Shown: one piece after another, positions 1 through 64,000 of the stretch
How the letters are laid out: each line of letters begins with the position of its first letter
How positions within the stretch are numbered: position 1 is the stretch's first letter
DNA from: Methylocapsa palsarum
GTDB taxonomy: Bacteria; Pseudomonadota; Alphaproteobacteria; Rhizobiales; Beijerinckiaceae
Assembly: GCF_900114285.1 (NCBI RefSeq)
Contig: NZ_FOSN01000011.1
Span: 62,001-126,000 of the forward strand
DNA length: 64,000 nucleotides
Direction: 5' to 3'
Made by a program: the position numbers and the translations under genes
The notes under the pieces: model-generated
What the model was told of the DNA's origin: nothing
The model's database searches: none
The model's input: the letters and a program-made list of their open reading frames with translations, nothing else

Positions 1-2
1 CG

Positions 3-1736
3 CGCTGCGCGCCGGACGCCATTCCGGTCGATGATCTGATCTCCGTCCTTCACGAGGCCGGCCGCGATAGCCGCAAGCGGGTCGGCGAAGGCGGCCCTCG
101 CGCCGTGTCGGGTGCGGGCAATCCGCGCGGATCGAACGCCTTCGTCGTCGGCAAAGCGAGGACGCGCGACGGTCGCGCCATCCTCGCCAATGACATGCAT
201 CTGCAACTGATGGCGCCGAACGTCTGGTATCGCGCGGAACTGAATTACCAAGGCGCGCATCTTGCCGGTCTGACCTTGCCGGGCGTCCCCATGCTGATCG
301 CGGGAAGCAACGGCAAAGTCGCCTGGGGGCTGACCAGCGTTGAGGGAGATTTCGTCGATCTCGTCACGATCGAGGAGGATCCGGCGGACAAAGGGAGATA
401 TAAGACCCCCACCGGCTTCCTTCCTTTTGGAACGAGGTCCGAAATCATCCATGTCCGCGGCGGACCGGACGAGGCGATCGAGGAGCGCACGACGATCTGG
501 GGGCCGTTGCTGCCGGAGCCGCTCCTCGGACAGCAGGTGGCGGCGCACTGGACAGCGCTCGATCCCGCCGCAACCGATCTGGGCCTCGCCGACATGGCCG
601 ACGTCGAGACGGTCGGCGCGGCGATCACGCTGCTCCATCGCGTTGGCGGGCCGCCGCTTAACGTCCTTTTGTCGGACAGCGCAGGCGATATCGGCTGGAC
701 CTACATGGGACGGCTTCCGAAACGGGTCGGCATGGATGGGCTGTTCGCCGAGTCCTGGGCCGACGGCGGCAGGGGATGGGACGGCTATGTCGCGCCCGAT
801 CAAGCGCCGAGCATCGTCAATCCGCCCAGCGGGATCCTCGTCAGCGCGAACCAACGCATGCTGGGGGCGGAATATCCCGGCGTGATCGGCCACGATTTTT
901 CTGGCGGTTATCGCGCCTGGCGCATCACGCAGCGCCTGACCGGGCTCGAGGTCATCGGCGAGAGCGACATGCTGGCCGCGCAGCTGGACACGCAGACGGA
1001 CGTCTACAGGTATTATCAATCGGCGGCGCTGCGTGCGTTGGAGGGCGCGCCGGTTCAAACTCTTGCCTCCTTCGCCGGGTTACGCCGCGCGCTGGAAGAT
1101 TGGGATGGACGCGCCGAGACGAATTCTCTCGGGCTTGCAGTGCTGGTGGAGTTTCGCGAAGCGCTCGTCGAAGCCGTTCTCACTCCGTTGTTCCACAAAT
1201 GCCGCGAACTCGATCCTTCCTTCGCCTATTTTTGGAGCGGCGCGGATGTTCCGGTGCAGCGCATGATAGAAAGCGGCCGAACGGAATTGCTTCCGGGCGG
1301 CGGCGCCTTTCGCGACTGGCCCGAGTTCTTGCGCTCGACATTGCTTCGAAGCTCGGAGACTCTGGCGGCGCGTCATGGCCGCCAAAACATCGCCCCGCTG
1401 ACCTGGGGCGACGTCAACAAAGCCGACATTCGCCACCCCCTTTCGGAAGCGATCAATCTGCTCGGACCATTGCTCGACATGCCCCGTGCGGCGCTGCCCG
1501 GATGCGGGCGATGCGTCCGCCTGGCCGACGGGAAATACGGCGCGAGCGAACGTATGGTCGTCGCGCCGGGGCGCGAAGCGGAGGGGTTCCTGCACATGCC
1601 GGGCGGCCAGTCCGGCCAGCCGGCCTCGCCCAATTACTCTGACCAGCAGGCAGCATGGACGCTGGGACTGCCGACGCCGTTCCTGTCGGCGAAGGCGCAG
1701 CGAACGTTGTATCTCAGGCCCCGGCCCGCAAACTGA
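3..1736 (+). CDS. Penicillin-acylase-family N-terminal nucleophile hydrolase (5' end outside window)
   Basis: The frame is open from the left edge, so the signal peptide and alpha chain are missing. The G-S-N-A-F sequence encoded near 132 is the place where this family is cut autocatalytically; that Ser becomes the N-terminal nucleophile of the beta chain. Downstream are family features: the N-D-M-H-L segment, a G-x-N-x-x-V-A-W-G-L-T segment and a conserved C-terminal H-M-P-G-G-Q-S-G-x-P-x-S-P-x-Y block. Members hydrolyse amide bonds of penicillins, acyl-homoserine lactones or lipopeptides, usually in the periplasm. The substrate cannot be told from sequence. A cyclic-peptide-type ABC exporter lies convergently 23 bp downstream, which would fit a PvdQ-like role in trimming an exported acyl peptide; that is inference. 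Confidence 0.9.
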   Translation, partial: RCAPDAIPVDDLISVLHEAGRDSRKRVGEGGPRAVSGAGNPRGSNAFVVGKARTRDGRAILANDMHLQLMAPNVWYRAELNYQGAHLAGLTLPGVPMLIAGSNGKVAWGLTSVEGDFVDLVTIEEDPADKGRYKTPTGFLPFGTRSEIIHVRGGPDEAIEERTTIWGPLLPEPLLGQQVAAHWTALDPAATDLGLADMADVETVGAAITLLHRVGGPPLNVLLSDSAGDIGWTYMGRLPKRVGMDGLFAESWADGGRGWDGYVAPDQAPSIVNPPSGILVSANQRMLGAEYPGVIGHDFSGGYRAWRITQRLTGLEVIGESDMLAAQLDTQTDVYRYYQSAALRALEGAPVQTLASFAGLRRALEDWDGRAETNSLGLAVLVEFREALVEAVLTPLFHKCRELDPSFAYFWSGADVPVQRMIESGRTELLPGGGAFRDWPEFLRSTLLRSSETLAARHGRQNIAPLTWGDVNKADIRHPLSEAINLLGPLLDMPRAALPGCGRCVRLADGKYGASERMVVAPGREAEGFLHMPGGQSGQPASPNYSDQQAAWTLGLPTPFLSAKAQRTLYLRPRPAN

Positions 1737-1759
1737 AGCGCGCGAGACGCCGCGCGGGA

Positions 1760-3502
1760 TTATCGCGCCGCAGGGCGCGTTTGACTTGCGGTTTTGCGCA
1801 TCGTTCCGGCCGGGCTTTGCCGATCGTCGGACGCCGGCGCCGCCCAGGATGAAGGGAGCGGCTCGATTTTCCCGGCCTCGAGCCGCAGCAGTCGATCGGC
1901 CAGATGATAGTGACGATCATCGTGCGTAATCACGATGATCGTCTTGCCGCGCGCCTTGAGGCGCGGCAACATGTCTTTGTAGAAGATTTCCCGAAACACC
2001 GGATCTTGTTCCGCCGCCCATTCATCGAAAACGTAGAACGGCCGATCCTCGATATACGCGGCGAGCAGGGCCAGACGTTTGCGTTGGCCGCGGGAGAGAT
2101 CAGTTGTCGTGAAGCGGCCGTCTTCGAGAGAGAGTTTATGGTTCAGGTCTAATTCGACGATCAGCTTCCGCGCCTGCGCGACCGATTGCGGATCGTCGTA
2201 GCCGAGCAGAGAGTCGAAGACGAAAGCGTCGGCGAAAACAGCGGCAAAATTCTGCCGGTAGGCGTCGCGCTCGTCCTCGCCGATGGTTTCGCCGTTCAAT
2301 CTGATCTCGCCGCTTTCCGGATACAATAGGCCGAGAAGGAGCAGCGCCATCGTCGTCTTGCCGTCGCCGTTCCCGCCAATGATAAAAACGAGCTCGCCCG
2401 GCTCGAACCGCACATCGAGCGGACCAAGCACAAAGCCCTGTTCGCCGTCCGCGGCGCGGTAGCGATGCTTTACCCCGGCGAATTCGAGAACGCCCGGTCT
2501 CTTCAAGGCGAGCGGTGGTCCCGCGTCAGTCGCCGGTTCTTGCGGCAGGGACACGCCGAGCGCTTCGAGATTGCGCAGGGCGACGAAGCCTTGTCCGAGA
2601 ACGGGCAGGGAATTTGCGATGGCCATGATAGGGCCCATGATGAACAGGATCGCAAGCGTCCAGCCGGTCGCGGCGTCCGCGCCTGCATTCGCGAGAAACT
2701 GGGGAGCAAAAAGAACAAGTCCGATGGCGGCGTAAATAAGGATCTGGCTGGCGTGGGCTCCAAGAATGAAGATGGTGAAGCCGGCCGTGTTGCGCGTGCG
2801 CAACAAATCAGCGGAGACGCCAAGCTCGTCCTCAAGGAACGCCGCCCGCCGGCGGGCGTCCATCTTCAGTTCCTTGCAGCCTTCGGTCAAAGCGCGAAAA
2901 TTGCCGAACAGGGCGTCGTCCGCCTCCCGCGCCAGCCGCATCCAGCGCAACGACCGGCGCTGCGCCAGGAAAAACACGCCAAGGCCGAGGCCGAGCAGGA
3001 ACAGAAGGAGAAGCAGAAGCGCGCCCGACAGGGTCCCCACATAGATGAGGGCGCCAAGGGCGACGGAGCCTTCGATGAACACAACCGGAAGGGCCTGATG
3101 CGCATGAGCCACGCTGGCGACGTCGTCGGTCAGCGCCGCCGTAAGGCGATGGAGGCCGTGGGACGCCAATTTCTGAAGAGGCGCCCGCAGGATCCGCCGG
3201 CTAAGCCAGAGCCGCAAGTCATGAAGACTTCTTTGTGTGAGGCGCAACGCAAGGATTTCCGAAGCGACGCCAGCCGTGAGGCTCAGCAGGCAGAGCCCTA
3301 TGAACCCGGCGACGGCGGCGGCGGGATTCGCGGCCTGTCCTTTCACCAAGGCGGCGTTGATAAAGGTCAAAAGGCCGGCGCTGGCTCCGCCTGCGGCAAG
3401 ACCGGCGACAACCGATCCCGTCAGCATGCGCCGCGAGGCCGGCGGCAATAGTTTTAATGCGTTGCGAAGTGACGCGCGCGGGCGCGGCGAGGCATCGGTC
3501 AT
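1760..3502 (-). CDS. Cyclic-peptide-type ABC exporter, fused membrane and ATPase domains
   Basis: This 580-residue protein has an N-terminal transmembrane domain of about six helices (residues 25-300) followed by an ATP-binding domain. Visible motifs are Walker A G-G-N-G-D-G-K-T-T, signature L-S-R-G-Q, Walker B F-Y-V-F-D-E-W and the D-loop W-A-A-E-Q-D-P, then a switch His in I-T-H-D-D. The D-E-W-A-A-x-Q-D-P form is typical of the SyrD/PvdE group that exports non-ribosomal cyclic peptides and siderophore precursors. The Asp in Walker A replaces the usual Ser or Ala. I chose the ATG at 3502 because GGAG sits 5 nt upstream; the longer frame begins with a TTG at 3553 without support. It converges with the acylase-family gene. 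Confidence 0.85.
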   Translation of the reverse strand: MTDASPRPRASLRNALKLLPPASRRMLTGSVVAGLAAGGASAGLLTFINAALVKGQAANPAAAVAGFIGLCLLSLTAGVASEILALRLTQRSLHDLRLWLSRRILRAPLQKLASHGLHRLTAALTDDVASVAHAHQALPVVFIEGSVALGALIYVGTLSGALLLLLLFLLGLGLGVFFLAQRRSLRWMRLAREADDALFGNFRALTEGCKELKMDARRRAAFLEDELGVSADLLRTRNTAGFTIFILGAHASQILIYAAIGLVLFAPQFLANAGADAATGWTLAILFIMGPIMAIANSLPVLGQGFVALRNLEALGVSLPQEPATDAGPPLALKRPGVLEFAGVKHRYRAADGEQGFVLGPLDVRFEPGELVFIIGGNGDGKTTMALLLLGLLYPESGEIRLNGETIGEDERDAYRQNFAAVFADAFVFDSLLGYDDPQSVAQARKLIVELDLNHKLSLEDGRFTTTDLSRGQRKRLALLAAYIEDRPFYVFDEWAAEQDPVFREIFYKDMLPRLKARGKTIIVITHDDRHYHLADRLLRLEAGKIEPLPSSWAAPASDDRQSPAGTMRKTASQTRPAAR

Positions 3503-3644
3503 CAGGGCTCCGACGACAGGCCGCCCAGCGGATGAGGACGGACCGCCGGTCAAGGCGGGGAAAGCGCCCGCCAGAACGGACAGGGAGGCTAATTAGCTCC
3601 CCTCCCGCCGACGAATCAACCTGCCCCGTTGGCTATTGAGTGGC

Positions 3645-4352
3645 TCAGGGCGCGGATTGCGGAATCTCGACGCAGGTCGATCCATCTCCCGGCGTTCTCG
3701 TCCCGTTGCCGCAGACGAAATATTGATTGATCGTCGCGTCGCGCGCGGCGATCGGCAGCGGCGCGGTTGTCCCCTGGCATTGGTAAGTGTTGGCCCCGGC
3801 GTGAACGGCGCCGTAAACGTGAAAACCATAGGCTTTGCCCGCGTTGGTTCCATGCGGAAGCCCGCCGCTGCTCGATCCGCCGGCGGCCTGCGATGGCTTG
3901 AACCAACTGTTGTAGAGACCAATGGAGAACGCATCTTCTTCGAGAGGCGAGACCAATGTGACCGTCTTCTGGGCCAGGATCGTCGGATTTCCCGATTGTC
4001 CTGGAATATAGGGTTTCTCCTTGCTGAGGAGGAGGAGATCGACTTTCAGGTCGACGGCGTCTCCATTAGCGCCGTTGACGTCGACAGGAGCGCCGACGAA
4101 ATCTCCCGGATCGGAGCCGCCGACGTCAGTGCATGGCTTGTCATAGGTGTAGAGATAGACGTCGACGCCGTTGGTGTTGCCGAAAAACGCCGGCTCGTCA
4201 TGAAATCCGACGGACAGCTGGATCTTGTTGACGGAAGCTGGAACCAGCCTGTCCTCATGAGCCATGGCCGGGTTCAAAAAGGAACATGTTAGCGCCGCCG
4301 TCCCGACGGCGGCGAGCGCTGCTCCAATCGTTTGCATCGATTTCATTCTCAC
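3645..4352 (-). CDS. Exported protein of unknown function with Sec signal peptide
   Basis: The first 33 residues form a classic signal peptide ending A-M-A-H-E, so the mature protein is periplasmic or secreted. The mature part begins with a segment G-F-H-D-E-P-A-F-F-G-N-T-N-G-V-D-V-Y-L, which resembles a domain seen in small exported proteins of methylotrophs and copper-handling loci; I cannot name the family. Four Cys in the mature chain (two late) could form disulfides. The GTG at 4352 has GGGGAGA at 6 nt spacing; an ATG two codons later is equally possible. It stands alone between the ABC exporter and a glycosyltransferase, all on the minus strand. Confidence 0.65.
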   Translation of the reverse strand: MRMKSMQTIGAALAAVGTAALTCSFLNPAMAHEDRLVPASVNKIQLSVGFHDEPAFFGNTNGVDVYLYTYDKPCTDVGGSDPGDFVGAPVDVNGANGDAVDLKVDLLLLSKEKPYIPGQSGNPTILAQKTVTLVSPLEEDAFSIGLYNSWFKPSQAAGGSSSGGLPHGTNAGKAYGFHVYGAVHAGANTYQCQGTTAPLPIAARDATINQYFVCGNGTRTPGDGSTCVEIPQSAP

Positions 4353-4507
4353 TTTGGTTCTCCCCAAAAGCCTTGTCGATGAAGCCTCGCCGATGAAGCC
4401 TCATTGCTCGCCCGCGCAGGAGGAGGGCGCGCCGTCCATGTATCGGCTTTCCGCACAACTCCGGCCGCCGCAGCGCGCCCACAGGTAAAACGGCTGAAAG
4501 GCGTCGG

Positions 4508-5929
4508 CTACGACACGCTTTCTTGTTTCAGACCGTTTCCAATTCGCGGAGCGAAGGCGTCGGGATCGTCGTCTGATTGCGAAGCTGGCGGGCAGGCCAG
4601 CAGCATTTCAAGAAAGTCGACCGCCGGCCCTGCGCCGCCGCCATTGCGCAGCGTCTCTCCCATCGCCAGCGCCTGGGTCTGGATGAGCGGGTCGCGGTCG
4701 ATCCTGTCGATCAGCGCATTCAGCTCTCGCTCCGAAACAGCGGCAAAATCGGCTCGCAGCCCGAGCCCGTGGTAGACGACCCGCGCGGCGTTGCCCGGGT
4801 GATCGAAACCCAGCGGAAAAACGATCATCGGCACGCCGAAATAGGCGCATTCCTTGATCGTGTTCGCGCCGCCATGCACGATGGCGACAGCGCATTTCTT
4901 CAGCATCGCCAGCTGAGGCGCGCGCTTGACGAGGATCACGTTCGGCGGAACGTTCTTGAAATCCTCGGGATCGACACTATCGCAAAGGGCGATCACCCAT
5001 TGCGAAGACGCCCTGGTTGCGGCGACGTCGATCACGACCTGAAAGAATCGCTTGTAGGCTGCTGGTTCACGCCAGATCAAAGTGCCGAGCGCGCAATAGA
5101 TAATCCGCCGCCCTTGTTGCAACCGATCCCACGGGAAATCGGCTTCCGGTCGATGAAGGTCGATTCCCGAATCGAGATAACGACGGCCGGGCTGATCCGG
5201 GTGAGGAAAATCCAGTTCGCGGGGACAAAGCACGATCTCCGGAAAACGCGCCTTGAGGGACAGCGCGTCCGTCGATTCGATGCAATCTTCAGGATAGCCG
5301 CAGCGGGAGGCGATCAGTCGGCTCGTCCTAAGAAGATCCGTCTCATATGAGAGGCCGGCCCACCCGAGAAAATAACCGGCGACGCGGCGTCGGGCCTTCA
5401 GTATTTTCCAGGCGAGCTGCGCCTGCAACCTCACCCGCCAGCCGCTTTCCGGAATGATCGATGTCGTGACCGGCGGGACGACGGCATTTTCGGACCTCGA
5501 GTAATTGTCGTAAAGGTAGACGGTCGTCACATCTGATTCATAGGCCAGCAGCGAGGGTATAATGGCCTCGAAGTCGCTCATGTTGATCAGAAGAAGATCG
5601 GGCTTGAGGCGCGCCATGATTTCCTGAAACTCGCATTCCCGGCCGGCGCCAATGGCGTCGAGGAGATCGCGCGCTCTGCGAACCATCGCACGGGCGGCCT
5701 GAAGGCGTTCAAGAACGTTACGCTCTGCGACAGATTCTTCGTCGGACGTTGGCAGCCATTTTTGATACAGCGGCGTAATAGGAAATCCATGCGAAGCGAC
5801 ATATTGCGCGCATTCCGGCGGGCCAAGATAGGAGACTTTATGTCCTCTTGCGCTCAGATCGCGGGCCAGTCTGACGGTGCTTTCAACCGAGGCGAAAATC
5901 GGCCAAGTGAAAAACGCCACGCGCGCCAT
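4508..5929 (-). CDS. GT1-family (MGT-type) glycosyltransferase
   Basis: The N-terminus R-V-A-F-F-T-W-P-I-F-A-S-V-E-S-T is the acceptor-side start of UDP-sugar glycosyltransferases. The C-terminal half has the donor-binding block V-H-G-G-A-N-T-I-K-E followed by G-V-P-M-I-V-F-P-L-G-F-D-H-P-G-N-A-A-R-V, matching the plant UGT/macrolide glycosyltransferase signature. At 473 residues it is slightly longer than typical bacterial members (about 400-430). It would transfer a sugar to a small lipophilic acceptor in the cytoplasm; the acceptor is unknown. There is no obvious pathway partner beside it. Confidence 0.85.
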   Translation of the reverse strand: MARVAFFTWPIFASVESTVRLARDLSARGHKVSYLGPPECAQYVASHGFPITPLYQKWLPTSDEESVAERNVLERLQAARAMVRRARDLLDAIGAGRECEFQEIMARLKPDLLLINMSDFEAIIPSLLAYESDVTTVYLYDNYSRSENAVVPPVTTSIIPESGWRVRLQAQLAWKILKARRRVAGYFLGWAGLSYETDLLRTSRLIASRCGYPEDCIESTDALSLKARFPEIVLCPRELDFPHPDQPGRRYLDSGIDLHRPEADFPWDRLQQGRRIIYCALGTLIWREPAAYKRFFQVVIDVAATRASSQWVIALCDSVDPEDFKNVPPNVILVKRAPQLAMLKKCAVAIVHGGANTIKECAYFGVPMIVFPLGFDHPGNAARVVYHGLGLRADFAAVSERELNALIDRIDRDPLIQTQALAMGETLRNGGGAGPAVDFLEMLLACPPASQSDDDPDAFAPRIGNGLKQESVS

Positions 5930-6307
5930 AAGGGTTCCTCGGGTCGGTCATCGAGATGCTCGGTCAGGATGTCGTCGCGCCGTAAACGACGCGCCGACGG
6001 CCCCCCTGGCTTGTCAGATGGGTCTGCGGTCCTCCTAAAACGGATGAAAGGCGTTAAATCCGCCGTTGAAATGCGTCGTCCCGCGAGCCTCAGCCAGAAT
6101 CGCCGAACGCGACGGGCGCGCATAGCCGGCCCCTCGAACCTTGGCCGATTGCGAATTCCGCGAACCTTGTGACCGCAGATCTGTGCGGTCATCTGGCCGG
6201 CGTCTCCGCCGTGTCCTCCTCTCGCTGACCAGGACCGGGAAAAAGGCCGCCGATCCGTCGCGGCCGCCAGTGGATTGGCGGGCGCCGTCGGCCCGATGAG
6301 CCGCCCC
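5930..6307. other. Intergenic stretch without a recognised gene
   Basis: These 378 bases separate the glycosyltransferase from the Rieske protein. I see only short overlapping frames on both strands without ribosome-binding sites or recognisable protein sequence. It must hold the promoter of the minus-strand glycosyltransferase; I could not pick a convincing one. Confidence 0.5.
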
Positions 6308-6640
6308 TTATCGTGGAGCAAACAGCGGCGAAACCCCTTCGGTATCGATATAAATAATCCCGCCGTCGACTTTAACCGGATATTCCGCCAGCCAGCATTC
6401 TTTCGGATGAATCGGCTCTCCTGTCATTGCATCCCAGGTCCAGGAATGACTGGGGCAGGTCAACACCGCCCCGTCAAAGTCGGCCTCAGCCAAAGGCGTG
6501 TTGGTGTGCGGACAGACGCCCTGAAACGCTTTGATTACGCCGTTGTCCGGCCACGCCAGAATGATGACATGGGAATTGGCGATCACGAGCCGCATCCCGC
6601 CTTCGACAATGGTGTCCTCTTTACACACCCGACCGAACAT
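6308..6640 (-). CDS. Rieske [2Fe-2S] ferredoxin (TmoC/NirD-like size class)
   Basis: The 110-residue protein is a stand-alone Rieske domain. The cluster ligands are visible as C-P-H near residue 43 and C-P-S-H near residue 62, followed by S-W-T-W-D. Proteins of this length act as electron carriers for multicomponent oxygenases, such as the toluene 4-monooxygenase ferredoxin TmoC. No oxygenase is encoded in this window, so the partner is unknown. The [2Fe-2S] ferredoxin at 10745-11074 could belong to the same kind of chain, but the two genes are 4 kb apart. Ribosome-binding support is weak. Confidence 0.85.
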   Translation of the reverse strand: MFGRVCKEDTIVEGGMRLVIANSHVIILAWPDNGVIKAFQGVCPHTNTPLAEADFDGAVLTCPSHSWTWDAMTGEPIHPKECWLAEYPVKVDGGIIYIDTEGVSPLFAPR

Positions 6641-6812
6641 TGAACGCTTTCTTACGGATTCGCCACGCTCTTCCCCTCGTCGGGAATTGTCGGCTACAAG
6701 GACTAGAGCAAACAGGCGGTGCGAGAGCGGACAGAAGCGGCGAATACGGTCGGCCGTTCAAAAACAACATAAGAGGCCGACGCGCGCCCGGTTCCTCGTC
6801 GCGACGACGCGT

Positions 6813-7019
6813 TTATTTTGCAAGCTCTGCTCGATGCTTGGCGAGCACCATGTCTATCGCTGTCGTGGCCTCGGAGACATTGAGCCAAAGTTCGGCCCGA
6901 TCCTCGCTCTTGAATTGCTTGCCGAGGTCGAAAGGCTGATCCTTTCCAGGCAAATGCAGAAAACAGGCCCATTTACCATTTGGCAATTCCTCAACCGTCA
7001 CTTTGTAATCGCCCGCCAT
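6813..7019 (-). CDS. Small conserved-looking hypothetical protein (68 aa)
   Basis: I did not recognise a family. The start at 7019 is well supported by GGAAGGAAG placed 5-6 nt before ATG; the upstream part of the longer open frame is basic and not protein-like. The product is a compact soluble protein with a K-V-T-V-E-E-L start, a W-A-C-F-L-H-L-P-G-K strand-like segment and a helical tail rich in Ala and Glu. It lies just upstream (in transcription order) of the Rieske gene, with 172 bp between them. Confidence 0.6.
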   Translation of the reverse strand: MAGDYKVTVEELPNGKWACFLHLPGKDQPFDLGKQFKSEDRAELWLNVSEATTAIDMVLAKHRAELAK

Positions 7020-7406
7020 CGCTGCTTCCTTCCAGTTGTTTTTTGATCGAGTGTAGCCGTTCTGGCCGGGACCGGAGAACTTCAGCCGACGTGGTCGTCG
7101 CCGTTGAAACATGGGCGGCTCATCAGACCGGCGTAGAGCACTGAGCAAAATCGGCGCCCAAGCTGAGCAAGATTGTCGTATCGGGCCGGAAACTCCGCAG
7201 AAGCGGTTTCCGGCGTGAATGGCGAAGTCATGTTTTCTCCGCCCCCCTGTTGGCGGACGGCCTGTTGAGAATTCTCGAACGGCGCGGAGTCAAAATTGCA
7301 TAGCCAAGATGCGCGGACGGGCCTCGCTTTCAGATCGCAGGAAATTGTTCGTCTTGAAGCGGCGCCCGACGGCGTCTTGTCGCATCACATTGGCGGGGAG
7401 CAGGTT
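7020..7406. other. Intergenic stretch between divergent genes
   Basis: These 387 bases separate the minus-strand 68-residue gene from the plus-strand SRPBCC gene. An open plus-strand frame continues upstream of 7407 to a TTG at 7296, but I see no ribosome-binding site for it, so I left it out of the gene. Nothing else is recognisable. Confidence 0.4.
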
Positions 7407-7877
7407 GTGACCGTAACTACAGAAGGGCGCTCGGTTGAGACGGAGGCGGAGTTCGAGCATCCCATTGAAACCGTATGGCGGGCGATGACCGATTCGGAAT
7501 GGCTCGCCGTTTGGTTTTTCCCGAATGATATCGAGCCCGTCATGGGACACAAGTTCACCATTTGGGGACGGCCGATCGAGCGGTGGGATGGAGAATTCAA
7601 ATGCCAGGTGCTTGCTGTCGAAGCGCCAAGCAAGATCAAGTTCCGCTGGTACGGGGGACATGAGGAGCTCAAGGCTTTTGGCCGCTATATGGATACGACG
7701 GTGACCTGGACGCTCTCCCCGGCGCCCAGCGGAGGAACGAGCTTTCGTTTCGTTCACGAGGGATTTGGCGCGGATCCTTCATCAGACGCTCTCTTCGACA
7801 TCATGACAAAAGGGTCTCAGAGCGTGTTGAGAAGTCTGGCGAAGAGACTTCCAGATCTTGTGGAGCATGGCGCGTAA
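7407..7877 (+). CDS. SRPBCC / AHSA1-type ligand-binding domain protein
   Basis: The protein shows the pattern of the activator-of-Hsp90-ATPase-homology (SRPBCC) fold: E-F-E-H-P-I-E-T-V-W-R-A-M-T near the start, then W-L-A-V-W-F-F-P-N-D, F-x-W-Y-G-G-H-E strands, a D-T-T-V-T-W-T-L strand, and a C-terminal helix with S-V-L-R-S-L-A-K-R-L. The fold binds small hydrophobic ligands; the ligand is unknown. I placed the start at GTG 7407, with GGGGAG 6 nt upstream, giving 156 residues, the normal length. The frame stays open upstream to a TTG at 7296 (193 residues). Confidence 0.75.
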   Translation: MTVTTEGRSVETEAEFEHPIETVWRAMTDSEWLAVWFFPNDIEPVMGHKFTIWGRPIERWDGEFKCQVLAVEAPSKIKFRWYGGHEELKAFGRYMDTTVTWTLSPAPSGGTSFRFVHEGFGADPSSDALFDIMTKGSQSVLRSLAKRLPDLVEHGA

Positions 7878-8072
7878 ACGGTTTCGAAACGGAAGCGCGC
7901 CCACCCTTGAAGTGAAGCTTTCGCGGTCCCTGAGCGCATATGTTGGGCGTTCGTGAAAGCGTCGGCGGATTCGAAAGCGATGATAAGAAACTCCGCCCAA
8001 AAATGGGGGACAGGCGCCTCTTCGACAGATTACTCTCCTTGCGCGGTTCCCTGATCCTTCACCCAAGGCGAT

Positions 8073-8516
8073 TCAGGCCTGCGCCTTCTCCAAGCACAAG
8101 CGATCGCGCCAGCGTTGCCGAAATGCGCTCCACGACGCGTCGTCATAAAAAACGGCGTCGACAAACCATTCGATCGTTTTGACATCCCGCGTCCAGACGC
8201 GGTCCTCCCCTCGCCAGGCCAAGACAGGCCAGCGCGCGTTTCGACAAGGCGCGCCGGTGCTGGAGTGAAGAGTTGGCCTTCCCGACGTCTCGCTCAACCA
8301 GGAAACAATCTCAGGCAGAAAAGCTGTGGCGAACGAGAGCCCGTGGCGGTTGAGCCGCTGCGGCTTTCGAAACAGGTTCTGCTCTATCCAGGCGAAGTTC
8401 GACGGATCGTTCCCGATTCGGAGTTCGCGCAGGATGAGGAGTCGGAAACCGCAGTTCAGAAGGCGCGCCGGAACAGCGTGGATGGCGGTGACCTGCTGCG
8501 GTAATGGTATCGTCAT
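8073..8516 (-). CDS. Hypothetical protein downstream of HicAB-like pair
   Basis: No family recognised. The frame is co-directional with the HicAB-like pair and begins 16 nt after the hicB stop. The C-terminal third (E-W-F-V-D-A-V-F-Y-D-D and W-S-A-F-R-Q-R-W-R-D-R-L) looks like real protein, while the middle is less convincing. A plus-strand frame overlaps most of it, and the ribosome-binding site is poor. Coding status is uncertain. Confidence 0.35.
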   Translation of the reverse strand: MTIPLPQQVTAIHAVPARLLNCGFRLLILRELRIGNDPSNFAWIEQNLFRKPQRLNRHGLSFATAFLPEIVSWLSETSGRPTLHSSTGAPCRNARWPVLAWRGEDRVWTRDVKTIEWFVDAVFYDDASWSAFRQRWRDRLCLEKAQA

Positions 8517-8532
8517 TCCTCGAGACTTCGTT

Positions 8533-8751
8533 TCAGCCGGGCGAAGAAGATGGGACGGGTGGTTCGCGGTCGACCGCCTTTAAAGCGTCGAGACAGGCCA
8601 GAAGAGCCTGCCGCGCGTCCGCAAGGGCTTCGTCCAACGTCTCGCCAATGCCAAGACACCCTGGAATATCGGGAAAACAGGCGACATAACCACCGCCGTC
8701 CTCAGGCGATATTGACGAGATGACGCAGGGGTAAATGTCCGCGGCGCTCAT
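8533..8751 (-). CDS. hicB: HicB-like antitoxin
   Basis: The 72-residue product has the HicB partial RNase-H-like fold pattern: Y-P-C-V-I-S, G-G-Y-V-A-C-F-P-D-I-P-G-C-L-G-I-G-E-T-L-D-E-A-L-A-D-A-R-Q-A-L. It overlaps the upstream toxin-like gene by ATGA, the usual coupling in toxin-antitoxin pairs. There is no DNA-binding domain after residue 60, so it is a short-form HicB. It would bind and neutralise the HicA-like partner. Confidence 0.85.
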   Translation of the reverse strand: MSAADIYPCVISSISPEDGGGYVACFPDIPGCLGIGETLDEALADARQALLACLDALKAVDREPPVPSSSPG

Positions 8752-8990
8752 TGGTCGAGAGCGTCCATCCGATCGATCATCTCAATGAAGGCTTTGACGT
8801 GCAAAGACCTGACCTTTTTCTTTAAGGGAAGCGCGACGCAGTTTGGAATCGACGGATGTGTGAACACAACATAAGACCCGGTCACCTTTCGGAATTTCAT
8901 AGCGTATTGAGAGGCTGTAATTTCGAAATCGGCGATGCTCCAGTCGCCGCCTGGATCGCTACGGAAGGCCTCCAATCGCTTATTGTGCAT
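8748..8990 (-). CDS. hicA: HicA-like toxin
   Basis: The 80-residue product resembles the HicA double-stranded-RNA-binding-like mRNA interferase: F-R-K-V-T-G-S-Y-V-V-F-T-H-P followed by a beta strand and a basic K-K-K-V-R-S-L-H-V segment. It precedes hicB with a 4-bp overlap, the common toxin-first order. Active HicA proteins usually carry a catalytic His in G-S-H; here the corresponding position is Tyr (G-S-Y), although a His follows four residues later. The toxin may therefore be weak or inactive, which is inference. Confidence 0.7.
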   Translation of the reverse strand: MHNKRLEAFRSDPGGDWSIADFEITASQYAMKFRKVTGSYVVFTHPSIPNCVALPLKKKVRSLHVKAFIEMIDRMDALDQ

Positions 8991-9275
8991 CTCTGGAATG
9001 TCCGAAGTCCGACAACCGACATTATGCGCTCGCCGAAATAAGTTTGATTCAATAATTGGGCCAGCATTCGCGCGACATCTGGACTTGAAGAAGGAAGCGT
9101 AAAAAAAACATTCGTGCGGTTGAGTGATGCAAATCGAGCCTCCCAGCCGATCAGGCGTTCGCGGAGTGGCCGCCTGAGAAAAAGGAAACCGTTGGCGAAT
9201 TGTTCCTGACGCCGCGCCAAACGTCTGACGCCAATTTGGAAAATCTCAGGCGCGCCTCGATCGATGCGCCGCGGG
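8991..9275. other. Intergenic stretch
   Basis: This stretch of 285 bases contains a minus-strand open frame that runs into hicA out of frame. A short part of it looks protein-like (L-N-R-T-N-V-F-F-T-L-P-S-S-S-P-D-V), which may be a remnant, but no start or ribosome-binding site supports a gene. Confidence 0.3.
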
Positions 9276-9530
9276 TTACGACGGATCGAAGAAGTCAACC
9301 TTCTGGTTGGGATCCCGGTTTGGACAAGGGATCTCTTTGAAGATCACTTCTGCCAATGCTTTCAGACCGGTGTTCGTGCGCAGCGACAGCCTGTTCGGGT
9401 CGGTGGTCCAGCTTTGATAGGTGACGATTCCGCGGGTGATGCTCAACACTGTGTACTTTTCCGAGTTTATTTCCCCGCCCTTGGTCCTATAGCATTTGCC
9501 CGCTTGAATGGCCTCTTCTTTCATCGGCAT
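9276..9530 (-). CDS. Hypothetical protein (84 aa)
   Basis: The ATG at 9530 has GGGAGAG 6 nt upstream, a strong site. The product is hydrophilic, begins M-P-M-K-E-E-A-I-Q-A-G-K-C-Y-R-T-K and has alternating beta-like segments (Y-T-V-L-S-I-T-R-G-I-V-T-Y-Q-S-W). That pattern suggests a small SH3-like or KOW-like barrel, but I do not recognise a family. It stands alone between the HicAB-like pair and the aldo/keto reductase. Confidence 0.6.
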   Translation of the reverse strand: MPMKEEAIQAGKCYRTKGGEINSEKYTVLSITRGIVTYQSWTTDPNRLSLRTNTGLKALAEVIFKEIPCPNRDPNQKVDFFDPS

Positions 9531-9697
9531 GATCAGCTCTCCCGTTGTTGCCGCCAGCAGGCGTCATTATGGTTGCGGAAAGGCCAAAATCAAGCTGTCC
9601 AATGGCGTTTCAGACATAAGCAACCTATCGAAATCTACAGCGTCCGTTTTGATCGAGGCCGATCCGGGCCAGTCTTGAAGTCCGTTTTGCGAAGCCT

Positions 9698-10645
9698 TCA
9701 GGCGCTCACGAGATCGAGCCGCATCAGCGTTCTGGCGTCGAGCGTCAACGCCAGCGCGCCGGAAATTTCATTGAGCTGGTCGAGCGTGGTGACGCTGACG
9801 ACAGGCGCGGCGACGCCCGGCTGGCCCAGCAACCAGGCGATCGCCACTTGCGCCGGGGTGGCGTCGAAGCGGAGGGCCGCGGCGTCGAGTTCGGACAGAA
9901 TGTCAAGGCTGCGCGGATCGAGAATTTGCGCGACGGAGGCGCCTCGCGCCGCCCCCACAGTGTCGGCTATCGATCGATATTTGCCGGTGAGAAATCCCGC
10001 TTCGAGCCCGCGAAACGGAATGACGCCGAGATCTTCCGCGACGCAAAGCTGACGCAGGCCGCCTTCGAAAAAGCTTCGGGTGATCAGGTTGTAGTGCGGT
10101 TGCAGGCATGTATAGAGCGGAAGCCCGTGGAGGCGGGCGACGCGCAGCGCTTCCGCGAGACGCGGCGCCGAGTAATTGGACGCTCCGATCGCGCGAACTT
10201 TGCCGCTTTGGATAAGGCTGGAGAACGCTTCGAGGGTCTCTTCAAACGACACGGTCGTGTCGTCGAAATGCGCCTGGTAAAGATCGATCCGATCGGTTTT
10301 CAACCGGCGCAGGGAATGTTCGGCGGAGCGGATGACGTGGGCTTTCGAAAGCCCCCTGCCCGCATTTTTCATATCGCCGCCGACTTTGGTCGCAATCAGA
10401 ACTTGATCGCGCTTGCCAGTCGCATTCAGCCAGTTCCCGATGATCCTTTCGGATTCGCCACCCTGATGTCCCGGCGCCCAGGTCGAATATGTGTCGGCTG
10501 TGTCGATCATGGCGAAGCCGCGATCGATGAATGCGTCGAGGATCGCTGAAGATCCGGCTTCATCGACGGTCCATCCGAAGACATGGCAGCCGAGCACAAG
10601 CGGGGCGCAGCTAAGGCCGGATCCTCCGATCTTGCGATGTTTCAT
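9698..10645 (-). CDS. Aldo/keto reductase
   Basis: The 315-residue TIM-barrel protein carries the family catalytic set: Asp and Tyr in D-T-A-D-T-Y, Lys in I-A-T-K-V-G and His in Y-Q-A-H-F-D-D. The NADPH-binding segment near the C-terminus and the S-N-Y-S motif are also present. It reduces an aldehyde or ketone with NADPH; the sequence most resembles the general Tas/YajO-like oxidoreductases. The ATG at 10645 (M-K-H-R-K) is preferred over the TTG at 10657. The next gene upstream is a [2Fe-2S] ferredoxin. Confidence 0.88.
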   Translation of the reverse strand: MKHRKIGGSGLSCAPLVLGCHVFGWTVDEAGSSAILDAFIDRGFAMIDTADTYSTWAPGHQGGESERIIGNWLNATGKRDQVLIATKVGGDMKNAGRGLSKAHVIRSAEHSLRRLKTDRIDLYQAHFDDTTVSFEETLEAFSSLIQSGKVRAIGASNYSAPRLAEALRVARLHGLPLYTCLQPHYNLITRSFFEGGLRQLCVAEDLGVIPFRGLEAGFLTGKYRSIADTVGAARGASVAQILDPRSLDILSELDAAALRFDATPAQVAIAWLLGQPGVAAPVVSVTTLDQLNEISGALALTLDARTLMRLDLVSA

Positions 10646-10744
10646 TGGAAAACTCAAAAGCGTCCCGACATTGACCTCGCCGCGGCCGCGCTCTGTCGCT
10701 TGGCGCCGGCGGAATCAAAGGCTTGGGTCGAGTGTCTCGGAATT

Positions 10745-11074
10745 CTAGAAGCGATCCATATCCTCCGGCGCTATGCAAACGCGCATTCCGTCGAGGTTCG
10801 CCTCGAATTTGATCTGGCAGGCCAGGCGCGAGGAGATGCGGCGATGATTCGCCGTGGAGAGCATGCGGGCTTCGCCAAGTTCCGTTTTGGCCGCCGCAAC
10901 GCCCTTTGGCCATGTCACGTAAACATGGCAGGACGCGCAGGCGCAGCCGCCGCCGCATTGAGCAGTCAATTCCTCGACGCCGGCGCGGCGGATCAATTTC
11001 ATCAGCGAAACCCCATCCTTCCCGACGATTTCGATTTGGCCGCCGGTTCGGGTTTCAAGCGTAAATCCAGCCAT
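10745..11074 (-). CDS. [2Fe-2S] ferredoxin, adrenodoxin-like type
   Basis: The cluster ligands are visible in C-G-G-G-C-A-C-A-S-C and the later R-L-A-C-Q-I, giving the C-x5-C-x2-C...C pattern where the first Cys precedes the glycine run (A-Q-C-G-G-G-C). The C-terminus P-E-D is typical of FdxB/putidaredoxin-like carriers serving cytochromes P450, oxygenases or Fe-S assembly. I set the start at ATG 11074 (M-A-G-F-T-L-E), since the 25 residues upstream are unlike the family. It is followed by the aldo/keto reductase, 99 bp downstream. Confidence 0.85.
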   Translation of the reverse strand: MAGFTLETRTGGQIEIVGKDGVSLMKLIRRAGVEELTAQCGGGCACASCHVYVTWPKGVAAAKTELGEARMLSTANHRRISSRLACQIKFEANLDGMRVCIAPEDMDRF

Positions 11075-11128
11075 TCTCTCACCAGGGCCGCAAGCGAGAC
11101 TTGATGCGCCGTAGCGTTTTCTCTCGGC

Positions 11129-11248
11129 TAGAGCGCTTTCCGATCGCATGAAGTCATGCGATCAATCAGAAATCGCTTCAGAATCAAAGGCTTGGGCATA
11201 TCCTTATCGATTAGATTGATTCAATCCGATCGGAATATGCTCAAGCGG
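11129..11248 (+). repeat. Dispersed intergenic repeat, copy 1
   Basis: A unit of about 120 bp beginning TAGAGCGCTTTCCGATCGCA and ending near CGGAATATGCTCAAGCGG. It holds two palindromic blocks, CGATCGCATGAAGTCATGCGATC-like at one end and GATTGATTCAATC-like at the other, so the transcript could fold into two hairpins. The same unit occurs at 38603-38721 (inverted) and 44721-44840. All copies lie between genes. It resembles small non-autonomous palindromic elements of Rhizobiales. Confidence 0.75.
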
Positions 11249-11262
11249 CGCGACGGAAGCCG

Positions 11263-11946
11263 TCAACCTAATTTCAGCGATGCGAAATCGAGGCAAACCG
11301 GGTGACGGCTGTCCGCGTGCTCCTCGCGGGCGATTTTGACGGTCGCTAGGCCCGCGGTTCGGGCGGCGTCCAGTTCATCCTCGTTGCTCGACAGAACCAG
11401 GATCGATTCGCATGGCAGAGCCAGGCGGTCGCTGATGGCCCGGTAAGACGCGGGTTCAATCTTCTGGCCGATGGTTGTGTCGAAAAAGGCCTCGAACAAT
11501 GGAGTCAGATCACCCGATGAGGTGCGGCTTAACAACAGTTTTTGCGCCAGTTCCGAGTTCGACGAATAAACAAAAAGCCGGAGGCCGGCGGAAGCCCAGG
11601 CTTTGAGGCAATCCGCGACGTCGGCGTAAAGTTCGCTCGTGAGCGAGCCGGCCTCATAAGCCTCCCGCCAGATCAGACCTTGGATCAACTTGAGCGGCGT
11701 CGCCTTGCGATCCTGCTTCATCCAGCGCAACAGCAGCGCCGACGCTTCCTCGGGTTTCAGACAGAACCCGCCAAGTAGACGTCCAGCTTCATCCAAGGCG
11801 TCTTCGATGTCCGGGTCGGCTGCATGTTGCCCGATATAATCCGCCAGCCGCTCGCGAGCGAGCAGCCCCAAGGTTTGCGTCACGAAAGACGCAGGCAAAG
11901 CCGCGCCCTCAAGGTCTGTCAGGACGGCGCGAACAGGTTCAGCCAT
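11263..11946 (-). CDS. mtnC: Enolase-phosphatase E1 (methionine salvage)
   Basis: The protein is a HAD-superfamily hydrolase of 227 residues, the family length. It begins R-A-V-L-T-D-L-E-G, where the first Asp is the nucleophile, and contains V-Y-S-S-N-S-E-L-A-Q-K-L-L-L, G-D-L-T-P-L-F-E-A-F-F-D-T-T-I-G-Q-K and the late L-S-S-N-E-D-E-L-D-A-A acidic motif. MtnC converts 2,3-diketo-5-methylthiopentyl-1-phosphate to the acireductone. Other mtn genes are absent here, so this copy is isolated from its pathway. The usual D-I-E-G is D-L-E-G, a conservative change. Confidence 0.88.
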   Translation of the reverse strand: MAEPVRAVLTDLEGAALPASFVTQTLGLLARERLADYIGQHAADPDIEDALDEAGRLLGGFCLKPEEASALLLRWMKQDRKATPLKLIQGLIWREAYEAGSLTSELYADVADCLKAWASAGLRLFVYSSNSELAQKLLLSRTSSGDLTPLFEAFFDTTIGQKIEPASYRAISDRLALPCESILVLSSNEDELDAARTAGLATVKIAREEHADSRHPVCLDFASLKLG

Positions 11947-12282
11947 CGCCGGATAGTCCGTCCGGAAACCAATCGCCGGCGGCCGTCATTCCGGGCGCGC
12001 CGCCGCGAGGCGTGAGCTTGTATTCGCCGCCCAAATCCAGTTCGCCAAATGTGTGACTCCCGCTCTCCGCATCCTTGGCGACGCATTGTCGCAATCACCA
12101 CATTGACGCGCGTCGCCTTCCCGTTCCGCGAGCCTTGTCGCAGCGCAAGCATGATTGGTGCCGCTGGGCATGGCCATTCCCCACGCGCAAACCTGTCCTG
12201 GCTAAGGACAACCGCGCGGCGGCAAGGCCGCTCTGGCGCCGTCCCGGGATCTATAACGTGAGGAAAAAGAGCTTGGCTTCTG
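11947..12282. other. Intergenic stretch upstream of the SOS box
   Basis: These 336 bases lie between the divergent mtnC and the SOS-type pair. Several overlapping frames exist but none has a ribosome-binding site or recognisable protein sequence. Confidence 0.4.
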
Positions 12283-12297
12283 GAACAAAACATGTAC
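12283..12297 (+). promoter_or_regulatory. Probable LexA (SOS) box
   Basis: The sequence GAACAAAACATGTAC matches the alphaproteobacterial LexA direct repeat GAAC-N7-GAAC at 7 of 8 defined bases. It lies 58 bp upstream of the ATG at 12355, whose operon ends in dinB, a classical SOS gene. The site is called from pattern and context only. Confidence 0.5.
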
Positions 12298-12354
12298 ATT
12301 AAGCTTGTTTTCCGGCGCGCGGTATCCGCCCGTTTCGCCAGACGGAGAGAGAGT

Positions 12355-12795
12355 ATGACCCGATCCGGCCTGTATCTTCGGGAAAGGAGCTTTCCCGCCT
12401 CGTCGCGGATCGATCGCATCGCAAAAGGGTCAACCGCGTCTTCCGCGATGAATGACAGCTTGGGCCCCGACAGGGTTGAAGTCCTGGCGCAGGAGGCCGA
12501 TCTCTACGTTCTGGCGGCTGAAGTCGATTCCGCCGAGAAATGTTTCCACGACGCTATCGCGCGGCGCAACGCGGCGCGAATCGCCTATCTGAGCGAGCCG
12601 GGCGCCGCCACGCTCGCCGCGTTTGAAGCGGGGAAAGAGGCCGAGGCCGTCGCGCTCGAAAGGCTCGACGCCGAGATCCGAAGGCTGGCCGATATTCGCG
12701 CGAGAACTGTCACGGGGATCAAGTTGAAGGCTTTCTACGCTGCGGCGGACCGTAACCTCGCGGAGAGCATCGTCGAAGACATCTTGCAGCTTTGA
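12355..12795 (+). CDS. Hypothetical helical protein upstream of dinB
   Basis: The ATG at 12355 follows GGAGAGAGAGT, a clear ribosome-binding site. After a basic N-terminus of about 40 residues, the product is predicted to be nearly all alpha-helical and rich in Ala, Glu and Arg (for example V-L-A-Q-E-A-D-L-Y-V-L-A-A-E-V). A second ATG at 12448 (M-N-D-S-L-G-P-D) would remove the basic part but has no ribosome-binding site. I know no family for it. It is 86 bp upstream of dinB in the same direction and behind a LexA-like box, so a role in the DNA-damage response is plausible but inferred. Confidence 0.55.
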   Translation: MTRSGLYLRERSFPASSRIDRIAKGSTASSAMNDSLGPDRVEVLAQEADLYVLAAEVDSAEKCFHDAIARRNAARIAYLSEPGAATLAAFEAGKEAEAVALERLDAEIRRLADIRARTVTGIKLKAFYAAADRNLAESIVEDILQL

Positions 12796-12881
12796 AAGCG
12801 TTCAAGGCGCTTGAGCGCGCGTGGAAGGCGCCTTGGCCATCGTCCGAGGCGGAAACACAGAGGCCTCGCGAACGGATCGCC

Positions 12882-14030
12882 ATGCTCACGACGCACGCTG
12901 TTCGACATGGCGGACCATTTGATCGTGAAGATCAAAGACGAAACGCGCCCGCAGAGCCTCAACGCCAGCGCAAGATCATTCACATCGATATGGACGCTTT
13001 TTTCGCCTCGGTGGAGCAGCGCGACAATCCGGAGCTTCGCGGCAGGCCGGTCGCGGTTGGCGGATCGCGCGAACGCGGGGTCGTCGCCGCGGCGAGCTAC
13101 GAGGCGCGGGCGTTCGGCGTCCGCTCGGCGATGCCGTCGGTCACGGCGAGGCGGAAATGCCCCGACCTGATCTTCGTGAAGCCGCGCTTCGAGATCTACC
13201 GGGACGCGTCCCGGCAGCTGCACGACATCTTTGCGCGCTACACGCCCCTTATCGAACCGCTCTCGCTCGATGAAGCCTATCTCGACGTCACGGACGCTCT
13301 CGATGGCCTGGTTTCCGCGACCGCAATCGCCGAAGAGATCCGGGCGCAAATCCACGCCGAGACGAACCTCACCGCTTCCGCCGGCGTATCGTACAACAAG
13401 TTTCTGGCGAAGCTCGCCTCGGACCACCGCAAGCCCGATGGTTTGTTCGTGATCACGCCTCGGGTCGGGCCTCAATTCGTCGAGACCCTGCCCGTCCGGA
13501 AATTCCATGGCGTCGGTCCCGCGACGGCCGTGAAAATGAACAGGCTCGGGATCGCGACGGGACTGGACCTCAAAGGCCGCTCACTCGCTGACTTGCGGCG
13601 TCATTTCGGAAAATCGGGATCGTATTATTACTGGATTGCGCGGGGGCTCGACGACAGGCCGGTTCGGGCCGATCGGATTCGCAAATCCGTCGGGGCCGAA
13701 AACACCTTCTTCGAGGATCTCTTCACCTTCGAGGCCGCGCGCGAGGCGCTGCAGCCGATTTTGGACAAGGTCTGGAGGCATGGCGAGAGCGCCGGTCGCC
13801 GTGGCCGGACCATAACGCTGAAAGTCAAATATGCGGATTTCCAGCAAGTCACGCGCAGCCGGACCTTCGCGGCGCCTGCCGCCGCCCGGGCGGAGCTTGA
13901 ACGGCGAAGCGTCCAACTCCTCGGACAGGTTTTTCCCATCGCAAAAGGCATAAGACTTCTTGGCGTGTCCCTGTCGTCGCTTGACGGCGAGCAAACCCGG
14001 GCGATTCCTCAATTGCAGCTGGCGCTTTAG
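12882..14030 (+). CDS. dinB: DNA polymerase IV, Y family
   Basis: The 382-residue protein has the Y-family palm motif H-I-D-M-D-A-F-F-A-S-V-E-Q-R-D and the second catalytic motif S-L-D-E-A-Y-L-D-V-T, which supply the metal-binding Asp, Asp and Glu. The helix-hairpin-helix region (F-H-G-V-G-P-A-T-A-V-K-M) and the little-finger domain follow. It performs error-prone synthesis past DNA lesions. The ATG at 12882 adds about 25 residues before the conserved core; the frame is open further upstream. Its gene sits behind a probable SOS box together with the 146-residue gene. Confidence 0.9.
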   Translation: MLTTHAVRHGGPFDREDQRRNAPAEPQRQRKIIHIDMDAFFASVEQRDNPELRGRPVAVGGSRERGVVAAASYEARAFGVRSAMPSVTARRKCPDLIFVKPRFEIYRDASRQLHDIFARYTPLIEPLSLDEAYLDVTDALDGLVSATAIAEEIRAQIHAETNLTASAGVSYNKFLAKLASDHRKPDGLFVITPRVGPQFVETLPVRKFHGVGPATAVKMNRLGIATGLDLKGRSLADLRRHFGKSGSYYYWIARGLDDRPVRADRIRKSVGAENTFFEDLFTFEAAREALQPILDKVWRHGESAGRRGRTITLKVKYADFQQVTRSRTFAAPAAARAELERRSVQLLGQVFPIAKGIRLLGVSLSSLDGEQTRAIPQLQLAL

Positions 14031-14134
14031 CCTCGATGACCGGCCGCGTTCATACGTCAAAAAAATAGCAGCTTTCGCGAACCTATGGTTTGCGGCGCGG
14101 GCGCGCCAAGAAAAGCCGTGCGCCAGTCAAATGG

Positions 14135-15173
14135 TCAAAGGCCAATCGCCTTGCAATCGTCGACGAAAGAGTCGACTTCACTTTCGGTGGTGTTGAAACT
14201 GGCGACCAGACGGTAGACGTCTTGTCCCAGCAACGGCCAATGGTAGAATTCGTGGCCATTCGCCAACAGGCTGTCCGCCAATGCTTTGGGCATTTCGACA
14301 AACAAGACGTTCGCGTCGGCGGGAAAATGCATTTTTACCTGAGGAATATGTCGCAATGCGTCCGCCAGCCTCTTCGCGGCTGAATTCGCGATCGCCGCGT
14401 TCCGCAGCCAAAGCCCATCTTCTATGAGGGCCAGAAGTTGCGCCGAAATGTACCGCTGTTTGGACGCAAGCTGGCCGGCGCGCTTGCGAATATAAGCAAA
14501 ATCAGTCGCCAGGCGTCGATCAAAGAAGATGACCGCTTCCGCCAACATCGCCATTTTTCGTGCCGCCGAAGGACAGAACGTCGACGCCGCATTTCCAGGT
14601 CATGTCGGCGGGCCTGCAGCCAAGACTGGAAACAGCATTGGCGAAGCGCGCGCCATCCATATGAAGATGCAGATCATGTTCTTTTGCGACGGCCGATATC
14701 TTCTCGATCTCTTCGATGCTGTAGATCGTCCCAACCTCTGTCGACTGGGTCACGCTGACGGCTCTTGGTCGACTGTGGTGGACGCCGGCGTGACTCGCCA
14801 ACCGCAACACCCTGTCGAGGTCGCAGAGATCTATTTTTCCAAGATCGCCCGAAACGCCGAGAATCTTTCCGCCGGTGAAAAATTCGGGCATGCCGCATTC
14901 ATCCCGGCCAATATGGCTGTAGTGATGCCCGACGACCAATTCATATGGCTTCACGAGGCTGGCCAACGCGGCGCTGTTCGCCGCCGATCCGTTGAAAACC
15001 GGAAAAGCGAGCAATTCATCATGCTGGAACAGGAGGCGAAATTGTTCCGTCAGGCGGAAGGTATATTCATCCGCGCCATAGGGCCTTGCATGTCCAATGT
15101 TCGCTCGATTAAGGGCCTCCATGATTTCCGGGCTGACGTTCGACGTATTATCACTGGCGAGAAAGGCCATCAT
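14135..15173 (-). pseudogene. ltaE: Low-specificity L-threonine aldolase, broken by a frameshift
   Basis: Two adjoining frames together give a full-length PLP-dependent threonine aldolase. The first (15173 down) runs from M-M-A-F-L-A-S-D-N-T through H-M-D-G-A-R-F-A-N-A to F-G-G-T-K-N-G, including the PLP-binding Lys. The second (ending at 14135) resumes with A-M-L-A-E-A-V-I-F-F-D. At the junction near 14555 the strand reads GGCGATG where the family needs GGCGCGATG, so a 2-base loss from a GCGCG run is the simplest explanation. The intact enzyme would cleave threonine to glycine and acetaldehyde. A sequencing error cannot be excluded. Confidence 0.85.
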
Positions 15174-15277
15174 TGGTCCTGATCGGCTAACGAAACATGC
15201 GGCTATTCAATAGATAAACGATGAGAATCATGAAGCGCGATTCATATATAATCAGAACGGCGTCCGAAGCGAACGCG

Positions 15278-16150
15278 TCACGCAGTTGACGAGCGCAAGC
15301 GCGACGCCTCAGCGGACAGTCTGGCGGCGTCCGGAGACCACGGGTCGCCCCAGGATGGATTGGCTCTTGTCGCGAGGACCGAATGGGCCCTGCTTCGCCC
15401 GTCTTTGACGGGAGCGGAGCTGTGAACCTTCGAGATCAGACGCAGGAAATTATCCCCGAAGACCAAAGCCTTGTCGGATTGCGTCAAAGGCAAAGCCCGG
15501 GCCTTGGCCAGCTCCACGCCCGGGTGCAACCACGGTCCATCGGAGCCAAACAGGATTTTCCGGGCGCCCGCGCGGCGGACGGCCTGTTCCAGGATGTCGA
15601 ACCTGCGGACGCCCGCCGTGTCAGTGTAGATGTTGGGATGACGGACCAGATGGTCGATCAAAGCCACCTGCGCCCGCCAGTCGTCCGCAAAACTGCCAAG
15701 ATGCGGGATGATGAAGTTCACGTCGGGATATTCTTCGGCCAGCAATTCACACACCGCCGCCTCGCCCATCACGTCGTAAAGCACCGGCAGCGAAAAGGCG
15801 CGCGCGGCCTCGCAGACCTCACGGCTGATGGGCGCGTCGTGCCGGTGGAGCTTGATGCCGACAAAGCCGAATTCTTCGACAGCGCGCTGGACCAGATCTC
15901 GGACGCGCCCGCGATCCCGCACGCTATTGACGAAGGCGAAGCCAAAAAACCGGTCCGGCTCGCTTGAGACGATGCGGGCCACCTCTTCGTTGGCGACGCC
16001 GTAATCGGAATGAAACGCGGCGAAAAGAACTGTATGGGTGACGCCGGCCTGCTTGGCGCGGACAAGATATTTGTCGAGCGGCGCGTTGGTGTCCCAGGGG
16101 CCGGTCAACCCGTCTCCTTTTCCGGCGTGACAATGGCTGTCGATAATCAT
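15278..16150 (-). CDS. Amidohydrolase (TIM-barrel metal-dependent hydrolase)
   Basis: The protein starts I-I-D-S-H-C-H, the paired metal-binding His motif of the amidohydrolase-2 family, and has a later His in I-I-P-H-L-G-S and the catalytic Asp in F-G-S-D-G-P-W-L. The natural substrate is unknown; relatives act on aromatic acids, lactones or amides. About 35 residues after the barrel (R-S-R-A-H-S-V-L onward) look like a non-conserved tail. The gene overlaps the upstream M20 peptidase by ATGA and is the last member of the long minus-strand operon starting at 27213. Confidence 0.82.
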   Translation of the reverse strand: MIIDSHCHAGKGDGLTGPWDTNAPLDKYLVRAKQAGVTHTVLFAAFHSDYGVANEEVARIVSSEPDRFFGFAFVNSVRDRGRVRDLVQRAVEEFGFVGIKLHRHDAPISREVCEAARAFSLPVLYDVMGEAAVCELLAEEYPDVNFIIPHLGSFADDWRAQVALIDHLVRHPNIYTDTAGVRRFDILEQAVRRAGARKILFGSDGPWLHPGVELAKARALPLTQSDKALVFGDNFLRLISKVHSSAPVKDGRSRAHSVLATRANPSWGDPWSPDAARLSAEASRLRSSTA

Positions 16151-17625
16151 GATCGAGGCCTCCGCTCAGCGACTGGAGAAAACGAATGGTACAGCCTTGG
16201 CGCGGCGCGCGGCGCTCCCATTTCGGCAAGAAACCCGATGCTTGTTTCGACGCCCTTGTGAAAATTGGAAAGACTGAATTTCTCATTGGGCCCGTGAATG
16301 CGATCGCCCGGCAGCCCAAATCCCATCAGCACGACAGGCGCGCCGAGTATTTCTTGAAGAAGGCCGACGACCGGGATCGTGCCGCCGCTGCGCAGGAAGA
16401 CGGCTGGAGCGCCGAAAGCCCGCCGATAAGCCCTCGCGGCGGCGCGAACCCCGGGATGGGCGCGGTCGAGTGACGCCGGTTTCACGCGCATCACCGTGCG
16501 GACCCGCGTTTGAACGCCAGGCGGCGTCACCCGCGCGATATAATCCCGAAACAGCCGTTCGGCTACAGCCGGATCCTGGTCCGGGGCGAGACGAAAGTTC
16601 AACTTGGCGAGGGCGCGCGCCGGGATCGCCGCCTTGACGCCGGGCCCGTTATATCCGCCGGAAACGCCGCAGACCGTCAAGGCGGGCCGGATTGTTGTCC
16701 GCTCGTAAAGCGTATAGCCGGGTTCGCCCCAACCATGAGTCGCGCCAGCCTCGCGCAGCATTGCGGCGTCGGACGGCCCCGCCTCACGCATGCCCGCCCG
16801 CTCCCCGGCGTCCCATTCGCGCACATCGCGGTAGAAGCCGGGAATGGCGATTCTGCCATGACCGTCATGCAGCCGCGCGATGATCTCACAAAGCGCTTGG
16901 ACGGGATTATGGACGGCTCCGCCGAAGACGCCGGAATGAAGCTCGCGCTTCTGGCCTCTCGTTTGTAGCTCGACGCTAAGCCCGCCCCGGAGCGAATAGG
17001 TGATTGCAGGGCGGTCCGGCGCCGGAATCTGCATATCGGAAACGATCGCGCAATCAGCCGCGAGACCGCCCCGGTTCGAGGTAAGATACGCGGACAGATG
17101 GGGGCTGCCGATTTCCTCCTCGCCCTCGAACAGGCATATCAAATTGACCGGCAACGCTCCCGCCGTCTTCAGCCAGGACTCGATCGCTTTGACATGCGCG
17201 AACATCTGTCCCTTGTCGTCGCTGGCGCCCCGGCCATGGAGATCGTCGCCGCGGATGATTGGGTCGAACGGCGGCGTTCGCCAGTCGTCGAGCGGTTCGG
17301 CCGGCTGGACGTCATAATGGCCATAGATAAGGACCGTAGGCGCGCCGGGCTCCGCCCGCCTCCATTCGGCGCGTACGATCGCCTGCCCTCCGGTTCGATC
17401 GATCGTGACCCGTTCAAGGCCGATCTCGCGCAGATGCCGCGCCAGCCACGCGGCGCAGTTCGCCATGTCGCCGGAATGGCTGGGCTGCGCGCTGACGGAC
17501 GCGAATCGGATCAACGATTGAAGATCCGCGACGAAACGGGGCCGGTTGGCGCGCGCGTAGCCAAGCGCGCGGCGCAAACGCCCGGCGCCCTGGCCGTCGC
17601 CGAAACTTTGCAAACGCGCGCCCAT
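16147..17625 (-). CDS. M20-family metallopeptidase (dipeptidase/carboxypeptidase type)
   Basis: Metal ligands and catalytic residues of the M20 family are visible: G-H-Y-D-V-Q, G-R-G-A-S-D-D-K-G-Q, the F-E-G-E-E-E-I-G-S block with the catalytic Glu, and a late H-G-P-N-E His ligand. The insert between residues 200 and 350 is the dimerisation domain. At 492 residues it fits the dipeptidase subgroup. It starts 18 bp after the 907-residue gene, with AGGA 9 nt before ATG, and is coupled to the amidohydrolase. In this operon it could digest peptides released by the other proteases; that is inference. Confidence 0.87.
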   Translation of the reverse strand: MGARLQSFGDGQGAGRLRRALGYARANRPRFVADLQSLIRFASVSAQPSHSGDMANCAAWLARHLREIGLERVTIDRTGGQAIVRAEWRRAEPGAPTVLIYGHYDVQPAEPLDDWRTPPFDPIIRGDDLHGRGASDDKGQMFAHVKAIESWLKTAGALPVNLICLFEGEEEIGSPHLSAYLTSNRGGLAADCAIVSDMQIPAPDRPAITYSLRGGLSVELQTRGQKRELHSGVFGGAVHNPVQALCEIIARLHDGHGRIAIPGFYRDVREWDAGERAGMREAGPSDAAMLREAGATHGWGEPGYTLYERTTIRPALTVCGVSGGYNGPGVKAAIPARALAKLNFRLAPDQDPAVAERLFRDYIARVTPPGVQTRVRTVMRVKPASLDRAHPGVRAAARAYRRAFGAPAVFLRSGGTIPVVGLLQEILGAPVVLMGFGLPGDRIHGPNEKFSLSNFHKGVETSIGFLAEMGAPRAAPRLYHSFSPVAERRPRS

Positions 17626-17643
17626 CGGCCCATCCTTTGAGGA

Positions 17644-20367
17644 TTACGCAGAGGCCGCACACGGCCTGTCGGGCCGGGCGCCGCCCTCGCCTGCGAGCTT
17701 CAACGCGAAGGCTTCGTAGCAGCGGGCGCTGCCCCTGCGCTGCTCCGCCGGATCGTGGAGAACGAACTCCTGGAACAGCTGATGCAGCATTGCGCGCAGA
17801 ATTGCGCCGGCCCGGAAGGCGCGCCGCGATCCGCCGGGTTGCGGCGAACCCTCCCAGAACCGGGGATGCAAGACGACCTCCCGGGCGCCGCCCGTGATCG
17901 CATGCGTATTGGGGCTGGCGTCAGGCGAAGCGCACCGGAACCTCGACCAGCGTCCGCCGCGTAGTTCCTGCGCGCTTGCGAGAAACCTTTGCGCGACGAC
18001 GGCGGCCGATGTCCTTTTGTCTGCAGCGGATGACGCCTGCGATGGTTCGCGCCCGAAGAAAAACTGGAACATTCGCATCGTCTTCATGTCCATCGGCTTC
18101 GCGCTCAATTTGCGAGCCGCATGTCTGGCGAGCGCAATGGCGTCCTGAAGGGCGCGGTCCAGGATCGCGTGGCATTCTGCCTGCCGACGCGGCGCGCAGC
18201 CTGCTCCGCACGCGAGACGGAACGCCGGGCGAACCGGCGGACTCGCCGCGCGCTCCGGGTCGTATGCGGAGCGGCGAAACGAATCTCCGAGGCTCGCCGG
18301 GGAGGCCGCGAAGTCGAACTCCAGCTCTTTCTTGCTCGGCGGCGTGCAGCCGCCGGGCTCGATGTAGTCGGGGCCGACATGAGCTTTTCCTTTCGGCGCC
18401 GACTTCGAGTAGGCGCACCAGCTGTTGTTGCGTCCGGCGCATCCCGAGTTGTAATGACCAAACACTTTCGGGTTCTTCAACGCGCCGGCGAGATGCTCGA
18501 GCAAGGATTGCGCGAAATTGTCGTGATCGCCTCTTTCGTCGCAGCCATAGGCCTGATTGCAGCCGTGCAGAACGAAGATGACGTTTTCGGACAGGATATC
18601 GGTCGGGATGTCGGCGATCGACCTCGCCCCGTTGGCCCGCGTTCCCGCGCCGAGGAAATACGAATTTTGGTAAAGTCCCGTTTCGGCGTCCGCCCCGATC
18701 ACGCCGGACGGGAAGCTGTGCCCAAAAATATGTACGGTCTGGAGAGGCTTCTTGCCGGAGCATTCCCATGCAGCCCTGATCGCGGCGATGATATCGGCGC
18801 CGGTCTTGAAGGAGGTCGCGCCCACCTTGGGCGCGCAATTGGCGGCGTTGGGGCTCCCGATGGCTGCAATTCTCCTCGCCGTGCCCGCCGCCTGGTGCTG
18901 GAAATGATTGCGGTGACTGGAGTTGCTCGACTCAAGATACAAACACAATTTCGGCTGGACGCTTGCGGCGCGGCGCGGCGCCGTCTGCTCCCATTCCTGC
19001 AATTCCTGGCTGATTTCGCGCTCGCGAGCGGGGCTCGGCCTCGGCACGCCGCAGCCCGGCCCTTCCGGCGGCAGCTTCTTAAGCGCCTCGCATTTCTCGC
19101 CCTGAACGGGTTCGGACAGCAAATGGACCTCGACGCGACGATTGGCGGCGCGCGCCGCGGGCGTAGCTGCCGATTGGGCAGGGTCCGTCTCGCCCATGCT
19201 GTTCACGACGAACGTCAGGGAGCCGGCCTGGTTGCCAAGCGCCATGCAAAGCGCCTGCTTCACCGCTTTCGCGCGGCGCAGGCCGAGTCCATAATTGTAG
19301 TCGAGTTTGCCTGAAACATCGGTGTGGCCGACAATGCACACACTGGGAACCGGTTTGCGTCGCGCCGCGCGCCGCATGATTTCTCGCGCGATCGCGTCGA
19401 CCTGCGCCAGGTGATCGCGTGTCGAATCCTTGCGCAAAATTGATTTGTCGAATTTGAAATGGTCGAGGACGGCGAAGGGTTTGCCGCCGCAGATCACAAC
19501 TTCGCCGAGATCGATCCGACGCCGCGTCCGCGTGGCGGGCATTGGCGCGCCGCGCGGAATTTGGCGAGGCTTGACCCCGGGCTTTGCGAAGGCGCCGGGG
19601 CCCGGCGTCCGCGCGTAGTTAAAACTGCTTTCCTGCTCAAAACCGGATTGCTCCGTCTCGAACGATTCGAACGCCTCTCCAAATTCGGACTCGAACGGCT
19701 CGGGGGAAAATTTCAAAAGCTTGTTCATCACGGCTCTCCCGCTGGGTTTGTTGAAGGTCTCCCATTCCAGTTCCATTTCTTCGGCCGGCTCGGCCGGCGA
19801 AGGCCCCGGCGCCGGCTTCGATCCCGCCGCGGCCGCGTCCGGCTCCGGGGCGCCGTCCCCGGCCGGCTGACGGCCTCTTGCGGCGAGCAGCGCGCGTTCG
19901 GTGTCGGGGCCGACCACTCCGTCGACGGGAAGACCTTCGTTTCGCTGAAAGCTGCGAACGGCGCTGCGCATCGCCGATCCAGGCACGCCGTCGACCGGCA
20001 TTTGCAGGCCGAGCACATCATTGAGGGCGCTCTGCGTCCAGCGAATGTACTCCGAGCCGGCCGGTGCGGCCGCCGCGATCGCATCGGGCTCAACGAGGCC
20101 CCAGGAAGAGATCCACCGCCCATGCCCGCGTGGAAACCGTCCGCGCTGCGCCGCTCTGGCCGGAACGCTTTTCTGGAAACCGGCGTAGGCCGGAAAGCCG
20201 GATTGCGAAGGCTTGCGCCAGCTCCTCTGCTGCGCTTTGGGTCTGGCGCGATAGGCGCCGCGGGAGCGACGGCCTGCTTCCTCCTCCAATTCGGAGCCGC
20301 CATCCTCCCGGGCAAGCGTATTGTAAAAGCTGAAAGGCATCGACTCGAAGTTGAGTTCGCTGTTCAT
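17644..20367 (-). CDS. Multidomain protein: peptidoglycan-binding, OmpA and possible caspase-like domains
   Basis: Numbering from ATG 20367 (GGGAGA 6 nt upstream) gives 907 residues. Residues 1-30 carry the motif F-E-S-M-P-F. Residues 105-165 form a peptidoglycan-binding domain (Q-S-A-L-N-D-V-L-G and G-L-P-V-D-G-V-V-G-P-D-T). Residues 215-250 repeat the motif (F-S-P-E-P-F) in an acidic aromatic stretch. Residues 293-420 are an OmpA domain with V-G-H-T-D and N-R-R-V-E-V. Residues 474-650 contain hydrophobic strands ending in F-G-H (His 550) and L-H-G-C (Cys 603), the spacing and setting of a caspase-like His/Cys pair. The C-terminus resembles a zinc endopeptidase whose HExxH motif is lost (L-H-Q-L-F-Q). 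There is no signal peptide. It overlaps the preceding stop codon region and belongs to the long operon. Confidence 0.75.
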   Translation of the reverse strand: MNSELNFESMPFSFYNTLAREDGGSELEEEAGRRSRGAYRARPKAQQRSWRKPSQSGFPAYAGFQKSVPARAAQRGRFPRGHGRWISSWGLVEPDAIAAAAPAGSEYIRWTQSALNDVLGLQMPVDGVPGSAMRSAVRSFQRNEGLPVDGVVGPDTERALLAARGRQPAGDGAPEPDAAAAGSKPAPGPSPAEPAEEMELEWETFNKPSGRAVMNKLLKFSPEPFESEFGEAFESFETEQSGFEQESSFNYARTPGPGAFAKPGVKPRQIPRGAPMPATRTRRRIDLGEVVICGGKPFAVLDHFKFDKSILRKDSTRDHLAQVDAIAREIMRRAARRKPVPSVCIVGHTDVSGKLDYNYGLGLRRAKAVKQALCMALGNQAGSLTFVVNSMGETDPAQSAATPAARAANRRVEVHLLSEPVQGEKCEALKKLPPEGPGCGVPRPSPAREREISQELQEWEQTAPRRAASVQPKLCLYLESSNSSHRNHFQHQAAGTARRIAAIGSPNAANCAPKVGATSFKTGADIIAAIRAAWECSGKKPLQTVHIFGHSFPSGVIGADAETGLYQNSYFLGAGTRANGARSIADIPTDILSENVIFVLHGCNQAYGCDERGDHDNFAQSLLEHLAGALKNPKVFGHYNSGCAGRNNSWCAYSKSAPKGKAHVGPDYIEPGGCTPPSKKELEFDFAASPASLGDSFRRSAYDPERAASPPVRPAFRLACGAGCAPRRQAECHAILDRALQDAIALARHAARKLSAKPMDMKTMRMFQFFFGREPSQASSAADKRTSAAVVAQRFLASAQELRGGRWSRFRCASPDASPNTHAITGGAREVVLHPRFWEGSPQPGGSRRAFRAGAILRAMLHQLFQEFVLHDPAEQRRGSARCYEAFALKLAGEGGARPDRPCAASA

Positions 20368-20393
20368 GGCGGGTCTCCCGTTCTGTTCCATCG

Positions 20394-21488
20394 TCACGAA
20401 ATGAGAGCGCGGCGCTGCGGCGTCCGAGCGGGCGCGAGCGCGCGCTCTAAAGCCTCCGCGCAGCGGTCGATATCGGACAACGAGTGCAGCGTAGTGATTA
20501 CGAAGGCGATGGCGGCCCCGAACATGTTTCTGGCCTGCCGCAACACGGCCCGGACGCCAAGATCGAGCAATCGCCCATAAAGCCGTCGCGGCTCGACGTC
20601 CGCCGTGACTTCCATGGTTTGCACGGGAAACATTCCGCCCCGCGTCGAGAGGCCGATCTGGCGCAGCGCGGCCCGGAAAGAGCGCACCAGCGCGGCGAGA
20701 CGTCGGCGCAGGTTCTCGCCTCCGTTGGAGGTGATGTCGAGGGCCCGCTCCGCCGCGCTGATCGCGGCCTGAGACGGCGGGCTCGAATGGACTCTCGTCG
20801 CGCTTCCCTTCACGAATTTCGAGATCACGCGTCCGTCTCCGCCGAGAACCGCGAGCGGCGCGCCAAAGCTTTTCGCAAGTGAATTCCCAATGATGAGTTC
20901 GGGCCCTCTGACATTCAGAAAGGCCGGCGTTCCTCCTCCTCCGGTCCCAAACGGATCGCTGTTCGTGGGCTTCTCGCCGAGGAGCCCGAACGCTTGCGTA
21001 TCATCGACGACGACGTATCCGTTGCGCTCGCGCGCCAGCTTCACATAATCTGGCAATGGAGCGGTCCGACCGGTCTCCACGCAGAGACCATCCGTGACCA
21101 CAACGGGACGGCGGCGGAGGTTATGATCACGACGAAGCAGGCGCTCCAGCGCAGCGGCGTCGCGCATCTCGAACATCGCCACAGGTACGCCTTTTGCGGC
21201 CGCGCGTTCGATCCCCCAGCGCACCGTCGGATAGGCTCCGGCGTCAGTATAAATGGCGATGGGTTCGCTCGCCAACACTTCGAACAAATCGCAGTACAGG
21301 TGAAGCGTCGAGGGCGCCAGAACAGCGCTCTCAACTTGCAACAGGCGCGCCAGAGCGTCGCCGGCCCTGATCGCCTCCGGCGTGGTTTCGAGCGCCGCCG
21401 GCCGTCCTGTCGTCAGCTGCGCCCAAGGACGCAGCGACCCGGTTGAATGGCGAAGGCCCAAATAGAGCGAAGACGTGAAGTCGAGCAT
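20394..21488 (-). CDS. PLP-dependent acyl-CoA transferase-like enzyme (BioF/KBL family)
   Basis: The 364-residue protein follows the alpha-oxoamine synthase pattern: V-V-D-D-T-Q-A-F-G, where the Asp contacts PLP, then N-S-L-A-K-S-F-G-A-P-L, with the Schiff-base Lys, and a C-terminal substrate domain. Family members join an amino acid to an acyl-CoA with loss of carbon dioxide, as in biotin or sphingolipid-like synthesis. The usual D-D-A-H-x-x-G is D-D-T-Q-A-F-G, so the His stacking on PLP is replaced by Gln, which makes a different chemistry possible. It lies inside the sigma-54 operon, 15 bp after the 684-residue gene, and ends 27 bp before the start of the 907-residue gene. No biotin genes are near. 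Confidence 0.8.
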   Translation of the reverse strand: MLDFTSSLYLGLRHSTGSLRPWAQLTTGRPAALETTPEAIRAGDALARLLQVESAVLAPSTLHLYCDLFEVLASEPIAIYTDAGAYPTVRWGIERAAAKGVPVAMFEMRDAAALERLLRRDHNLRRRPVVVTDGLCVETGRTAPLPDYVKLARERNGYVVVDDTQAFGLLGEKPTNSDPFGTGGGGTPAFLNVRGPELIIGNSLAKSFGAPLAVLGGDGRVISKFVKGSATRVHSSPPSQAAISAAERALDITSNGGENLRRRLAALVRSFRAALRQIGLSTRGGMFPVQTMEVTADVEPRRLYGRLLDLGVRAVLRQARNMFGAAIAFVITTLHSLSDIDRCAEALERALAPARTPQRRALIS

Positions 21489-21503
21489 GGCGGCGCCTGT
21501 CGC

Positions 21504-23558
21504 TTAGATTTCCTTGCGGTATGCGGGCAGTTTCAGCCGGCCGGCCGATCCCGGCCGGCTTTGGCCCTGACCCCTCTGATCCACAAGTCTTGGCTCAGCG
21601 AGTCTTGGGTCAGCCAGTCTCTGGGCCGACATCCGCTGTCCGGAGACCCGCACGGCGATCAGGTCGGCCTCAGCCTGCCCTCTGACCGGGAGAGCCGACT
21701 TCTGCTCCATGAGCCGGCGCTGCAACAATACCGAGGGCTGAAGGTAGCGGGAGGCCGCGTCGCTCGAGTCGGTGACTTCCGCCGCCAGATCCACGCCGGA
21801 GACTGTCCGGTAGCCATGGATGTAGCGCTGGATCTCGGGTTTGCAGGAGCGCGCCCAGTTCTTCGCTTGGTCCTCGATGTTCTCGATGTCGGACCAATCG
21901 CCGTAGCGGATGGAAAGCAGGATCCGCTCGCCGGTCACCGCAAGTTCATAGAAGTGGGTGATCGTAGTGTCGGTCCAGCCCTGGAGTTTCTTCATGCTGT
22001 CGACGGCGCCCATCCATCCTTCCTGGTAGGGAACCATATAGCGGCCGCGCAAAAACTCCTTCATCTCCGGCCGCGCCAGCATCCATTGCATCGTCAGCAT
22101 TTCTGCTCGGGCGGTCCAGGTCAGGTCTCCAAACTGGTTATGCGCGCCCTCGGCCAGAAGCAGATGAACCTCCTTGAGGGCGTTGAGCAACGGAAACGCG
22201 TCGGCATAGATGGTCGTATCGGAATCTTCCCTGAAGAAACGCGCCGCGGCGCCCAGAAGATTATGAAACCCCTCTATGAATTTCGAGCGGCTGTCGGCCG
22301 GATCGAGGTCGGAGACAGCCTTGCCCATCAGCGGCAGACCGTAGTGATGCAGGTATTCGTGCGCGCGGCGCGACACGGTCAAACGGTTATGTTCGTCCTG
22401 GATATAGCCCCAGATGAGGTTGTTGAGAGGACGAAGGGGATCGAATTCGAGTTCCTTCAACGGGTCGTTCACCGAGCCTCGCCGATTCTGGAAACGCCGC
22501 GCGACCGCGTTCATCGTTTGAACCAGCATCCCCTCCTCAAGCCAGTAGGACCATATCAGCTCGATCAGGCTTGGTGACGACAGGCGGTGCTGCAACACGC
22601 CAAAGCAGTAGGGAAGCACTTCGTCGACGCGATGACCGTCGAGGGTGATCAGGTTTTGGACGATGCGATCGAGGTAGGGAAGATGATCCGCGGGACCAAG
22701 ATAGGCCTGCAGCTCGCTCTTGAGTTGAGGAACGTCCAGCGAAAAGTCATTGAGACGGATGCGCTCTTTCTCGATGTCCAGGATTTTCGCCTTTTCCGGC
22801 TCTCCTTCCCTGATCACGACCCCGCTTTCAAGGGTCAGGAACAATTGCGTCGCCAGCTTCAGGACGCTATAGGCGGAAGGCCCATAGATGCTGAGCTGTC
22901 TCCGGTCGGAGCGATCGAGGGGGTCAAGGCATCGTTCTCCCAATCCCGCGAACGCGTTAATGTCGGCGCCAGAGTTGCAGGAGAAAATGCAATCTATGAA
23001 TTGCTGATAACGATCGAATCCGATCGATGCGGTGCGGTTTCGAATCGCCGTCCACAACGCGCGGTCATCCGTCGGACCGGCGAATGTACGCTGCAGAGTA
23101 ACTTTTGATTCAGTCTCATAGTGTCGTGTGACCACATCGAAGGTGGTCGATCCTACGAAATCCACGCCGGCGGGCTCGGAAAGCGCCGTTGTCAGTACGG
23201 CCCATTCTTCGGCTGTAGGTGTTTCACCAGACGCGAATTGCGGCGCTGGCGGATGAGCGCCGGCCTTCAAGGTGATGGTCACGTCTATTCTGTAGTCTCC
23301 ATCCGGCAGATCGGGGAGTTTTTTATGCGCCGGATTTGTCCTGTTCCCGAATGTGAGTCTATTGTCCGAGTCGACGGCGTACGTATAGTTGAAAAAGCTG
23401 TAGAACTCCTTGTTGGTTTCATACGGGACCTCGCCATAATGGGAATGCCCGAGAGTCGTGGTTAAAGTGATCGTCTCGCCCTTGCGCACTCTGCGCGGCA
23501 CCGCCGAAAGCCGGCCTTCCCAATGACCGGGGTCGATTGAAACAGTAGATCTTGCCAT
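21504..23558 (-). CDS. Large conserved-looking protein of unknown function (684 aa)
   Basis: I recognise no family. The N-terminal 150 residues are rich in beta strands (V-S-I-D-P-G-H-W-E-G-R-L and I-T-L-T-T-T-L-G-H-S-H-Y-G), suggesting an Ig-like or carbohydrate-binding-like domain. The rest is alpha-helical with several Cys and many Trp. The last 70 residues are low complexity, with repeats of R-L-A-x-P-R-L-A/V. No signal peptide or membrane segment is seen. The ATG at 23558 sits 8 nt after GAGGAG; another ATG two codons earlier is too close to that site. It follows the metallopeptidase gene in the long operon. Confidence 0.7.
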   Translation of the reverse strand: MARSTVSIDPGHWEGRLSAVPRRVRKGETITLTTTLGHSHYGEVPYETNKEFYSFFNYTYAVDSDNRLTFGNRTNPAHKKLPDLPDGDYRIDVTITLKAGAHPPAPQFASGETPTAEEWAVLTTALSEPAGVDFVGSTTFDVVTRHYETESKVTLQRTFAGPTDDRALWTAIRNRTASIGFDRYQQFIDCIFSCNSGADINAFAGLGERCLDPLDRSDRRQLSIYGPSAYSVLKLATQLFLTLESGVVIREGEPEKAKILDIEKERIRLNDFSLDVPQLKSELQAYLGPADHLPYLDRIVQNLITLDGHRVDEVLPYCFGVLQHRLSSPSLIELIWSYWLEEGMLVQTMNAVARRFQNRRGSVNDPLKELEFDPLRPLNNLIWGYIQDEHNRLTVSRRAHEYLHHYGLPLMGKAVSDLDPADSRSKFIEGFHNLLGAAARFFREDSDTTIYADAFPLLNALKEVHLLLAEGAHNQFGDLTWTARAEMLTMQWMLARPEMKEFLRGRYMVPYQEGWMGAVDSMKKLQGWTDTTITHFYELAVTGERILLSIRYGDWSDIENIEDQAKNWARSCKPEIQRYIHGYRTVSGVDLAAEVTDSSDAASRYLQPSVLLQRRLMEQKSALPVRGQAEADLIAVRVSGQRMSAQRLADPRLAEPRLVDQRGQGQSRPGSAGRLKLPAYRKEI

Positions 23559-23587
23559 AGTCATGTCTCCTCTATTGTAATAGTCGT

Positions 23588-24892
23588 CTACGCCGCCAAG
23601 GCCCGTGTTCGCGATCGCGGCGTCGCGGCGCAATATTCCGATGTATCGAGCGTGCTTCGCATCGCCCAGAACGTGAGCATCTTCGCCAGGAGATCGCTCT
23701 CATCTTCCGGGCTTATGCCGCCGTCGTTCTTGGCCTGTCCCAGAACGGCGAACACGAGGGAAGGGCGGGCGCGATACATCTGCTGGGGGGCCTTGCTCCA
23801 CGTCGCGAAAAGCGATGAAAGCTGTCGAGGCGCGCGTTCGGCGACATTCATCGCTTCCGGCAGGGAACGTCCGCGCAACGCCTTTGGGCGATGCGTTGTC
23901 AGCACCTGTACAAATTCAGGCAGACTGGCCTCGAGGCGCGCGAGAAGGGCGCGTCGTTCATCATCAAGGGCGCCGATCGGGTAATAAGAGTCCCAAAGGC
24001 TCGCCATCCTCCGCCATTGCGGATGAGGGTAGAGCGCGTCGCCGATGGCGCAGCTCAGTTTGACCCGAATCCAGGGCGTTGGATGAGGATCGTCGACATT
24101 GACCCGAAAGATGAACGGGCGCGGCAGGCTGACGACGCCTATGAGGCCGATTGTCGACGTGACGCCCACTCTTGCAATCGACCAGAAATCGGAGGCGATT
24201 TCCGAGATCCAGCGCTCCCAGAGACGCCACGCCATGGGTTCGCTGGCCTGTTGCTGTTTGATTTGCAGGGCCTGCCGGAGCGAGGGCACGAGGTCGAGAA
24301 GGGCGGCGCCCTGATGACCCACTTCGTGAATCAATGAGGATGCAATACCGCTTCCGACCATGCGTTCGCGCGGAACCCTGATCACTGCGACCGGATTTTC
24401 ACCGCCGCCCGGCAGCCGCGTGCGGGCGCGCCGGATCGCGGCGCCGACGCCCCGATCCAGATAGCAGATCACCGGCGGCGCGTTGTAAAATTCCGGCAGC
24501 GCCAGGGCGTCGGCGGCGACGACGTCAAGTCCGGATAGCCAGACCCCCTGCTCGTTCTCGCTGCGCTGGCTGATCACCTGATGAAACAGTTCAAGCTGCG
24601 ACAGCACGGCGTTGAACCTCAGCCTGAGGAAAACAAACCGGCGTTGCAACTCCTCCGCAGAAGCTTCCCGGCCGTCGTTCTGTAGCCACGCAATGTAAGC
24701 TTGCACCCGTTGTTTCAGCTCGCGCCGCCCGGCGCCCAAAAATCGTTCAATTGCAATCTGGGCGGCCGGCAGGAGACTCGCAGACAGCACCATGGGAGCC
24801 GACAACACAAAGGGCTTCACACGATCGAGCCGGGCGAGCAATGCGCGCGCCTCCTGGTCGAGCATCCAATGGGCGTATGAGCTTGAGGCCAT
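23588..24892 (-). CDS. Putative zinc metallopeptidase with HEVGH motif
   Basis: Residues 188-193 read I-H-E-V-G-H, the zinc-binding and catalytic motif of gluzincin-type peptidases. About 38 residues later, S-E-I-A-S-D-F-W could provide the third Glu ligand. The remainder of the 434-residue protein is helical without a recognised domain. No signal peptide is evident. The ATG at 24892 lies 5 bp after the stop of the preceding gene, and the longer open frame would start inside that gene. In the operon it directly follows three paralogous glycine-rich proteins, so it may process them; that is inference. Confidence 0.72.
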   Translation of the reverse strand: MASSSYAHWMLDQEARALLARLDRVKPFVLSAPMVLSASLLPAAQIAIERFLGAGRRELKQRVQAYIAWLQNDGREASAEELQRRFVFLRLRFNAVLSQLELFHQVISQRSENEQGVWLSGLDVVAADALALPEFYNAPPVICYLDRGVGAAIRRARTRLPGGGENPVAVIRVPRERMVGSGIASSLIHEVGHQGAALLDLVPSLRQALQIKQQQASEPMAWRLWERWISEIASDFWSIARVGVTSTIGLIGVVSLPRPFIFRVNVDDPHPTPWIRVKLSCAIGDALYPHPQWRRMASLWDSYYPIGALDDERRALLARLEASLPEFVQVLTTHRPKALRGRSLPEAMNVAERAPRQLSSLFATWSKAPQQMYRARPSLVFAVLGQAKNDGGISPEDESDLLAKMLTFWAMRSTLDTSEYCAATPRSRTRALAA

Positions 24893-24897
24893 GACGA

Positions 24898-25617
24898 TCA
24901 AATCCCGTAAAGAACGATCTTGTTGCCGCGGCGCATCCACCGGCCGCTTCGCCCGGAGGTGGCGCGGGAATAACCTGTCTCAACGCCGTCTCCTGCACGC
25001 GATAACAGGCCCGGCGCGTAGGTTTTCGCCGCCTCGACCGCGGCCGCCCTCGCGGCGCTGGACGGATCGGAGCCGGGGCGGCTGAAGGCGAGATTCTTGA
25101 CCGCTTCTCCGGCGAAGTTGACGTAGCGCCGCGCGATTTCGAAATCGCGATCCTCGCCGCTCAACCCTTCGAGTTCGAGGCCGAAGGCGCGCCCGGCCGC
25201 CTGCGCGGCGTCGCGTCCAAGCCTCGCCCCCTGCGCGCCGCCGAAATAGCCGCCAACGGCGGAACCTATTCCCGGCAGCGCCTGTTTAGCCGCCCCTTTT
25301 AGAATACCTCCGATCGCCTGGCCTTCGGGCGACCGGATGAATCCGCCGACCGCCTGCCCGGCTTTTGCGATGAGATCGCCGAGGAAGCGGTCGAGTTCCG
25401 CTTCGCTTGTGATCTCGAGCAACTCGCTCGCGAGCTCCAGCTGTTCAGTTTCGCCGAAGGTTTCGCCCATTTCACCGAAGACTTCCGCCTCGCCGAATTC
25501 ACCGAAAGTGGGGCCCTCGGCCTCGCCAAATTCAAATTGTTCGGCTTCGAACGGGCCCGATTCAAACAGGCCAGATTCGGACGAGGTCTCTAGCCGGATA
25601 CGGTCGATGTCGTGCAT
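24898..25617 (-). CDS. Glycine-rich paralogue C with acidic N-terminus and basic tail
   Basis: The ATG at 25617 is preceded by AGGAG at 6 nt spacing; an earlier ATG at 25635 overlaps that site. The 239-residue product has an N-terminal acidic aromatic stretch starting F-E-S-G-P-F, then L-E-I-T-S-E-A-E-L-D-R-F-L-G-D-L-I, then a glycine-rich hydrophobic core with repeated G-x-x-x-G spacing (residues 95-150), then E-I-A-R-R-Y-V-N-F-A-G-E-A-V-K, and it ends S-G-R-W-M-R-R-G-N-K-I-V-L-Y-G-I. It is clearly related to the products at 25683 and 26524 and to the first part of 27737-29317. No signal peptide. Function unknown. Confidence 0.75.
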   Translation of the reverse strand: MHDIDRIRLETSSESGLFESGPFEAEQFEFGEAEGPTFGEFGEAEVFGEMGETFGETEQLELASELLEITSEAELDRFLGDLIAKAGQAVGGFIRSPEGQAIGGILKGAAKQALPGIGSAVGGYFGGAQGARLGRDAAQAAGRAFGLELEGLSGEDRDFEIARRYVNFAGEAVKNLAFSRPGSDPSSAARAAAVEAAKTYAPGLLSRAGDGVETGYSRATSGRSGRWMRRGNKIVLYGI

Positions 25618-25682
25618 GACAAACTCCTGATTCATGTGAGCGATGGTTCAAATGTAGGCGAGGAGGCGTTGCTCCCATTCTG

Positions 25683-26495
25683 CTAGAAGTGAATGATGAT
25701 GCTCCTTCCACGCCGAACCCAATACCCGTTCCGATTGACCGTTCCACACTGACAAGCGCGCGCCGATTGCGCACATGTTGTGCATGTGTGTGGTCCACCA
25801 CCTGACGTCTTCGCCTGCAATCGGCGTGGCGCCGGAGCCGCGGCGAAGATCGCTTTCTCCGTCGCCACCCTTGTTGGAGCGGAGGCCGTGACTGGACTCC
25901 TGATCATCGGGCCTCCCTCCTGAATCATTTGAGCAGCCCATGCCGTCAGGACGTTGCGCGCGTGTGCGGTCGGATCAACATCTGCGGGCGGCGACGCAGC
26001 GGCCCTGGCGGCCTTAGCCGCTGCCCGCACGAAAATCCTAGCCGTCTCGAGGTCGCGTTTTTGGGGCGCTAACCCGCGCGTTCTTGTGTTCAGAGCCTGC
26101 TTGACGAGCGAGCCAAGTTTGCCTCGCCGTGCGCCTTCCGCGCGCCCTGCTCCAAATGGATCCGAAGTGTTCGAAAGGGCGGGCAGGATCTGTTCGCCTG
26201 CCGCCTCAAGGAGCCGCACGAGGGACCTTTTGGCGTGAGGACGGGCGGAGGCGCCAGTTCCCCAAGCTTTTTCGATGAGCGCTCGAAGAAGGCGCTTCAG
26301 TTCGGTAGCGTCTGCAGCCGAGAGGAGCGCCTGAGCCAGCGCAGTTTCCTCCGCGACGCCAAAGTCGCCGTTGCGCCGATGGCGCGGCGTACGCTCGCGA
26401 TCCGCCGCGCGGGCGAATGGCGAGGAGGCGAATGGCGACGGCTCGAATTTGACAGCGGCGGGCCGCCCGTTTGGCGTCGGATTGAAGTCAAACAT
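25683..26495 (-). CDS. Glycine-rich-family paralogue B, divergent, Cys-containing
   Basis: The start at 26495 has a perfect GGAGG 6 nt upstream. The N-terminus carries K-F-E-P-S-P-F-A-S-S-P-F, the same F-x-x-x-P-F motif as its neighbours. The middle keeps the family pattern A-T-E-L-K-R-L-L-R-A-L-I and D-L-E-T-A-R-I-F-V-R-A-A-A-K-A-A, but the glycine-rich core is shorter and more charged. A segment with four Cys (H-T-C-T-T-C and A-C-Q-C) precedes the tail N-G-Y-W-V-R-R-G-R-S-I-I-I-H-F, which matches the tails of the two flanking paralogues. The Cys cluster is unique to this copy and could bind metal. Function unknown. Confidence 0.72.
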   Translation of the reverse strand: MFDFNPTPNGRPAAVKFEPSPFASSPFARAADRERTPRHRRNGDFGVAEETALAQALLSAADATELKRLLRALIEKAWGTGASARPHAKRSLVRLLEAAGEQILPALSNTSDPFGAGRAEGARRGKLGSLVKQALNTRTRGLAPQKRDLETARIFVRAAAKAARAAASPPADVDPTAHARNVLTAWAAQMIQEGGPMIRSPVTASAPTRVATEKAIFAAAPAPRRLQAKTSGGGPHTCTTCAQSARACQCGTVNRNGYWVRRGRSIIIHF

Positions 26496-26523
26496 TATAG
26501 CCTCCGATCGAGCCGCAGCCCGC

Positions 26524-27213
26524 TCATCCGCAATTGACGATGATGACGTTGCGGCCATGGCGGACCCACCGGCCCGAGCGTCCGCCTGTCGCAGGATGCC
26601 CCGCGGGGCCGAAGAGCAGTCCAGGGACGTGTTTCGAAATGGCCGCCTTCACCGCTGCTTGCGCAACGGTCGCCGGGTTCGATCCCGGAGCGGTTTTGAC
26701 CGCGGCCTTGACCGCGTCGCCGGCGAGTTGCACAAATTTCTTGGCGCCTTCGAATTCGCGATCCTCGGCGTTCATTTCGGCTTCCAGACCGAGCGCGCCG
26801 CCCGCCGCCGACGCGAGCCCGCTGCCGATCTGGGCCCCTAGCGGCCCTCCAACAAAGGCGCCGAGCGCACCGCCTGCGAGCGGCAGCGCCTTTTTCGCGG
26901 CTCCCTTCAACAGGCCTCCCACCGCTTGTCCAACCGGAGATCGGACGACCGTGCCGATGGCGCGGCCCGCATTGCGGATGAGGTCGCCAAGAAACCGGTC
27001 GAGCTCCGCTTCGCTGTTGATTTCGAGCATTTCGCCGCTCAGCTCCATCACCTCCGCTTCGCTGAATACCTCGGATTCGCCGCTCCACTCCGATTCACCG
27101 CCCCACTCTGTCTCGCCGCCCCATTCAGCCTCGCCGCCCCATTCGGCTTCGCCGGTTTCATATGTTTCCATTTGCGGGTTGTATTCGAATGACTCGCGAT
27201 CAAGATTGGTCAT
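26524..27213 (-). CDS. Glycine-rich paralogue A with E-W-G-G repeats; first gene of the sigma-54 operon
   Basis: The ATG at 27213 has AAGGAGAC 6-7 nt upstream. The 229-residue product begins with an acidic region holding about five copies of a short unit E-A/T/S-E-W-G-G, followed by I-N-S-E-A-E-L-D-R-F-L-G-D-L-I-R, a glycine-rich hydrophobic core (G-Q-A-V-G-G-L-L-K-G-A and onward to about residue 150), then E-F-E-G-A-K-K-F-V-Q-L-A-G and the tail S-G-R-W-V-R-H-G-R-N-V-I-I. The glycine spacing suits helix packing in or on a membrane. A sigma-54-like promoter lies about 135 bp upstream. It is the promoter-proximal gene of a run that continues to 15278 with short gaps. Confidence 0.75.
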   Translation of the reverse strand: MTNLDRESFEYNPQMETYETGEAEWGGEAEWGGETEWGGESEWSGESEVFSEAEVMELSGEMLEINSEAELDRFLGDLIRNAGRAIGTVVRSPVGQAVGGLLKGAAKKALPLAGGALGAFVGGPLGAQIGSGLASAAGGALGLEAEMNAEDREFEGAKKFVQLAGDAVKAAVKTAPGSNPATVAQAAVKAAISKHVPGLLFGPAGHPATGGRSGRWVRHGRNVIIVNCG

Positions 27214-27346
27214 GGCTTTGTCTCCTTCTCGATGACGTCTTGCGGGATGTTGTTTCGTTTCCGGGATGTTGTTCGCTTCAAAGAATATGTTTGACGACGC
27301 TACATCGACCCTGGGCAATCATGCGCCTTGCCCGCACCAGGTATCC

Positions 27347-27361
27347 TCAATCTTTGTGCCA
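27347..27361 (-). promoter_or_regulatory. Sigma-54-type -24/-12 promoter for the minus-strand operon
   Basis: Read on the minus strand the sequence is TGGCACAAAGATTGA. The -24 element TGGCAC is perfect and the spacing to the -12 element is correct; the -12 element is TTGA instead of TTGC. Transcription would start near 27336, giving a leader of about 120 bases before the ATG at 27213. A sigma-54 activator gene is encoded nearby at 29857. Confidence 0.6.
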
Positions 27362-27377
27362 ACAACAATATGTTGTT
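27361..27377. promoter_or_regulatory. Inverted repeat AACAACA-ATA-TGTTGTT, possible activator site
   Basis: Two perfect 7-bp arms are separated by ATA. The same heptamer occurs again on the minus strand at 27248-27254 and 27267-27273, so four copies lie within 130 bp between or beside the divergent promoters. This may be the binding site of the sigma-54 activator encoded at 29857, or of another regulator; its position next to the -24 element is closer than usual for such activators. Confidence 0.4.
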
Positions 27378-27690
27378 TCTACTCGAGTTTAGAGTTTTTG
27401 CCGGCGAAGCGCTCTTCGTCGCGGCCGGGTTTCCCGCGAATTTCGGCGAAAATCATTTCGCGCATGATTTGAAGCGCGAAGATCGGAAGACCGAAGGCAG
27501 GGATCACGCGCCGCAATCCGGTGGGATGATCACTCTTGAGCCGCAGTACTCGCGGCAGGGAATGAGAACAGGGCGGGCGGGTGAATCGCGCTTCGTTGTT
27601 TTGCGGTCTGATAGGCCTGTAGACGAAGTTCGCTTCGTCGGTTTGTGTGGGTCTTGCAGGGATTCCTCCTTGGTCCTCATGTGTAGGATT

Positions 27691-27705
27691 TGGCGCAAAC
27701 ATTGC
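27691..27705 (+). promoter_or_regulatory. Sigma-54-type -24/-12 promoter for the divergent plus-strand gene
   Basis: The sequence TGGCGCAAACATTGC matches the consensus TGGCAC-N5-TTGC at all but one defined position. A start near 27717 would leave about 20 bases before the ATG at 27737, with room for the GGAGG at 27725. It shares GGC-R-CAAA-S-ATTG with the minus-strand promoter. Confidence 0.72.
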
Positions 27706-27736
27706 GATGCCGCTTTGGCCAATTGGAGGGATCGTG

Positions 27737-29317
27737 ATGGGTAGAATAGATTTGGTCCGGCCGTCGCGCGCCATGCGAAGCGCCGCGCGAGCCCGCGCGC
27801 TGAACAGGATTTCGTTCGATGACGCCAGCGCTTCCTTGAGCGATGTCGAGGTGGATGAACTCGCCGCGCGGCTCGCAAGCGTTCGAAACAATGCGGAGTT
27901 CGATCACCTCCTTGGGGCGATTTTGACCCATGCGGCCGCACGAAGCGGCGGCGCTCTTTCCGCGCCGCTGGGCAGGGCGCTCGGAGGGCTTTTGAAGAGC
28001 ATCGCGCGGCAAGGGTTGAGCCGGGAGAAAACCGCCGCGGCGCTGGGGCTGGAGCTTGATGGTCTACGCGCCGCTGACAGAGAATATGAAGCGGCGAGGC
28101 GTTTTGTTCGTCTTGCTGGCGAAGCGAGCCGGCACGCAGCGGAAAGCGCCTTGCATTTGCCATCGGGCCTCGCGGCGAAAGCCGCGTTGGCGGCAGCCGC
28201 CGACATCTATGCGCCTCCAATGCTATCCACATCCGCGCTGTTTGGCGCGTGCACTAGCGAAAATCGTCGCGAGGGCGGCGTGCGGCAAGGGAGAATGCGG
28301 CGCGACCTACTGTGGTCGCCCGAGCTGGAGGTGGCCGAACTATGGGTTGATCCCTTCGACTACGATCCGGAAATGGAATATTTCCTTGGCGGGCTCATTC
28401 GCTCCGCCGGCCGGGCCGTTAAGGGTGCCGTGCGCGCGGTCGGGAAGATCGGCCCGATCCGGGATATCGCGCGAGCCGCCGGCTCCATCGCGAACACCGT
28501 GAGCAAGGCCGCGGACGCCATCGGCAAGATCCCGATCCTTGGCGACGTGGCGCGCGCTGGCGTAGGCGGTTTGCGACTCGCCCTGGGGCCGACCGCAATC
28601 GCCATTGACGCCGGATCGCGCCTCGCGCGCGGACAGAGCATCGGGGACGCCTTGAAAGGCGCTGTGAAAGGACAGATCGACGCGGTGCGCGATCAGCTGA
28701 AGGTGGCTGAAATGGTCGCGCCCTTTATCCCTGGCGTCGGCACTGGCGTCGCCGCTGCGCTCGGGGCGGCGAATGCGCTGGCCGCCGGACGTCCCATCAC
28801 CGAGGCCGTGCTCGCGGCGGCGCGCGGCGCGGTTCCCGGCGGGAGAATAGCCCAGGCCGCCTTCGATGTAGCGATGAACCTCGCGAAGGGCCGAAACATC
28901 GGGGAGGCCGCGCTGGCGGCCGCGCGCGATCAATTGCCGGGAGGCCCGGCGGCGCGCGCCGCTTTCGACGGAGCGGTCGCTCTCGCGCAAGGCAAGCGCC
29001 TCCAGGACGCCGCGTTCACGGCGGCCGGCCGCATTCTGCCGCCCTCCCCTTATGCGGCGGATGCGCTCGATTTCGTGCGCCGGGTCTCGAACGGACAGAA
29101 CGTTCAAAACGCGGCTTTGTCCGTGGCCGGACAACGCATCCTGCGGCAGGTCCGGGCGAATTCTGTGGTCGCCGCCGCACTGCCGGGGGCCGTCCGGTCG
29201 CTACCGGCCGGGGGCGCCGCCTGGCGATCCCTCCAGCGATTGCCGAACAGGCGGCTGGCGGGAAGGATTCCCTCAAGGACGTTGTATCGCCCGGACGCGA
29301 TGCGGCGGCGCGCATAA
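27737..29317 (+). CDS. Glycine-rich-family paralogue D with a C-terminal Ala/Gly helical repeat domain
   Basis: The ATG at 27737 follows GGAGG at 7 nt spacing and a sigma-54-type promoter. Residues 1-175 correspond to the operon's paralogues: L-A-S-V-R-N-N-A-E-F-D-H-L-L-G-A-I-L, G-R-A-L-G-G-L-L-K-S-I-A, then E-Y-E-A-A-R-R-F-V-R-L-A-G-E-A. Residues 215-320 hold a second glycine-rich region. Residues 320-480 contain about four repeats of 36-37 residues with the core A-L-A-A-A-R-x-x-L/V-P-G-G-x-x-A-x-A-A-F-D-x-A. The basic C-terminus lacks the W-x-R-x-G tail. No signal peptide. It appears to be a larger, divergently expressed relative with an added repeat domain. Confidence 0.72.
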   Translation: MGRIDLVRPSRAMRSAARARALNRISFDDASASLSDVEVDELAARLASVRNNAEFDHLLGAILTHAAARSGGALSAPLGRALGGLLKSIARQGLSREKTAAALGLELDGLRAADREYEAARRFVRLAGEASRHAAESALHLPSGLAAKAALAAAADIYAPPMLSTSALFGACTSENRREGGVRQGRMRRDLLWSPELEVAELWVDPFDYDPEMEYFLGGLIRSAGRAVKGAVRAVGKIGPIRDIARAAGSIANTVSKAADAIGKIPILGDVARAGVGGLRLALGPTAIAIDAGSRLARGQSIGDALKGAVKGQIDAVRDQLKVAEMVAPFIPGVGTGVAAALGAANALAAGRPITEAVLAAARGAVPGGRIAQAAFDVAMNLAKGRNIGEAALAAARDQLPGGPAARAAFDGAVALAQGKRLQDAAFTAAGRILPPSPYAADALDFVRRVSNGQNVQNAALSVAGQRILRQVRANSVVAAALPGAVRSLPAGGAAWRSLQRLPNRRLAGRIPSRTLYRPDAMRRRA

Positions 29318-29856
29318 ACCATTTCCTCACTGCTCAATAGGCGAGGCGCCGTCGACAACACCGCGCCAGACCGTTGTATAGAGCGCCTATCCGATCGGAA
29401 TGCTCTCTACATAGAGAGAGTCGCTCGCGGCGCGTGTTGGGGCCTAGCAATCAGTCATTGTGCGCGATTGGATGTGGATGTGATTGGAATTGTAAGACAG
29501 GATGGTCTAACGTGGATGGTTCGACGAAGCATTTGCGGCGGCGCATCAGCGGCGACGCCTTGTTTTATTTTCGCTTACCAGGGATTGACCACACCTGGCG
29601 TCAACAGCTTCGAAAGACCTGGCTGCCTGGGTCAAGCCGCCAGGATCAAGCCGCCAGGACGTTTTGGCGAGCGAGCCTCGCCGAACCGACCTGCGAAGAG
29701 ATCTTGATTGCATCGAATGAACAGATGATGCCGTCATGCCGGGGTTCGACCTAATTTATCGCCGCCATCATTGCGACGGCGCCAATCAGACTTGGCGGCG
29801 AACGGCCACCGGATCATCTCACGTTGTGAGCGACGATTCCACGGGGAGGTAGGATC
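29318..29856. other. Intergenic stretch with a truncated repeat copy
   Basis: These 539 bases precede the sigma-54 activator. At 29379-29405 a fragment TAGAGCGCCTATCCGATCGG joins the two ends of the dispersed 120-bp repeat, as if the middle were deleted. A small hairpin CTCTCTA-CA-TAGAGAG follows at 29403-29418. The rest has short open frames without ribosome-binding sites. Confidence 0.5.
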
Positions 29857-31221
29857 ATGGAGATCCATTGCTGGATTCATTCATGGGACGGCTCATCGGA
29901 CGCGAATCGTAACGCTTTGATTGAGGCTTTGGCGCAACAAGGCGTCAAGGTCGCGCCCTTCGACGCAAAGACTTCCTCCCTCACCGGTATTCTGCTGTTC
30001 GCCAAGACCACGCCGGATCTTCAGTCTTTCGTTCAAATCGCGAGCCAGGCCGGCAAAATCCGCGTGATCGGAATAGGGGATCTGAAGACCTCGACGAGCG
30101 GCCACTGGAAGCTCCTGCAATCTGGAGCGTCCGACATCTTGACCTGGAGCGACGCCGAACGGGCGGCAAGACAAATCAAGGCTCGCATCGACAGGTGGTT
30201 CGCTCTCGACGAACTCATGGATCAACCCATGGTCTCCGAACTTGTCATCGCCAAGAGCCCGACGTTGCGCGCCACCCTGCGGGATCTGGTCGAAGTGGCG
30301 CGCTTCAGCGAAGGAAATATATTGCTTCTGGGAGAAAGCGGCACAGGCAAGGAAGTCGCCGCCCGACTTGTCCATCTCCTCGACCCGCGCGCGAACAAGC
30401 GCGATCTTGTCGTCCTCGATTGCGCGAGCATCGTCCCCGAATTGTCCGGCAGCGAATTCTTCGGCCACGAACGGGGCGCGTTCACCGGCGCCTTGACCGA
30501 TCGCCAGGGAGCCTTCTCCCTGGCGAATGGCGGCACGCTTTTTCTCGACGAGGTCGGAGAACTGCCTTTGCCGCTACAGGCGCAATTGCTACGCGTCATC
30601 CAGGAGCGCACTTTCAAGCGCGTCGGCGGCAACACATGGGCCAAAACCGCGTTCCGCCTTGTTTGCGCCACCAACCGCGATCTGCTGGATCTTGTCCATC
30701 GCGGAGCGTTTCGCGCCGACCTCTATTATCGCATTGCAGGTTACGTCTGCAGACTGCCGCCGCTTCGCGAGAGGCCGGAAGACATCATTCCACTGGCCGA
30801 GCATTTCTTGCGGCTGGCGAGTCCGAACCGCCTTCCGCCGACTCTTGACGAGAGCGTGCGCGATTTTTTGATGCAACGGGATTACCCCGGAAATGTGCGT
30901 GATCTCCAGCAGGTTGTGTCTCAATTCGTTCACCGCGCCTCTGCCGACGGCTCGGTCACAGTCGGATGCGTTCCCGCGGCGCAGCGTCCGGTCGTCGAAC
31001 TGGACAAGAGCGGATGGCTCGATTCCTGTTTCGAGCAGCCGATTCACCGCGCCGTTCTTCTCGGAGCCGCTCTCAAGGAGATCAGCCGCGCCGCGGAGGA
31101 CGCAGCCATCCGTTTCGTCACTAATGAGGAAGATGGCAATCTTCAGCGGGCCGCGCGTCGGCTCGGCGTGACGGACCGGGCGTTGCAACTCCGCCGCGCT
31201 AACGGGCGGCATTCGGATTGA
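29857..31221 (+). CDS. Sigma-54-dependent enhancer-binding transcriptional activator
   Basis: The 454-residue protein has a receiver-like but atypical N-terminal domain (residues 1-125, without the usual paired Asp cluster), then a complete AAA+ activator domain: Walker A G-E-S-G-T-G-K-E at 159-166, the sigma-54 contact loop G-A-F-T-G-A at 207-212, and Walker B G-T-L-F-L-D-E at 226-232. A Fis-type DNA-binding helix pair (N-L-Q-R-A-A-R-R-L-G-V-T-D-R-A-L-Q-L) ends the protein. The ATG follows GGGGAGGT. Because two sigma-54-like promoters lie in the divergent region at 27.3-27.7 kb, it most likely controls that cluster; the degenerate receiver suggests a signal other than standard phosphorylation. 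Confidence 0.92.
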   Translation: MEIHCWIHSWDGSSDANRNALIEALAQQGVKVAPFDAKTSSLTGILLFAKTTPDLQSFVQIASQAGKIRVIGIGDLKTSTSGHWKLLQSGASDILTWSDAERAARQIKARIDRWFALDELMDQPMVSELVIAKSPTLRATLRDLVEVARFSEGNILLLGESGTGKEVAARLVHLLDPRANKRDLVVLDCASIVPELSGSEFFGHERGAFTGALTDRQGAFSLANGGTLFLDEVGELPLPLQAQLLRVIQERTFKRVGGNTWAKTAFRLVCATNRDLLDLVHRGAFRADLYYRIAGYVCRLPPLRERPEDIIPLAEHFLRLASPNRLPPTLDESVRDFLMQRDYPGNVRDLQQVVSQFVHRASADGSVTVGCVPAAQRPVVELDKSGWLDSCFEQPIHRAVLLGAALKEISRAAEDAAIRFVTNEEDGNLQRAARRLGVTDRALQLRRANGRHSD

Positions 31222-31281
31222 GCTATCAACTCGAGACAGATCAGCCGCGTTTTACAATGGTATTGCTCGATGGCCGCCGGA

Positions 31282-32253
31282 TCATTTGGCGCGCGCGGAA
31301 AGAATGCGATGGATCGACCAGGACGCGATCTTTCGCACGTCCGGATCGGCGTCCATGGTCGCCTGCTCCAAATATGGCAATGCGTCGGCATGGCCGATTT
31401 CGCCAAGCGCCGTGACGGCGTCCTTGCGTAGATTGCTCGCCGGATGGGAAAGCAGTCCGCCGAGCGCATGAATGGCTTCCCTGGCCTTGATCTCGCCCAA
31501 TGCAAGGGCGGCCTTGCCGCTGACTTGCCAGGCCTCATCGAAGAGAGCGCCGACAAGCCATGGGGCCGCTCCGGCCGCTTTGATTTTGCCGGCGAGAATT
31601 GCGGCGGCCTCGCGCACCTGCCAGTGGACGTCGGAAAGCCCTTTCGCGATTGGGTCAAGGGCTTGGCCTGACGAGGCGAACGCCAGGGCGGAGATCGCCG
31701 CGCGGCGGACCTCAAAATTTTCGTCATCCGCCGCGCCGGTCAGCGCGGTCAAAGTTGCGACATTCTTGAGATAGGCGAGCACGCCGACAGCCTCACGGCG
31801 AACGCGCGCGTCCGGGTCCGCAAGCGCCTTCAAAGCGGGTTTCAGGGAAGCCTCGACTCGCAAATTCCGCAAGCCCCGCCACGCCGCTCCACGGACACCG
31901 GCGCGATCATGAGCGACGAGAGCAAGCAGGGGCTTCGCCGCCTCTGGCGACTTCATCTCCGTCAGGCTGCAGGCCGCCGCGTCGGCGACCGATGCGTCAT
32001 CGTCGAGGAGGGTGCGGGCGAGCGCTTCCGCGGCGGGTCGTCCATCGAATTGCGCTAGAGCCTTCGCAGCTTCACGTCTGACGCCGGCGTCGCGATCCTC
32101 GAGGGCGCCGACGAGCAGGGGTTCGGCGCCCTGGTCCGCGGACTCGGCAAGATCCAGAACTGCAACGCGGCGCTCAGCCGCGTCGGCGCTCGCCAGGCGC
32201 TCCGCCATCTTCGTTAGATCAGCATGAACGTCGTCGAAAAATTTTTCGCTCAA
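31282..32253 (-). CDS. HEAT-repeat (PBS-lyase-like) scaffold protein
   Basis: The whole 323-residue protein is built of HEAT-like repeats of about 31 residues, with recurring D-x-x-V-R-R-E-A and A-L-A-x-I/L segments (for example D-P-D-A-R-V-R-R-E-A-V-G-V-L-A-Y-L). Such repeats bind other proteins. It is co-directional with the ferredoxin (28 bp upstream) and flavoprotein, and probably helps assemble or hold that redox pair. It has no signal peptide. Confidence 0.85.
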   Translation of the reverse strand: MSEKFFDDVHADLTKMAERLASADAAERRVAVLDLAESADQGAEPLLVGALEDRDAGVRREAAKALAQFDGRPAAEALARTLLDDDASVADAAACSLTEMKSPEAAKPLLALVAHDRAGVRGAAWRGLRNLRVEASLKPALKALADPDARVRREAVGVLAYLKNVATLTALTGAADDENFEVRRAAISALAFASSGQALDPIAKGLSDVHWQVREAAAILAGKIKAAGAAPWLVGALFDEAWQVSGKAALALGEIKAREAIHALGGLLSHPASNLRKDAVTALGEIGHADALPYLEQATMDADPDVRKIASWSIHRILSARAK

Positions 32254-32281
32254 TGTCTAGCCCCGCCGCGCAACGCCCCAC

Positions 32282-32515
32282 CTACCGCAAGAGATAGGGA
32301 ATTGTCACCGTCACCGCTTTTGTTGGGCAATCGAGCTGGCAGGGCAAACAATACCAGCATTCGTCATAGCGCATATGCGCCTTTCCAGTCTCGGGATTGA
32401 TCCGCAAAACGTCAAGAGGACACACGTCGACGCAAACCGTGCAGCCCTTGTCGGCGATGCATTTGCCCTGGTCGATCTTGACCGGAAATTCAGATGGGTT
32501 TTCTGCAAAGGACAT
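32282..32515 (-). CDS. Ferredoxin with two [4Fe-4S] clusters, AprB-like
   Basis: The 77-residue product contains two cluster motifs: C-I-A-D-K-G-C-T-V-C-V-D-V-C-P and C-W-Y-C-L-P-C-Q-L-D-C-P. The first has an insert after the leading Cys, and the C-W-Y-C arrangement resembles the beta subunit of adenylylsulfate reductase. GAGG lies 6-7 nt before the ATG at 32515; the longer frame would run into the flavoprotein gene. It begins 9 bp after that gene and would pass electrons to or from its FAD. Confidence 0.85.
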   Translation of the reverse strand: MSFAENPSEFPVKIDQGKCIADKGCTVCVDVCPLDVLRINPETGKAHMRYDECWYCLPCQLDCPTKAVTVTIPYLLR

Positions 32516-32523
32516 TGGCGGCC

Positions 32524-34260
32524 TCAAACGGGAGCAGGAATGCGCAGGCGTTGGTAGGCGCCCTTTTCGCCGCTCTCCAGCGGCACGACGTAAGGATCGA
32601 CCGGGCGTTTCTTCAACGCGATGGCGCCTCGCTCGTCCTTGAACAATTGAGTATGACAAAACCAGTTTTCATCGTCCTGTTCAGGGTAGTCGACCCGATA
32701 GTGGTAAAGGCCCCACCGGCTCTCGGTGCGGAAAAGGGAAGCGGCGGCGGCCATGTCGGCGCAATCGAGAATGGAATGCACCTCCAGCGCGCGCATCAGT
32801 TCGTGAGGGTCCCGCGCGACGATGCGCTGCAGATCCTCGCGAATTTCCGCGAAGCGCTTCTGCGCGATTTCGTATTTACGCGTAATTTTCGGCGGCTGAA
32901 GATAATCGTTCACAAAGCGCCTGATTTTATACTCGACCTGATTGGCGGGCAGGCCATCCTTGTTGTCGAGGAGACGGCGCATGCGCGCGCGTTCCGTTTC
33001 GACATCTTGAGGATCGTAGCTCTGCAGTTCGGTGGAAGCCGCGGCGACGGCGGCGTCCTCGCCGGCGATCGCGCCGTTGACGAAAGCGCCGAGCATATAA
33101 TTATGCGGCACGCTCGCCATGTCGCCAGCGGCGTAGAGCCCCGGCACGGTCGTGCGCGCATGTTCATCGACCCAGACGCCCGACGCGCTATGCCCCGAAC
33201 AGAACCCGATTTCAGAGATATGCATCTCGACCATGTCGCGGCGGTAATTATCGCCGCGGCCTTCATGAAAGAGGCCGCGGGAGGGCCGTTCGACACTATG
33301 CAGGATGCCTTCGACCTCGGAGATCGTCTCATCCGCAAGGTGATCAAACTTCAGAAAGACCGGCCCGTTTCCGCCTTCAAGCTCCTTGCGGAATTCCAGC
33401 ATCATCTGACCGGACCAATAGTCGCACTCGATGAATCGGGCGCCTCGGCTGTTGGCCGTGTAGGCGCCGAAAGGACCGCCGACGTAAGCGCAGGCCGGGC
33501 CATTGTAGTCCTTGATCAGCGGATTGATCTGATAGCATTCGAGATTGGTCAGCTCGGCGCCGGCGTGAAACGCCATGGCGTAGCCGTCGCCTGAATTCGT
33601 CGGATTCTCATACGTTCCCCAAAGATAGCCGGAGGCCGGCAATCCGAGGCGCCCGGCGGCGCCAGTCGCGAGGATCACCGCTTTGGCGCGAATGACCAGA
33701 ACGCCGGCGGTGCGGCTGTTGACGGCTACAGCGCCGGCGATGCGCCCGTCCGAGGCCTTCAACAGGCGCGTCGCCATATAGCGGTTTGAGATCAAAACCT
33801 GCGCCTTGCGGAGCTGGCGATAGAGGATCTTCTTGACGCCGCCTCCTTCCGGCATCGGCAGGACGTAGCTGCCGAGATGGTGAACCTTTTTGACGTCGTA
33901 ATCGCCGTTCTCATCCTTCTGGAATTTCACGCCCCAATCGTCGAGTTCGCGTATCATGTCGAAGGAGCGCATGGCGTAGGCCAGCACCGCTTTCTGATAG
34001 ACGATGCCGTCATTGGCGATGGTGATTTCGCGGACATATTGCTCTGGCGTCGCAAATCCCGGCACGACGGCGTTGTTCAAGCCGTCCATGCCGATGGCGA
34101 TGGCCCCGGACCGCTTGACGTTCGCCTTTTCGAGCAAGACCACCTTCAGCCCGGGATTGGCGGATTTCGCCTTGTAGGCGGCGAGCGGCCCCGCCGTGCC
34201 GCCTCCGATCACGAGAACGTCGGCTTCGAACAGGTCTGCGGCGTCGTCAAGCTCGGCCAT
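32524..34260 (-). CDS. Fumarate reductase/AprA-like FAD-binding flavoprotein subunit
   Basis: The 578-residue protein begins with the FAD Rossmann motif V-L-V-I-G-G-G-T-A-G-P-L-A-A, and has the family segments N-S-G-D-G-Y-A-M-A-F-H-A-G-A-E-L, G-L-Y-A-A-G-D-M-A-S-V and a C-terminal helical domain with R-R-L-L-D-N-K-D-G. Together with the two-cluster ferredoxin it resembles adenylylsulfate reductase or a fumarate-reductase-type enzyme without a membrane anchor. The genes divergent to it encode a sulfonate/nitrate-type importer, which suggests a role in handling an imported sulfur compound; that is inference. Confidence 0.85.
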   Translation of the reverse strand: MAELDDAADLFEADVLVIGGGTAGPLAAYKAKSANPGLKVVLLEKANVKRSGAIAIGMDGLNNAVVPGFATPEQYVREITIANDGIVYQKAVLAYAMRSFDMIRELDDWGVKFQKDENGDYDVKKVHHLGSYVLPMPEGGGVKKILYRQLRKAQVLISNRYMATRLLKASDGRIAGAVAVNSRTAGVLVIRAKAVILATGAAGRLGLPASGYLWGTYENPTNSGDGYAMAFHAGAELTNLECYQINPLIKDYNGPACAYVGGPFGAYTANSRGARFIECDYWSGQMMLEFRKELEGGNGPVFLKFDHLADETISEVEGILHSVERPSRGLFHEGRGDNYRRDMVEMHISEIGFCSGHSASGVWVDEHARTTVPGLYAAGDMASVPHNYMLGAFVNGAIAGEDAAVAAASTELQSYDPQDVETERARMRRLLDNKDGLPANQVEYKIRRFVNDYLQPPKITRKYEIAQKRFAEIREDLQRIVARDPHELMRALEVHSILDCADMAAAASLFRTESRWGLYHYRVDYPEQDDENWFCHTQLFKDERGAIALKKRPVDPYVVPLESGEKGAYQRLRIPAPV

Positions 34261-34331
34261 TACGATTTCCGGTTGGCTCCATTGGACACAGCCTGGGATG
34301 GCCGCCGGCGAAGGTCGAGCAACTAATTGCC

Positions 34332-34360
34332 AATCTTTCTGATTTAAGTCTATAAAGATT
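34332..34360. promoter_or_regulatory. Inverted repeat in the divergent flavoprotein/ABC promoter region
   Basis: Perfect 7-bp arms AATCTTT and AAAGATT, 15 bp apart, lie in the 154-bp region between the divergent flavoprotein and ABC genes. The region is AT-rich, as expected for promoters. It could bind the Crp/Fnr-type regulator encoded at 35233, although it does not match the standard TTGAT-N4-ATCAA site. Confidence 0.3.
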
Positions 34361-34414
34361 ATGAGCTATAACGATTTCGTCCGCGTAACCTTCGGACATT
34401 CAAGGGATCAGCCT

Positions 34415-35236
34415 ATGCCGGCGGTGGCGGAACAAGGAGGGTCAGCGCCCGCTGTGGGCAGGCTGGAGATTCACGATCTTTCGATCCGCTTCGGGACGAA
34501 TCCTGTGATCGAAAATTTCGGCCTGACCGTCGAGCCAGGCGAATTTGTCTGTCTGCTGGGTCCATCCGGCTGCGGCAAGTCGACGGTGCTCAACGCTGTC
34601 GCCGGCTTTGTGCCCGTGGAAAGCGTAACAGTCAGCGTCGACGGAAGGCCTGTCAAAGGCCCCGGCGTCGATCGTGGAATGGTGTTCCAGCAATATTCGC
34701 TGTTTCCATGGAAGACTGTGCTCGAAAACGTCGCCTTCGGGCCGCGCATGCAGGGCGCCTCCCGCGCGAAAGCGCGCAGCATGGCGAGGACATACCTCGA
34801 ATTCGTCGGCCTGCTTGCTTTTGCGGACCGATATCCGGCGACGCTTTCGGGCGGCATGCAGCAGCGGGTCGGGATTGCCCGCGCGCTCGTCAATCACCCC
34901 TCCGTGCTTCTGATGGATGAGCCGTTCGGCGCCCTCGACGCGCAGACGCGGGGACTGATGCAGGAAAATCTGCTGCGGCTTTGGGAGGAGATCCGCGCAA
35001 CCGTCCTCTTTGTCACACATGACATTGACGAAGCGCTTTATCTCGCCGATCGCGTCGTGATCATGAGCGCGCCGCCAGGACGAGTTCTGCTCAACCTGGC
35101 GATCGATCTGCCGCGCCCGCGTCCGGACGACGTCTTCGCTCTTCCCGCATTCGCAGCGGCGAAACGGCAATGCCTGACTCTCATCCGGCAGGAGAGCCAA
35201 CGCGTCTTCGATCATCAGCGCCGGAACTTCTCATGA
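34415..35236 (+). CDS. ABC transporter ATP-binding protein, nitrate/sulfonate/taurine type
   Basis: Complete ATPase motifs: Walker A G-P-S-G-C-G-K-S-T, Q-loop V-F-Q-Q-Y-S-L-F-P-W, signature L-S-G-G-M-Q-Q-R, Walker B V-L-L-M-D-E-P-F-G-A-L-D and switch V-T-H-D. The Y-S-L-F-P-W and H-D-I-D-E-A segments are typical of the SsuB/TauB/NrtD group. I prefer the ATG at 34415 (AAGGGA upstream); an earlier ATG at 34361 has no ribosome-binding site. Its stop overlaps the start of the Crp/Fnr gene (ATGA). Confidence 0.9.
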   Translation: MPAVAEQGGSAPAVGRLEIHDLSIRFGTNPVIENFGLTVEPGEFVCLLGPSGCGKSTVLNAVAGFVPVESVTVSVDGRPVKGPGVDRGMVFQQYSLFPWKTVLENVAFGPRMQGASRAKARSMARTYLEFVGLLAFADRYPATLSGGMQQRVGIARALVNHPSVLLMDEPFGALDAQTRGLMQENLLRLWEEIRATVLFVTHDIDEALYLADRVVIMSAPPGRVLLNLAIDLPRPRPDDVFALPAFAAAKRQCLTLIRQESQRVFDHQRRNFS

Positions 35237-36072
35237 GCCAGCCGTCAGCCCCGGCGCCGCAGCGTCCCTCGTTGCGTCTGCGGGAAGCCGAGCGCGACAT
35301 GGCCGCTCCCGATCTCCTCGCGCGTCTCACTCCCGGCGAATATGAGAAGGTGAAGGCCGCGTCGACGACCCTTCAATTCCGCGCCGGCCAGCATGTTTTC
35401 CGCCAGGGCGATCCGCATTACGGCATGTTCGTCATCCTCTCCGGCGAGGTCAGGACCTATTACGCCGGGCCCTCCGGGCGCGAAATTACGCTCGCCTATT
35501 GGGCGCCCGGAAATTTCGTCGGCGGGCCGGCGATCTTCGGCGGCGGCGCCCATTTATGGTCCGGCCGGGCGATGCGCGGGACGAAGACGCTTCACATACG
35601 CGGACGGGAAGTGCGTCGCCTGATGACGGAGATTCCCAACCTCGCCATCGGTCTCGTCGAGGCGCTTGAGCACAAGGGCGTCTGCTATTCCACGATGATC
35701 CACATGTTGGGAACACGCTCGGCCTCCGAACGTCTGGCCCAGATGCTCATCTTGATGGGGGAGCGCGATGGTCGACGCACTGAGGGAGGTCTGGTGATCG
35801 CGCGGCGGCTCACTCACGACGAACTCGCAAAAATGGTCGGCGCGACACGCCAATGGGTGACCGCCATGCTGGAGCGATTGACGGGACAGGGTCTGATCGA
35901 GGTTCAACGCACCAGAATCGTCATTCTTGACGAGACCAGCTTGCGCCGTTTCGCCGGTTGCGAGCTCGAAGCGCCTGCGCGCCGCGACAGGCGCGGCCGT
36001 GACCGCGAGCAGATGACGCCGAAGCCGGGGTTGGCGCAGGCGCCGCCGGACCGGCGCATGGCGAAATCCTGA
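35233..36072 (+). CDS. Crp/Fnr-family transcriptional regulator
   Basis: The 279-residue protein has an N-terminal cyclic-nucleotide-binding-type barrel (F-R-Q-G-D-P-H-Y-G-M-F-V-I-L-S-G-E-V) and a C-terminal winged helix with L-T-H-D-E-L-A-K-M-V-G-A-T-R-Q-W-V-T as recognition helix. The N-terminal Cys set of Fnr is absent, so it is not an oxygen-sensing Fe-S type. A basic tail of about 35 residues follows the domain. It sits inside the ABC transporter operon, which it likely regulates, possibly with the divergent flavoprotein group. Confidence 0.9.
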   Translation: MSQPSAPAPQRPSLRLREAERDMAAPDLLARLTPGEYEKVKAASTTLQFRAGQHVFRQGDPHYGMFVILSGEVRTYYAGPSGREITLAYWAPGNFVGGPAIFGGGAHLWSGRAMRGTKTLHIRGREVRRLMTEIPNLAIGLVEALEHKGVCYSTMIHMLGTRSASERLAQMLILMGERDGRRTEGGLVIARRLTHDELAKMVGATRQWVTAMLERLTGQGLIEVQRTRIVILDETSLRRFAGCELEAPARRDRRGRDREQMTPKPGLAQAPPDRRMAKS

Positions 36073-36087
36073 AAGAGAGGCCGCAAG

Positions 36088-36945
36088 GTGAGTTTGTCGC
36101 GCGCCAAATCCGACGCCTTCGATGCCGATGCAACCGCCGCCGGAAGCGGCGCGGCCGCGACGCCAGGTCTAGTAGCGACGACAGTCCGGCACGCATGCGT
36201 ACGCATCGTCTCGGTGACGCTGTTCATCGGATTGTGGCAACTCGCGTCGGCCTCCCATCTTCGCCTCGGTTTCGTGACTTTCGTCAATGTTCCTGCGCCT
36301 ACCGAAGTGTTCGAGAGCTTTATCGCCTTGGTCCGCTCGGGCAAGCTTGCGCCGCATCTTGCGGCGAGCATCGTGCGCGTCTTCGCCGGCTTCGGCGTCG
36401 CCGCCGTGACAGGAATCCTCCTTGGCCTTGCGATCGCGCGCTCCAAGCTCGCCGAGGATGTGTTGTGGCCTCCACTCGAAATCTTGCGCCCGATCCCCGC
36501 CGTCGCCTGGATTCCTCTGGCCATCCTGATGTTTCCCTCCGCCGAAGGCTCGATGGTCTTCATCACCTACACGGGGGCGCTTTTTCCAATTCTGCTCAAC
36601 ACCATTCACGGGGTCGCGGAAGTCGATCACCGCCTGATCTCTTCCGCGCGAAGCCTTGGCGCAGGATGGCGCGCTATCCTGTTCGAGGTCATCATCCCCG
36701 GGGCGGCGCCAAGCATCGTCACTGGACTCGCGATCGGCATGGGAACCGCATGGTTCTGCCTTGTGACCGCCGAGATGATCGCTGGTCAGTTCGGCGTCGG
36801 TTACTACACTTGGGAATCCTACACCCTGCAGAATTATCCGGACATCATCGTCGGCATGTTGGTGATAGGCGCGCTTGGCATGGCGAGCAGCGTCCTTGTG
36901 CGCTGGGCCGGCGGCCGTCTCACTCCCTGGCGCGAGACGAAATAG
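36088..36945 (+). CDS. ABC transporter permease, nitrate/sulfonate/taurine type
   Basis: The 285-residue membrane protein has about six transmembrane helices and the EAA loop (S-S-A-R-S-L-G-A-G-W-R-A-I-L-F-E-V-I-I-P) characteristic of SsuC/TauC-type permeases. The start is GTG at 36088, 15 bp after the regulator gene, with GAGAGG upstream. It forms the inner-membrane channel for the ATPase at 34415 and the binding protein at 37022. Confidence 0.88.
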   Translation: MSLSRAKSDAFDADATAAGSGAAATPGLVATTVRHACVRIVSVTLFIGLWQLASASHLRLGFVTFVNVPAPTEVFESFIALVRSGKLAPHLAASIVRVFAGFGVAAVTGILLGLAIARSKLAEDVLWPPLEILRPIPAVAWIPLAILMFPSAEGSMVFITYTGALFPILLNTIHGVAEVDHRLISSARSLGAGWRAILFEVIIPGAAPSIVTGLAIGMGTAWFCLVTAEMIAGQFGVGYYTWESYTLQNYPDIIVGMLVIGALGMASSVLVRWAGGRLTPWRETK

Positions 36946-37021
36946 AGCCGTGCGGCGCGACGCCAGCGCGCGGATTTCCGTCTCTCGACCTATCGGGTTT
37001 TGCAAAGATGAGGATAGCAAT

Positions 37022-38452
37022 ATGATCAGCCAATGGCGCCTTCGATCTATAGCCTGCATTTTCGCCGGCTTCGCCCTCGCGGGCCCTGCGCGCACGGAAA
37101 CGATACGCGTGGCGGTCGGCACGCAGGACACGACGATCAACTGCGCGGCGGGAGGACTCCTGATCCGTGAGCTCAATCTGCTCGAAAAATATCTTCCTCA
37201 TGACGGCAAATACAAAGACGCGAGTTATGACGTCGAATGGAAGAATTTCACCAGCGGCGCGCCGATCACCAATGAGATGGTGGCGGGCAAACTTGATTTC
37301 GGCGCAATGGCCGAGTTCCCTGCCGCGCTCAACGGCGTCGCATTCAAAAAGGCCGGCAAGAACAGCCTATTTATCGCTGTTCTGTCCGGCAGCGTGAAGG
37401 GCAGCGGCAATGGCGTCGTCGTCCCGGCTGCCTCGCCCGTTCAGTCGCTCGAGGAACTGAAAGGCAAGACCATCTCCGTGCCGTTCGCTTCAACGGCGCA
37501 TGGAATGCTGCTGCGCGCGGTCGCTACCCTTGGCTGGGATCCCGAAAAAGACGTGAAGATCATCGCCCAGGCCCCCGAAGTCGCGGGCTCGGCGCTGCAA
37601 AGCAACCAGATCGACGCGCACGCGGACTTTGTTCCTTTCGCCGAACTGTTCCCCTTCCGTGGGTTCGCCCGCAAAATATTCGACGGCGCGCAGGCTGGCG
37701 TTCCGACATTTCACGGGCTTCTGGTCGACGCCGAATATGCCGATAAATATCCGGAAGTGGTCGTCGCCTATCTGCGCGCGGCGATCGAAGCCAACACTCT
37801 TTTGTCGGCAGAGCCGGAAAAATACAGCGAGCTGATCGCCAAGGTGACTGGAGTCGAGGCGCCGGTTGATTATCTTTTCCATGGACCGCTGGGGTTGCAG
37901 ACGCGCGACCTGACCTGGAAACCGGAATATCGAAAGGACGTCGCGACCGCCGTCGAAACATTGAAATTGCTGAAACGAACTGATTCGGGTCTCGACCTCG
38001 ACGCGTTCATAACGGACAAATACATTCGAGCGGCGTTCAAGGCCTCCGGTCTCGACTATGACGCGCGGCTGGCCGACTATGGGTCTCTCCCCCTTGTGGC
38101 CAAGGACGCCGCCACCGGCAAACCCATCACCGCCACCAAGCGCGTGGCGGAAATCTGGCTCAAGGACGAACCGCTGGTGCGCCATTATTCAACGCCCGAA
38201 TCTGCGCTGAAGGCGTTGGCGGCCTTCGATAAGGCGGGCAAACCGGCGCGCGCGATCTATGCGCAGGACCATCAACTTGGCGTGAAGCTTCTCGCCGACA
38301 AAGCCTGGTTCGTGGTCTCGCCCAATGGTCAGATTGACGCCTTTTTGCTAAGGGAGGACGCCGACGCCTTTGCGAAAAAGACAAATGGATCGGTCAAGGA
38401 TTTCGAGGCCGCCAACCTCGCCGCGCAGAGTTCGCACTCCGCCGCCAAATAG
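37022..38452 (+). CDS. ABC transporter substrate-binding protein with C-terminal NosL-like domain
   Basis: A signal peptide (residues 1-25, ending P-A-R-T-E) is followed by a periplasmic binding domain of the SsuA/NrtA/ThiY group: T-I-R-V-A-V-G-T-Q-D near the N-terminus, I-S-V-P-F-A-S-T-A-H-G and D-A-H-A-D-F-V-P-F later. Usual members have about 320-350 residues; this one has 476. The extra 106 residues contain A-I-Y-A-Q-D, K-A-W-F-V-V-S-P-N-G and F-x-x-E/R-D-A-D-A-F-A-K-K, a pattern of NosL-like metal-binding lipoproteins. The fusion is unusual and suggests a metal-containing or metal-dependent substrate. It ends the operon. Confidence 0.85.
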   Translation: MISQWRLRSIACIFAGFALAGPARTETIRVAVGTQDTTINCAAGGLLIRELNLLEKYLPHDGKYKDASYDVEWKNFTSGAPITNEMVAGKLDFGAMAEFPAALNGVAFKKAGKNSLFIAVLSGSVKGSGNGVVVPAASPVQSLEELKGKTISVPFASTAHGMLLRAVATLGWDPEKDVKIIAQAPEVAGSALQSNQIDAHADFVPFAELFPFRGFARKIFDGAQAGVPTFHGLLVDAEYADKYPEVVVAYLRAAIEANTLLSAEPEKYSELIAKVTGVEAPVDYLFHGPLGLQTRDLTWKPEYRKDVATAVETLKLLKRTDSGLDLDAFITDKYIRAAFKASGLDYDARLADYGSLPLVAKDAATGKPITATKRVAEIWLKDEPLVRHYSTPESALKALAAFDKAGKPARAIYAQDHQLGVKLLADKAWFVVSPNGQIDAFLLREDADAFAKKTNGSVKDFEAANLAAQSSHSAAK

Positions 38453-38602
38453 CGGCTCTACGGCAATGGAAACAATGTGCCGCGGCGAAGCCAATGTGGC
38501 TTTGCCGTGCCGCCCTTCAAGGCGGCTCAGCCCGATCCGTAACCCGTCGGTTCGAGTGGATCGACTGAAACGGATGATTCCCGTCTGTCACGGTCTAACC
38601 CA

Positions 38603-38721
38603 GCTCAAGCATATTCCGATTGGATTGAATCAATCCAATCGACAAGAATATGCTCACGCCTTTGACTCTGGAACGATTTCTGATCGATCACATGACTTCG
38701 TGCGATCGGAAAGCGCTCTAG
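38603..38721 (-). repeat. Dispersed intergenic repeat, copy 2 (inverted)
   Basis: The 120-bp unit described at 11129, in the opposite orientation, from AGCATATTCCG to CGATCGGAAAGCGCTCTA. It lies between the ABC operon and the repC stop and contains a near-perfect palindrome TTGGATTGAATCAATCCAA. The nearby genes converge, so it could also act as a terminator-like structure. Confidence 0.7.
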
Positions 38722-38747
38722 ACATGTGACATTGACGCGACCTCAAC

Positions 38748-39989
38748 TCACGCGCGTTTTTGGGCGGGCGCGCGTATTTTCGCATTGATCAAAGCCATGA
38801 GCACTGGCCCAAGAGAAAAGGCCCCTGCCCTCGCCTTCTCGGTCAGATTGCGCAGATAGCCGCCTGGACTGTTAATTGAACTCGATCGTTGCAGGATCGC
38901 GGCGAGGATGACGGCAGCGTCTTCGGGGCCAAGGACGGCGTTGGCCTCCTCCCAGGCGCTCGGACTGATTCCGAGCCATGGCCGCACCAGCGTGGCCGCC
39001 GTCATTAAGTCCCGCCAGGAACGAATTCCATTGGGCGCATGTTCGGCAATATCCGGGCAAGCTTCGAGGACCATAGGAAGTGGGAAGCTCCGTTTTGGCG
39101 GTTGTGGAGTTAGTTCCAGTCCCAAAGATGCCCTTGGATCCTCATTAGGCTCGACGGCCGCCCCTTTCTTTTCTGAAAGACTCGCTTCAAATTCAGAAGG
39201 TGGGTTCGGTTTTGAATTCTGTATGTGGCCCTCATCATGGGCGCCATTGGCGCTTATTTCTGTAGTTTGGAGATGTCCTTCCAGGATGGCGCGGATCTGA
39301 TCCGCCACCTGTTCGAGCGCGCCCGCCAACGGCGCAAGAACTTCCGCAGGCGCCTTCCGCGGGATCCGCACGTTAAGCTGATCGAAACTCTTGGAGAATG
39401 CGGTCCAATCGGCGGCGACCCCCTCGTAGAGGCCTGTAGCGATCATCTTGTCGATGTCGCGGCGGGAGATGGTGATGCGATCCCGGAGAGAACGAAGGAG
39501 CTTCTCCCTCGCCCTAGTCTCCGTCGCCAGGGCTTTGAATTCCGCGGCGCGGGCGACGAGCGGGCTGAGATCAAACCCGAAGGCCTCCTCAATTTCACCC
39601 CCCTCCCCTTTTCGGGCATAGCGCTTGCCGTTGGGACTGTCCCTCCGGAGGATGAGCCCAAGCTCCACCAGCGCGGCCAGATGGCGTCTCAACGTATTGT
39701 CCGCCATGCCGTTAGCCCGCTGTGCGAGATTCTTGTTTGACGGAAAGACAATGATTGCCTCCCCGCCGTTAAGAATTGTGTCCTGGTGAAACGAGAGAAG
39801 CGCGTTGAGCACCGAAAGAGTGCGATCGGAAACGCCGAGAGCGGCGTTCGCCTTTCGGATGTCGTCGAGGACGCGCCATTTATCGACAATCGTCTGAGAC
39901 GAGCAGGATTTTGCGGCGATCTGGTTCGCCATGAGGGCGAGCGAATACGGCCGCCGCCCATAGGGCGTCGTTGATTGAGCGGTTTGCAT
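38748..39989 (-). CDS. repC: Plasmid replication initiator RepC
   Basis: The 413-residue protein matches alphaproteobacterial RepC: R-P-Y-S-L-A-L-M-A-N-Q, the winged-helix-like segment F-P-S-N-K-N-L-A-Q-R-A-N-G-M-A-D-N-T-L-R-R-H-L-A, and the C-terminal G-Y-L-R-N-L-T-E-K-A-R-A-G-A-F-S-L-G. RepC binds the origin, which in these replicons lies inside repC itself, and starts replication of the plasmid. The ATG at 39989 follows GAGAGG. It is separated from repB by 637 bp, much more than usual, because the antisense-RNA region is duplicated. Confidence 0.95.
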   Translation of the reverse strand: MQTAQSTTPYGRRPYSLALMANQIAAKSCSSQTIVDKWRVLDDIRKANAALGVSDRTLSVLNALLSFHQDTILNGGEAIIVFPSNKNLAQRANGMADNTLRRHLAALVELGLILRRDSPNGKRYARKGEGGEIEEAFGFDLSPLVARAAEFKALATETRAREKLLRSLRDRITISRRDIDKMIATGLYEGVAADWTAFSKSFDQLNVRIPRKAPAEVLAPLAGALEQVADQIRAILEGHLQTTEISANGAHDEGHIQNSKPNPPSEFEASLSEKKGAAVEPNEDPRASLGLELTPQPPKRSFPLPMVLEACPDIAEHAPNGIRSWRDLMTAATLVRPWLGISPSAWEEANAVLGPEDAAVILAAILQRSSSINSPGGYLRNLTEKARAGAFSLGPVLMALINAKIRAPAQKRA

Positions 39990-40045
39990 GGTTCTCTGCC
40001 TCTCTTCAGGCAAAGAAAAAGCGTTCGCCGAATCGGCATCCGATC

Positions 40046-40138
40046 TTGACAGGACTTAGCGGAAGTGATTCTGTGAACGTGCTGAAGGTTCTACAGGGGC
40101 TTCCGGGACGGAGACGTTTCGGGGGCCTTTTCTTTCGC
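40046..40138 (+). ncRNA. Putative antisense RNA (ctRNA/incA) copy A
   Basis: A plus-strand promoter (-35 TTGACA at 40046, -10 GATTCT at 40067, spacing only 15) precedes about 58 bases ending in GGGACGGAGACGTTTCGGGG and a T-rich tail, the form of a short RNA with its own terminator. In repABC replicons such an RNA, encoded opposite to the operon between repB and repC, represses RepC synthesis and causes incompatibility. This copy is nearest to repC. Confidence 0.6.
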
Positions 40139-40465
40139 CTTAGTACTCCTCGGTTGATAGGTACGCGGTTCACCTACTGCGCAGCGTTTCTGCGCTGCGA
40201 AGACAGTCGCCCTCATCTCATCTGCTGAGGACGCGCAAAGCTTGTCCGGTCTCGGCGCCTCGGCTTATTCTTCGCCCTCGCGTCGCCCCGGCAGAAATAA
40301 GAATCCTCTTCTCGACTGGCGGCGAAGAAGCGCCATCGCGAGATGAGCGCTCGAGTTGAGCGTCTCCAATCGCCGCCGATTGCGGATCATCGATAGAGGA
40401 AGGTTCATTGTCTTCGCCCAGTTTTAGGCAAAGAAAAATTGCTCGCCGAAACAGCGCCAATACTC
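40139..40465. other. Spacer between the two antisense-RNA modules
   Basis: About 330 bases with no recognised gene. A short minus-strand frame of 47 codons (40265-40408) begins with an ATG but resembles nothing and is not RepC. It may be debris from the event that duplicated the flanking module. Confidence 0.4.
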
Positions 40466-40556
40466 TTGACTGCGATTCGCGGAAGTGGGATTCTTTGAGC
40501 GCCAACACAAAGAATGGGCTTCCGGGACGGAAACGTTTCGGGGCCTTTTCTTTTGC
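40466..40556 (+). ncRNA. Putative antisense RNA (ctRNA/incA) copy B
   Basis: A second copy of the module at 40046: -35 TTGACT at 40466, -10 GATTCT at 40489 (spacing 17), and an RNA of about 56 bases ending in GGGACGGAAACGTTTCGGGG then CCTTTTCTTTT. The match to copy A runs from the preceding AGGCAAAGAAAAA to the terminator. This copy has the better promoter spacing and is nearest to repB. Confidence 0.6.
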
Positions 40557-40626
40557 CTAGATTTCTCCTGTTTGATTTCGGGATAGTTTTGGCCCGTTCA
40601 GCTCATTCCAAGCGGGCGAATTCGGT

Positions 40627-41646
40627 TCACGCCGGCAAGTCTCCGGCTTTATATTCATTATAGAGCGCCGCCAGTCGGCCTTTGATGAAGTCGCCAAAGT
40701 CCGGCGCCACGCGATCATCGAATGTTAGGGTAAGCTTTTTGCCGGAGCGTGAGATCCTAACCGCATGTGTTCCGTCGTCGGCGACCCATGTCTCAGGGCG
40801 CGCCCTCGAAGTCTTCGCCCGCAAACCATTGACGACGACTTCAAACCGTTTGTCGGTATTCAACGTGGCGAAAGAAGGCGCTTTGACAATATGAAGGGCA
40901 TGGGCTCGGTTGCCCTCTTGGTCCAGCAATTCTGTTAGCTCCTGCCATCTGACTCGCCCAAAAGCCGGCGCTGGCCCGATGGCGTCGATGACGACGGCTG
41001 GCGTCCGAGTTGCGATCGCGATCATCCGGGATAGCGCGGCTTTGTCGATGTTGAGCGCCGCCATGATGATTTCGCGAGAGAACTTCCGATCCTCAAGTCG
41101 CGCGGCAAAGCGCGCGCGCTCGATAAATGTTAAATCGGTTCGGCCGCTATTCTCCTGGCCTTGAGCGATGACGAGCTGCTCGTCTGTAAGCGAGCGGACC
41201 ACCGCTCGTACTTTGATGCCTAATTCACGCGCCGCGCGAAGTCGGCGATGACCGAAGGCGACCTCGTAACGGGCCTCATCATCCGGCTTCGGACGAACCA
41301 GGATCGGCACGCTCTGCCCGTGCAAGCGAATAAGGTCTCGAAAGGCGGCGTTCTGATCTTCGGAAGCCTCCATGCGATCCGGCACAAAGGAATTGTCTAT
41401 GAGTGCAGGATCAAGATCGACGATGACCTGTCCTTCAATAAGCTTTTGCTCGATCTCCTCGGCGCGTTTCACCTTTTCTGAAATGCCCCCGAGGGATTGC
41501 GAGATCGCGCCTAGCGCGCTCGATTGCTTGATTGTGCGCTCAATTCCAAGCAAAGGGCGCGAGCGCTGCGGCGCAATCTCTTTGGGCTCCGCTTGCGAAG
41601 TCGGCGCTTCAGTCGGCGGAGGATCGAAGTTGATCTTGCGAGCCAT
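40627..41646 (-). CDS. repB: Plasmid partition protein RepB (ParB family)
   Basis: The 339-residue protein begins M-A-R-K-I-N-F-D-P-P, typical of RepB, and contains the ParB nuclease-like box (G-Q-S-V-P-I-L-V-R-P and F-G-H-R-R-L-R-A-A), then a helix-turn-helix (F-S-R-E-I-I-M-A-A-L-N-I-D-K-A-A-L-S-R-M). It binds parS sites and works with RepA in partition. The start follows the repA stop by 2 bp, with AGGAG upstream of ATG, so the two are translationally linked. Confidence 0.95.
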   Translation of the reverse strand: MARKINFDPPPTEAPTSQAEPKEIAPQRSRPLLGIERTIKQSSALGAISQSLGGISEKVKRAEEIEQKLIEGQVIVDLDPALIDNSFVPDRMEASEDQNAAFRDLIRLHGQSVPILVRPKPDDEARYEVAFGHRRLRAARELGIKVRAVVRSLTDEQLVIAQGQENSGRTDLTFIERARFAARLEDRKFSREIIMAALNIDKAALSRMIAIATRTPAVVIDAIGPAPAFGRVRWQELTELLDQEGNRAHALHIVKAPSFATLNTDKRFEVVVNGLRAKTSRARPETWVADDGTHAVRISRSGKKLTLTFDDRVAPDFGDFIKGRLAALYNEYKAGDLPA

Positions 41647-41648
41647 TA

Positions 41649-42854
41649 TCAGCTCCTGCCCCAGACTTGTTTGATCAGGCTTTCAATTTCACCATTCACG
41701 AGATCCAGAGCTTCGATCGCTCGATCATAGGTGCCGCGTGTAAATTGCTGCCGCTCGACCTCATAAAGCGTCTGCTTTGTGAGACCCGCGTCCGCTATGG
41801 CCGTGCTTTTAACCATGGGGTGAGTCAGCACGCGCGGGCCAAAGATCGAGCGCATCAAGCCGACCATTGTGGTCTGCGGCCCATCGCTCGGTTCGTAGCG
41901 CGTCACCAAGTATCGCATCCAATCGTATTGGGTGGAGCCGCCTGCGCCGGCGACAACATCGAGCAGGCTTCCCGTCATGTTGAGAAACTGCGACATGGAC
42001 ATCACGTCGAGCATCTGCGGGTGCACGGTAATGAGGATCGCCGTCGCGGCGCACAGCGCCGAGAGCGTCAGGAACCCGAGCTGTGGAGGGCAATCTATGA
42101 TCACAACGTCGTAGGCGTCGCTCACCTGTGCGAGCGCATCGCCGATTCGCGCAAAGAACAACGAATCCTGCCCATGGCCGGCCATCAACGCCTTTGGCGT
42201 TTCGTGCTCGAATTCCATGAGTTCGAGCTGTCCTGGAACTATATGTAGATTTGGAATATACGTGCCGCGCACAATCTCCGGCATTTCGCGCCGATTCGCG
42301 TCGTAGCGGATCGCGCCATAAATTGTTTCATTCTCGCCGACGTCGAGTTCGGGCTGGTGGCCGAACAGCGTCGAGAGGCTAGCTTGCGGATCGAGATCAA
42401 TGGCGAGAACGCGATAACCGCGGAACGCGAGATATTCCGCAAGATGCGCCGCAGTCGTGGTCTTCCCGCTGCCGCCCTTGAAGTTCATTACGGAGATGAC
42501 CTGCAACGCTTCGCCTTCCCGGCGATTAGGCAGATATCGGCGTGCGCCCCTGCCCGCACGATCGAGGTCGCCGCGCAAAGACTCGATATCTTCGATCGAA
42601 TAGGTCCGGCGGTTATTACGCTGCGCGGGAGGCCCCTTCCCCTCTGCGACAAGTTGACGGAGGTAGCCCTCGGCGATGCCAATAAATCGAGCGGCTTCCG
42701 CTGGCGAAAACCTGCGAATCGCCTTCTGCGCAGATGGAGGAAAGTCACGGAGCTGCTGCGCCCGCAGCCTTATAGAAAGCTCCGCCGCGTCGGCGTTGAT
42801 CAGTGATCGCAGATCACGCACATTGTCGTCTTGAGCCTTGCTGGGCGTCTGCAT
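41649..42854 (-). CDS. repA: Plasmid partition ATPase RepA (ParA family)
   Basis: The 401-residue protein has an N-terminal helix-turn-helix region and the deviant Walker A of ParA proteins, N-F-K-G-G-S-G-K-T-T-T-A-A, then D-L-D-P-Q-A-S and V-V-I-I-D-C-P-P-Q. RepA drives segregation and represses its own operon. It is the first gene of repABC on the minus strand; its upstream region contains two parS palindromes. Confidence 0.95.
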   Translation of the reverse strand: MQTPSKAQDDNVRDLRSLINADAAELSIRLRAQQLRDFPPSAQKAIRRFSPAEAARFIGIAEGYLRQLVAEGKGPPAQRNNRRTYSIEDIESLRGDLDRAGRGARRYLPNRREGEALQVISVMNFKGGSGKTTTAAHLAEYLAFRGYRVLAIDLDPQASLSTLFGHQPELDVGENETIYGAIRYDANRREMPEIVRGTYIPNLHIVPGQLELMEFEHETPKALMAGHGQDSLFFARIGDALAQVSDAYDVVIIDCPPQLGFLTLSALCAATAILITVHPQMLDVMSMSQFLNMTGSLLDVVAGAGGSTQYDWMRYLVTRYEPSDGPQTTMVGLMRSIFGPRVLTHPMVKSTAIADAGLTKQTLYEVERQQFTRGTYDRAIEALDLVNGEIESLIKQVWGRS

Positions 42855-43027
42855 CCGGATCTCTGCATCTGCGGTATTTTGGGTAGACGCCCTTAATAAG
42901 CGCTGATTTTAAGTAATGCCCGATTCGCGGCAAGCTGCAAGGATTATTTAGTTAACAAGTAGTTAATACGCTTGCTTAATTCGCGTCGTTTTTTTTAAGA
43001 TTGTCACGCCGACCGCCTCATGCATCA

Positions 43028-43043
43028 GTTGTACGCGGACAAC
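43028..43043. promoter_or_regulatory. parS-like partition site 1
   Basis: GTTGTACGCGGACAAC fits the repABC parS form GTT-N4-GC-N4-AAC and is an imperfect palindrome with one mismatched pair. It lies 174 bp upstream of repA. Confidence 0.75.
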
Positions 43044-43108
43044 TCAAGCGATATGGCCGAAACCAATAAGCGCGGACTATTCATTTTTAGCGTCAATTTG
43101 GGCGCCGC

Positions 43109-43124
43109 GTTGTACGCGTACAAC
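43109..43124. promoter_or_regulatory. parS-like partition site 2
   Basis: GTTGTACGCGTACAAC is a perfect 16-bp palindrome of the repABC parS type, 66 bp beyond site 1. The two would bind RepB and act as the centromere. Confidence 0.85.
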
Positions 43125-43507
43125 TTACCCGTCTATTTATCTTTTTCCTGAGACCGTCGCGAAAATTCTTCGCAAACATCTCGCTTGGGCGGCCACAGTC
43201 AGAGGGCCGAAGTTGTCGAAGCCGCTTTCCCGGTAAAATCTTGCCTCGACCGAAAATCTCTGCCCCGGCGATGGCGGGAATTTACGCGGCGCGTTCGCAA
43301 AGCGGTCCCGCTGAGTCAGCGCGGAAGAAATGCATGGGCTGGTTCGTATTTTAAGAAGCGCCTGGCCGCCCTGCCCTGTTTCTATACGGCGTGAAAAACC
43401 GCCGCAAAGAAACCGAGCCGTACCGCTTCTGTCAGGCAGATGGCGTGCGGCCAACCCATGCGCAAAAATAAAGTTTCAGAACAATCAGCCGGTCTGATGT
43501 GTATGAG

Positions 43508-43885
43508 CTCGCGCGGAGCGGCGCTGACTTGAACGGACCGTCGGCGCCTTTCCAATGGCGCCGCGTCGCCCAGCTCGAGAGCCGCCGGCGCACTTTCGCC
43601 GGGGCGTGCTGGCTATCAGTCCGCAGCAGGTTCTGCTCCCGCAGGCTCGCTGCGACATCGGCCGGCATCCCGTGGCTCAGGTCGGCGTCGCGCCGGCCGG
43701 GTCCCACAAATGATGCGCCACGAATTTCAAGGCGAGCGCCTCAGGCGCCAGCCAGGGCAGGGGACTTGACGTCGCTCAGAAGTGCGGCGAGCCGGTCCAT
43801 CGGCAGGATCGCGGCGAGCGCGTCAAGCTCTACGCGCCGCAACGCAGGATCAGGAGGGGCGGGAGCGGGGTAGGGGGCTACAACG
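43508..43885 (-). pseudogene. Tyrosine-recombinase-type integrase remnant
   Basis: Fragments of one integrase family appear in order but in different frames: L-R-R-V-E-L-D-A-L-A-A-I-L-P-M-D-R-L-A-A-L-L-S near 43800, then P-L-P-W-L-A-P-E-A-L-A-L-K-F-V-A-H-H-L-W-D-P-A near 43720, then D-L-S-H-G-M-P-A-D-V and K-V-R-R-R-L-S-S-W near 43600. The central part expected between the first two pieces is missing and no catalytic domain remains. The family was recognised from sequence memory of rhizobial plasmid integrases. It abuts the vapC stop codon. Confidence 0.65.
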
Positions 43886-43888
43886 TCA
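43886..43888. other. Junction between integrase remnant and vapC
   Basis: The open frame of the remnant continues into the vapC gene, so the breakpoint or original start lies at or inside the vapC 3' end. Confidence 0.3.
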
Positions 43889-44311
43889 TCAAGTCTCGAA
43901 GGGATTGAACAGAGATACCCCGAATGGCGCGAAATCCTTGACGTTACGCGTCGCCAGCGTGAGCGTCTTGGCGAGCGCGGTCGCTGCGAAGAAACCATCT
44001 ATCACGGAGAGGGCGACGCCGCTGACCCGGCTTCTCGCCATCAGATCGCCCCAGCGTTCAGCGATGGCCTGATCAATCGGCAGGATTCTTTCGGCGAAAC
44101 GGGCGGGGAGATCTTCGGCGAGCCACGCCGCCAATGCGGCGCGCCGGCGACCATCGTCCAGAAGCGCGACGCCGCGGCGTAACTCCGCGATCGAAGCGAC
44201 GCTAATGAAGAGGCGGTCTTCGTCGGCGCCATCGAGCCACGCCAGAACCTGCGGATCAGGCGTCGGCCGCTGGACCTCGGACAGGACATTCGTGTCGAGT
44301 AAGACGTTCAT
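43889..44311 (-). CDS. vapC: VapC-type PIN-domain ribonuclease toxin
   Basis: The 140-residue protein begins M-N-V-L-L-D-T-N-V-L-S-E, with the first catalytic Asp of the PIN domain, has I-A-E-L-R-R-G with a conserved Glu, and S-V-I-D-G-F-F-A-A-T-A with another Asp, followed by T-L-A-T-R-N-V-K-D-F. It would cleave RNA until blocked by the antitoxin. It overlaps vapB by 4 bp (ATGA). Confidence 0.9.
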   Translation of the reverse strand: MNVLLDTNVLSEVQRPTPDPQVLAWLDGADEDRLFISVASIAELRRGVALLDDGRRRAALAAWLAEDLPARFAERILPIDQAIAERWGDLMARSRVSGVALSVIDGFFAATALAKTLTLATRNVKDFAPFGVSLFNPFET

Positions 44312-44595
44312 AGGGCCACGTCGCGCCCCGGATCGCGGAGCCGCTCGATATCGAGGTCCGCGCCGCGCAGCGGTGAGGCGAGCAGGAACTCGGCAAGAGT
44401 GCCCTTGCGAACGCCCTTACGCGCCCATTCCTCGGCCGAAACGATGACCGCGGTCGGCTTGCCATTGCGGGTGATGACCTGGGGGCTCGCCTGCGCGCGC
44501 TCGACCACTTCCGACAGCCGCGCCTTGGCGCTGGCGAGCGGCCAGATGTCAGGCGCTTCGACGCCGGGCATCGTTTGTTCGTTGGGAACGGGCAT
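44308..44595 (-). CDS. vapB: Phd/YefM-type antitoxin
   Basis: The 95-residue protein contains the Phd/YefM fold pattern W-P-L-A-S-A-K-A-R-L-S-E-V-V-E-R-A, followed by P-Q-V-I-T-R-N-G-K-P-T-A-V-I-V-S-A-E-E-W. The C-terminal part should wrap the VapC partner. The ATG at 44595 has AAGG 7 nt upstream. It is a stability module close to the repABC operon. Confidence 0.88.
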   Translation of the reverse strand: MPVPNEQTMPGVEAPDIWPLASAKARLSEVVERAQASPQVITRNGKPTAVIVSAEEWARKGVRKGTLAEFLLASPLRGADLDIERLRDPGRDVAL

Positions 44596-44720
44596 CCGCA
44601 AACCTTATGACTAGATTGACCAGATTGACTATAGAATGATCCCCCCAAGATCGCAAGAAAAACACGCTCTATAAATTCAGGAAATGAGAGTGACGACGCC
44701 CCACTCCCTAAAAGGACCTA

Positions 44721-44840
44721 TAGAGCGCTTTCCGATCGCATGAAGTCATGCGATCGATCAGCAATCGCTCCAGAGTCCAAGACTTGAGCATAGTCTTGTC
44801 GATGGGATTGATTCAATCCGATCGGAATATGCTCAAGCGG
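44721..44840 (+). repeat. Dispersed intergenic repeat, copy 3
   Basis: Same orientation as copy 1 and about 85 percent identical by eye, from TAGAGCGCTTTCCGATCGCA to TGCTCAAGCGG, with the palindromes CGATCGCATGAAGTCATGCGATCG and GATTGATTCAATC. Confidence 0.75.
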
Positions 44841-44936
44841 GTCTGCTTTCAGCCGACGTCGACGCATTTCGGGCTGTTTGCGGCTTCATCTCCAGCCCGA
44901 ATTCCGGTTTTTCAGCCTTTTCGCTCCCCCGCGCCC

Positions 44937-44971
44937 ATCACCATCGATAAGCAGTCATTATCGATGGTGAT
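44937..44971. repeat. Perfect 14-bp inverted repeat upstream of the DUF1612 gene
   Basis: ATCACCATCGATAA and TTATCGATGGTGAT are separated by GCAGTCA. No T-run follows, so it is not a typical terminator. It lies 111 bp upstream of the ATG at 45082 and may be an operator or a recombination site. Confidence 0.5.
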
Positions 44972-45081
44972 TGGCGCAAACTGGGGGCGTTCGGGTGAAA
45001 CAATTTAATATCTTACTCACTTGGTTTATGCTATTTTTCTCTTTGATTCTATGTACTTTTGTATCATCCGCTGGTCCCGCA

Positions 45082-46254
45082 ATGTCCTTCAAAACCGCCA
45101 CCGCCTGGACAACCAGCGCGCCGCCTCCGGCCGCGTTCGATCTCGACGCCAAGGCGCTGGCCGCGCTGATCGGCCCGCTGTCGGCGGCCGACGACGCGCT
45201 CGCGAGGCTCGACGAACGGCTACGCAAAAGCCCGGTCCGCGCCGGCGTCCTCGCCCGGCTTGACGCGCAGGAGGCCTGCGCCGCGGTGTGGGCCGAGGGC
45301 GAACTGGTGCAGATAGAAGACCTCGTCCTGCACGATTGCGGCATGGACGTCCGCAGCCCGACCCATCACCTCGTCCGCGCCCATTCCTATCTGCGGCTGC
45401 GGCGCAGGGCGGCGCAGGGCGATTCCAAAGCTTTGCTGAAACCTGAGGGAATTTTCCGCCTCGCCGGCCGCCCGGCGCCGGGCCCAGCCGCACACGCTCC
45501 CGCCGGGAGGGCAGGGGGATCGGGCAAGGAAGGGGCCGCAGAGCTGGATGGCCGCGATCTCGATGACGAATGCGAGACCGAATCCGAATTCGCGCCCGTA
45601 AAAGCAAGCGACTCGGCTGCGGCCGAGGCGGCGAAGAGGCTGCTGCGCCGCCTCGGCGAGCCGGCCAGAGAAAAGGATTCGCTTGTCTATGAGGAAGACT
45701 GGGACGAGACCGGCCGGCTTGATGCCTGGAGCGCGGACCTGACCGAAGCCGAGGCCTGGCCGCCGTTGCTCGCCGCGCTTCTGCTGGCCCGCGCCTGGCG
45801 TGACCAGCAGCCGTTGCAGCGTCAAGGTTTTCTCGCGCCGATTCTGGCCGGCCTTTATCTGCGCCGTCGCGGCCGCACCGCCGCGCATCTTCTGGTCTTC
45901 CATCTGGGTCTCCGCCGCTTAAAGCCCGCGCCGCGGCGCCTCCAGACGCCCCTTGAGGAGCTCCAGCACGGCCTCGCCATCGTCGCGGCGGCGGCGGGCG
46001 AAGCTTTGGCGCTGCACGATAGGCTGACGCTCGCCCGCGAGCTGCTGGCGCGAAAGTGCAAGGGGAGAAGGGGGAGTTCGAACCTGCCGGCCCTCACCGA
46101 GTTTTTGGTGGACTCGCCCCTCGTCAGCGTCCCGCTGATCGCGCATAAGCTGGAAATCAGCCCGCAGGCGGCGCAGCTCCTCGTCAACGGCCTCGGCTCT
46201 TCATTAAGGGAAATCACCGGGCGAAAACGCTATCGCGCCTGGAGCATCGGATGA
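45082..46254 (+). CDS. RHE_PE00001-family (DUF1612) plasmid protein with C-terminal helix-turn-helix
   Basis: The 390-residue protein begins S-F-K-T-A-T-A-W-T-T-S-A-P-P-P-A-A-F-D-L-D-A-K-A-L-A-A-L, the usual start of this family, and ends with a helix-turn-helix region (P-L-V-S-V-P-L-I-A-H-K-L-E-I-S-P-Q-A-A). The family is common near repABC operons and mobile regions of Rhizobiales; its function is not established. The ATG at 45082 is chosen by family fit; the frame is open to 44971 through a hydrophobic stretch that is not part of the family and would start inside the 14-bp inverted repeat. Confidence 0.8.
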   Translation: MSFKTATAWTTSAPPPAAFDLDAKALAALIGPLSAADDALARLDERLRKSPVRAGVLARLDAQEACAAVWAEGELVQIEDLVLHDCGMDVRSPTHHLVRAHSYLRLRRRAAQGDSKALLKPEGIFRLAGRPAPGPAAHAPAGRAGGSGKEGAAELDGRDLDDECETESEFAPVKASDSAAAEAAKRLLRRLGEPAREKDSLVYEEDWDETGRLDAWSADLTEAEAWPPLLAALLLARAWRDQQPLQRQGFLAPILAGLYLRRRGRTAAHLLVFHLGLRRLKPAPRRLQTPLEELQHGLAIVAAAAGEALALHDRLTLARELLARKCKGRRGSSNLPALTEFLVDSPLVSVPLIAHKLEISPQAAQLLVNGLGSSLREITGRKRYRAWSIG

Positions 46255-46422
46255 CCTTCGCTTGAACAATCCCGTCTGCGGAAATGCAGTTCGAGCAAAT
46301 ATCGCGCAAATCTACGAAGAGGAACCAGTTCTAAGCATTCGACGCGCAAAAAATGGCTGGCGGCGCCTTATGATGCTATCGTCAGCAAGACGTTAAAGCT
46401 TTGCTGGGTTGGATGAACTGAC

Positions 46423-46665
46423 ATGAACGCCTTGCTGACCCGCATTTCCATCGACCCGGAAATCTGCGGCGGAAAACCTTGCATCAAGGGGACCCGCATT
46501 TGGGTCACTCTTGTTCTAGATTTCCTCGCCGACGGAATGACCGAGGCGGAGGTTCTGGCTGAATATCCGCAGCTGACCCATCAGGACGTCCTCGCCGCCA
46601 TCGCCTATGGCGCCGAGATGGCGCGCGAGCGGATCGTGCCGATCCCGCTCGGTCATGTCGCGTGA
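46423..46665 (+). CDS. DUF433-family antitoxin
   Basis: The 80-residue protein shows the DUF433 signature R-I-S-I-D-P-E-I-C-G-G-K-P-C-I-K-G-T-R-I followed by a helix-turn-helix (M-T-E-A-E-V-L-A-E-Y-P-Q-L-T-H-Q-D-V-L-A-A). It directly precedes a DUF5615 PIN-like gene without a gap, the standard pair. It should neutralise that nuclease. Confidence 0.9.
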   Translation: MNALLTRISIDPEICGGKPCIKGTRIWVTLVLDFLADGMTEAEVLAEYPQLTHQDVLAAIAYGAEMARERIVPIPLGHVA

Positions 46666-47031
46666 ATGAAAATCAAGCTCGAAGAGAATATTCGTCGGCG
46701 GGGCGCAGAACTTCTGAAAGCCGCGGATCACGACGTGAGGACCGTCCGCGACCAGAATCTACAGAGCGCCTCGGACGAAACATTGTTCGAGGTCTGCGCG
46801 GAGGAGGCCCGCGTTCTCATCACTTTGGATCATGATTTCGGTAAAGTGCTCAGATTTCCGCCCGAACGCAGCGCTGGTCTGGTCGTTCTGGAGACGGGGC
46901 CTCGGATGACGGCGCAAGCGCTGCTGAACCGTTTGCAGGATTTTTTGACGCTGGCTCAAGCGCAATCCCCAAGCGGCGCTTTATGGATCGTCGAACCAGG
47001 ACGGATTCGCGTTCATCTCGCGAGCGATTGA
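46666..47031 (+). CDS. DUF5615 PIN-like toxin
   Basis: The 121-residue protein begins K-I-K-L-E-E-N, where family members usually have L-D-E-N, and contains D-H-D-V-R-T-V-R-D-Q, L-I-T-L-D-H-D-F-G and a C-terminal strand W-I-V-E-P-G-R-I-R. The Asp residues match the PIN-like active site. Its ATG lies directly after the TGA of the DUF433 gene (TGAATG). Confidence 0.88.
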   Translation: MKIKLEENIRRRGAELLKAADHDVRTVRDQNLQSASDETLFEVCAEEARVLITLDHDFGKVLRFPPERSAGLVVLETGPRMTAQALLNRLQDFLTLAQAQSPSGALWIVEPGRIRVHLASD

Positions 47032-47499
47032 GCCTGGGTTTCGGCGCGCCGCCGAGGCTGCAAGTATTCACCTGGACGCGCTGAACCTGAGTAGCCGCCT
47101 TGACTGAGCCACGGCCTTTGGTCAGTCCCTCAGACGCATAGGAAACAAGCCGCCCTGACGAAACCGGTTCCACCCGGACCGGTCGGCGCGCTGGTAAACT
47201 TCCGCGAAAAAGAAGTATTGTCTCAGCAGCCTTAAGGTCTGAAAGTCGGCTCAACGCAATTGGATCTCTTGCCGGAGGCAGACCGACGCCAGCTTCTGCC
47301 TCGAATCAGGATCGGCGCCGCGCGCCGCGGACCTCGCGACTGTCAGCGACGCCAAGCTTCTGGCGCCCTCCCGGAGGCCGACCTCCCGCTTGTTTTATGC
47401 CTGATCGGGAAGCCGGCCGCCGCCAACTGCAGGAGGCGGTTCCCGTTTTTGGGCGTCTCTGCCAGCTCTTCGCGTCTTTGGACTCGAACGCGAAGTTCC

Positions 47500-48197
47500 A
47501 GAACAGGCGGTAGCGCTTGACTCGCTCGCTTCGATCGGCGGGCACCAAGCGCGAGTGATCGTTTCTGAATTGTTGGAGGAGCACAGAGTCCGGGGCCGAC
47601 GCTGAAAATCGCGGGCCGCCTATTGGCGGCGACCCTCCCGCCGCTTTTGCGGCACGACGATCCCCAGCTGCGCGCGATCGCACGCGGACCGCTTTCGCTC
47701 AGGCGGAGGTCATTGTCGGCCTGATCGAACTGCTCGCCGATTCCGAGCCAAATGTGCGGACGCCGGCCGATTGCGCCCTTGGTCGTTTGGGATGGCCGGA
47801 AGCGAGGGCTTTTCTCAAGAATGCGCTGCGGCGGGGGCCGGCGGCCGCCGTCATCGACGCGATTGCTCCGATCGCCGATCGCAAATGCGTCGTCCTGATC
47901 GGAAGGCTCGCCAAGGCTCAGACCGAGCTGACGGCTGCCGCCCTGGAAGCTCTGGAGTCGATTGATGATCGCTTCGTGCGGCGACAAAGCTTGCCTGCCA
48001 AATCCGCTCTGGGACGGGTGGAGAAGACCATGATGAAGACCCTTCGATCAATGCCGTTCTTGGATAGCCGCGTTCCGGCCGCTGGCTGGGGTCCGAGTTT
48101 CCTCATCGCGGCAGAGACAATGCAAATTGCCCGGCTGACGTCACTCCCAGATCGAGTTCTCGGAGCCGGAGAGAGCACCGAGGAGATACAGAACTAA
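47500..48197 (+). pseudogene. HEAT-repeat protein remnant with frameshifts
   Basis: HEAT-like segments occur in successive frames: Q-A-V-A-L-D-S-L-A-S-I-G-G near 47510, L-L-A-A-T-L-P-P-L-L-R-H-D-D-P-Q-L-R-A near 47640, and V-G-L-I-E-L-L-A-D-S-E-P-N-V-R-T followed by A-L-G-R-L-G-W-P-E-A-R near 47760. The last frame is open to 48197 and could be read from the ATG at 47754 as a 147-residue product, but its first repeat would be cut. The region upstream to 47260 may also belong to the gene. Confidence 0.6.
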
Positions 48198-48222
48198 ACA
48201 TGGCCGCAAGCGTTACCGGGTC

Positions 48223-51200
48223 ATGGTTCAGGCAAGCGATCTCGACGCGGCTCTCATGGCAGCCAAAGCGCAGCCTTCTGAACGGGGCTCTTGGCTTGCC
48301 TTTACCGATGGTGGCGGCGAGATGGGGGTGCGAATTCGGGCGTTCGATTGGTCCGCAACGCCGCTAGGCCCGTTGGAGCTTTGGCCGCAAAGCCTTAGAA
48401 TGGCGGTCCGCATCATGCTCACCTCGCGATTTGCGATGTGGATGGCCTGGGGGCCGAACCTTACCTTCTTCTGCAATGACTCCTATTTGCCGACGACGGG
48501 CGACAAGCGCGAATGGGTGTTGGGACTTCCAGCCGATCAGGTCTGGGCGGAGATATGGCCCGAAATCGGGCCCCGGATCGAACGAGTGTTCGCCACCGGG
48601 GAAGCGACATGGGATGAGCAGCTTCTTTTATATCTGAAACGCAGCGGCTTCGTTGAGGAAACTTACCATACCTTTTCCTATTCGCCCCTAGCCGACGACT
48701 CGGGCGTGACCGCGGGGATACTCTGTGTCGTCGCCGAAGTCACCCAGCGCCTCATTGGGGAGCGGCAGCTCGCGACATTGCGGGATCTGGCATGTCGTCT
48801 GGCCGCAGCTTCGACCCGCATCGACGCGATGGCGGAATTTGAGCGGTGTTTTAGCGCCAACCCGCACGATTTACCGTTCGCTTTAATCTACCTGACCGAA
48901 GGTCAAGGAGGGCGAGCTACGTTGAGGGCGGCGCATGGCGTAGACAGGGAAAGTCCCTCGGCAGCGTCAGAGATCGAAGTTCGCAATGGAAAGCCCGCGT
49001 GGCGACTGGGCGCGACCATTTACGGAGAAGGGGAGGCGCGTCTTCCGGCCGGGAGCCTCGCCGGCCTCCGGTGCGATCATTGGCGGCTTCCTCCCGAACA
49101 TGCGCTTATCGCGCCCATCGGGTGCGGAGGCGGCGCGACGCCGCTTGGCTTTCTCGTAGCGGGACTGAACCCGCACCGCACCCTTGATTTACAATACCGC
49201 GGATTTATCGAGCTTTTGGTGGGCCAACTCGCCGCGGCCATCGCGCGCGCTGACGAGTACGAAAGTGAGCATGCCCGAGCTGAAGCCCTTGCCGAGATCG
49301 ACCGAGCCAAAACCATTTTCTTTTCCAACGCGAGCCACGAATTCCGGACTCCGCTTACGCTCATTTTAGGTCCGGTCAAAGATATGCTCGCTCGGGATCC
49401 GGCGTCGGCCGAAATCATGGTCAAGCGGGCCGAACTCGAACTCATCAATCGTAACGGCGTCCGGTTGCTGAAACTTGTGAATACACTGCTGGATTTCTCA
49501 AGGATAGAGGCGGGCCGGGTCCAAGCCGCTTTCGAACCGATCGACCTCGCTTCATTCACGACTGAACTCGCCAGCACGTTCCGCTCGGCCATGGAAAAGG
49601 CTGGGCTTCGCTTCACGGTCGATTGTCCGCCTTTGCCGAATCCCGTGAATGTTGACCGTGACATGTGGGAAAGGATTGTTCTCAATCTCATTTCGAACGC
49701 CTTCAAATACACGTTCGAAGGGGAAGTGGAGATCTCCTTACGCTTAGATGAAGATCAGAATGTTTCGCTCACCGTTCGCGATAGCGGCGTCGGCATTCCT
49801 TCACAGGAGCTCCCGCGCCTATTCGAGCGATTTCACCGCATCGAAGGACAACGCGGCCGCACTCAAGAGGGCACCGGCATCGGCCTGGCGATGGTGCAGG
49901 AATTGGCGCGGCTGCATGGCGGCTCCCTTCACGCGGAAAGTGTAGTGGGGCGCGGCAGCGCCTTCACCGTTACAATTCCTGTCCGCTCCGAGGACTCGTC
50001 ATTGATCCATATGAGCGGGCCCGGACCTGAGGCGACGATGCAGCTTACAGCTGAGTCGTTCGTTGACGAAGCGTTGCGCTGGCTTCCAAAAAGCGAAGAG
50101 GTTGCTAAACCGGTTTCCGATCTACCTACAGCGCGCTTGGCGGCCGTTGAGAGTCCTACAACCCGGCCACCTCGCGTTTTGCTCGCGGACGACAACGCCG
50201 ACATGCGAGACTATATAAGCCGTCTCTTGAAAGAACACTGTGTGGTGGAGGTTGTGGGCGATGGTCAGGCCGCGCTCGATGCGATCCGTCGCAGTCGCCC
50301 CGATCTTGTGCTGAGCGATATTATGATGCCGGGGCTGGATGGCTTCGGATTGCTTCGCGCCTTGCGTGAGGATAGCGCTTTGCGCGACACACCGGTCATT
50401 TTATTATCGGCCCGGGCCGGCGAGGAGGCAAGCGTTGAAGGTTTGGATGCGGGCGCGGACGATTACCTGATCAAACCCTTCAGCGCCCGGGAATTAATCG
50501 CCAGAGTTCGGGCTAATCTCAATCTGGCGTCGCTGCGGCGCGAGGCCGTCCGAGTCGAGACCGAACTCCGCCGGCAAGCTCAGTTTGAGCGGGAGCGCGT
50601 AGAGGCCATTCTGGCGAGCATCAGCGACGGTTTTCTGACCGTCGACCGCGACTGGCGATTTACCTATGTAAACGCCGCCGCGGAGCGTATCTTGGGGCAA
50701 CCCTATAAAGATTTGATCGGCACAAATTTCTGGGAGGAATATCCAGCCAGCAGAGGCGCTGCGCCAGAGGCGGATTTTCGTCGCGCCATGTCAGAGCGCA
50801 TCAGCGTGTCGTTTGAAATCTATTATACCCCCTGGCGCAAATGGTTCGATGTCCGGGCTAATCCGTCGCAAGACGGCGGCCTAGCGGTCTTTGTTCAGGA
50901 CGTCACTCAAAGAAGACAAGTCGAAGACGCCCTGCGGAGCCTTAACGAGACATTGGAATTGCAGGTTGCTCAGCGTACGTCCGAGCTTCAGGCTAAAGAA
51001 TCGCGTCTTCGCACAATCTTTGAAACAAGTTTCATCTATCAAGGTCTACTTGATCTGGACGGCAAACTCATCGACGCAAACGCAACCTCGCTCCAGGGAA
51101 TCGCCGCGACGCTGAAGGACGTCGCCGGCAAGGCATTTTGGAAGACGCCCTGGTTTACCGGCACCCCTGGCGTGTCTGAGAAGGTGCGTCGCGCCATCCC

Positions 51201-52509
51201 GATTGCCGCGGGCGGCGAAAACGTGCGCGAAGAGATTCACGTAAACCTTCCAGTCGGCGGCTGGCGATCGTTTGATTTCCAAATGCGGCCGGTTCGCGAT
51301 GAACAAGGCGGGGTTGTCGCCATTGTTCCTGAAGCCGTTGAAATCACTGAGCGTAGAAAAATAGAAGAGGCGCTTCGTCAGTCCCAAAAGATGGAAGCGC
51401 TTGGTCAGCTTACTGGCGGCATCGCTCACGACTTCAACAACCTGCTGACTGGAATCATGGGCTCCCTCGAAATGATCGGGCGAAAGCTTGAAGGTCGCGA
51501 ATCCGAAGGGGTCGACCGTTACATCGCGGCGGCGACCGCGTGCTCACAGCGCGCGGCGGCGCTCACGCACCGGCTGCTCGCCTTCGCCCGACGTCAGTCG
51601 CTGGACACCAAAGCTCAGGACGTCAATTCTCTGGTCCGGGGCTTGGAAGATCTTCTCAAAGGGACGCTTGGCGAAAACATTGTCCTAGAGATCGACCTTA
51701 TGGATGGTTTGTGGCTCGCCCTAACCGACGCCCATCAGCTTGAGAGCGCAATCTTGAATTTGGTGATCAATGCGCGCGACGCCATGCCCGACGGTGGACG
51801 CCTTATGCTAAGAACAGCCAATAGGCAGGTTGGGTCCACCTCCGCGCCAATTCAGGGAGACCTGGAACCCGGCGAATTTGTACTTGTCGAGGTGACCGAT
51901 ACCGGCGCCGGAATGAGCAAGGAAGTGATCGCGAAGGCTTTCGATCCGTTTTTTACCACCAAGCCAATCGGCCAAGGGACGGGGCTGGGCTTGTCGATGA
52001 TTTATGGTTTTATCAAACAATCTGACGGGCACGTCTTTCTTAACAGCGAACCCGGTGTTGGAACGACCGTTAGCCTCTATATGAAAAGAGCAAAACATGA
52101 CCTCGAACTCAGCCCCCCGATTGACACGCCTGCGGAAAATGGCGACGGAGAGACGGTGCTCGTAGTGGAGGATGATGCGACAATCCGGCTTCTCGTTGAG
52201 AATATCCTTGAAGAGCTTGGCTATCACGCTATTTCGGCGGGAGATGCGGCGGCGGCGCTGCCACATCTAGAATCGGCGCAAAAGATAGATCTCCTCGTGA
52301 CCGACGTCGGACTTCCAAACATGAACGGAAGGCAGCTCGCTGAAATCGCCCGGCAGATTCGACCCAAGCTGAAAGTGTTGTTTATGACCGGATACGCAGC
52401 ACAAGCAGCGGTCCGCTCGGAGTTCTTGCCTCCCAACACTGAGATTTTGCCAAAGCCGTTCACGCTCGAGTCGCTAGGCGCGAAAATAAGTCAGATCATC
52501 GCAAGTTAG
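48223..52509 (+). CDS. Hybrid sensor histidine kinase with two kinase cores and two receiver domains
   Basis: The 1428-residue protein reads in order: PAS-like domain (30-185), GAF-like domain (190-345), first kinase with H-box F-F-S-N-A-S-H-E-F-R-T-P-L-T and ATPase boxes N-L-I-S-N-A-F-K-Y-T, D-S-G-V-G-I and G-T-G-I-G-L-A; first receiver (A-D-D-N-A-D-M-R and L-S-D-I-M-M-P-G-L-D-G, phospho-Asp); two PAS domains; second kinase of the G-G-I-A-H-D-F-N-N-L-L type with N-L-V-I-N-A-R-D-A-M and G-T-G-L-G-L-S; and a final receiver (V-E-D-D and V-T-D-V-G-L-P-N-M-N-G). It has no transmembrane segment, so it senses a cytoplasmic signal. No response-regulator output gene is adjacent. Confidence 0.93.
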   Translation: MVQASDLDAALMAAKAQPSERGSWLAFTDGGGEMGVRIRAFDWSATPLGPLELWPQSLRMAVRIMLTSRFAMWMAWGPNLTFFCNDSYLPTTGDKREWVLGLPADQVWAEIWPEIGPRIERVFATGEATWDEQLLLYLKRSGFVEETYHTFSYSPLADDSGVTAGILCVVAEVTQRLIGERQLATLRDLACRLAAASTRIDAMAEFERCFSANPHDLPFALIYLTEGQGGRATLRAAHGVDRESPSAASEIEVRNGKPAWRLGATIYGEGEARLPAGSLAGLRCDHWRLPPEHALIAPIGCGGGATPLGFLVAGLNPHRTLDLQYRGFIELLVGQLAAAIARADEYESEHARAEALAEIDRAKTIFFSNASHEFRTPLTLILGPVKDMLARDPASAEIMVKRAELELINRNGVRLLKLVNTLLDFSRIEAGRVQAAFEPIDLASFTTELASTFRSAMEKAGLRFTVDCPPLPNPVNVDRDMWERIVLNLISNAFKYTFEGEVEISLRLDEDQNVSLTVRDSGVGIPSQELPRLFERFHRIEGQRGRTQEGTGIGLAMVQELARLHGGSLHAESVVGRGSAFTVTIPVRSEDSSLIHMSGPGPEATMQLTAESFVDEALRWLPKSEEVAKPVSDLPTARLAAVESPTTRPPRVLLADDNADMRDYISRLLKEHCVVEVVGDGQAALDAIRRSRPDLVLSDIMMPGLDGFGLLRALREDSALRDTPVILLSARAGEEASVEGLDAGADDYLIKPFSARELIARVRANLNLASLRREAVRVETELRRQAQFERERVEAILASISDGFLTVDRDWRFTYVNAAAERILGQPYKDLIGTNFWEEYPASRGAAPEADFRRAMSERISVSFEIYYTPWRKWFDVRANPSQDGGLAVFVQDVTQRRQVEDALRSLNETLELQVAQRTSELQAKESRLRTIFETSFIYQGLLDLDGKLIDANATSLQGIAATLKDVAGKAFWKTPWFTGTPGVSEKVRRAIPIAAGGENVREEIHVNLPVGGWRSFDFQMRPVRDEQGGVVAIVPEAVEITERRKIEEALRQSQKMEALGQLTGGIAHDFNNLLTGIMGSLEMIGRKLEGRESEGVDRYIAAATACSQRAAALTHRLLAFARRQSLDTKAQDVNSLVRGLEDLLKGTLGENIVLEIDLMDGLWLALTDAHQLESAILNLVINARDAMPDGGRLMLRTANRQVGSTSAPIQGDLEPGEFVLVEVTDTGAGMSKEVIAKAFDPFFTTKPIGQGTGLGLSMIYGFIKQSDGHVFLNSEPGVGTTVSLYMKRAKHDLELSPPIDTPAENGDGETVLVVEDDATIRLLVENILEELGYHAISAGDAAAALPHLESAQKIDLLVTDVGLPNMNGRQLAEIARQIRPKLKVLFMTGYAAQAAVRSEFLPPNTEILPKPFTLESLGAKISQIIAS

Positions 52510-52885
52510 AGCTCCCTGCCGTCGTCGAGGATCCCAATCCGACCTTCGGTCCTCGAACGGAAGACCAATCGGAGTCATCACCGCCAGGCGCGCTACCGCA
52601 TCTGCTGACGCCGCGCTTCCTCAGCGTCGCCAATAAGGACAGGCCGCTTCAACACAAAAAAAAGCATATGGCTAGCGGATTTTGAGGACGGCGCGCTGTT
52701 TCTTCAAGCCGAAGTCCTGCAGGCTGATGGTGACGCCGAATGTCCGGCCGGACCGGCATTGGGAGAAGTGTTGCGCGTATGCGATTCGGTTAGGTTTGGC
52801 CGCGGGTGACCCTTCACAATCTAGGGCCCTGCCGCCGCCGAACCTGCGCCGGTCTTCACGCTATTCCGGCCGAGAATCGAGCTGT
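52510..52885. other. Intergenic stretch
   Basis: These 376 bases separate the convergent kinase and phasin-like genes. A plus-strand frame crosses it and enters the phasin gene antisense, but it has no ribosome-binding site or recognisable content. Confidence 0.5.
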
Positions 52886-54040
52886 CTAAGAAATTCTCCT
52901 GGCGAGGCCGCCATATACGCTAATCTTCGTCAGATACGCGATGAATTGAGCTTGTGCCGTCTTGGCGTATTCGGAGCGAATTTGGATCACGCTTGGGAAT
53001 GTCTTGGCTTTCATCAGCCTCTCAACGAAAGCGGATCCGTCTTCCATTGATTTTTTGGAATATTCGATGGTTTCAGCGGCTATGTTTTTGAAATTCGGTG
53101 AGCGAACCAACTGTTCGGCCTTTACCCGGGCAGCTTGTTCCGCCTGGAGATTTGTTCCTAGTTCGGCCATTACCCTGGCGTCTTCCTCAGCCTTGGCCGC
53201 CGCTTGTTGCTCAGTCTTGACCCGCGCCTCTTGTTCCACCTGCAGCCGGGATTCTAAGTCCGCCCTCATCAGAACCGCCTCCTCAGCCTTGGCTGATGCT
53301 TCTTGCTCGGCCCTAGTCCGGGCCGCTTGCTCGGCCTTAAGCCGCGCTTCTAATTCTGCAATCAGCTCCGCATTTTCCTCAGCCTTCGCCAAGCCTTGTT
53401 GCTCGATTTTGACCCGCACCTGTTGCTCGGCCTGCAGCCGGGTTTCGAAATCCACCCGCATCTGAATCGCCTCCTCAGCCTGAGCCGAGGCTTCCTGCTC
53501 GCCCTTGGCCCGGGCCGCTCGCTCGGCCTTAAGCCACGTTTCTAATTCGGTAAACAGCGCGGCCTTTTCCTCAGCCTTGGCCGACGCTTGTTGCTCGCTT
53601 TTGAGCCGCGCCTCTTGCTCGGCCTGGAGTCGGGCTTCTAAATCAGCCCTCGCCCGAACCGCCTCCTCCGCCTTAGCTGATGCCTCTTGCGCCGCCTTGA
53701 CCTGCTCCTCCAGCTTGGCGCTTATCAGGGCCAGCTCCCCGGCTCCGGCGCGCGCATCCTGCTCTGCCTTGGCCCGGGCTGCTTGCTCGACCTTAGCCAG
53801 AGCTTCTTGGTCGACTTTGAGCCGAGACTCCTGAGGTTTGGGCTCTGCATCGTCATTGATTTTAGCTCGAGCCCTGTCCTTGGACATCGCGCGGCTCCCC
53901 TCGGCAGCTTTCGCGCGCGTAGCCTCCTCCACGAGCCGCGCCAAGGCCTCTTCTTCGACCTTAGCGCCCGCAAGTTGCTTGGCCTTCACCAAAATCTTTT
54001 CGTTGCCCGCTGTCGGAGCTGCGTTCCCGGTAGTCGCCAT
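52886..54040 (-). CDS. Phasin-domain protein with a long coiled-coil repeat region
   Basis: The C-terminal 75 residues (F-K-N-I-A-A-E-T-I-E-Y-S-K-K-S-M-E-D-G onward) match the phasin-2 domain that coats polyhydroxyalkanoate granules. Before it, residues 115-305 consist of about five and a half copies of a 32-residue unit of the form A-D-L-E-x-R-L-Q-A-E-Q-x-A-R-x-K-x-E-Q-Q-A-x-A-K-A-E-E, highly charged and certainly a long helix or coiled coil. Ordinary phasins have about 110-150 residues; this one has 384. The repeat could tether granules to another cell structure; that is inference. Confidence 0.8.
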   Translation of the reverse strand: MATTGNAAPTAGNEKILVKAKQLAGAKVEEEALARLVEEATRAKAAEGSRAMSKDRARAKINDDAEPKPQESRLKVDQEALAKVEQAARAKAEQDARAGAGELALISAKLEEQVKAAQEASAKAEEAVRARADLEARLQAEQEARLKSEQQASAKAEEKAALFTELETWLKAERAARAKGEQEASAQAEEAIQMRVDFETRLQAEQQVRVKIEQQGLAKAEENAELIAELEARLKAEQAARTRAEQEASAKAEEAVLMRADLESRLQVEQEARVKTEQQAAAKAEEDARVMAELGTNLQAEQAARVKAEQLVRSPNFKNIAAETIEYSKKSMEDGSAFVERLMKAKTFPSVIQIRSEYAKTAQAQFIAYLTKISVYGGLARRIS

Positions 54041-55017
54041 CTGTCATATCCTCGCATCAAGCGTCGCCGACCCGTAACCGCCCGAAGCGGTTGAATCGGC
54101 TACTTTCGTTTTGCCAATCCTACCTTAGTGCAGCGCACAATGAGGTCAAATTTACGTTGCAGAGCAAATAAACCGAGCGCGATCGTGTCAGCGAGAATCT
54201 GAGCGGCGCGAGAAAAATTTGACACATCCACGAAAGAGGCAAATCATCCGCTTGCTTCCAAGCAAAAGACCGACTTCAAAGCGCGACAGCTGGCTTCCCG
54301 CCGAGCGCAAGAGGCGGCCTCCTCCAAGCGCAAGAGCTGGCTTTCAAACGCTAGAGCCGGGAGTGGAAGCAGGAGGCGCCATCCTTTGAAACAGCGTCGA
54401 CGCCACGACAATGGAGGAGCTATGACTCCACCGGAACAGTCTGACTGACCCCGAGAAGCTCGGGGTCAAGGCAGCGTGAAAGCCTCAAATGCCAGGCCGA
54501 AACGCTGTCTCCGACAATTTAAAAACTTCATGCGATCGCGAGCGTGAAGGCCAAGCGCTCGCATCCTCGCATACTGATTCTGCCTACATCACAGATTGCT
54601 TCGCAAGCGAAGCAGGGCCCCGCTGCCGCTCAAATGCGCCGGGGCCCAACATTGACTTAACGAAGATCACCGTATTTCCCGCGATGCCGGATGCATCGAC
54701 GGCTACAGGCTCTCCGTCTTCCAGTAGATTTCATTGTTTGTGGCGCTGACCGAGTCGTCGATTTCAAAATGATGAGTCCGCTCAAGAGCCTCGCCTCTGT
54801 CGTTGGCGTTGTCTGCGCTGGATCCAGCTCCGATTAGACGGTTTCCGCATCGATATCGAGTCTGCCGCCGCTCCATCGAACACCCACATAGAGTCTGCGA
54901 TGGCCAGTCTCCCCATTTTGCCGTGTCGGCGCCAAAATGTTCCGAAGGCCAAAATTATGACTCAGAGGAGCGCCCCAAACAGAATTAACGACCGTGGTTG
55001 CGTTCGACGGCAAACCT
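54041..55017. other. Long intergenic stretch with a hairpin and possible decayed gene
   Basis: Almost 1 kb without an intact gene. A 10-bp perfect hairpin TGACCCCGAG-AAG-CTCGGGGTCA lies at 54446-54468. On the minus strand between about 54585 and 54985, protein-like pieces appear in three frames (R-L-Y-V-G-V-R-W-S-G-G-R-L-D-I-D, then H-H-F-E-I-D-D-S-V-S-A-T-N-N-E-I-Y-W, then L-L-E-D-G-E-P-V-A-V-D-A-S-G-I-A-G), interrupted by stops, suggesting a decayed gene of unknown family. Confidence 0.4.
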
Positions 55018-55845
55018 CTATCCCGTATGGCTGTCTTGGGACGGTTTGACCAGCATGATCTTGTAGGGGATGTCGAAGAAGCTCGGTACAGCACATCGTC
55101 CGACTTTGCTGCCGCGCAATAGAAGTTCAGGAATCCATGCGGACCCCAGCCCAGCCTTGACTTGCGCGAGAAGGGCTTCCGCCGATGCGCTTTCGCATGA
55201 TGGCAAATCCTGAATGGAGATGCGATGCTGAGCGAGCATCGTCGCGATCCGCATGCCGTAGGTCGTCCCAGGCGTATACGCCATCACGGATCCGCTCAGT
55301 TTACCATTGGTCAGCACCACCGCGCGCCTTTGCTTCGGAGCCGTCACAAGGATCAAACGATCTTGGCCAATCTCCTGCGCCTGCAGGCCGAGTAAAGTTT
55401 CTTGGCCGTCAAAATGGGGAATCAGGCTCATATCGGCATGCTTGCGCTTAACCGCCTCGAGACAGCCGGCTATGGACGCGACGATCAGCGAGTAATTCTC
55501 CAGCTTGTTTTCAACCAGCCACGACGAAAGGAACGTAGCGGCAAGAGTATTGGTCGTGTAAATGCGCAGGGTTTTCTTGAAGTGGCTCGACACGCTCAAC
55601 ACCGCGCGGCGGGCGTCGAAGATTTCTTCACGCAGACGATAGGCGCGGGTTAGAAATTCCTCTCCAGCAGCCGTAAGACTTACGGGCCGCGACTCGCGAT
55701 CAAACAAAGGCGCGCCAAGCCATTCCTCTAGCCTCTGCACACGGCGACTGTAAGCCGACTGCGTCGTACAAACCGCCTCAGCCGCGCGGGTAAAATTCCG
55801 CGTCTGGCAAAGAGCGAGAAAGTCTTCGATCCACTGCAACTCCAT
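55018..55845 (-). CDS. LysR-family transcriptional regulator
   Basis: The 275-residue protein has the LysR N-terminal helix-turn-helix (M-E-L-Q-W-I-E-D-F-L-A-L-C-Q-T-R-N-F-T-R-A-A-E-A-V-style start, with T-Q-S-A-Y-S-R-R-V-Q-R-L-E as recognition helix) and an effector-binding domain. It is slightly shorter than typical members (about 300). The open frame extends upstream to 55989, but the conserved start is the ATG at 55845. Its divergent neighbour appears degraded, so the target is unknown. Confidence 0.9.
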   Translation of the reverse strand: MELQWIEDFLALCQTRNFTRAAEAVCTTQSAYSRRVQRLEEWLGAPLFDRESRPVSLTAAGEEFLTRAYRLREEIFDARRAVLSVSSHFKKTLRIYTTNTLAATFLSSWLVENKLENYSLIVASIAGCLEAVKRKHADMSLIPHFDGQETLLGLQAQEIGQDRLILVTAPKQRRAVVLTNGKLSGSVMAYTPGTTYGMRIATMLAQHRISIQDLPSCESASAEALLAQVKAGLGSAWIPELLLRGSKVGRCAVPSFFDIPYKIMLVKPSQDSHTG

Positions 55846-55932
55846 AATGCACAAAATGCATGATCCGATCGCAAATGACAATTTGATTCCAGAATGAAGC
55901 AGGAGGATTAATATGCGCGGAACTCCTCGATT

Positions 55933-56190
55933 ATGAGACATATGATGACTGGCAATGCCCGCGTTTGCTCCCCAGCGCGTGATGATCAAGAGCGGGACGT
56001 ATCTTTGAATCGCTTACCGAAAAGTGTCCGGTTTATCGGAAAAGGGCCGGCGGTGGCGCGCTGCGAGCCTCGGTCATCCAACCCCATGTGCGAGTTCGAA
56101 GTTTTGACCGGAAATGCATCGTATCGAGAAGGCGAGCATTTCTATTTGACCCCCGCCCAGGCGAAGCGCGCCTATTTCTTAGATTATTAA
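55933..56190 (+). CDS. Doubtful small open frame divergent to the LysR gene
   Basis: The frame encodes 85 residues; only the last 33 (from C-E-F-E-V-L-T-G-N-A-S-Y) look protein-like. After the stop at 56188 the same frame stays open to 56411 and reads V-E-A-L-N-V-A-A-L-E-A-P-R-E-T-G, so this may be one former gene with a premature stop. No ribosome-binding site is convincing. Confidence 0.25.
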   Translation: MRHMMTGNARVCSPARDDQERDVSLNRLPKSVRFIGKGPAVARCEPRSSNPMCEFEVLTGNASYREGEHFYLTPAQAKRAYFLDY

Positions 56191-56507
56191 CAGCAGGGAA
56201 AGGGAATTGACGCGGAGCCCCCTAATAGCGATGTATGCGGCGGGTTTTGCAGAAAGGTCTGCGGCCACAGTGCGGGACGCACTTTATTCTCCGCGCTGGG
56301 ATCGGGCGCCGCGTTGGAGCGCATCGTCGAGGCGCTTAATGTCGCGGCCCTCGAAGCCCCCAGAGAGACAGGCCCCAAACTCGCAATCATCGACTCCGAG
56401 GCGAAGGCTCTAAAGACCTGAATCCAGCCAACTGGCTGACGCAGGAGATCGGTCTCGAGCTTCTGCTTGGAAGGTCGGGGGCCGATACCTTGCTGTCGCT
56501 GCTTGCT
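56191..56507. other. Intergenic stretch with a continuing open frame
   Basis: The plus-strand frame after the stop at 56188 remains open to 56411 without a start codon. The remaining bases to the tam remnant show nothing recognisable. Confidence 0.35.
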
Positions 56508-57282
56508 TCACATGAGTTGGACAACGATAAAAAGTCTTGGAAAGTGAAGAAGGACATGTCCGTCTATTTGCGGCGGATAAGCGGTGAGTATTTGGGCTTC
56601 ATATTCTTCGAGGAACTGCTGACGCTCGTCCTGATTAAGCGGAGCCAAAAAAGGCCTTAGTCCTGAGCCCATCATCCATTCCACGACTTTTGACGCGTTC
56701 TCAAGTGCATGAACATAGGTTGTGTGCCATAGTTCAATAGAGCGGGAGCTAGACGCGAGCAGCCCGTAGTACTCCTCGATCGGGCCGATCCTCGTCCGGG
56801 ACTTGGCGATCGGCATGAGGTTTCGCCCGCCAGGGCCCCTCGGCCGCGATCATGCGCATCAGCGCGTGCGCCGGCTCCTGAAGATTGTCCGGCATTTGCG
56901 CGGAGAGGCAGCCGCCGGGCGCAAGAAGCGACATCAGACGGGGAAAAAGGACTTCATGGTCAGGCATCCATTGCAGAATGGCGTTCGCGAAGATGACGTC
57001 GTAACGACACTGCGGTTTCCACTTGTTGAGATCCATCAGTTCGAAGTTCACACGTGGCAATCTGAGCTTCGCGGCGGCTAGCATATCGGGTGATCGATCC
57101 AGGCCCGTAATGCTCGCCGCGGGAAACCGTTTAACCAGAAGTTCCGTGCTGTTCCCGGGTCCACACCCGATGTCCACACACGTCCATGGATCCCCGATGC
57201 TCACATGGGCCAGGAGATCGATTGCTGGTCGCGTCCGTTCCTCTTCGAACTTTAAGTATTGTGCGGCGTCCCAATCTCCCAC
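56508..57282 (-). pseudogene. tam: Trans-aconitate 2-methyltransferase, frameshifted
   Basis: The first frame, from a GTG at 57282 with GGAGAG upstream, gives [17 protein letters not shown], the SAM-binding [12 protein letters not shown] and L-Q-W-M-P-D-H, typical of Tam. After G-P-W-R-A-K near 56815 the reading frame shifts, and the C-terminal part resumes as [12 protein letters not shown] in the next frame, ending at 56508. Both parts together give the normal length of about 255 residues. The intact enzyme methylates trans-aconitate to protect the citric acid cycle. Confidence 0.82.
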
Positions 57283-57657
57283 ACGAACTCTCCGGACATC
57301 GTCTGCCGTGGCAGATCTCCATTTTAAAGCGCGCTCTAGTCGTATCTTCTCGCATTTGGCCGCAACGATGCAACATGTTCTGTGAGGCCTTGTTGAAATC
57401 CAGAATTCGAGCACTTCCAGGTTGCGAGCAACGTCATTTTATAGACCCGCTCGCCAGTCCATATGCGACGCCAATTTGGCTTCGAGGCCCAGCGGCTCAA
57501 TCTGTCGGCCGAGCTGTTTCCGGCATTGCGCCCCAGGTTTCTCCTGCGATGACATTCCAAAACTCCAACGGCGCCGGATTCTGCAACTGTGTCATTGCCT
57601 TAATCGAACAGCGTGACATTGAGCAAACCTTCAAAGTGAACTTTCTCAAAAGTAAGC
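57283..57657. other. Intergenic stretch between two broken genes
   Basis: About 375 bases with short open frames only. Part of it (57283-57414) continues the tam frame upstream without similarity to Tam. Confidence 0.4.
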
Positions 57658-58046
57658 TCAAGGCGATTGGAAGCTGCTTTCGGCAGTCGTGCGACCCGCT
57701 CGCTTTCCGCTTTTGTCCCAAGCTTCGATAGTCCAGACATAGCGATGGACTGCGCCGGCTGGCGGGCAAGGCCCTATGTAATCGATGGCGCCCTCCGGCA
57801 CATATCCGCCCGCCCGGTAATGAACGCTGCCGCCGCCATGCTGAAAGTTCGGCGCGTCTTTGTCGGCCATGGTAAAATGCAGGCTTTCCGTGCCTTTGGC
57901 GCGCCGTGTATTGTGAAGGCTGGCGAGATTTTGCCGCACGCGCTTATCCCTGACCATGAGAAGCGCGCATCGAAAGCCAAGGCGTCAGTTTTCGAAGCGA
58001 TCACAAAAGCGGCCGCGAACCAAAAACGTCGAGTCGGCGGGCGCAT
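57658..58046 (-). pseudogene. YbhB/PEBP-family (Raf kinase inhibitor-like) protein, frameshifted
   Basis: One frame has a signal-like start and F-S-W-S-G-I-S-A-C-G-K-I-S-P-A-F; the next carries G-T-E-S-L-H-F-T-M-A-D-K-D-A-P-N-F, Y-I-G-P-C-P-P-A-G-A-V-H-R-Y and the C-terminal S-F-Q-S-P. The switch at about 57900 is explained by one missing G in CCAAAGGCACGG. PEBP proteins bind small anionic ligands; the role in bacteria is poorly known. Confidence 0.75.
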
Positions 58047-58284
58047 CTTGGATCCTTTCCACAGTTCGAGTGGTGCTCTATCATAGGGCTACAGGCCGGT
58101 TTTGCCAGGTTAGGACTGATCAACGCATCGACGGCCGCTTCCGTTTTACTTGAGAGAATTACGGGGTGATCGCAGGTTGACTGTCACCCTTGAAGTTCGC
58201 TTATTGCTGGCCGGGCGTGAACAAATCACGCTCAAGCTTGAAGGTCCTTTCGTAAAGGTCGATCGAGGCTGCGAATGTGCGCAC

Positions 58285-58293
58285 ATTAGTGAA
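58285..58293. repeat. Target-site duplication, left copy
   Basis: ATTAGTGAA directly precedes the left inverted repeat and recurs at 59862-59870 after the right one. Confidence 0.9.
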
Positions 58294-59861
58294 CTTGCGA
58301 TTACCCACAAAGTCTTTGACTCTTTTGGGACTCCCGGACTGAAAATTCTTGAATCGAAAGAATCGGTTGTGATTCTGTGTCGAGCACCTGATTCTTTGAT
58401 TGCGGTGCGAAATGTCGGCACGGAACGGCGAGCAGGCTGCGGACGCCAGCCATTGGTCATGGCGCGAAGTCGATGTCGGGGCGTTCAAGGACGCCCGACT
58501 CGGTCGGCGGTTTGGCGATCTGCTCCGCCGATTGAGCGAAGGGATGGGCGGCAGCATTCCCTTTGCCTGCCAGGATTGGAGCAACACCAAAGCCGCCTAT
58601 CGATTTTTCTCGAACCCAAGGGTGCAGGAAGGCCAAATCCTCAATGGCCATTTTGCGGCTACTCGCGGCCGTTACGACGAAAGCGACGGGCCCATTTTGA
58701 TTTTGCAAGACACCACGGAGTTCACCTACCAGCGCCGCGACCCGCATGCGATCGGCTTCACCAAAAGCGTGAACAGCGGTCGTGACCAGGATGGGCGGCT
58801 TCGTCATCATGCGGTTTGCGGCATCCTAATGCATTCGAGCCTCGCCGTAACCCCGGAGGGGCTGCCGCTCGGATTGGCGGCGGTCAAATTCTGGAACCGA
58901 GAAAAGTTCAAGGGGACCGCGCAGCTCAAGAGGAAAATCAATCCAACGCGCGTCCCCATCGAGAAGAAGGAGAGCGTTCGCTGGCTAGAAAATCTTCGTC
59001 AATCAGTTGATCTGCTCGGCCGCCCCGAGCGGTGCATCCACGTAGAAGACAGAGAAAGCGACATCTACGAACTCTATTGTCTGACCAAGGACCTTGGCAC
59101 GCATTTTGTTGTGCGAACGGTTGTGAACCGCCTTGCTGGCGATGGCGACCATACGGTGTCCGTAGAAATGCAGGCGGCGCCAAGCGCCGGAGTTCTTCAG
59201 ATCGAGGTTCGCGGTGATCAGGACGAGATAAGCCACGCCTCCCTGGATGTCCGATTCAAGCGGGTTATTGTTTTGCCGCCTATCGGAAAGCAGAAGCGTT
59301 ACCCTTCGCTCGAGCTGAGCGTAATCCACGCAACCGAAATCAACGCGCCGTCGGGGCGCAAGCCAATAGTCTGGAAGCTGCTGACCGATTTCGATGTGCG
59401 AAGCTTCGAACAAGCCGTTGAAAAGATCCGATGGTACGCTACGCGTTGGAAGATTGAGGTCTTCCACAAAATCTTGAAGTCGGGCTGCCGCGCCGAAGAC
59501 GCCAAGTTGCGGGCGGCGGATCGGTTGGCGAATTTGGTCGCCGTGTTCTGCATCGTAAGCTGGCGAGTGATGTGGTTGACCATGATGGCTCGCGCGGCCC
59601 CGGACGCTCCACCAACAATTGCGCTGACGCCCCCAGAGATCAAAATACTTAACCAGCTCGTCAGCAATTCCGGAAACCGAGGCGCAAAACAGAACACTCT
59701 TCAATTTTATCTGACGATGCTTGCCCGCCTCGGGGGTTACCTGGCGAGGGCGTCCGACCCTCCACCCGGAAACACTGTCGTCTGGCGAGGCTTACGCCGG
59801 CTAGCCGACATTCACCTCGGCGCAGAAATGAACAGCAGGCCGAGATGTGGGTAATCGCAAG
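58294..59861 (+). mobile_element. Complete IS4-family insertion sequence (1568 bp)
   Basis: Perfect 16-bp terminal inverted repeats CTTGCGATTACCCACA (58294-58309) and TGTGGGTAATCGCAAG (59846-59861) bound one transposase gene. The element is flanked by the 9-bp duplication ATTAGTGAA, the length made by IS50-like members. Intact ends, gene and duplication point to a recent insertion. It interrupted an open frame: upstream codons (V-T-L-E-V-R-L-L-L-A-G-R-E-Q-I) and the bases after the right copy read in one frame once the element and one duplicate are removed. Confidence 0.92.
58412..59854 (+). CDS. IS4-family transposase
   Basis: The 480-residue protein resembles Tn5-type transposases: an N-terminal DNA-binding part (D-A-R-L-G-R-R-F-G-D-L and S-N-T-K-A-A-Y-R-F-F-S-N), first catalytic Asp in I-L-Q-D-T-T-E-F, second Asp in H-V-E-D-R-E-S-D-I-Y-E-L, and the Glu in W-K-I-E-V-F-H-K-I-L-K-S-G-C. 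No frameshift is seen, so it is probably active. The ATG at 58412 is preferred to the TTG at 58400. The stop lies inside the right terminal repeat. Confidence 0.92.
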   Translation: MSARNGEQAADASHWSWREVDVGAFKDARLGRRFGDLLRRLSEGMGGSIPFACQDWSNTKAAYRFFSNPRVQEGQILNGHFAATRGRYDESDGPILILQDTTEFTYQRRDPHAIGFTKSVNSGRDQDGRLRHHAVCGILMHSSLAVTPEGLPLGLAAVKFWNREKFKGTAQLKRKINPTRVPIEKKESVRWLENLRQSVDLLGRPERCIHVEDRESDIYELYCLTKDLGTHFVVRTVVNRLAGDGDHTVSVEMQAAPSAGVLQIEVRGDQDEISHASLDVRFKRVIVLPPIGKQKRYPSLELSVIHATEINAPSGRKPIVWKLLTDFDVRSFEQAVEKIRWYATRWKIEVFHKILKSGCRAEDAKLRAADRLANLVAVFCIVSWRVMWLTMMARAAPDAPPTIALTPPEIKILNQLVSNSGNRGAKQNTLQFYLTMLARLGGYLARASDPPPGNTVVWRGLRRLADIHLGAEMNSRPRCG

Positions 59862-59870
59862 ATTAGTGAA
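59862..59870. repeat. Target-site duplication, right copy
   Basis: ATTAGTGAA follows the right inverted repeat exactly. Confidence 0.9.
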
Positions 59871-59934
59871 TCGGGTACCGAATTTATGGGAAATGTTTCT
59901 TGTCGGCGATTGTGCGCTTTGGGCCGCGGCGATC

Positions 59935-60288
59935 CTACCCGCCCATCTGCTTGAGCGGCATGATTTCGATCGACGCCTGCGGGATCTGGAAGTGCGGGTG
60001 GTTTTCGAACGCCTTGGCCGCCGCGTCGTGCGAGTCCGCCTGGACGATGGAGGCGATGATGATGTCGTTCCTGGCGTCGGCGACGCCTCCGGATGTGACG
60101 CGCTTGGTCTTGCCCGCCGCCTCCGTGCTGAGGATCATCGAGGAATGCTCGTTCATCCAGCGATCCCATTCGCCTTTGAGCTTCTCTTCGCCGGCTTTCT
60201 TTTCCGCCGGATCGGTCTGCGCCCAGCCGTCCATGACGGCTGCCGGGATGAGAAACAGGACAAGAAATTTCTGCTGATCGCTGGCCAT
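59935..60288 (-). CDS. YCII-like small protein
   Basis: The 117-residue product has the alternating pattern of the YCII/dimeric alpha-beta barrel group: K-F-L-V-L-F-L-I-P near the start, E-K-L-K-G-E-W-D-R-W-M, then I-I-I-A-S-I-V-Q-A-D-S-H-D-A-A-A-K-A-F and P-Q-A-S-I-E-I-M-P-L. The start at 60288 is strongly supported by AAGGAG 6 nt upstream. Function unknown. Confidence 0.75.
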   Translation of the reverse strand: MASDQQKFLVLFLIPAAVMDGWAQTDPAEKKAGEEKLKGEWDRWMNEHSSMILSTEAAGKTKRVTSGGVADARNDIIIASIVQADSHDAAAKAFENHPHFQIPQASIEIMPLKQMGG

Positions 60289-60639
60289 GTGGACTCCTTT
60301 TGGTTAATTTGTTCGCGCCCATGGTGACGTCTCGAGTGACTTGAACGCTTTAATGGCTGGATTGGCCGATTTCCCGCAGAATTTAAACGGACCGGGCATT
60401 GGCCGCCATGCCATGCTCAGCTGATGCCTCCTCCAAAAGCCGGATGCGCTGGATATGATGATAGCAATTGACTTCGAAAGCTGCCGATGGACCCGCAGCG
60501 CCTGCGTCAAAATTTCGTAAGGACGTCCTGGATTAGACTTGGTTCAATTCAAAGGACAGCATCAAAAGTCCCCGCCAAAAGGACGACGCGCTCAGACGCA
60601 CACATGAATTTTCGGCCGACAGGCAGAAGCAATGGCTTT
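60289..60639. other. Intergenic stretch
   Basis: No recognisable gene in these 351 bases; it should hold the promoter of the YCII-like gene. Confidence 0.5.
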
Positions 60640-62678
60640 CTACCGCGCTTTCTCGTCGAGAAACCGGCGGCACGCCTTGAAATCGCGGTCATAGCCCGCA
60701 GGCAGAGGAACGTTTTTGTCACGCGCTAGGCTTTGCGCGTAGGCGACCATTTTGGCGGTCGGCGCCGCCGCGCCCGCCGTAACCTCCATATCGAAAACGG
60801 GGTTGGAAGACGTCTTGGGCTTCCTCGTCGGCGCCGGTTCAGCCTTCGTCGCGCGACGGCGCCGGACCGGCTTAGCCTCCTTCATTGCGGCGGGTCGGGC
60901 GCCTTGTCCGCCAGGCCGTCGACGGTCCGGTCGAAGCGCCGGCGCGGGAAGCGTCAAATCGAGCATTCCGCTCGATGGTCCGAGCAAAGCCTCGATCAAC
61001 TCGACGGCCGCTTCTGCGATGCCGTCGATCACTGCGCGAAAGTCGGCTTTCCCGGTGACGACCTCGTCCAGCCGCATTTCCCATAAAGCCGTCGTCCCGG
61101 GATCGACAAGCGCTGGCGCCGCGCCGCGCAAAAGCTCGAAGAGCTGAAGTCCCGCTGGGGTCGGCAGCACCAGCTTGCCGTCCGCGGCCAACAAGTTCTG
61201 ACGCTTCAAGCCCTTGATGATTTCAGCCCGGGTCGCGGGAGTGCCGATGCCCTTGGCCTCCTTGAGCCGTTCGCGAAGGGCTGGATCTTCGACGAAGCGC
61301 CAGGCGTTTTGCATGGCGTCCACCAGCGTGCCCTCATTGTAGCGGGACGGCGGCTGGGTTCTTTTCGCTTCGACCCTGGCGTCGGACAGGACGGCGGTCT
61401 CGCCGTCGCCAAGCGATGGCAACGTTTGCTCGTCCTCAGCCTCACTGTCCGGATCAACCGCCTGATAAACGGCCTTCCAGCCGAGCCGCAAGGGAATGCG
61501 CCCGACAGCCCGGAATTCCGCCGGGCCGCTCTCGGGAACCGGAACCGATAGAGTGACGACGGTCTGCCGATATTCGTAATCCGGCATCACGGCCGCCAAA
61601 TAGGAGCGGCAGATGAGCGCGAACAGCCGCTTCTCGTCCTCGCTTAGGCGCGTCAGAGGGGTTTGGAGATCCTCCAGAACAACGACATTGGGAACGACGG
61701 CATGATGTGACACGCCCTCGAGAGCCTTGTCGCAGAAATGGCCGGACTTGCCGCGGCGGATCACCGGCGGGGCGATTTCGAGGTGAGCGAAACCGCGCAG
61801 CCCAGTCAACGCGGCGACAATCGCCGGCGCGTCGATGATCTGATTTTCGGTCAGGGAGCGAGCTTCCGCGCGCGGATAGGTGATCAGCTTCTTGCCCTCG
61901 CCGTCATAGAGCTCCTGCGCCACGGAAAGCGTCTTGTCGGCCGTCCAGCCCCAGCGCTGGCCGCAGGTCTTCTGCAAGGACGGAAGATCGAACAGGCGCG
62001 GCGGCGCCTGCCGCTTTTCGTCGACCGCAACCGATAGCGGCCCCTGATGTCCGGCCGCGGCCTTTGCGATCGCTTCGGCGCGAAGGCGCTCCTTGAACCT
62101 CGTTTTGGCGGGAGAGGCGCAGCGCATCAGGAAGCTGCCGCCCGCGACAGTCGCGGCAGCGAGAACCTCAAAATAATCCTCGGGCCGGAAGTTGCGGATT
62201 TCCAGCTCGCGCAGGCAGACAATGGACAGCATCGGCGTTTTGACCCGGCCAACGCCGATCACGCCGCGAACCCCAGGCGCGAGCAAAGTTTTCGTCGCGG
62301 TCCGGGTGAGCGAAAGATTGAAGATCTGGTCAGCCTGCTGGCGCGCCACCGCCGCCTCATAAAGCGGACGCATCTCCGCGTTTCGCTTCAGCTGGGCGAA
62401 GGCTTGCTGCAGCGTCTTTGGATCTTGCGCCGTGAACAGAGCCCGCTGCACCCGGCCGCGATACCCGACATGGTCGAGGATTTCCTGCCCGATCATCTGG
62501 CCTTCCCGATCGCAATCGGTCGCCAGGACCAGGTCTTCCAGGCGCTATTGACCTCCTCGGGCTCGGCGAGACGCAGGAGATGCCCTTCGGCGGGAAGGAT
62601 TTGGCCATACCGCGCGCCAAGCGCCGCGCGGAGATCCCGCGCTTGGCTGGCCTTTTCCGTAATGATCAAAGTCGCCAT
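60640..62678 (-). pseudogene. topB: DNA topoisomerase III, broken by an internal deletion
   Basis: The start (A-T-L-I-I-T-E-K-A-S-Q-A-R-D-L, the Toprim domain) lies in one frame from 62678. After E-E-V-N-S-A-W-K the expected stretch of about 25 residues before L-V-L-A-T-D-C-D-R-E-G is missing and the frame changes near 62535. The following 618 residues contain the active-site segment I-T-Y-P-R-A-E-A-R (catalytic Tyr) and G-I-G-T-P-A-T-R-A-E-I-I-K-G-L, then a basic tail. The main frame has no normal start and lacks the Toprim part, so an active enzyme is unlikely. Plasmid-borne topB copies usually accompany conjugation regions. Confidence 0.82.
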
Positions 62679-62970
62679 GGCTCACGCCGAATCGGATGCC
62701 TGTTTCAGCCTAGCCGATCGCCGAGAACGAAGAAAGAACAAATTGGCGCAGTACAGGCAAGCTTGGGATCGAAAAGCAACCTCCAGGCGTGAACCTGAAG
62801 CGATTTTAACGACGACATTGGGCGTGAGGTCTTGGACGAGAAACGCGCGATCGTGGATCGGTGACACGGTTCCCTCGGACATTTGGGCTGAGAGCCTGAC
62901 CCAAAAGATTGTTGCGCTCGCGCTGGTTGCATGACTCTCGGGATTCCGAAGCATCGGAGCGTGATTCGGA
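62679..62970. other. Intergenic stretch before the IS5 fragment
   Basis: Just under 300 bases without a recognised gene or clear terminal repeat. Confidence 0.4.
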
Positions 62971-63245
62971 ATGTGGACAAAGGAGCATCGAAAGACTTGC
63001 GAGCGTGTTGGCGGGCGTTATCCGAGCTACATGACGGATGGCGAATGGGCGCGTTTGGAGCCGTTGATTCCAGCGGCCAAGCCCGGCGGGCGGCCGCGCA
63101 AGACCATCATGCGGGAGGCAGTGGACGCCATTCTTTACCTCTGCGCACGGGCTGCCCGCGGCGTTATCTTTCTCGCGACGGATTTCCCGCCGCGCTCTAC
63201 CGTCTACAACATATTCCGCAAATTCCAGAGGGACGGCGTTTGCCG
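62971..63245 (+). pseudogene. IS5-family transposase fragment
   Basis: The first frame gives M-W-T-K-E-H-R-K-T-C-E-R, Y-M-T-D-G-E-W-A-R-L-E-P-L-I-P-A-A-K-P-G-G-R-P-R-K-T, the N-terminus of an IS5-type transposase. Near 63140 the conserved L-R-T-G-C-P-R-R-Y-L-S-R-D-G-F-P is in another frame, and P-P-R-S-T-V-Y-N-I-F-R-K-F-Q-R-D-G-V returns to the first. The gene ends abruptly at about 63245; the catalytic part is gone. Confidence 0.75.
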
Positions 63246-63257
63246 ACAACCTGATCG

Positions 63258-63428
63258 GATAGTCTCGGCCGCATGGCCGGCGAGGATTTTGCGGTCTGTG
63301 CGACACTGCGCCATGCAACGGCGCTTGCGCAGCGGCTGCACCACGCCGTGGCGGCGGAGCCCTTCCAGACGCCGTCGGGGCCGTTGCTTGTAACCGTCAG
63401 CATCGGCGGCGCGGTGACCTGCCACTGA
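63258..63428 (+). pseudogene. GGDEF (diguanylate cyclase) domain fragment
   Basis: Joined directly to the IS5 fragment is a frame reading D-S-L-G-R-M-A-G-E-D-F-A-V, then A-Q-R-L-H-H-A-V-A-A-E-P-F and V-T-V-S-I-G-G-A-V, the C-terminal half of a GGDEF domain. The signature residues are degenerate (A-G-E-D-F) and the start is missing. Confidence 0.65.
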
Positions 63429-63690
63429 AGTGTCATCCAGCGACGCTTAGAGGGAGGCGACAACATGCAAACTCTGCTGGAGCGGGCACATGCATCGACG
63501 TCCTCGCCAAGCAGTTGACAACCTCCTAGAAACCAAACCCTCGACACCGCGCCGTTGATTTTGAAAGTTTGATGAAACTTTGAAAGGTCAGGCCAGTGCT
63601 CGGACATACTGTCCTGTTCGGCTCTACGACAAGGGCGGAGAAATTGCCCCGCAAGAAATATCAAGACGCAAACCGATCTAGAGGAACCTG

Positions 63691-63850
63691 GTGGCGCCAG
63701 AGATCGAGGCTGCCGTCGTTGCGCTCGCCATCGATCAGCCCGCCTGGGGTCAGGTTCGCATCTCGAACGAGCTTTTGGAGATTACGGATTCCGCTCGATC
63801 TGGAACCGGCACGATCTCACCACTTATGAAGCTGGCCAGCCCGCGCAGGG
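63691..63850 (+). pseudogene. IS481-family transposase fragment
   Basis: The frame from 63691 gives V-A-P-E-I-E-A-A-V-V-A-L-A-I-D-Q-P-A-W-G-Q-V-R-I-S-N-E-L, typical of an IS481-type N-terminal region. The continuation F-R-S-I-W-N-R-H-D-L-T-T is in a different frame, and the similarity ends near 63830. The remaining bases to the window edge show nothing recognisable. Confidence 0.6.
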
Positions 63851-64000
63851 CGATCCATTTTCAATGTTAGGGATCCGTTTACAAATAAGATTCCGCCGAA
63901 GCGTTATCGGTGATTTAAGGTTGCTTTCTTAAGCAGGCGGGCAGGCTTGATCCGGGGAAATATGAACGAAACCAGCGCTCTGCAGCGCGCTAGCCTAGCT

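Follow-up and report, generated by a model that had tools for sequence, protein, structure and literature searches.

Nine closely spaced genes on the minus strand of a Methylocapsa palsarum contig, a divergent paralogue, and a sigma-54 activator raise the question of whether they form one inherited system and what such a system might do. The window analyzed here is a stretch of 64,000 nucleotides (assembly GCF_900114285.1, contig NZ_FOSN01000011.1, positions 62,001–126,000), in which the cluster occupies positions 15,278–31,221; all coordinates below are those of the window. The nine genes (27213 to 15278) are all uninterrupted ORFs, and the cluster as a unit exceeds chance. We conclude with high confidence that it is a module whose cargo is polymorphic and which is controlled by sigma-54. 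Whether its purpose is delivery to other cells is an evenly balanced question.

The minus-strand genes begin with three members of a family of glycine-zipper proteins, termed F3. Paralogue 1 (26524..27213) combines an acidic-aromatic N-terminus with a glycine-zipper middle and a C-terminal GxWxRxG motif. Paralogue 2 (25683..26495) is the most divergent; its start is an internal Met picked by eye, and the ORF calling used for the family counts missed it. Paralogue 3 (24898..25617) has an MHDIDR-type start, which is frequent among relatives. The divergent gene (27737..29317, plus strand), recovered as an ORF and by paralogue search, encodes an F3 joined to a long, repetitive domain rich in alanine and glycine. 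This divergent arrangement is repeated in the related loci L007, L010, and L011. The original prediction had counted four paralogues, and identities of 27, 47, and 35% to one of them in an alignment agree with this. A search of the organism's own genome with one F3 paralogue gave matches confined to this cluster.

The next gene on the minus strand, F2 (23588..24892), was predicted to encode a HEVGH metallopeptidase. The motif is real: H189, E190, and H193 as well as the downstream E231 and D235 were invariant in 46 aligned sequences. With HExxH and a candidate third ligand, F2 fits the pattern of a zinc metallopeptidase and is regarded as a putative peptidase. F1 (21504..23564, minus strand; 684–686 residues) consists of an N-terminal domain predicted to be Ig-like, the structural comparison having covered this beta domain (residues 1–149), and a conserved all-helical core. 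It is followed on the same strand by F4 (20394..21488), a PLP enzyme of fold type I, a protein of about 915 aa (17644..20391), an accessory M20 dipeptidase (16147..17625; domain matches; 8 of 56 loci), and F5 (15278..16150), an Amidohydro_2 hydrolase/decarboxylase-like enzyme. The M20, amidohydrolase, and BioF/KBL-like assignments of the original prediction were each borne out by domain searches. The activator F0 (29857..31221, plus strand) is likewise present as claimed, as is the divergent paralogue.

No Pfam or NCBIfam model matched F1, F2, or F3 over its cut-off, F2 gave no Pfam match even at E 0.1, and F1 and F2 had no relatives among PDB sequences.

A genome scan with F1 returned 55 further loci from seven phyla (phyla taken from record titles), and thus 56 including the window. 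F1 is present in all 56 by selection, since the loci were collected with it. F2 and F3 were each found in 50 of the 56 loci, F4 in 43, and F5 in 39; some of the 13 loci lacking F4 and the 17 lacking F5 are cut contigs. F2 lay at most 300 bp from F1 in 47 loci, and F3 less than 500 bp ahead of F2 in 48. A gene of the F0 family occurred in 50 loci, in 44 of them less than 6 kb from F1. When 398 evenly sampled Pseudomonadota genomes were searched, F1, full-length F2, and strong matches to F3 turned up in the same four, and all three carriers other than the window's own genome showed the gene order F3-F2-F1-..-F5/F0. F2 of G429 and F1 of G509 in this sample were profile matches with one internal TGA, though the ORFs found at these places have 493 and 683 residues. 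Neighborhood clustering around the 684-residue protein had been proposed beforehand as a check, and its outcome was positive: the homologues of the three proteins F1, F2, and F3 keep together as one co-inherited unit instead of lying scattered across genomes. The module is rare within each group, yet spread over very different bacteria, and both the tree and its occurrence on plasmids indicate horizontal spread. On plasmid pBPHY01 of Paraburkholderia phymatum STM815 (NC_010625.1), locus L075 has the order F3-F2-F1-..-F5/F0 at about 1,550,118–1,557,154, a position calculated from the locus coordinates. A description of the module was not found in the open-licence literature among the matches listed, and module genes are not named in the relevant text of two P. 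phymatum papers (PMC5979394, main text of an rpoN RNA-seq study; PMC5748707).

Between F4 and F5 lies a variable slot. The original prediction had recognized neither that the gene of about 915 aa occupies it nor that the module has spread horizontally. Domain searches by sequence, run on 47 hand-chosen proteins of 78 slot proteins together with three RpoN, identified glucosaminidase, amidases, endopeptidase, phospholipase D, lipase, trypsin-like, GIY-YIG, and other types of cargo. A constant part accompanied by exchangeable toxin-like domains suggests a polymorphic toxin system. The window's own cargo was predicted to join a possible caspase-like part to peptidoglycan-binding and OmpA domains. 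PG_binding_1 and OmpA were confirmed, and an invariant His (FxHS) and LHGCN were found in three homologues. In clan CD, the catalytic His and Cys end adjacent hydrophobic strands. A caspase-like assignment of the His/Cys domain is plausible; this domain matched neither Pfam nor PDB sequences. The tail resembles, by eye, the metallopeptidase of relatives, its zinc motif not being intact, and the protein looks like two cargo units fused.

For tests of the protein ends, 11 hand-judged non-cargo proteins and four of less than 140 residues were removed from the 78, leaving 63 cargo proteins from 50 loci. Aromatic-Glu pairs ([FYW]E or E[FYW]) reached 3.23 per 100 residues in the first 60 residues of the cargo and 2.29 in the last 25, whereas 150 flank proteins gave 0.64 and 0.53. 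Such acidic-aromatic pairs are common to the cargo ends and F3, where they occur at 3.69 per 100 residues (1.32 expected). F3 proteins are mostly 200–320 residues long with a conserved middle part, and 70 of 83 carry the C-terminal GxWxRxG motif, which did not occur in any other group tested. By crude hydropathy, a signal-peptide-like start was seen in 0 of 63 cargo proteins and in 74 of 348 flank proteins.

F4 resembles 8-amino-7-oxononanoate synthase (AONS), KBL, and serine palmitoyltransferase as a fold-type-I PLP enzyme with the lysine motif retained. Its best PDB sequence match was 1bs0 (E 1.6e-14), and it fell under the cut-off of every one of the 11 NCBIfam models matched, with 64.7 bits against a cut-off of 426.45 for the AONS model. 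The AONS motif is DDxH, whereas the consensus of 41 F4 sequences reads DDxQ. An assignment as AONS was rejected on both grounds.

The link to sigma-54 begins with F0, which contains a Sigma54_activat domain (E 2.6e-55) with a visible GAFTGA loop. Its AAA+ and HTH region is that of RtcR/PspF-type activators (RtcR_PspF2 in PADLOC, 4.7e-83); in contrast, its N-terminal region (approximately residues 1–125) matched no Pfam family. An AAA+ activator with a sigma-54 interaction domain thus adjoins the operon. The candidate −24/−12 site of the minus-strand genes, TGGCACAAAGATTGAG (27346..27361, minus strand), lies 132 bp ahead of the first start codon, and its −12 element is poor (p = 0.295). A good candidate, TGGCGCAAACATTGCG (27691..27706, plus strand), lies 30 bp ahead of the divergent gene, with matching sites in L007, L010, and L011. 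A plain scan of the window gave 22 sites at two mismatches where 26.6 were expected, and because this count is not above expectation, the window's sites convince only through relatives.

These relatives were informative. For the 49 of 56 loci with F3 ahead of F2/F1 and enough upstream sequence, a site with p ≤ 0.01 preceded the first F3 in 32, while 14 had p > 0.05. Sites scoring ≥17 were found ahead of 35 of 83 F3 genes and five of 317 flank genes, and ahead of none of 50 F0, 55 F1, 48 F2, 43 F4, 39 F5, and 78 cargo-slot genes. Loci L029 and L030 had no site scoring ≥16.8, though rpoN is present. For the family, the operon promoter appears to be sigma-54-dependent, as originally predicted; the window's own main site is imperfect.

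Genome-wide checks for RpoN and sheath genes covered 48 loci and the window's own genome. RpoN was found in all 49 carrier genomes; in three of these the sole copy found is inside the module, with places matched by coordinates. Three Actinomycetota genomes and one Chloroflexota genome have the only rpoN gene found inside the module. All three RpoN domains were above the Pfam cut-off in L029, which was scanned singly. Among 112 Geodermatophilaceae genomes, RpoN occurred in three, the same three that have full-length F2, two of which were known beforehand. All three have rpoN inside the module; one is Modestobacter excelsi by its title, and the third, G663, reads RpoN - TGGCACGTTCCGTGCA - F3 - F3 - F2 - F1 .. 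F0. Since five further Geodermatophilaceae genomes hold a divergent F2 and no RpoN, the family of F2 extends beyond the sigma-54 module. Neighbor proteins of divergent F2 (L072/L073, L083/L084) look like F1 by eye; homology was rejected, as the hhalign match was not significant.

The module looks like a weapon or lysis system because core and switch are constant while cutting enzymes for wall, lipid, protein, and DNA are swapped. In the mechanism that we propose, F0 would sense a signal and open the −24/−12 promoter with RpoN. F3 and cargo would be gathered on an F1/F2 core via the similar acidic-aromatic pairs at their ends, and F2 might trim or activate F3, the cargo, or both. F4 and F5 may modify an end of F3 or cargo, or synthesize a small co-factor or a signal; both roles are guesses. 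The F3 glycine zipper could serve as carrier or membrane passage through which signal-less cargo exits, and the released cargo would attack neighboring cells at their wall, lipids, proteins, or DNA. The original prediction of an envelope-directed or exported system is plausible because peptidoglycan or lipids are what much of the cargo binds or attacks; as to export, crude hydropathy showed no Sec-like start in the cargo, and neither of two injection machines tested is linked to the module. No immunity gene was noticed by eye beside the cargo at the loci, a surprising feature in an antibacterial weapon.

This last feature would suit a module for self-lysis or cell death, in which F3 would be a holin or pore former, the cargo an endolysin or a suicide nuclease or protease, and F2 an activating protease, with a sigma-54 trigger for altruistic release or defense. 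The cargo without signal-like starts, its many wall-degrading or PG_binding_1-containing members, which recall endolysins, and the glycine-rich F3 are all consistent with it. Phage holin-endolysin cassettes also bring together PG_binding_1 and wall hydrolases without a Sec-like start, but the module has non-lytic cargo too, is under sigma-54 control, and has no F2 relative in phage records. A suicide gene would need neither cargo diversity nor shared ends, and lipase and trypsin-like cargo are unusual in lysis. As crude hydropathy found no transmembrane-like stretch in any of 83 F3 proteins, membrane insertion of F3 is a conjecture. PADLOC matched, among ten window proteins, just the activator in its AAA+/HTH part and the cargo in its OmpA part, which also counts against this reading. 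We consider self-lysis unlikely.

Improbable, too, is a ribosomal-peptide or small-molecule pathway with F3 as precursors, F2 and M20 as peptidases, F4 and F5 as tailoring enzymes, and the cargo as accessory. The adjoining AONS-like enzyme, amidohydrolase, and peptidases and the constant F3 C-terminus would be expected of such a pathway. A family that by eye looks like ABC exporters (F13) was counted in seven of 56 loci, in two Thiothrix loci directly ahead of F3, by naive ORF calling that also gave the false families F7, F8, and F10 (wrong-strand ORFs in GC-rich loci); it is absent from the other 49. The cargo consists mostly of large lytic rather than tailoring enzymes, the length of F3 and its conserved middle do not suit precursors, and F4 is closer to AONS/KBL than to autoinducer synthases.

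Some T6SS are under sigma-54 control, and the effector enzyme classes of T6SS loci are like those of the module. It is nevertheless very improbable that the cluster supplies cargo and adaptors to a known injection machine (PVC/eCIS or T6SS) whose genes lie elsewhere in the genome. According to the part of PMC3482391 consulted, PVC-SS toxins from many phyla have variable hydrolase (including glucosaminidase and protease), nuclease, and lipase domains with OmpA and PG-binding modules, a metallopeptidase domain of the pattern HExxHxxQ-E, and no adjoining immunity genes; F2 carries HEVGHQ and a later E, and one F3 weakly resembles a tape-measure protein (E 0.0053). In contrast to PVC/eCIS, the module's HExxH protein is a separate gene with no Pfam family at E 0.1, and a sigma-54 activator, a PLP enzyme, and an amidohydrolase belong to it. 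The phage-type sheath (PF04984) was found in just 21 of 49 carrier genomes (19 over cut-off) and the T6SS sheath (PF05943) also in 21; neither was found in the window's own genome, and each was not found in 28 of the 49, some of which are incomplete bins; a tie to either machine was rejected. The reading as a metabolic operon was also rejected, since a constant core goes together with a changing, lytic gene in the slot from F4 to F5, and a phage origin is ruled against by the absence of F2 matches in 50,697 phage records.

Taken as the whole explanation, an effector module that is switched by sigma-54 and moves horizontally stands at about an even chance. More tentatively, and somewhat short of that, it may be an independent, previously undescribed delivery system, crossing phyla with its own sigma-54 circuit, which would be private to this module in Actinomycetota. 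F3 would be the carrier, F1 and the zincin-like F2 would sort and trim effectors by their acidic-aromatic ends, and the slot could take any effector that has them.

The available text of a 2025 survey (PMC12316311) has Modestobacter marinus among 4 of 173 listed and concludes that Actinomycetota are effectively without functional RpoN. Set against this survey, the module would give a simple explanation for the stray rpoN genes of the phylum. If the effector reading is true, a small portable system would be common to several phyla and named in none of the family libraries searched. It would provide a new exit route for unsignalled enzymes and a short sorting feature that is also new, and antibacterial enzymes could be drawn from it.

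A scan for the core protein F1 (684–686 residues) across a collection with one genome per species (84,980 species) returned 55 loci, or 56 together with the window. Genes at these loci were called with a codon model trained per locus, followed by profile searches. F1 itself counts 56/56 by construction, as it was used to select the loci. Several contigs being cut, the glycine-zipper paralogues (F3) and the putative HEVGH metallopeptidase (F2) were each found in 50/56 loci, the BioF-like PLP enzyme (F4) in 43/56, the amidohydrolase (F5) in 39/56 and the M20 dipeptidase in 8/56. A gene of the sigma-54 activator family (F0) was present in 50/56 loci, but this family is broad; it lay within 6 kb of F1 in 44/56. 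The distance between F2 and F1 was at most 300 bp in 47/56 loci, and F3 was located at most 500 bp upstream of F2 in 48/56. Typically, one to three copies of F3 are followed by F2, F1, F4, the variable cargo proteins and F5, and then by F0 in facing orientation.

In a sample independent of the F1 selection (398 evenly drawn Pseudomonadota genomes), F1 was found in four genomes, F2 in seven (full-length in four, E below 1e-150; the remaining three at E 1.5e-25, 2.6e-18, and 2.2e-4) and F3 in five (four strong, the fifth at E 1.3e-5). The strong matches to all three families fell in the same four genomes, the window's own included; the module is therefore rare (~1% of the sample) yet kept together. 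The other three carriers showed F3-F2-F1-..-F5/F0 in order, with F4 in two. All ORFs claimed in the original prediction are present in the window (minus-strand genes from 27213 to 15278, a divergent F3 fusion at 27737–29317 (+), and F0 at 29857–31221 (+)). The proposed unit, a sigma-54-controlled cluster of glycine-rich paralogues with proteases, proved real, and wider and better defined than claimed. A search of the window's own genome found F3 confined to this cluster. The 126-residue ORF between the divergent fusion and F0 (29374–29754 (+)) has the appearance of a chance ORF.

Promoters were scored by the best −24/−12 match from 400 bases upstream to 60 bases inside the first F3 gene, with p-values determined against first-order Markov shuffles. 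The first-F3 sites reached p ≤ 0.01 in 32/49 loci and p 0.05 in 35/49. A site scoring at least 17 preceded 35 of 83 F3 genes versus 5 of 317 flank genes, and no such site was found before F0 (0/50), F1 (0/55), F2 (0/48), F4 (0/43), F5 (0/39), M20 (0/9), or cargo-slot genes (0/78). In the window, the site of the divergent gene scores 17; that of the minus-strand set scores 15, which on its own is not significant. The same pattern, one perfect and one imperfect divergent site, was observed in locus L007, and two good divergent sites each in L010 and L011. No −24/−12 site scoring 16.8 or more was found in L029 or L030, which counts against sigma-54 control.

RpoN was found in 49/49 carrier genomes examined. 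In three Actinomycetota loci, the only rpoN found per genome lies inside the module (L029, 5089–6378; L030, 5094–6383; L082, 9651–10988), as it does in a Chloroflexi bin (L039, 15974–17317); for L029, L030, and L039 the sole copy was matched by coordinates. Two publications state that Actinobacteria are without sigma-54 (PMC3162934; PMC12316311), one of them with Modestobacter marinus BC501 among four initial RpoN hits and the phylum judged to lack functional RpoN (PMC12316311). Among 112 Geodermatophilaceae genomes, RpoN was found in three, and full-length F2 in the same three. Since two of these were known beforehand, new evidence comes from G663 only, where the order is RpoN - TGGCACGTTCCGTGCA - F3 - F3 - F2 - F1 - .. 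- F0. Divergent F2 (1e-43 to 1e-21) without RpoN in five further genomes of the family counts against the sigma-54 link.

The protein content of the slot between F4 (or F1) and F5 changes from locus to locus. A set of 50 proteins (47 of 78 cargo-slot proteins, hand-picked, and three RpoN) was compared to Pfam at E 0.001. Among the 25 of 26 families listed, PG_binding_1 (15) and OmpA (10) were the commonest, followed by DUF2272 (3), trypsin-like (3), glucosaminidase (2), and Amidase_2 (2), with one each of NlpC/P60, PLD, M74 endopeptidase, LCAT-type, VanY, GIY-YIG, Zn-dependent phospholipase C, M35, and M10. GIY-YIG-like proteins were seen by eye in further Burkholderiales loci (L042 at E 0.0019, under the cut-off). 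Judged by its domains, the repertoire is effector-like. For 63 cargo proteins from 50 loci, a crude hydropathy criterion gave no signal-peptide-like stretch within the N-terminal 40 residues (0/63 versus 74/348 flank proteins). F3 contains an excess of aromatic-Glu pairs ([FYW]E or E[FYW]; 3.69 versus 1.32 expected per 100 residues), and so do the cargo ends, with 3.23 in the first 60 and 2.29 in the last 25 residues, compared to 0.64 and 0.53 in flank proteins. A per-protein z above 2 was obtained for a fraction of 0.33 of cargo, 0.81 of F3, and 0.04 of flanks, and a simple end rule was passed by 44/63 cargo versus 41/150 flank proteins. With a start-like motif seen by eye in its interior, the window cargo (~915 residues) looks like two fused units; by eye, its C-terminal region is similar to the metallopeptidase-like segment of relatives and has no intact zinc motif.

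F1, F2, and F3 gave no Pfam match over the cut-off and no NCBIfam match at E 0.1. PADLOC returned nothing for F1, F2, F4, F5, and three of four F3; PHROGs nothing for F1 and F2, and weak matches for F3 (E 0.003–0.008). Profiles of F1 and F2 found no relative among PDB sequences up to E 5. Within the limits of these searches, none of the three core families has a named relative.

F1 was found in none of the 148 other relatives searched, 14 of which belong to the same genus. Four genomes of the same genus share synteny over the block immediately past F0 (31304–38404; a HEAT-repeat-like gene by eye, a FAD flavoprotein, an ABC transporter, and NMT1-like genes), which ends right beside the activator. 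Given the minus-strand repABC set at 38748–42854 (RP-C 38748–40013, RepB 40627–41646, ParA-like 41649–42854), the window lies on, or contains, a repABC-type replicon; it belongs to a plasmid or chromid of this type or was recently joined to one. F2 relatives occur in five plasmid records, from Rhizobium (two), Ensifer (one), and Paraburkholderia (two, of which one is a weak match), and in no phage record. A tree built from 46 F2 proteins places the window in one group (97/92) with two Methylococcaceae and Bradyrhizobium NAS80.1, and three other Bradyrhizobium stand apart. The tree covers seven phyla by record title, some records being metagenome bins with possibly misplaced contigs (e.g., Williamsia L050 beside Ferruginibacter). 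Elsewhere in the window, a beta-eliminating lyase gene (threonine-aldolase-like; 14135–15173 (-)) is apparently split across two frames, with a Pfam match in 14520–15173 and none in 14135–14554, and is probably a pseudogene or frameshift. A 1428-residue hybrid protein (48223–52509 (+)) carries two stretches each of histidine-kinase, receiver, and PAS domains, and a transposase gene (Tnp_DNA_bind) is located at 58400–59854 (+).

At the level of sequence comparison, the anatomy, co-inheritance, promoter with activator, and exchangeable cargo of the module can be regarded as established. In the proposed mechanism, F0 and RpoN would turn the gene set on, the shared ends of F3 and cargo would gather both onto F1/F2, F2 would trim F3 and cargo, and F3 would provide the exit route. 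Delivery to neighbouring cells is the most likely purpose, a reading we hold with about even confidence. Regulated self-lysis, which we consider rather unlikely, fits nearly as well on the cargo without signals and on immunity genes, none of which were seen by eye. Polymorphic toxin systems share the exchangeable cargo, as judged from sequence; by eye, no immunity gene was noticed. Membership in PVC/eCIS or T6SS fails on the machine: sheath genes of these two tested injection machines occur in less than half of the 49 carriers and were not found in the window's own genome, so the machines are not required. An ABC-exporter-like family was seen by eye near the module in only 7/56 loci. In L034 and L038 (both Thiothrix), such a gene (634 and 633 aa, by eye) lies directly 5' of the first F3 and is a possible export partner there.

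Distant F2-like genes were found in further loci. In L083 and L084 (Geodermatophilaceae; reverse strand), whose genomes gave no RpoN match, the gene lies beside a large protein, which matched the F3 profile in L083 (1.6e-8) and not in L084; F0 relatives were searched for on one strand of these stretches. A further protein carries PG_binding_1, DUF2272, and Phage_lysozyme2 in L084, and a weak, under-cut-off pesticin-like lysozyme match in L083. The F2-like gene of L072 is divergent, and that of L073 lies near an acidic glycine-zipper protein, which matched the F3 profile at 8e-7 and Gly-zipper_Omp at 0.0055, the latter under the cut-off. No F1 relative could be established at the distant loci by comparing profiles. 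F2-like genes with F3-like or lysozyme-like neighbours thus suggest that F3, F2, and cargo form an older theme, with the sigma-54-linked module as one branch and L083, L084, L072, and L073 perhaps as a second.
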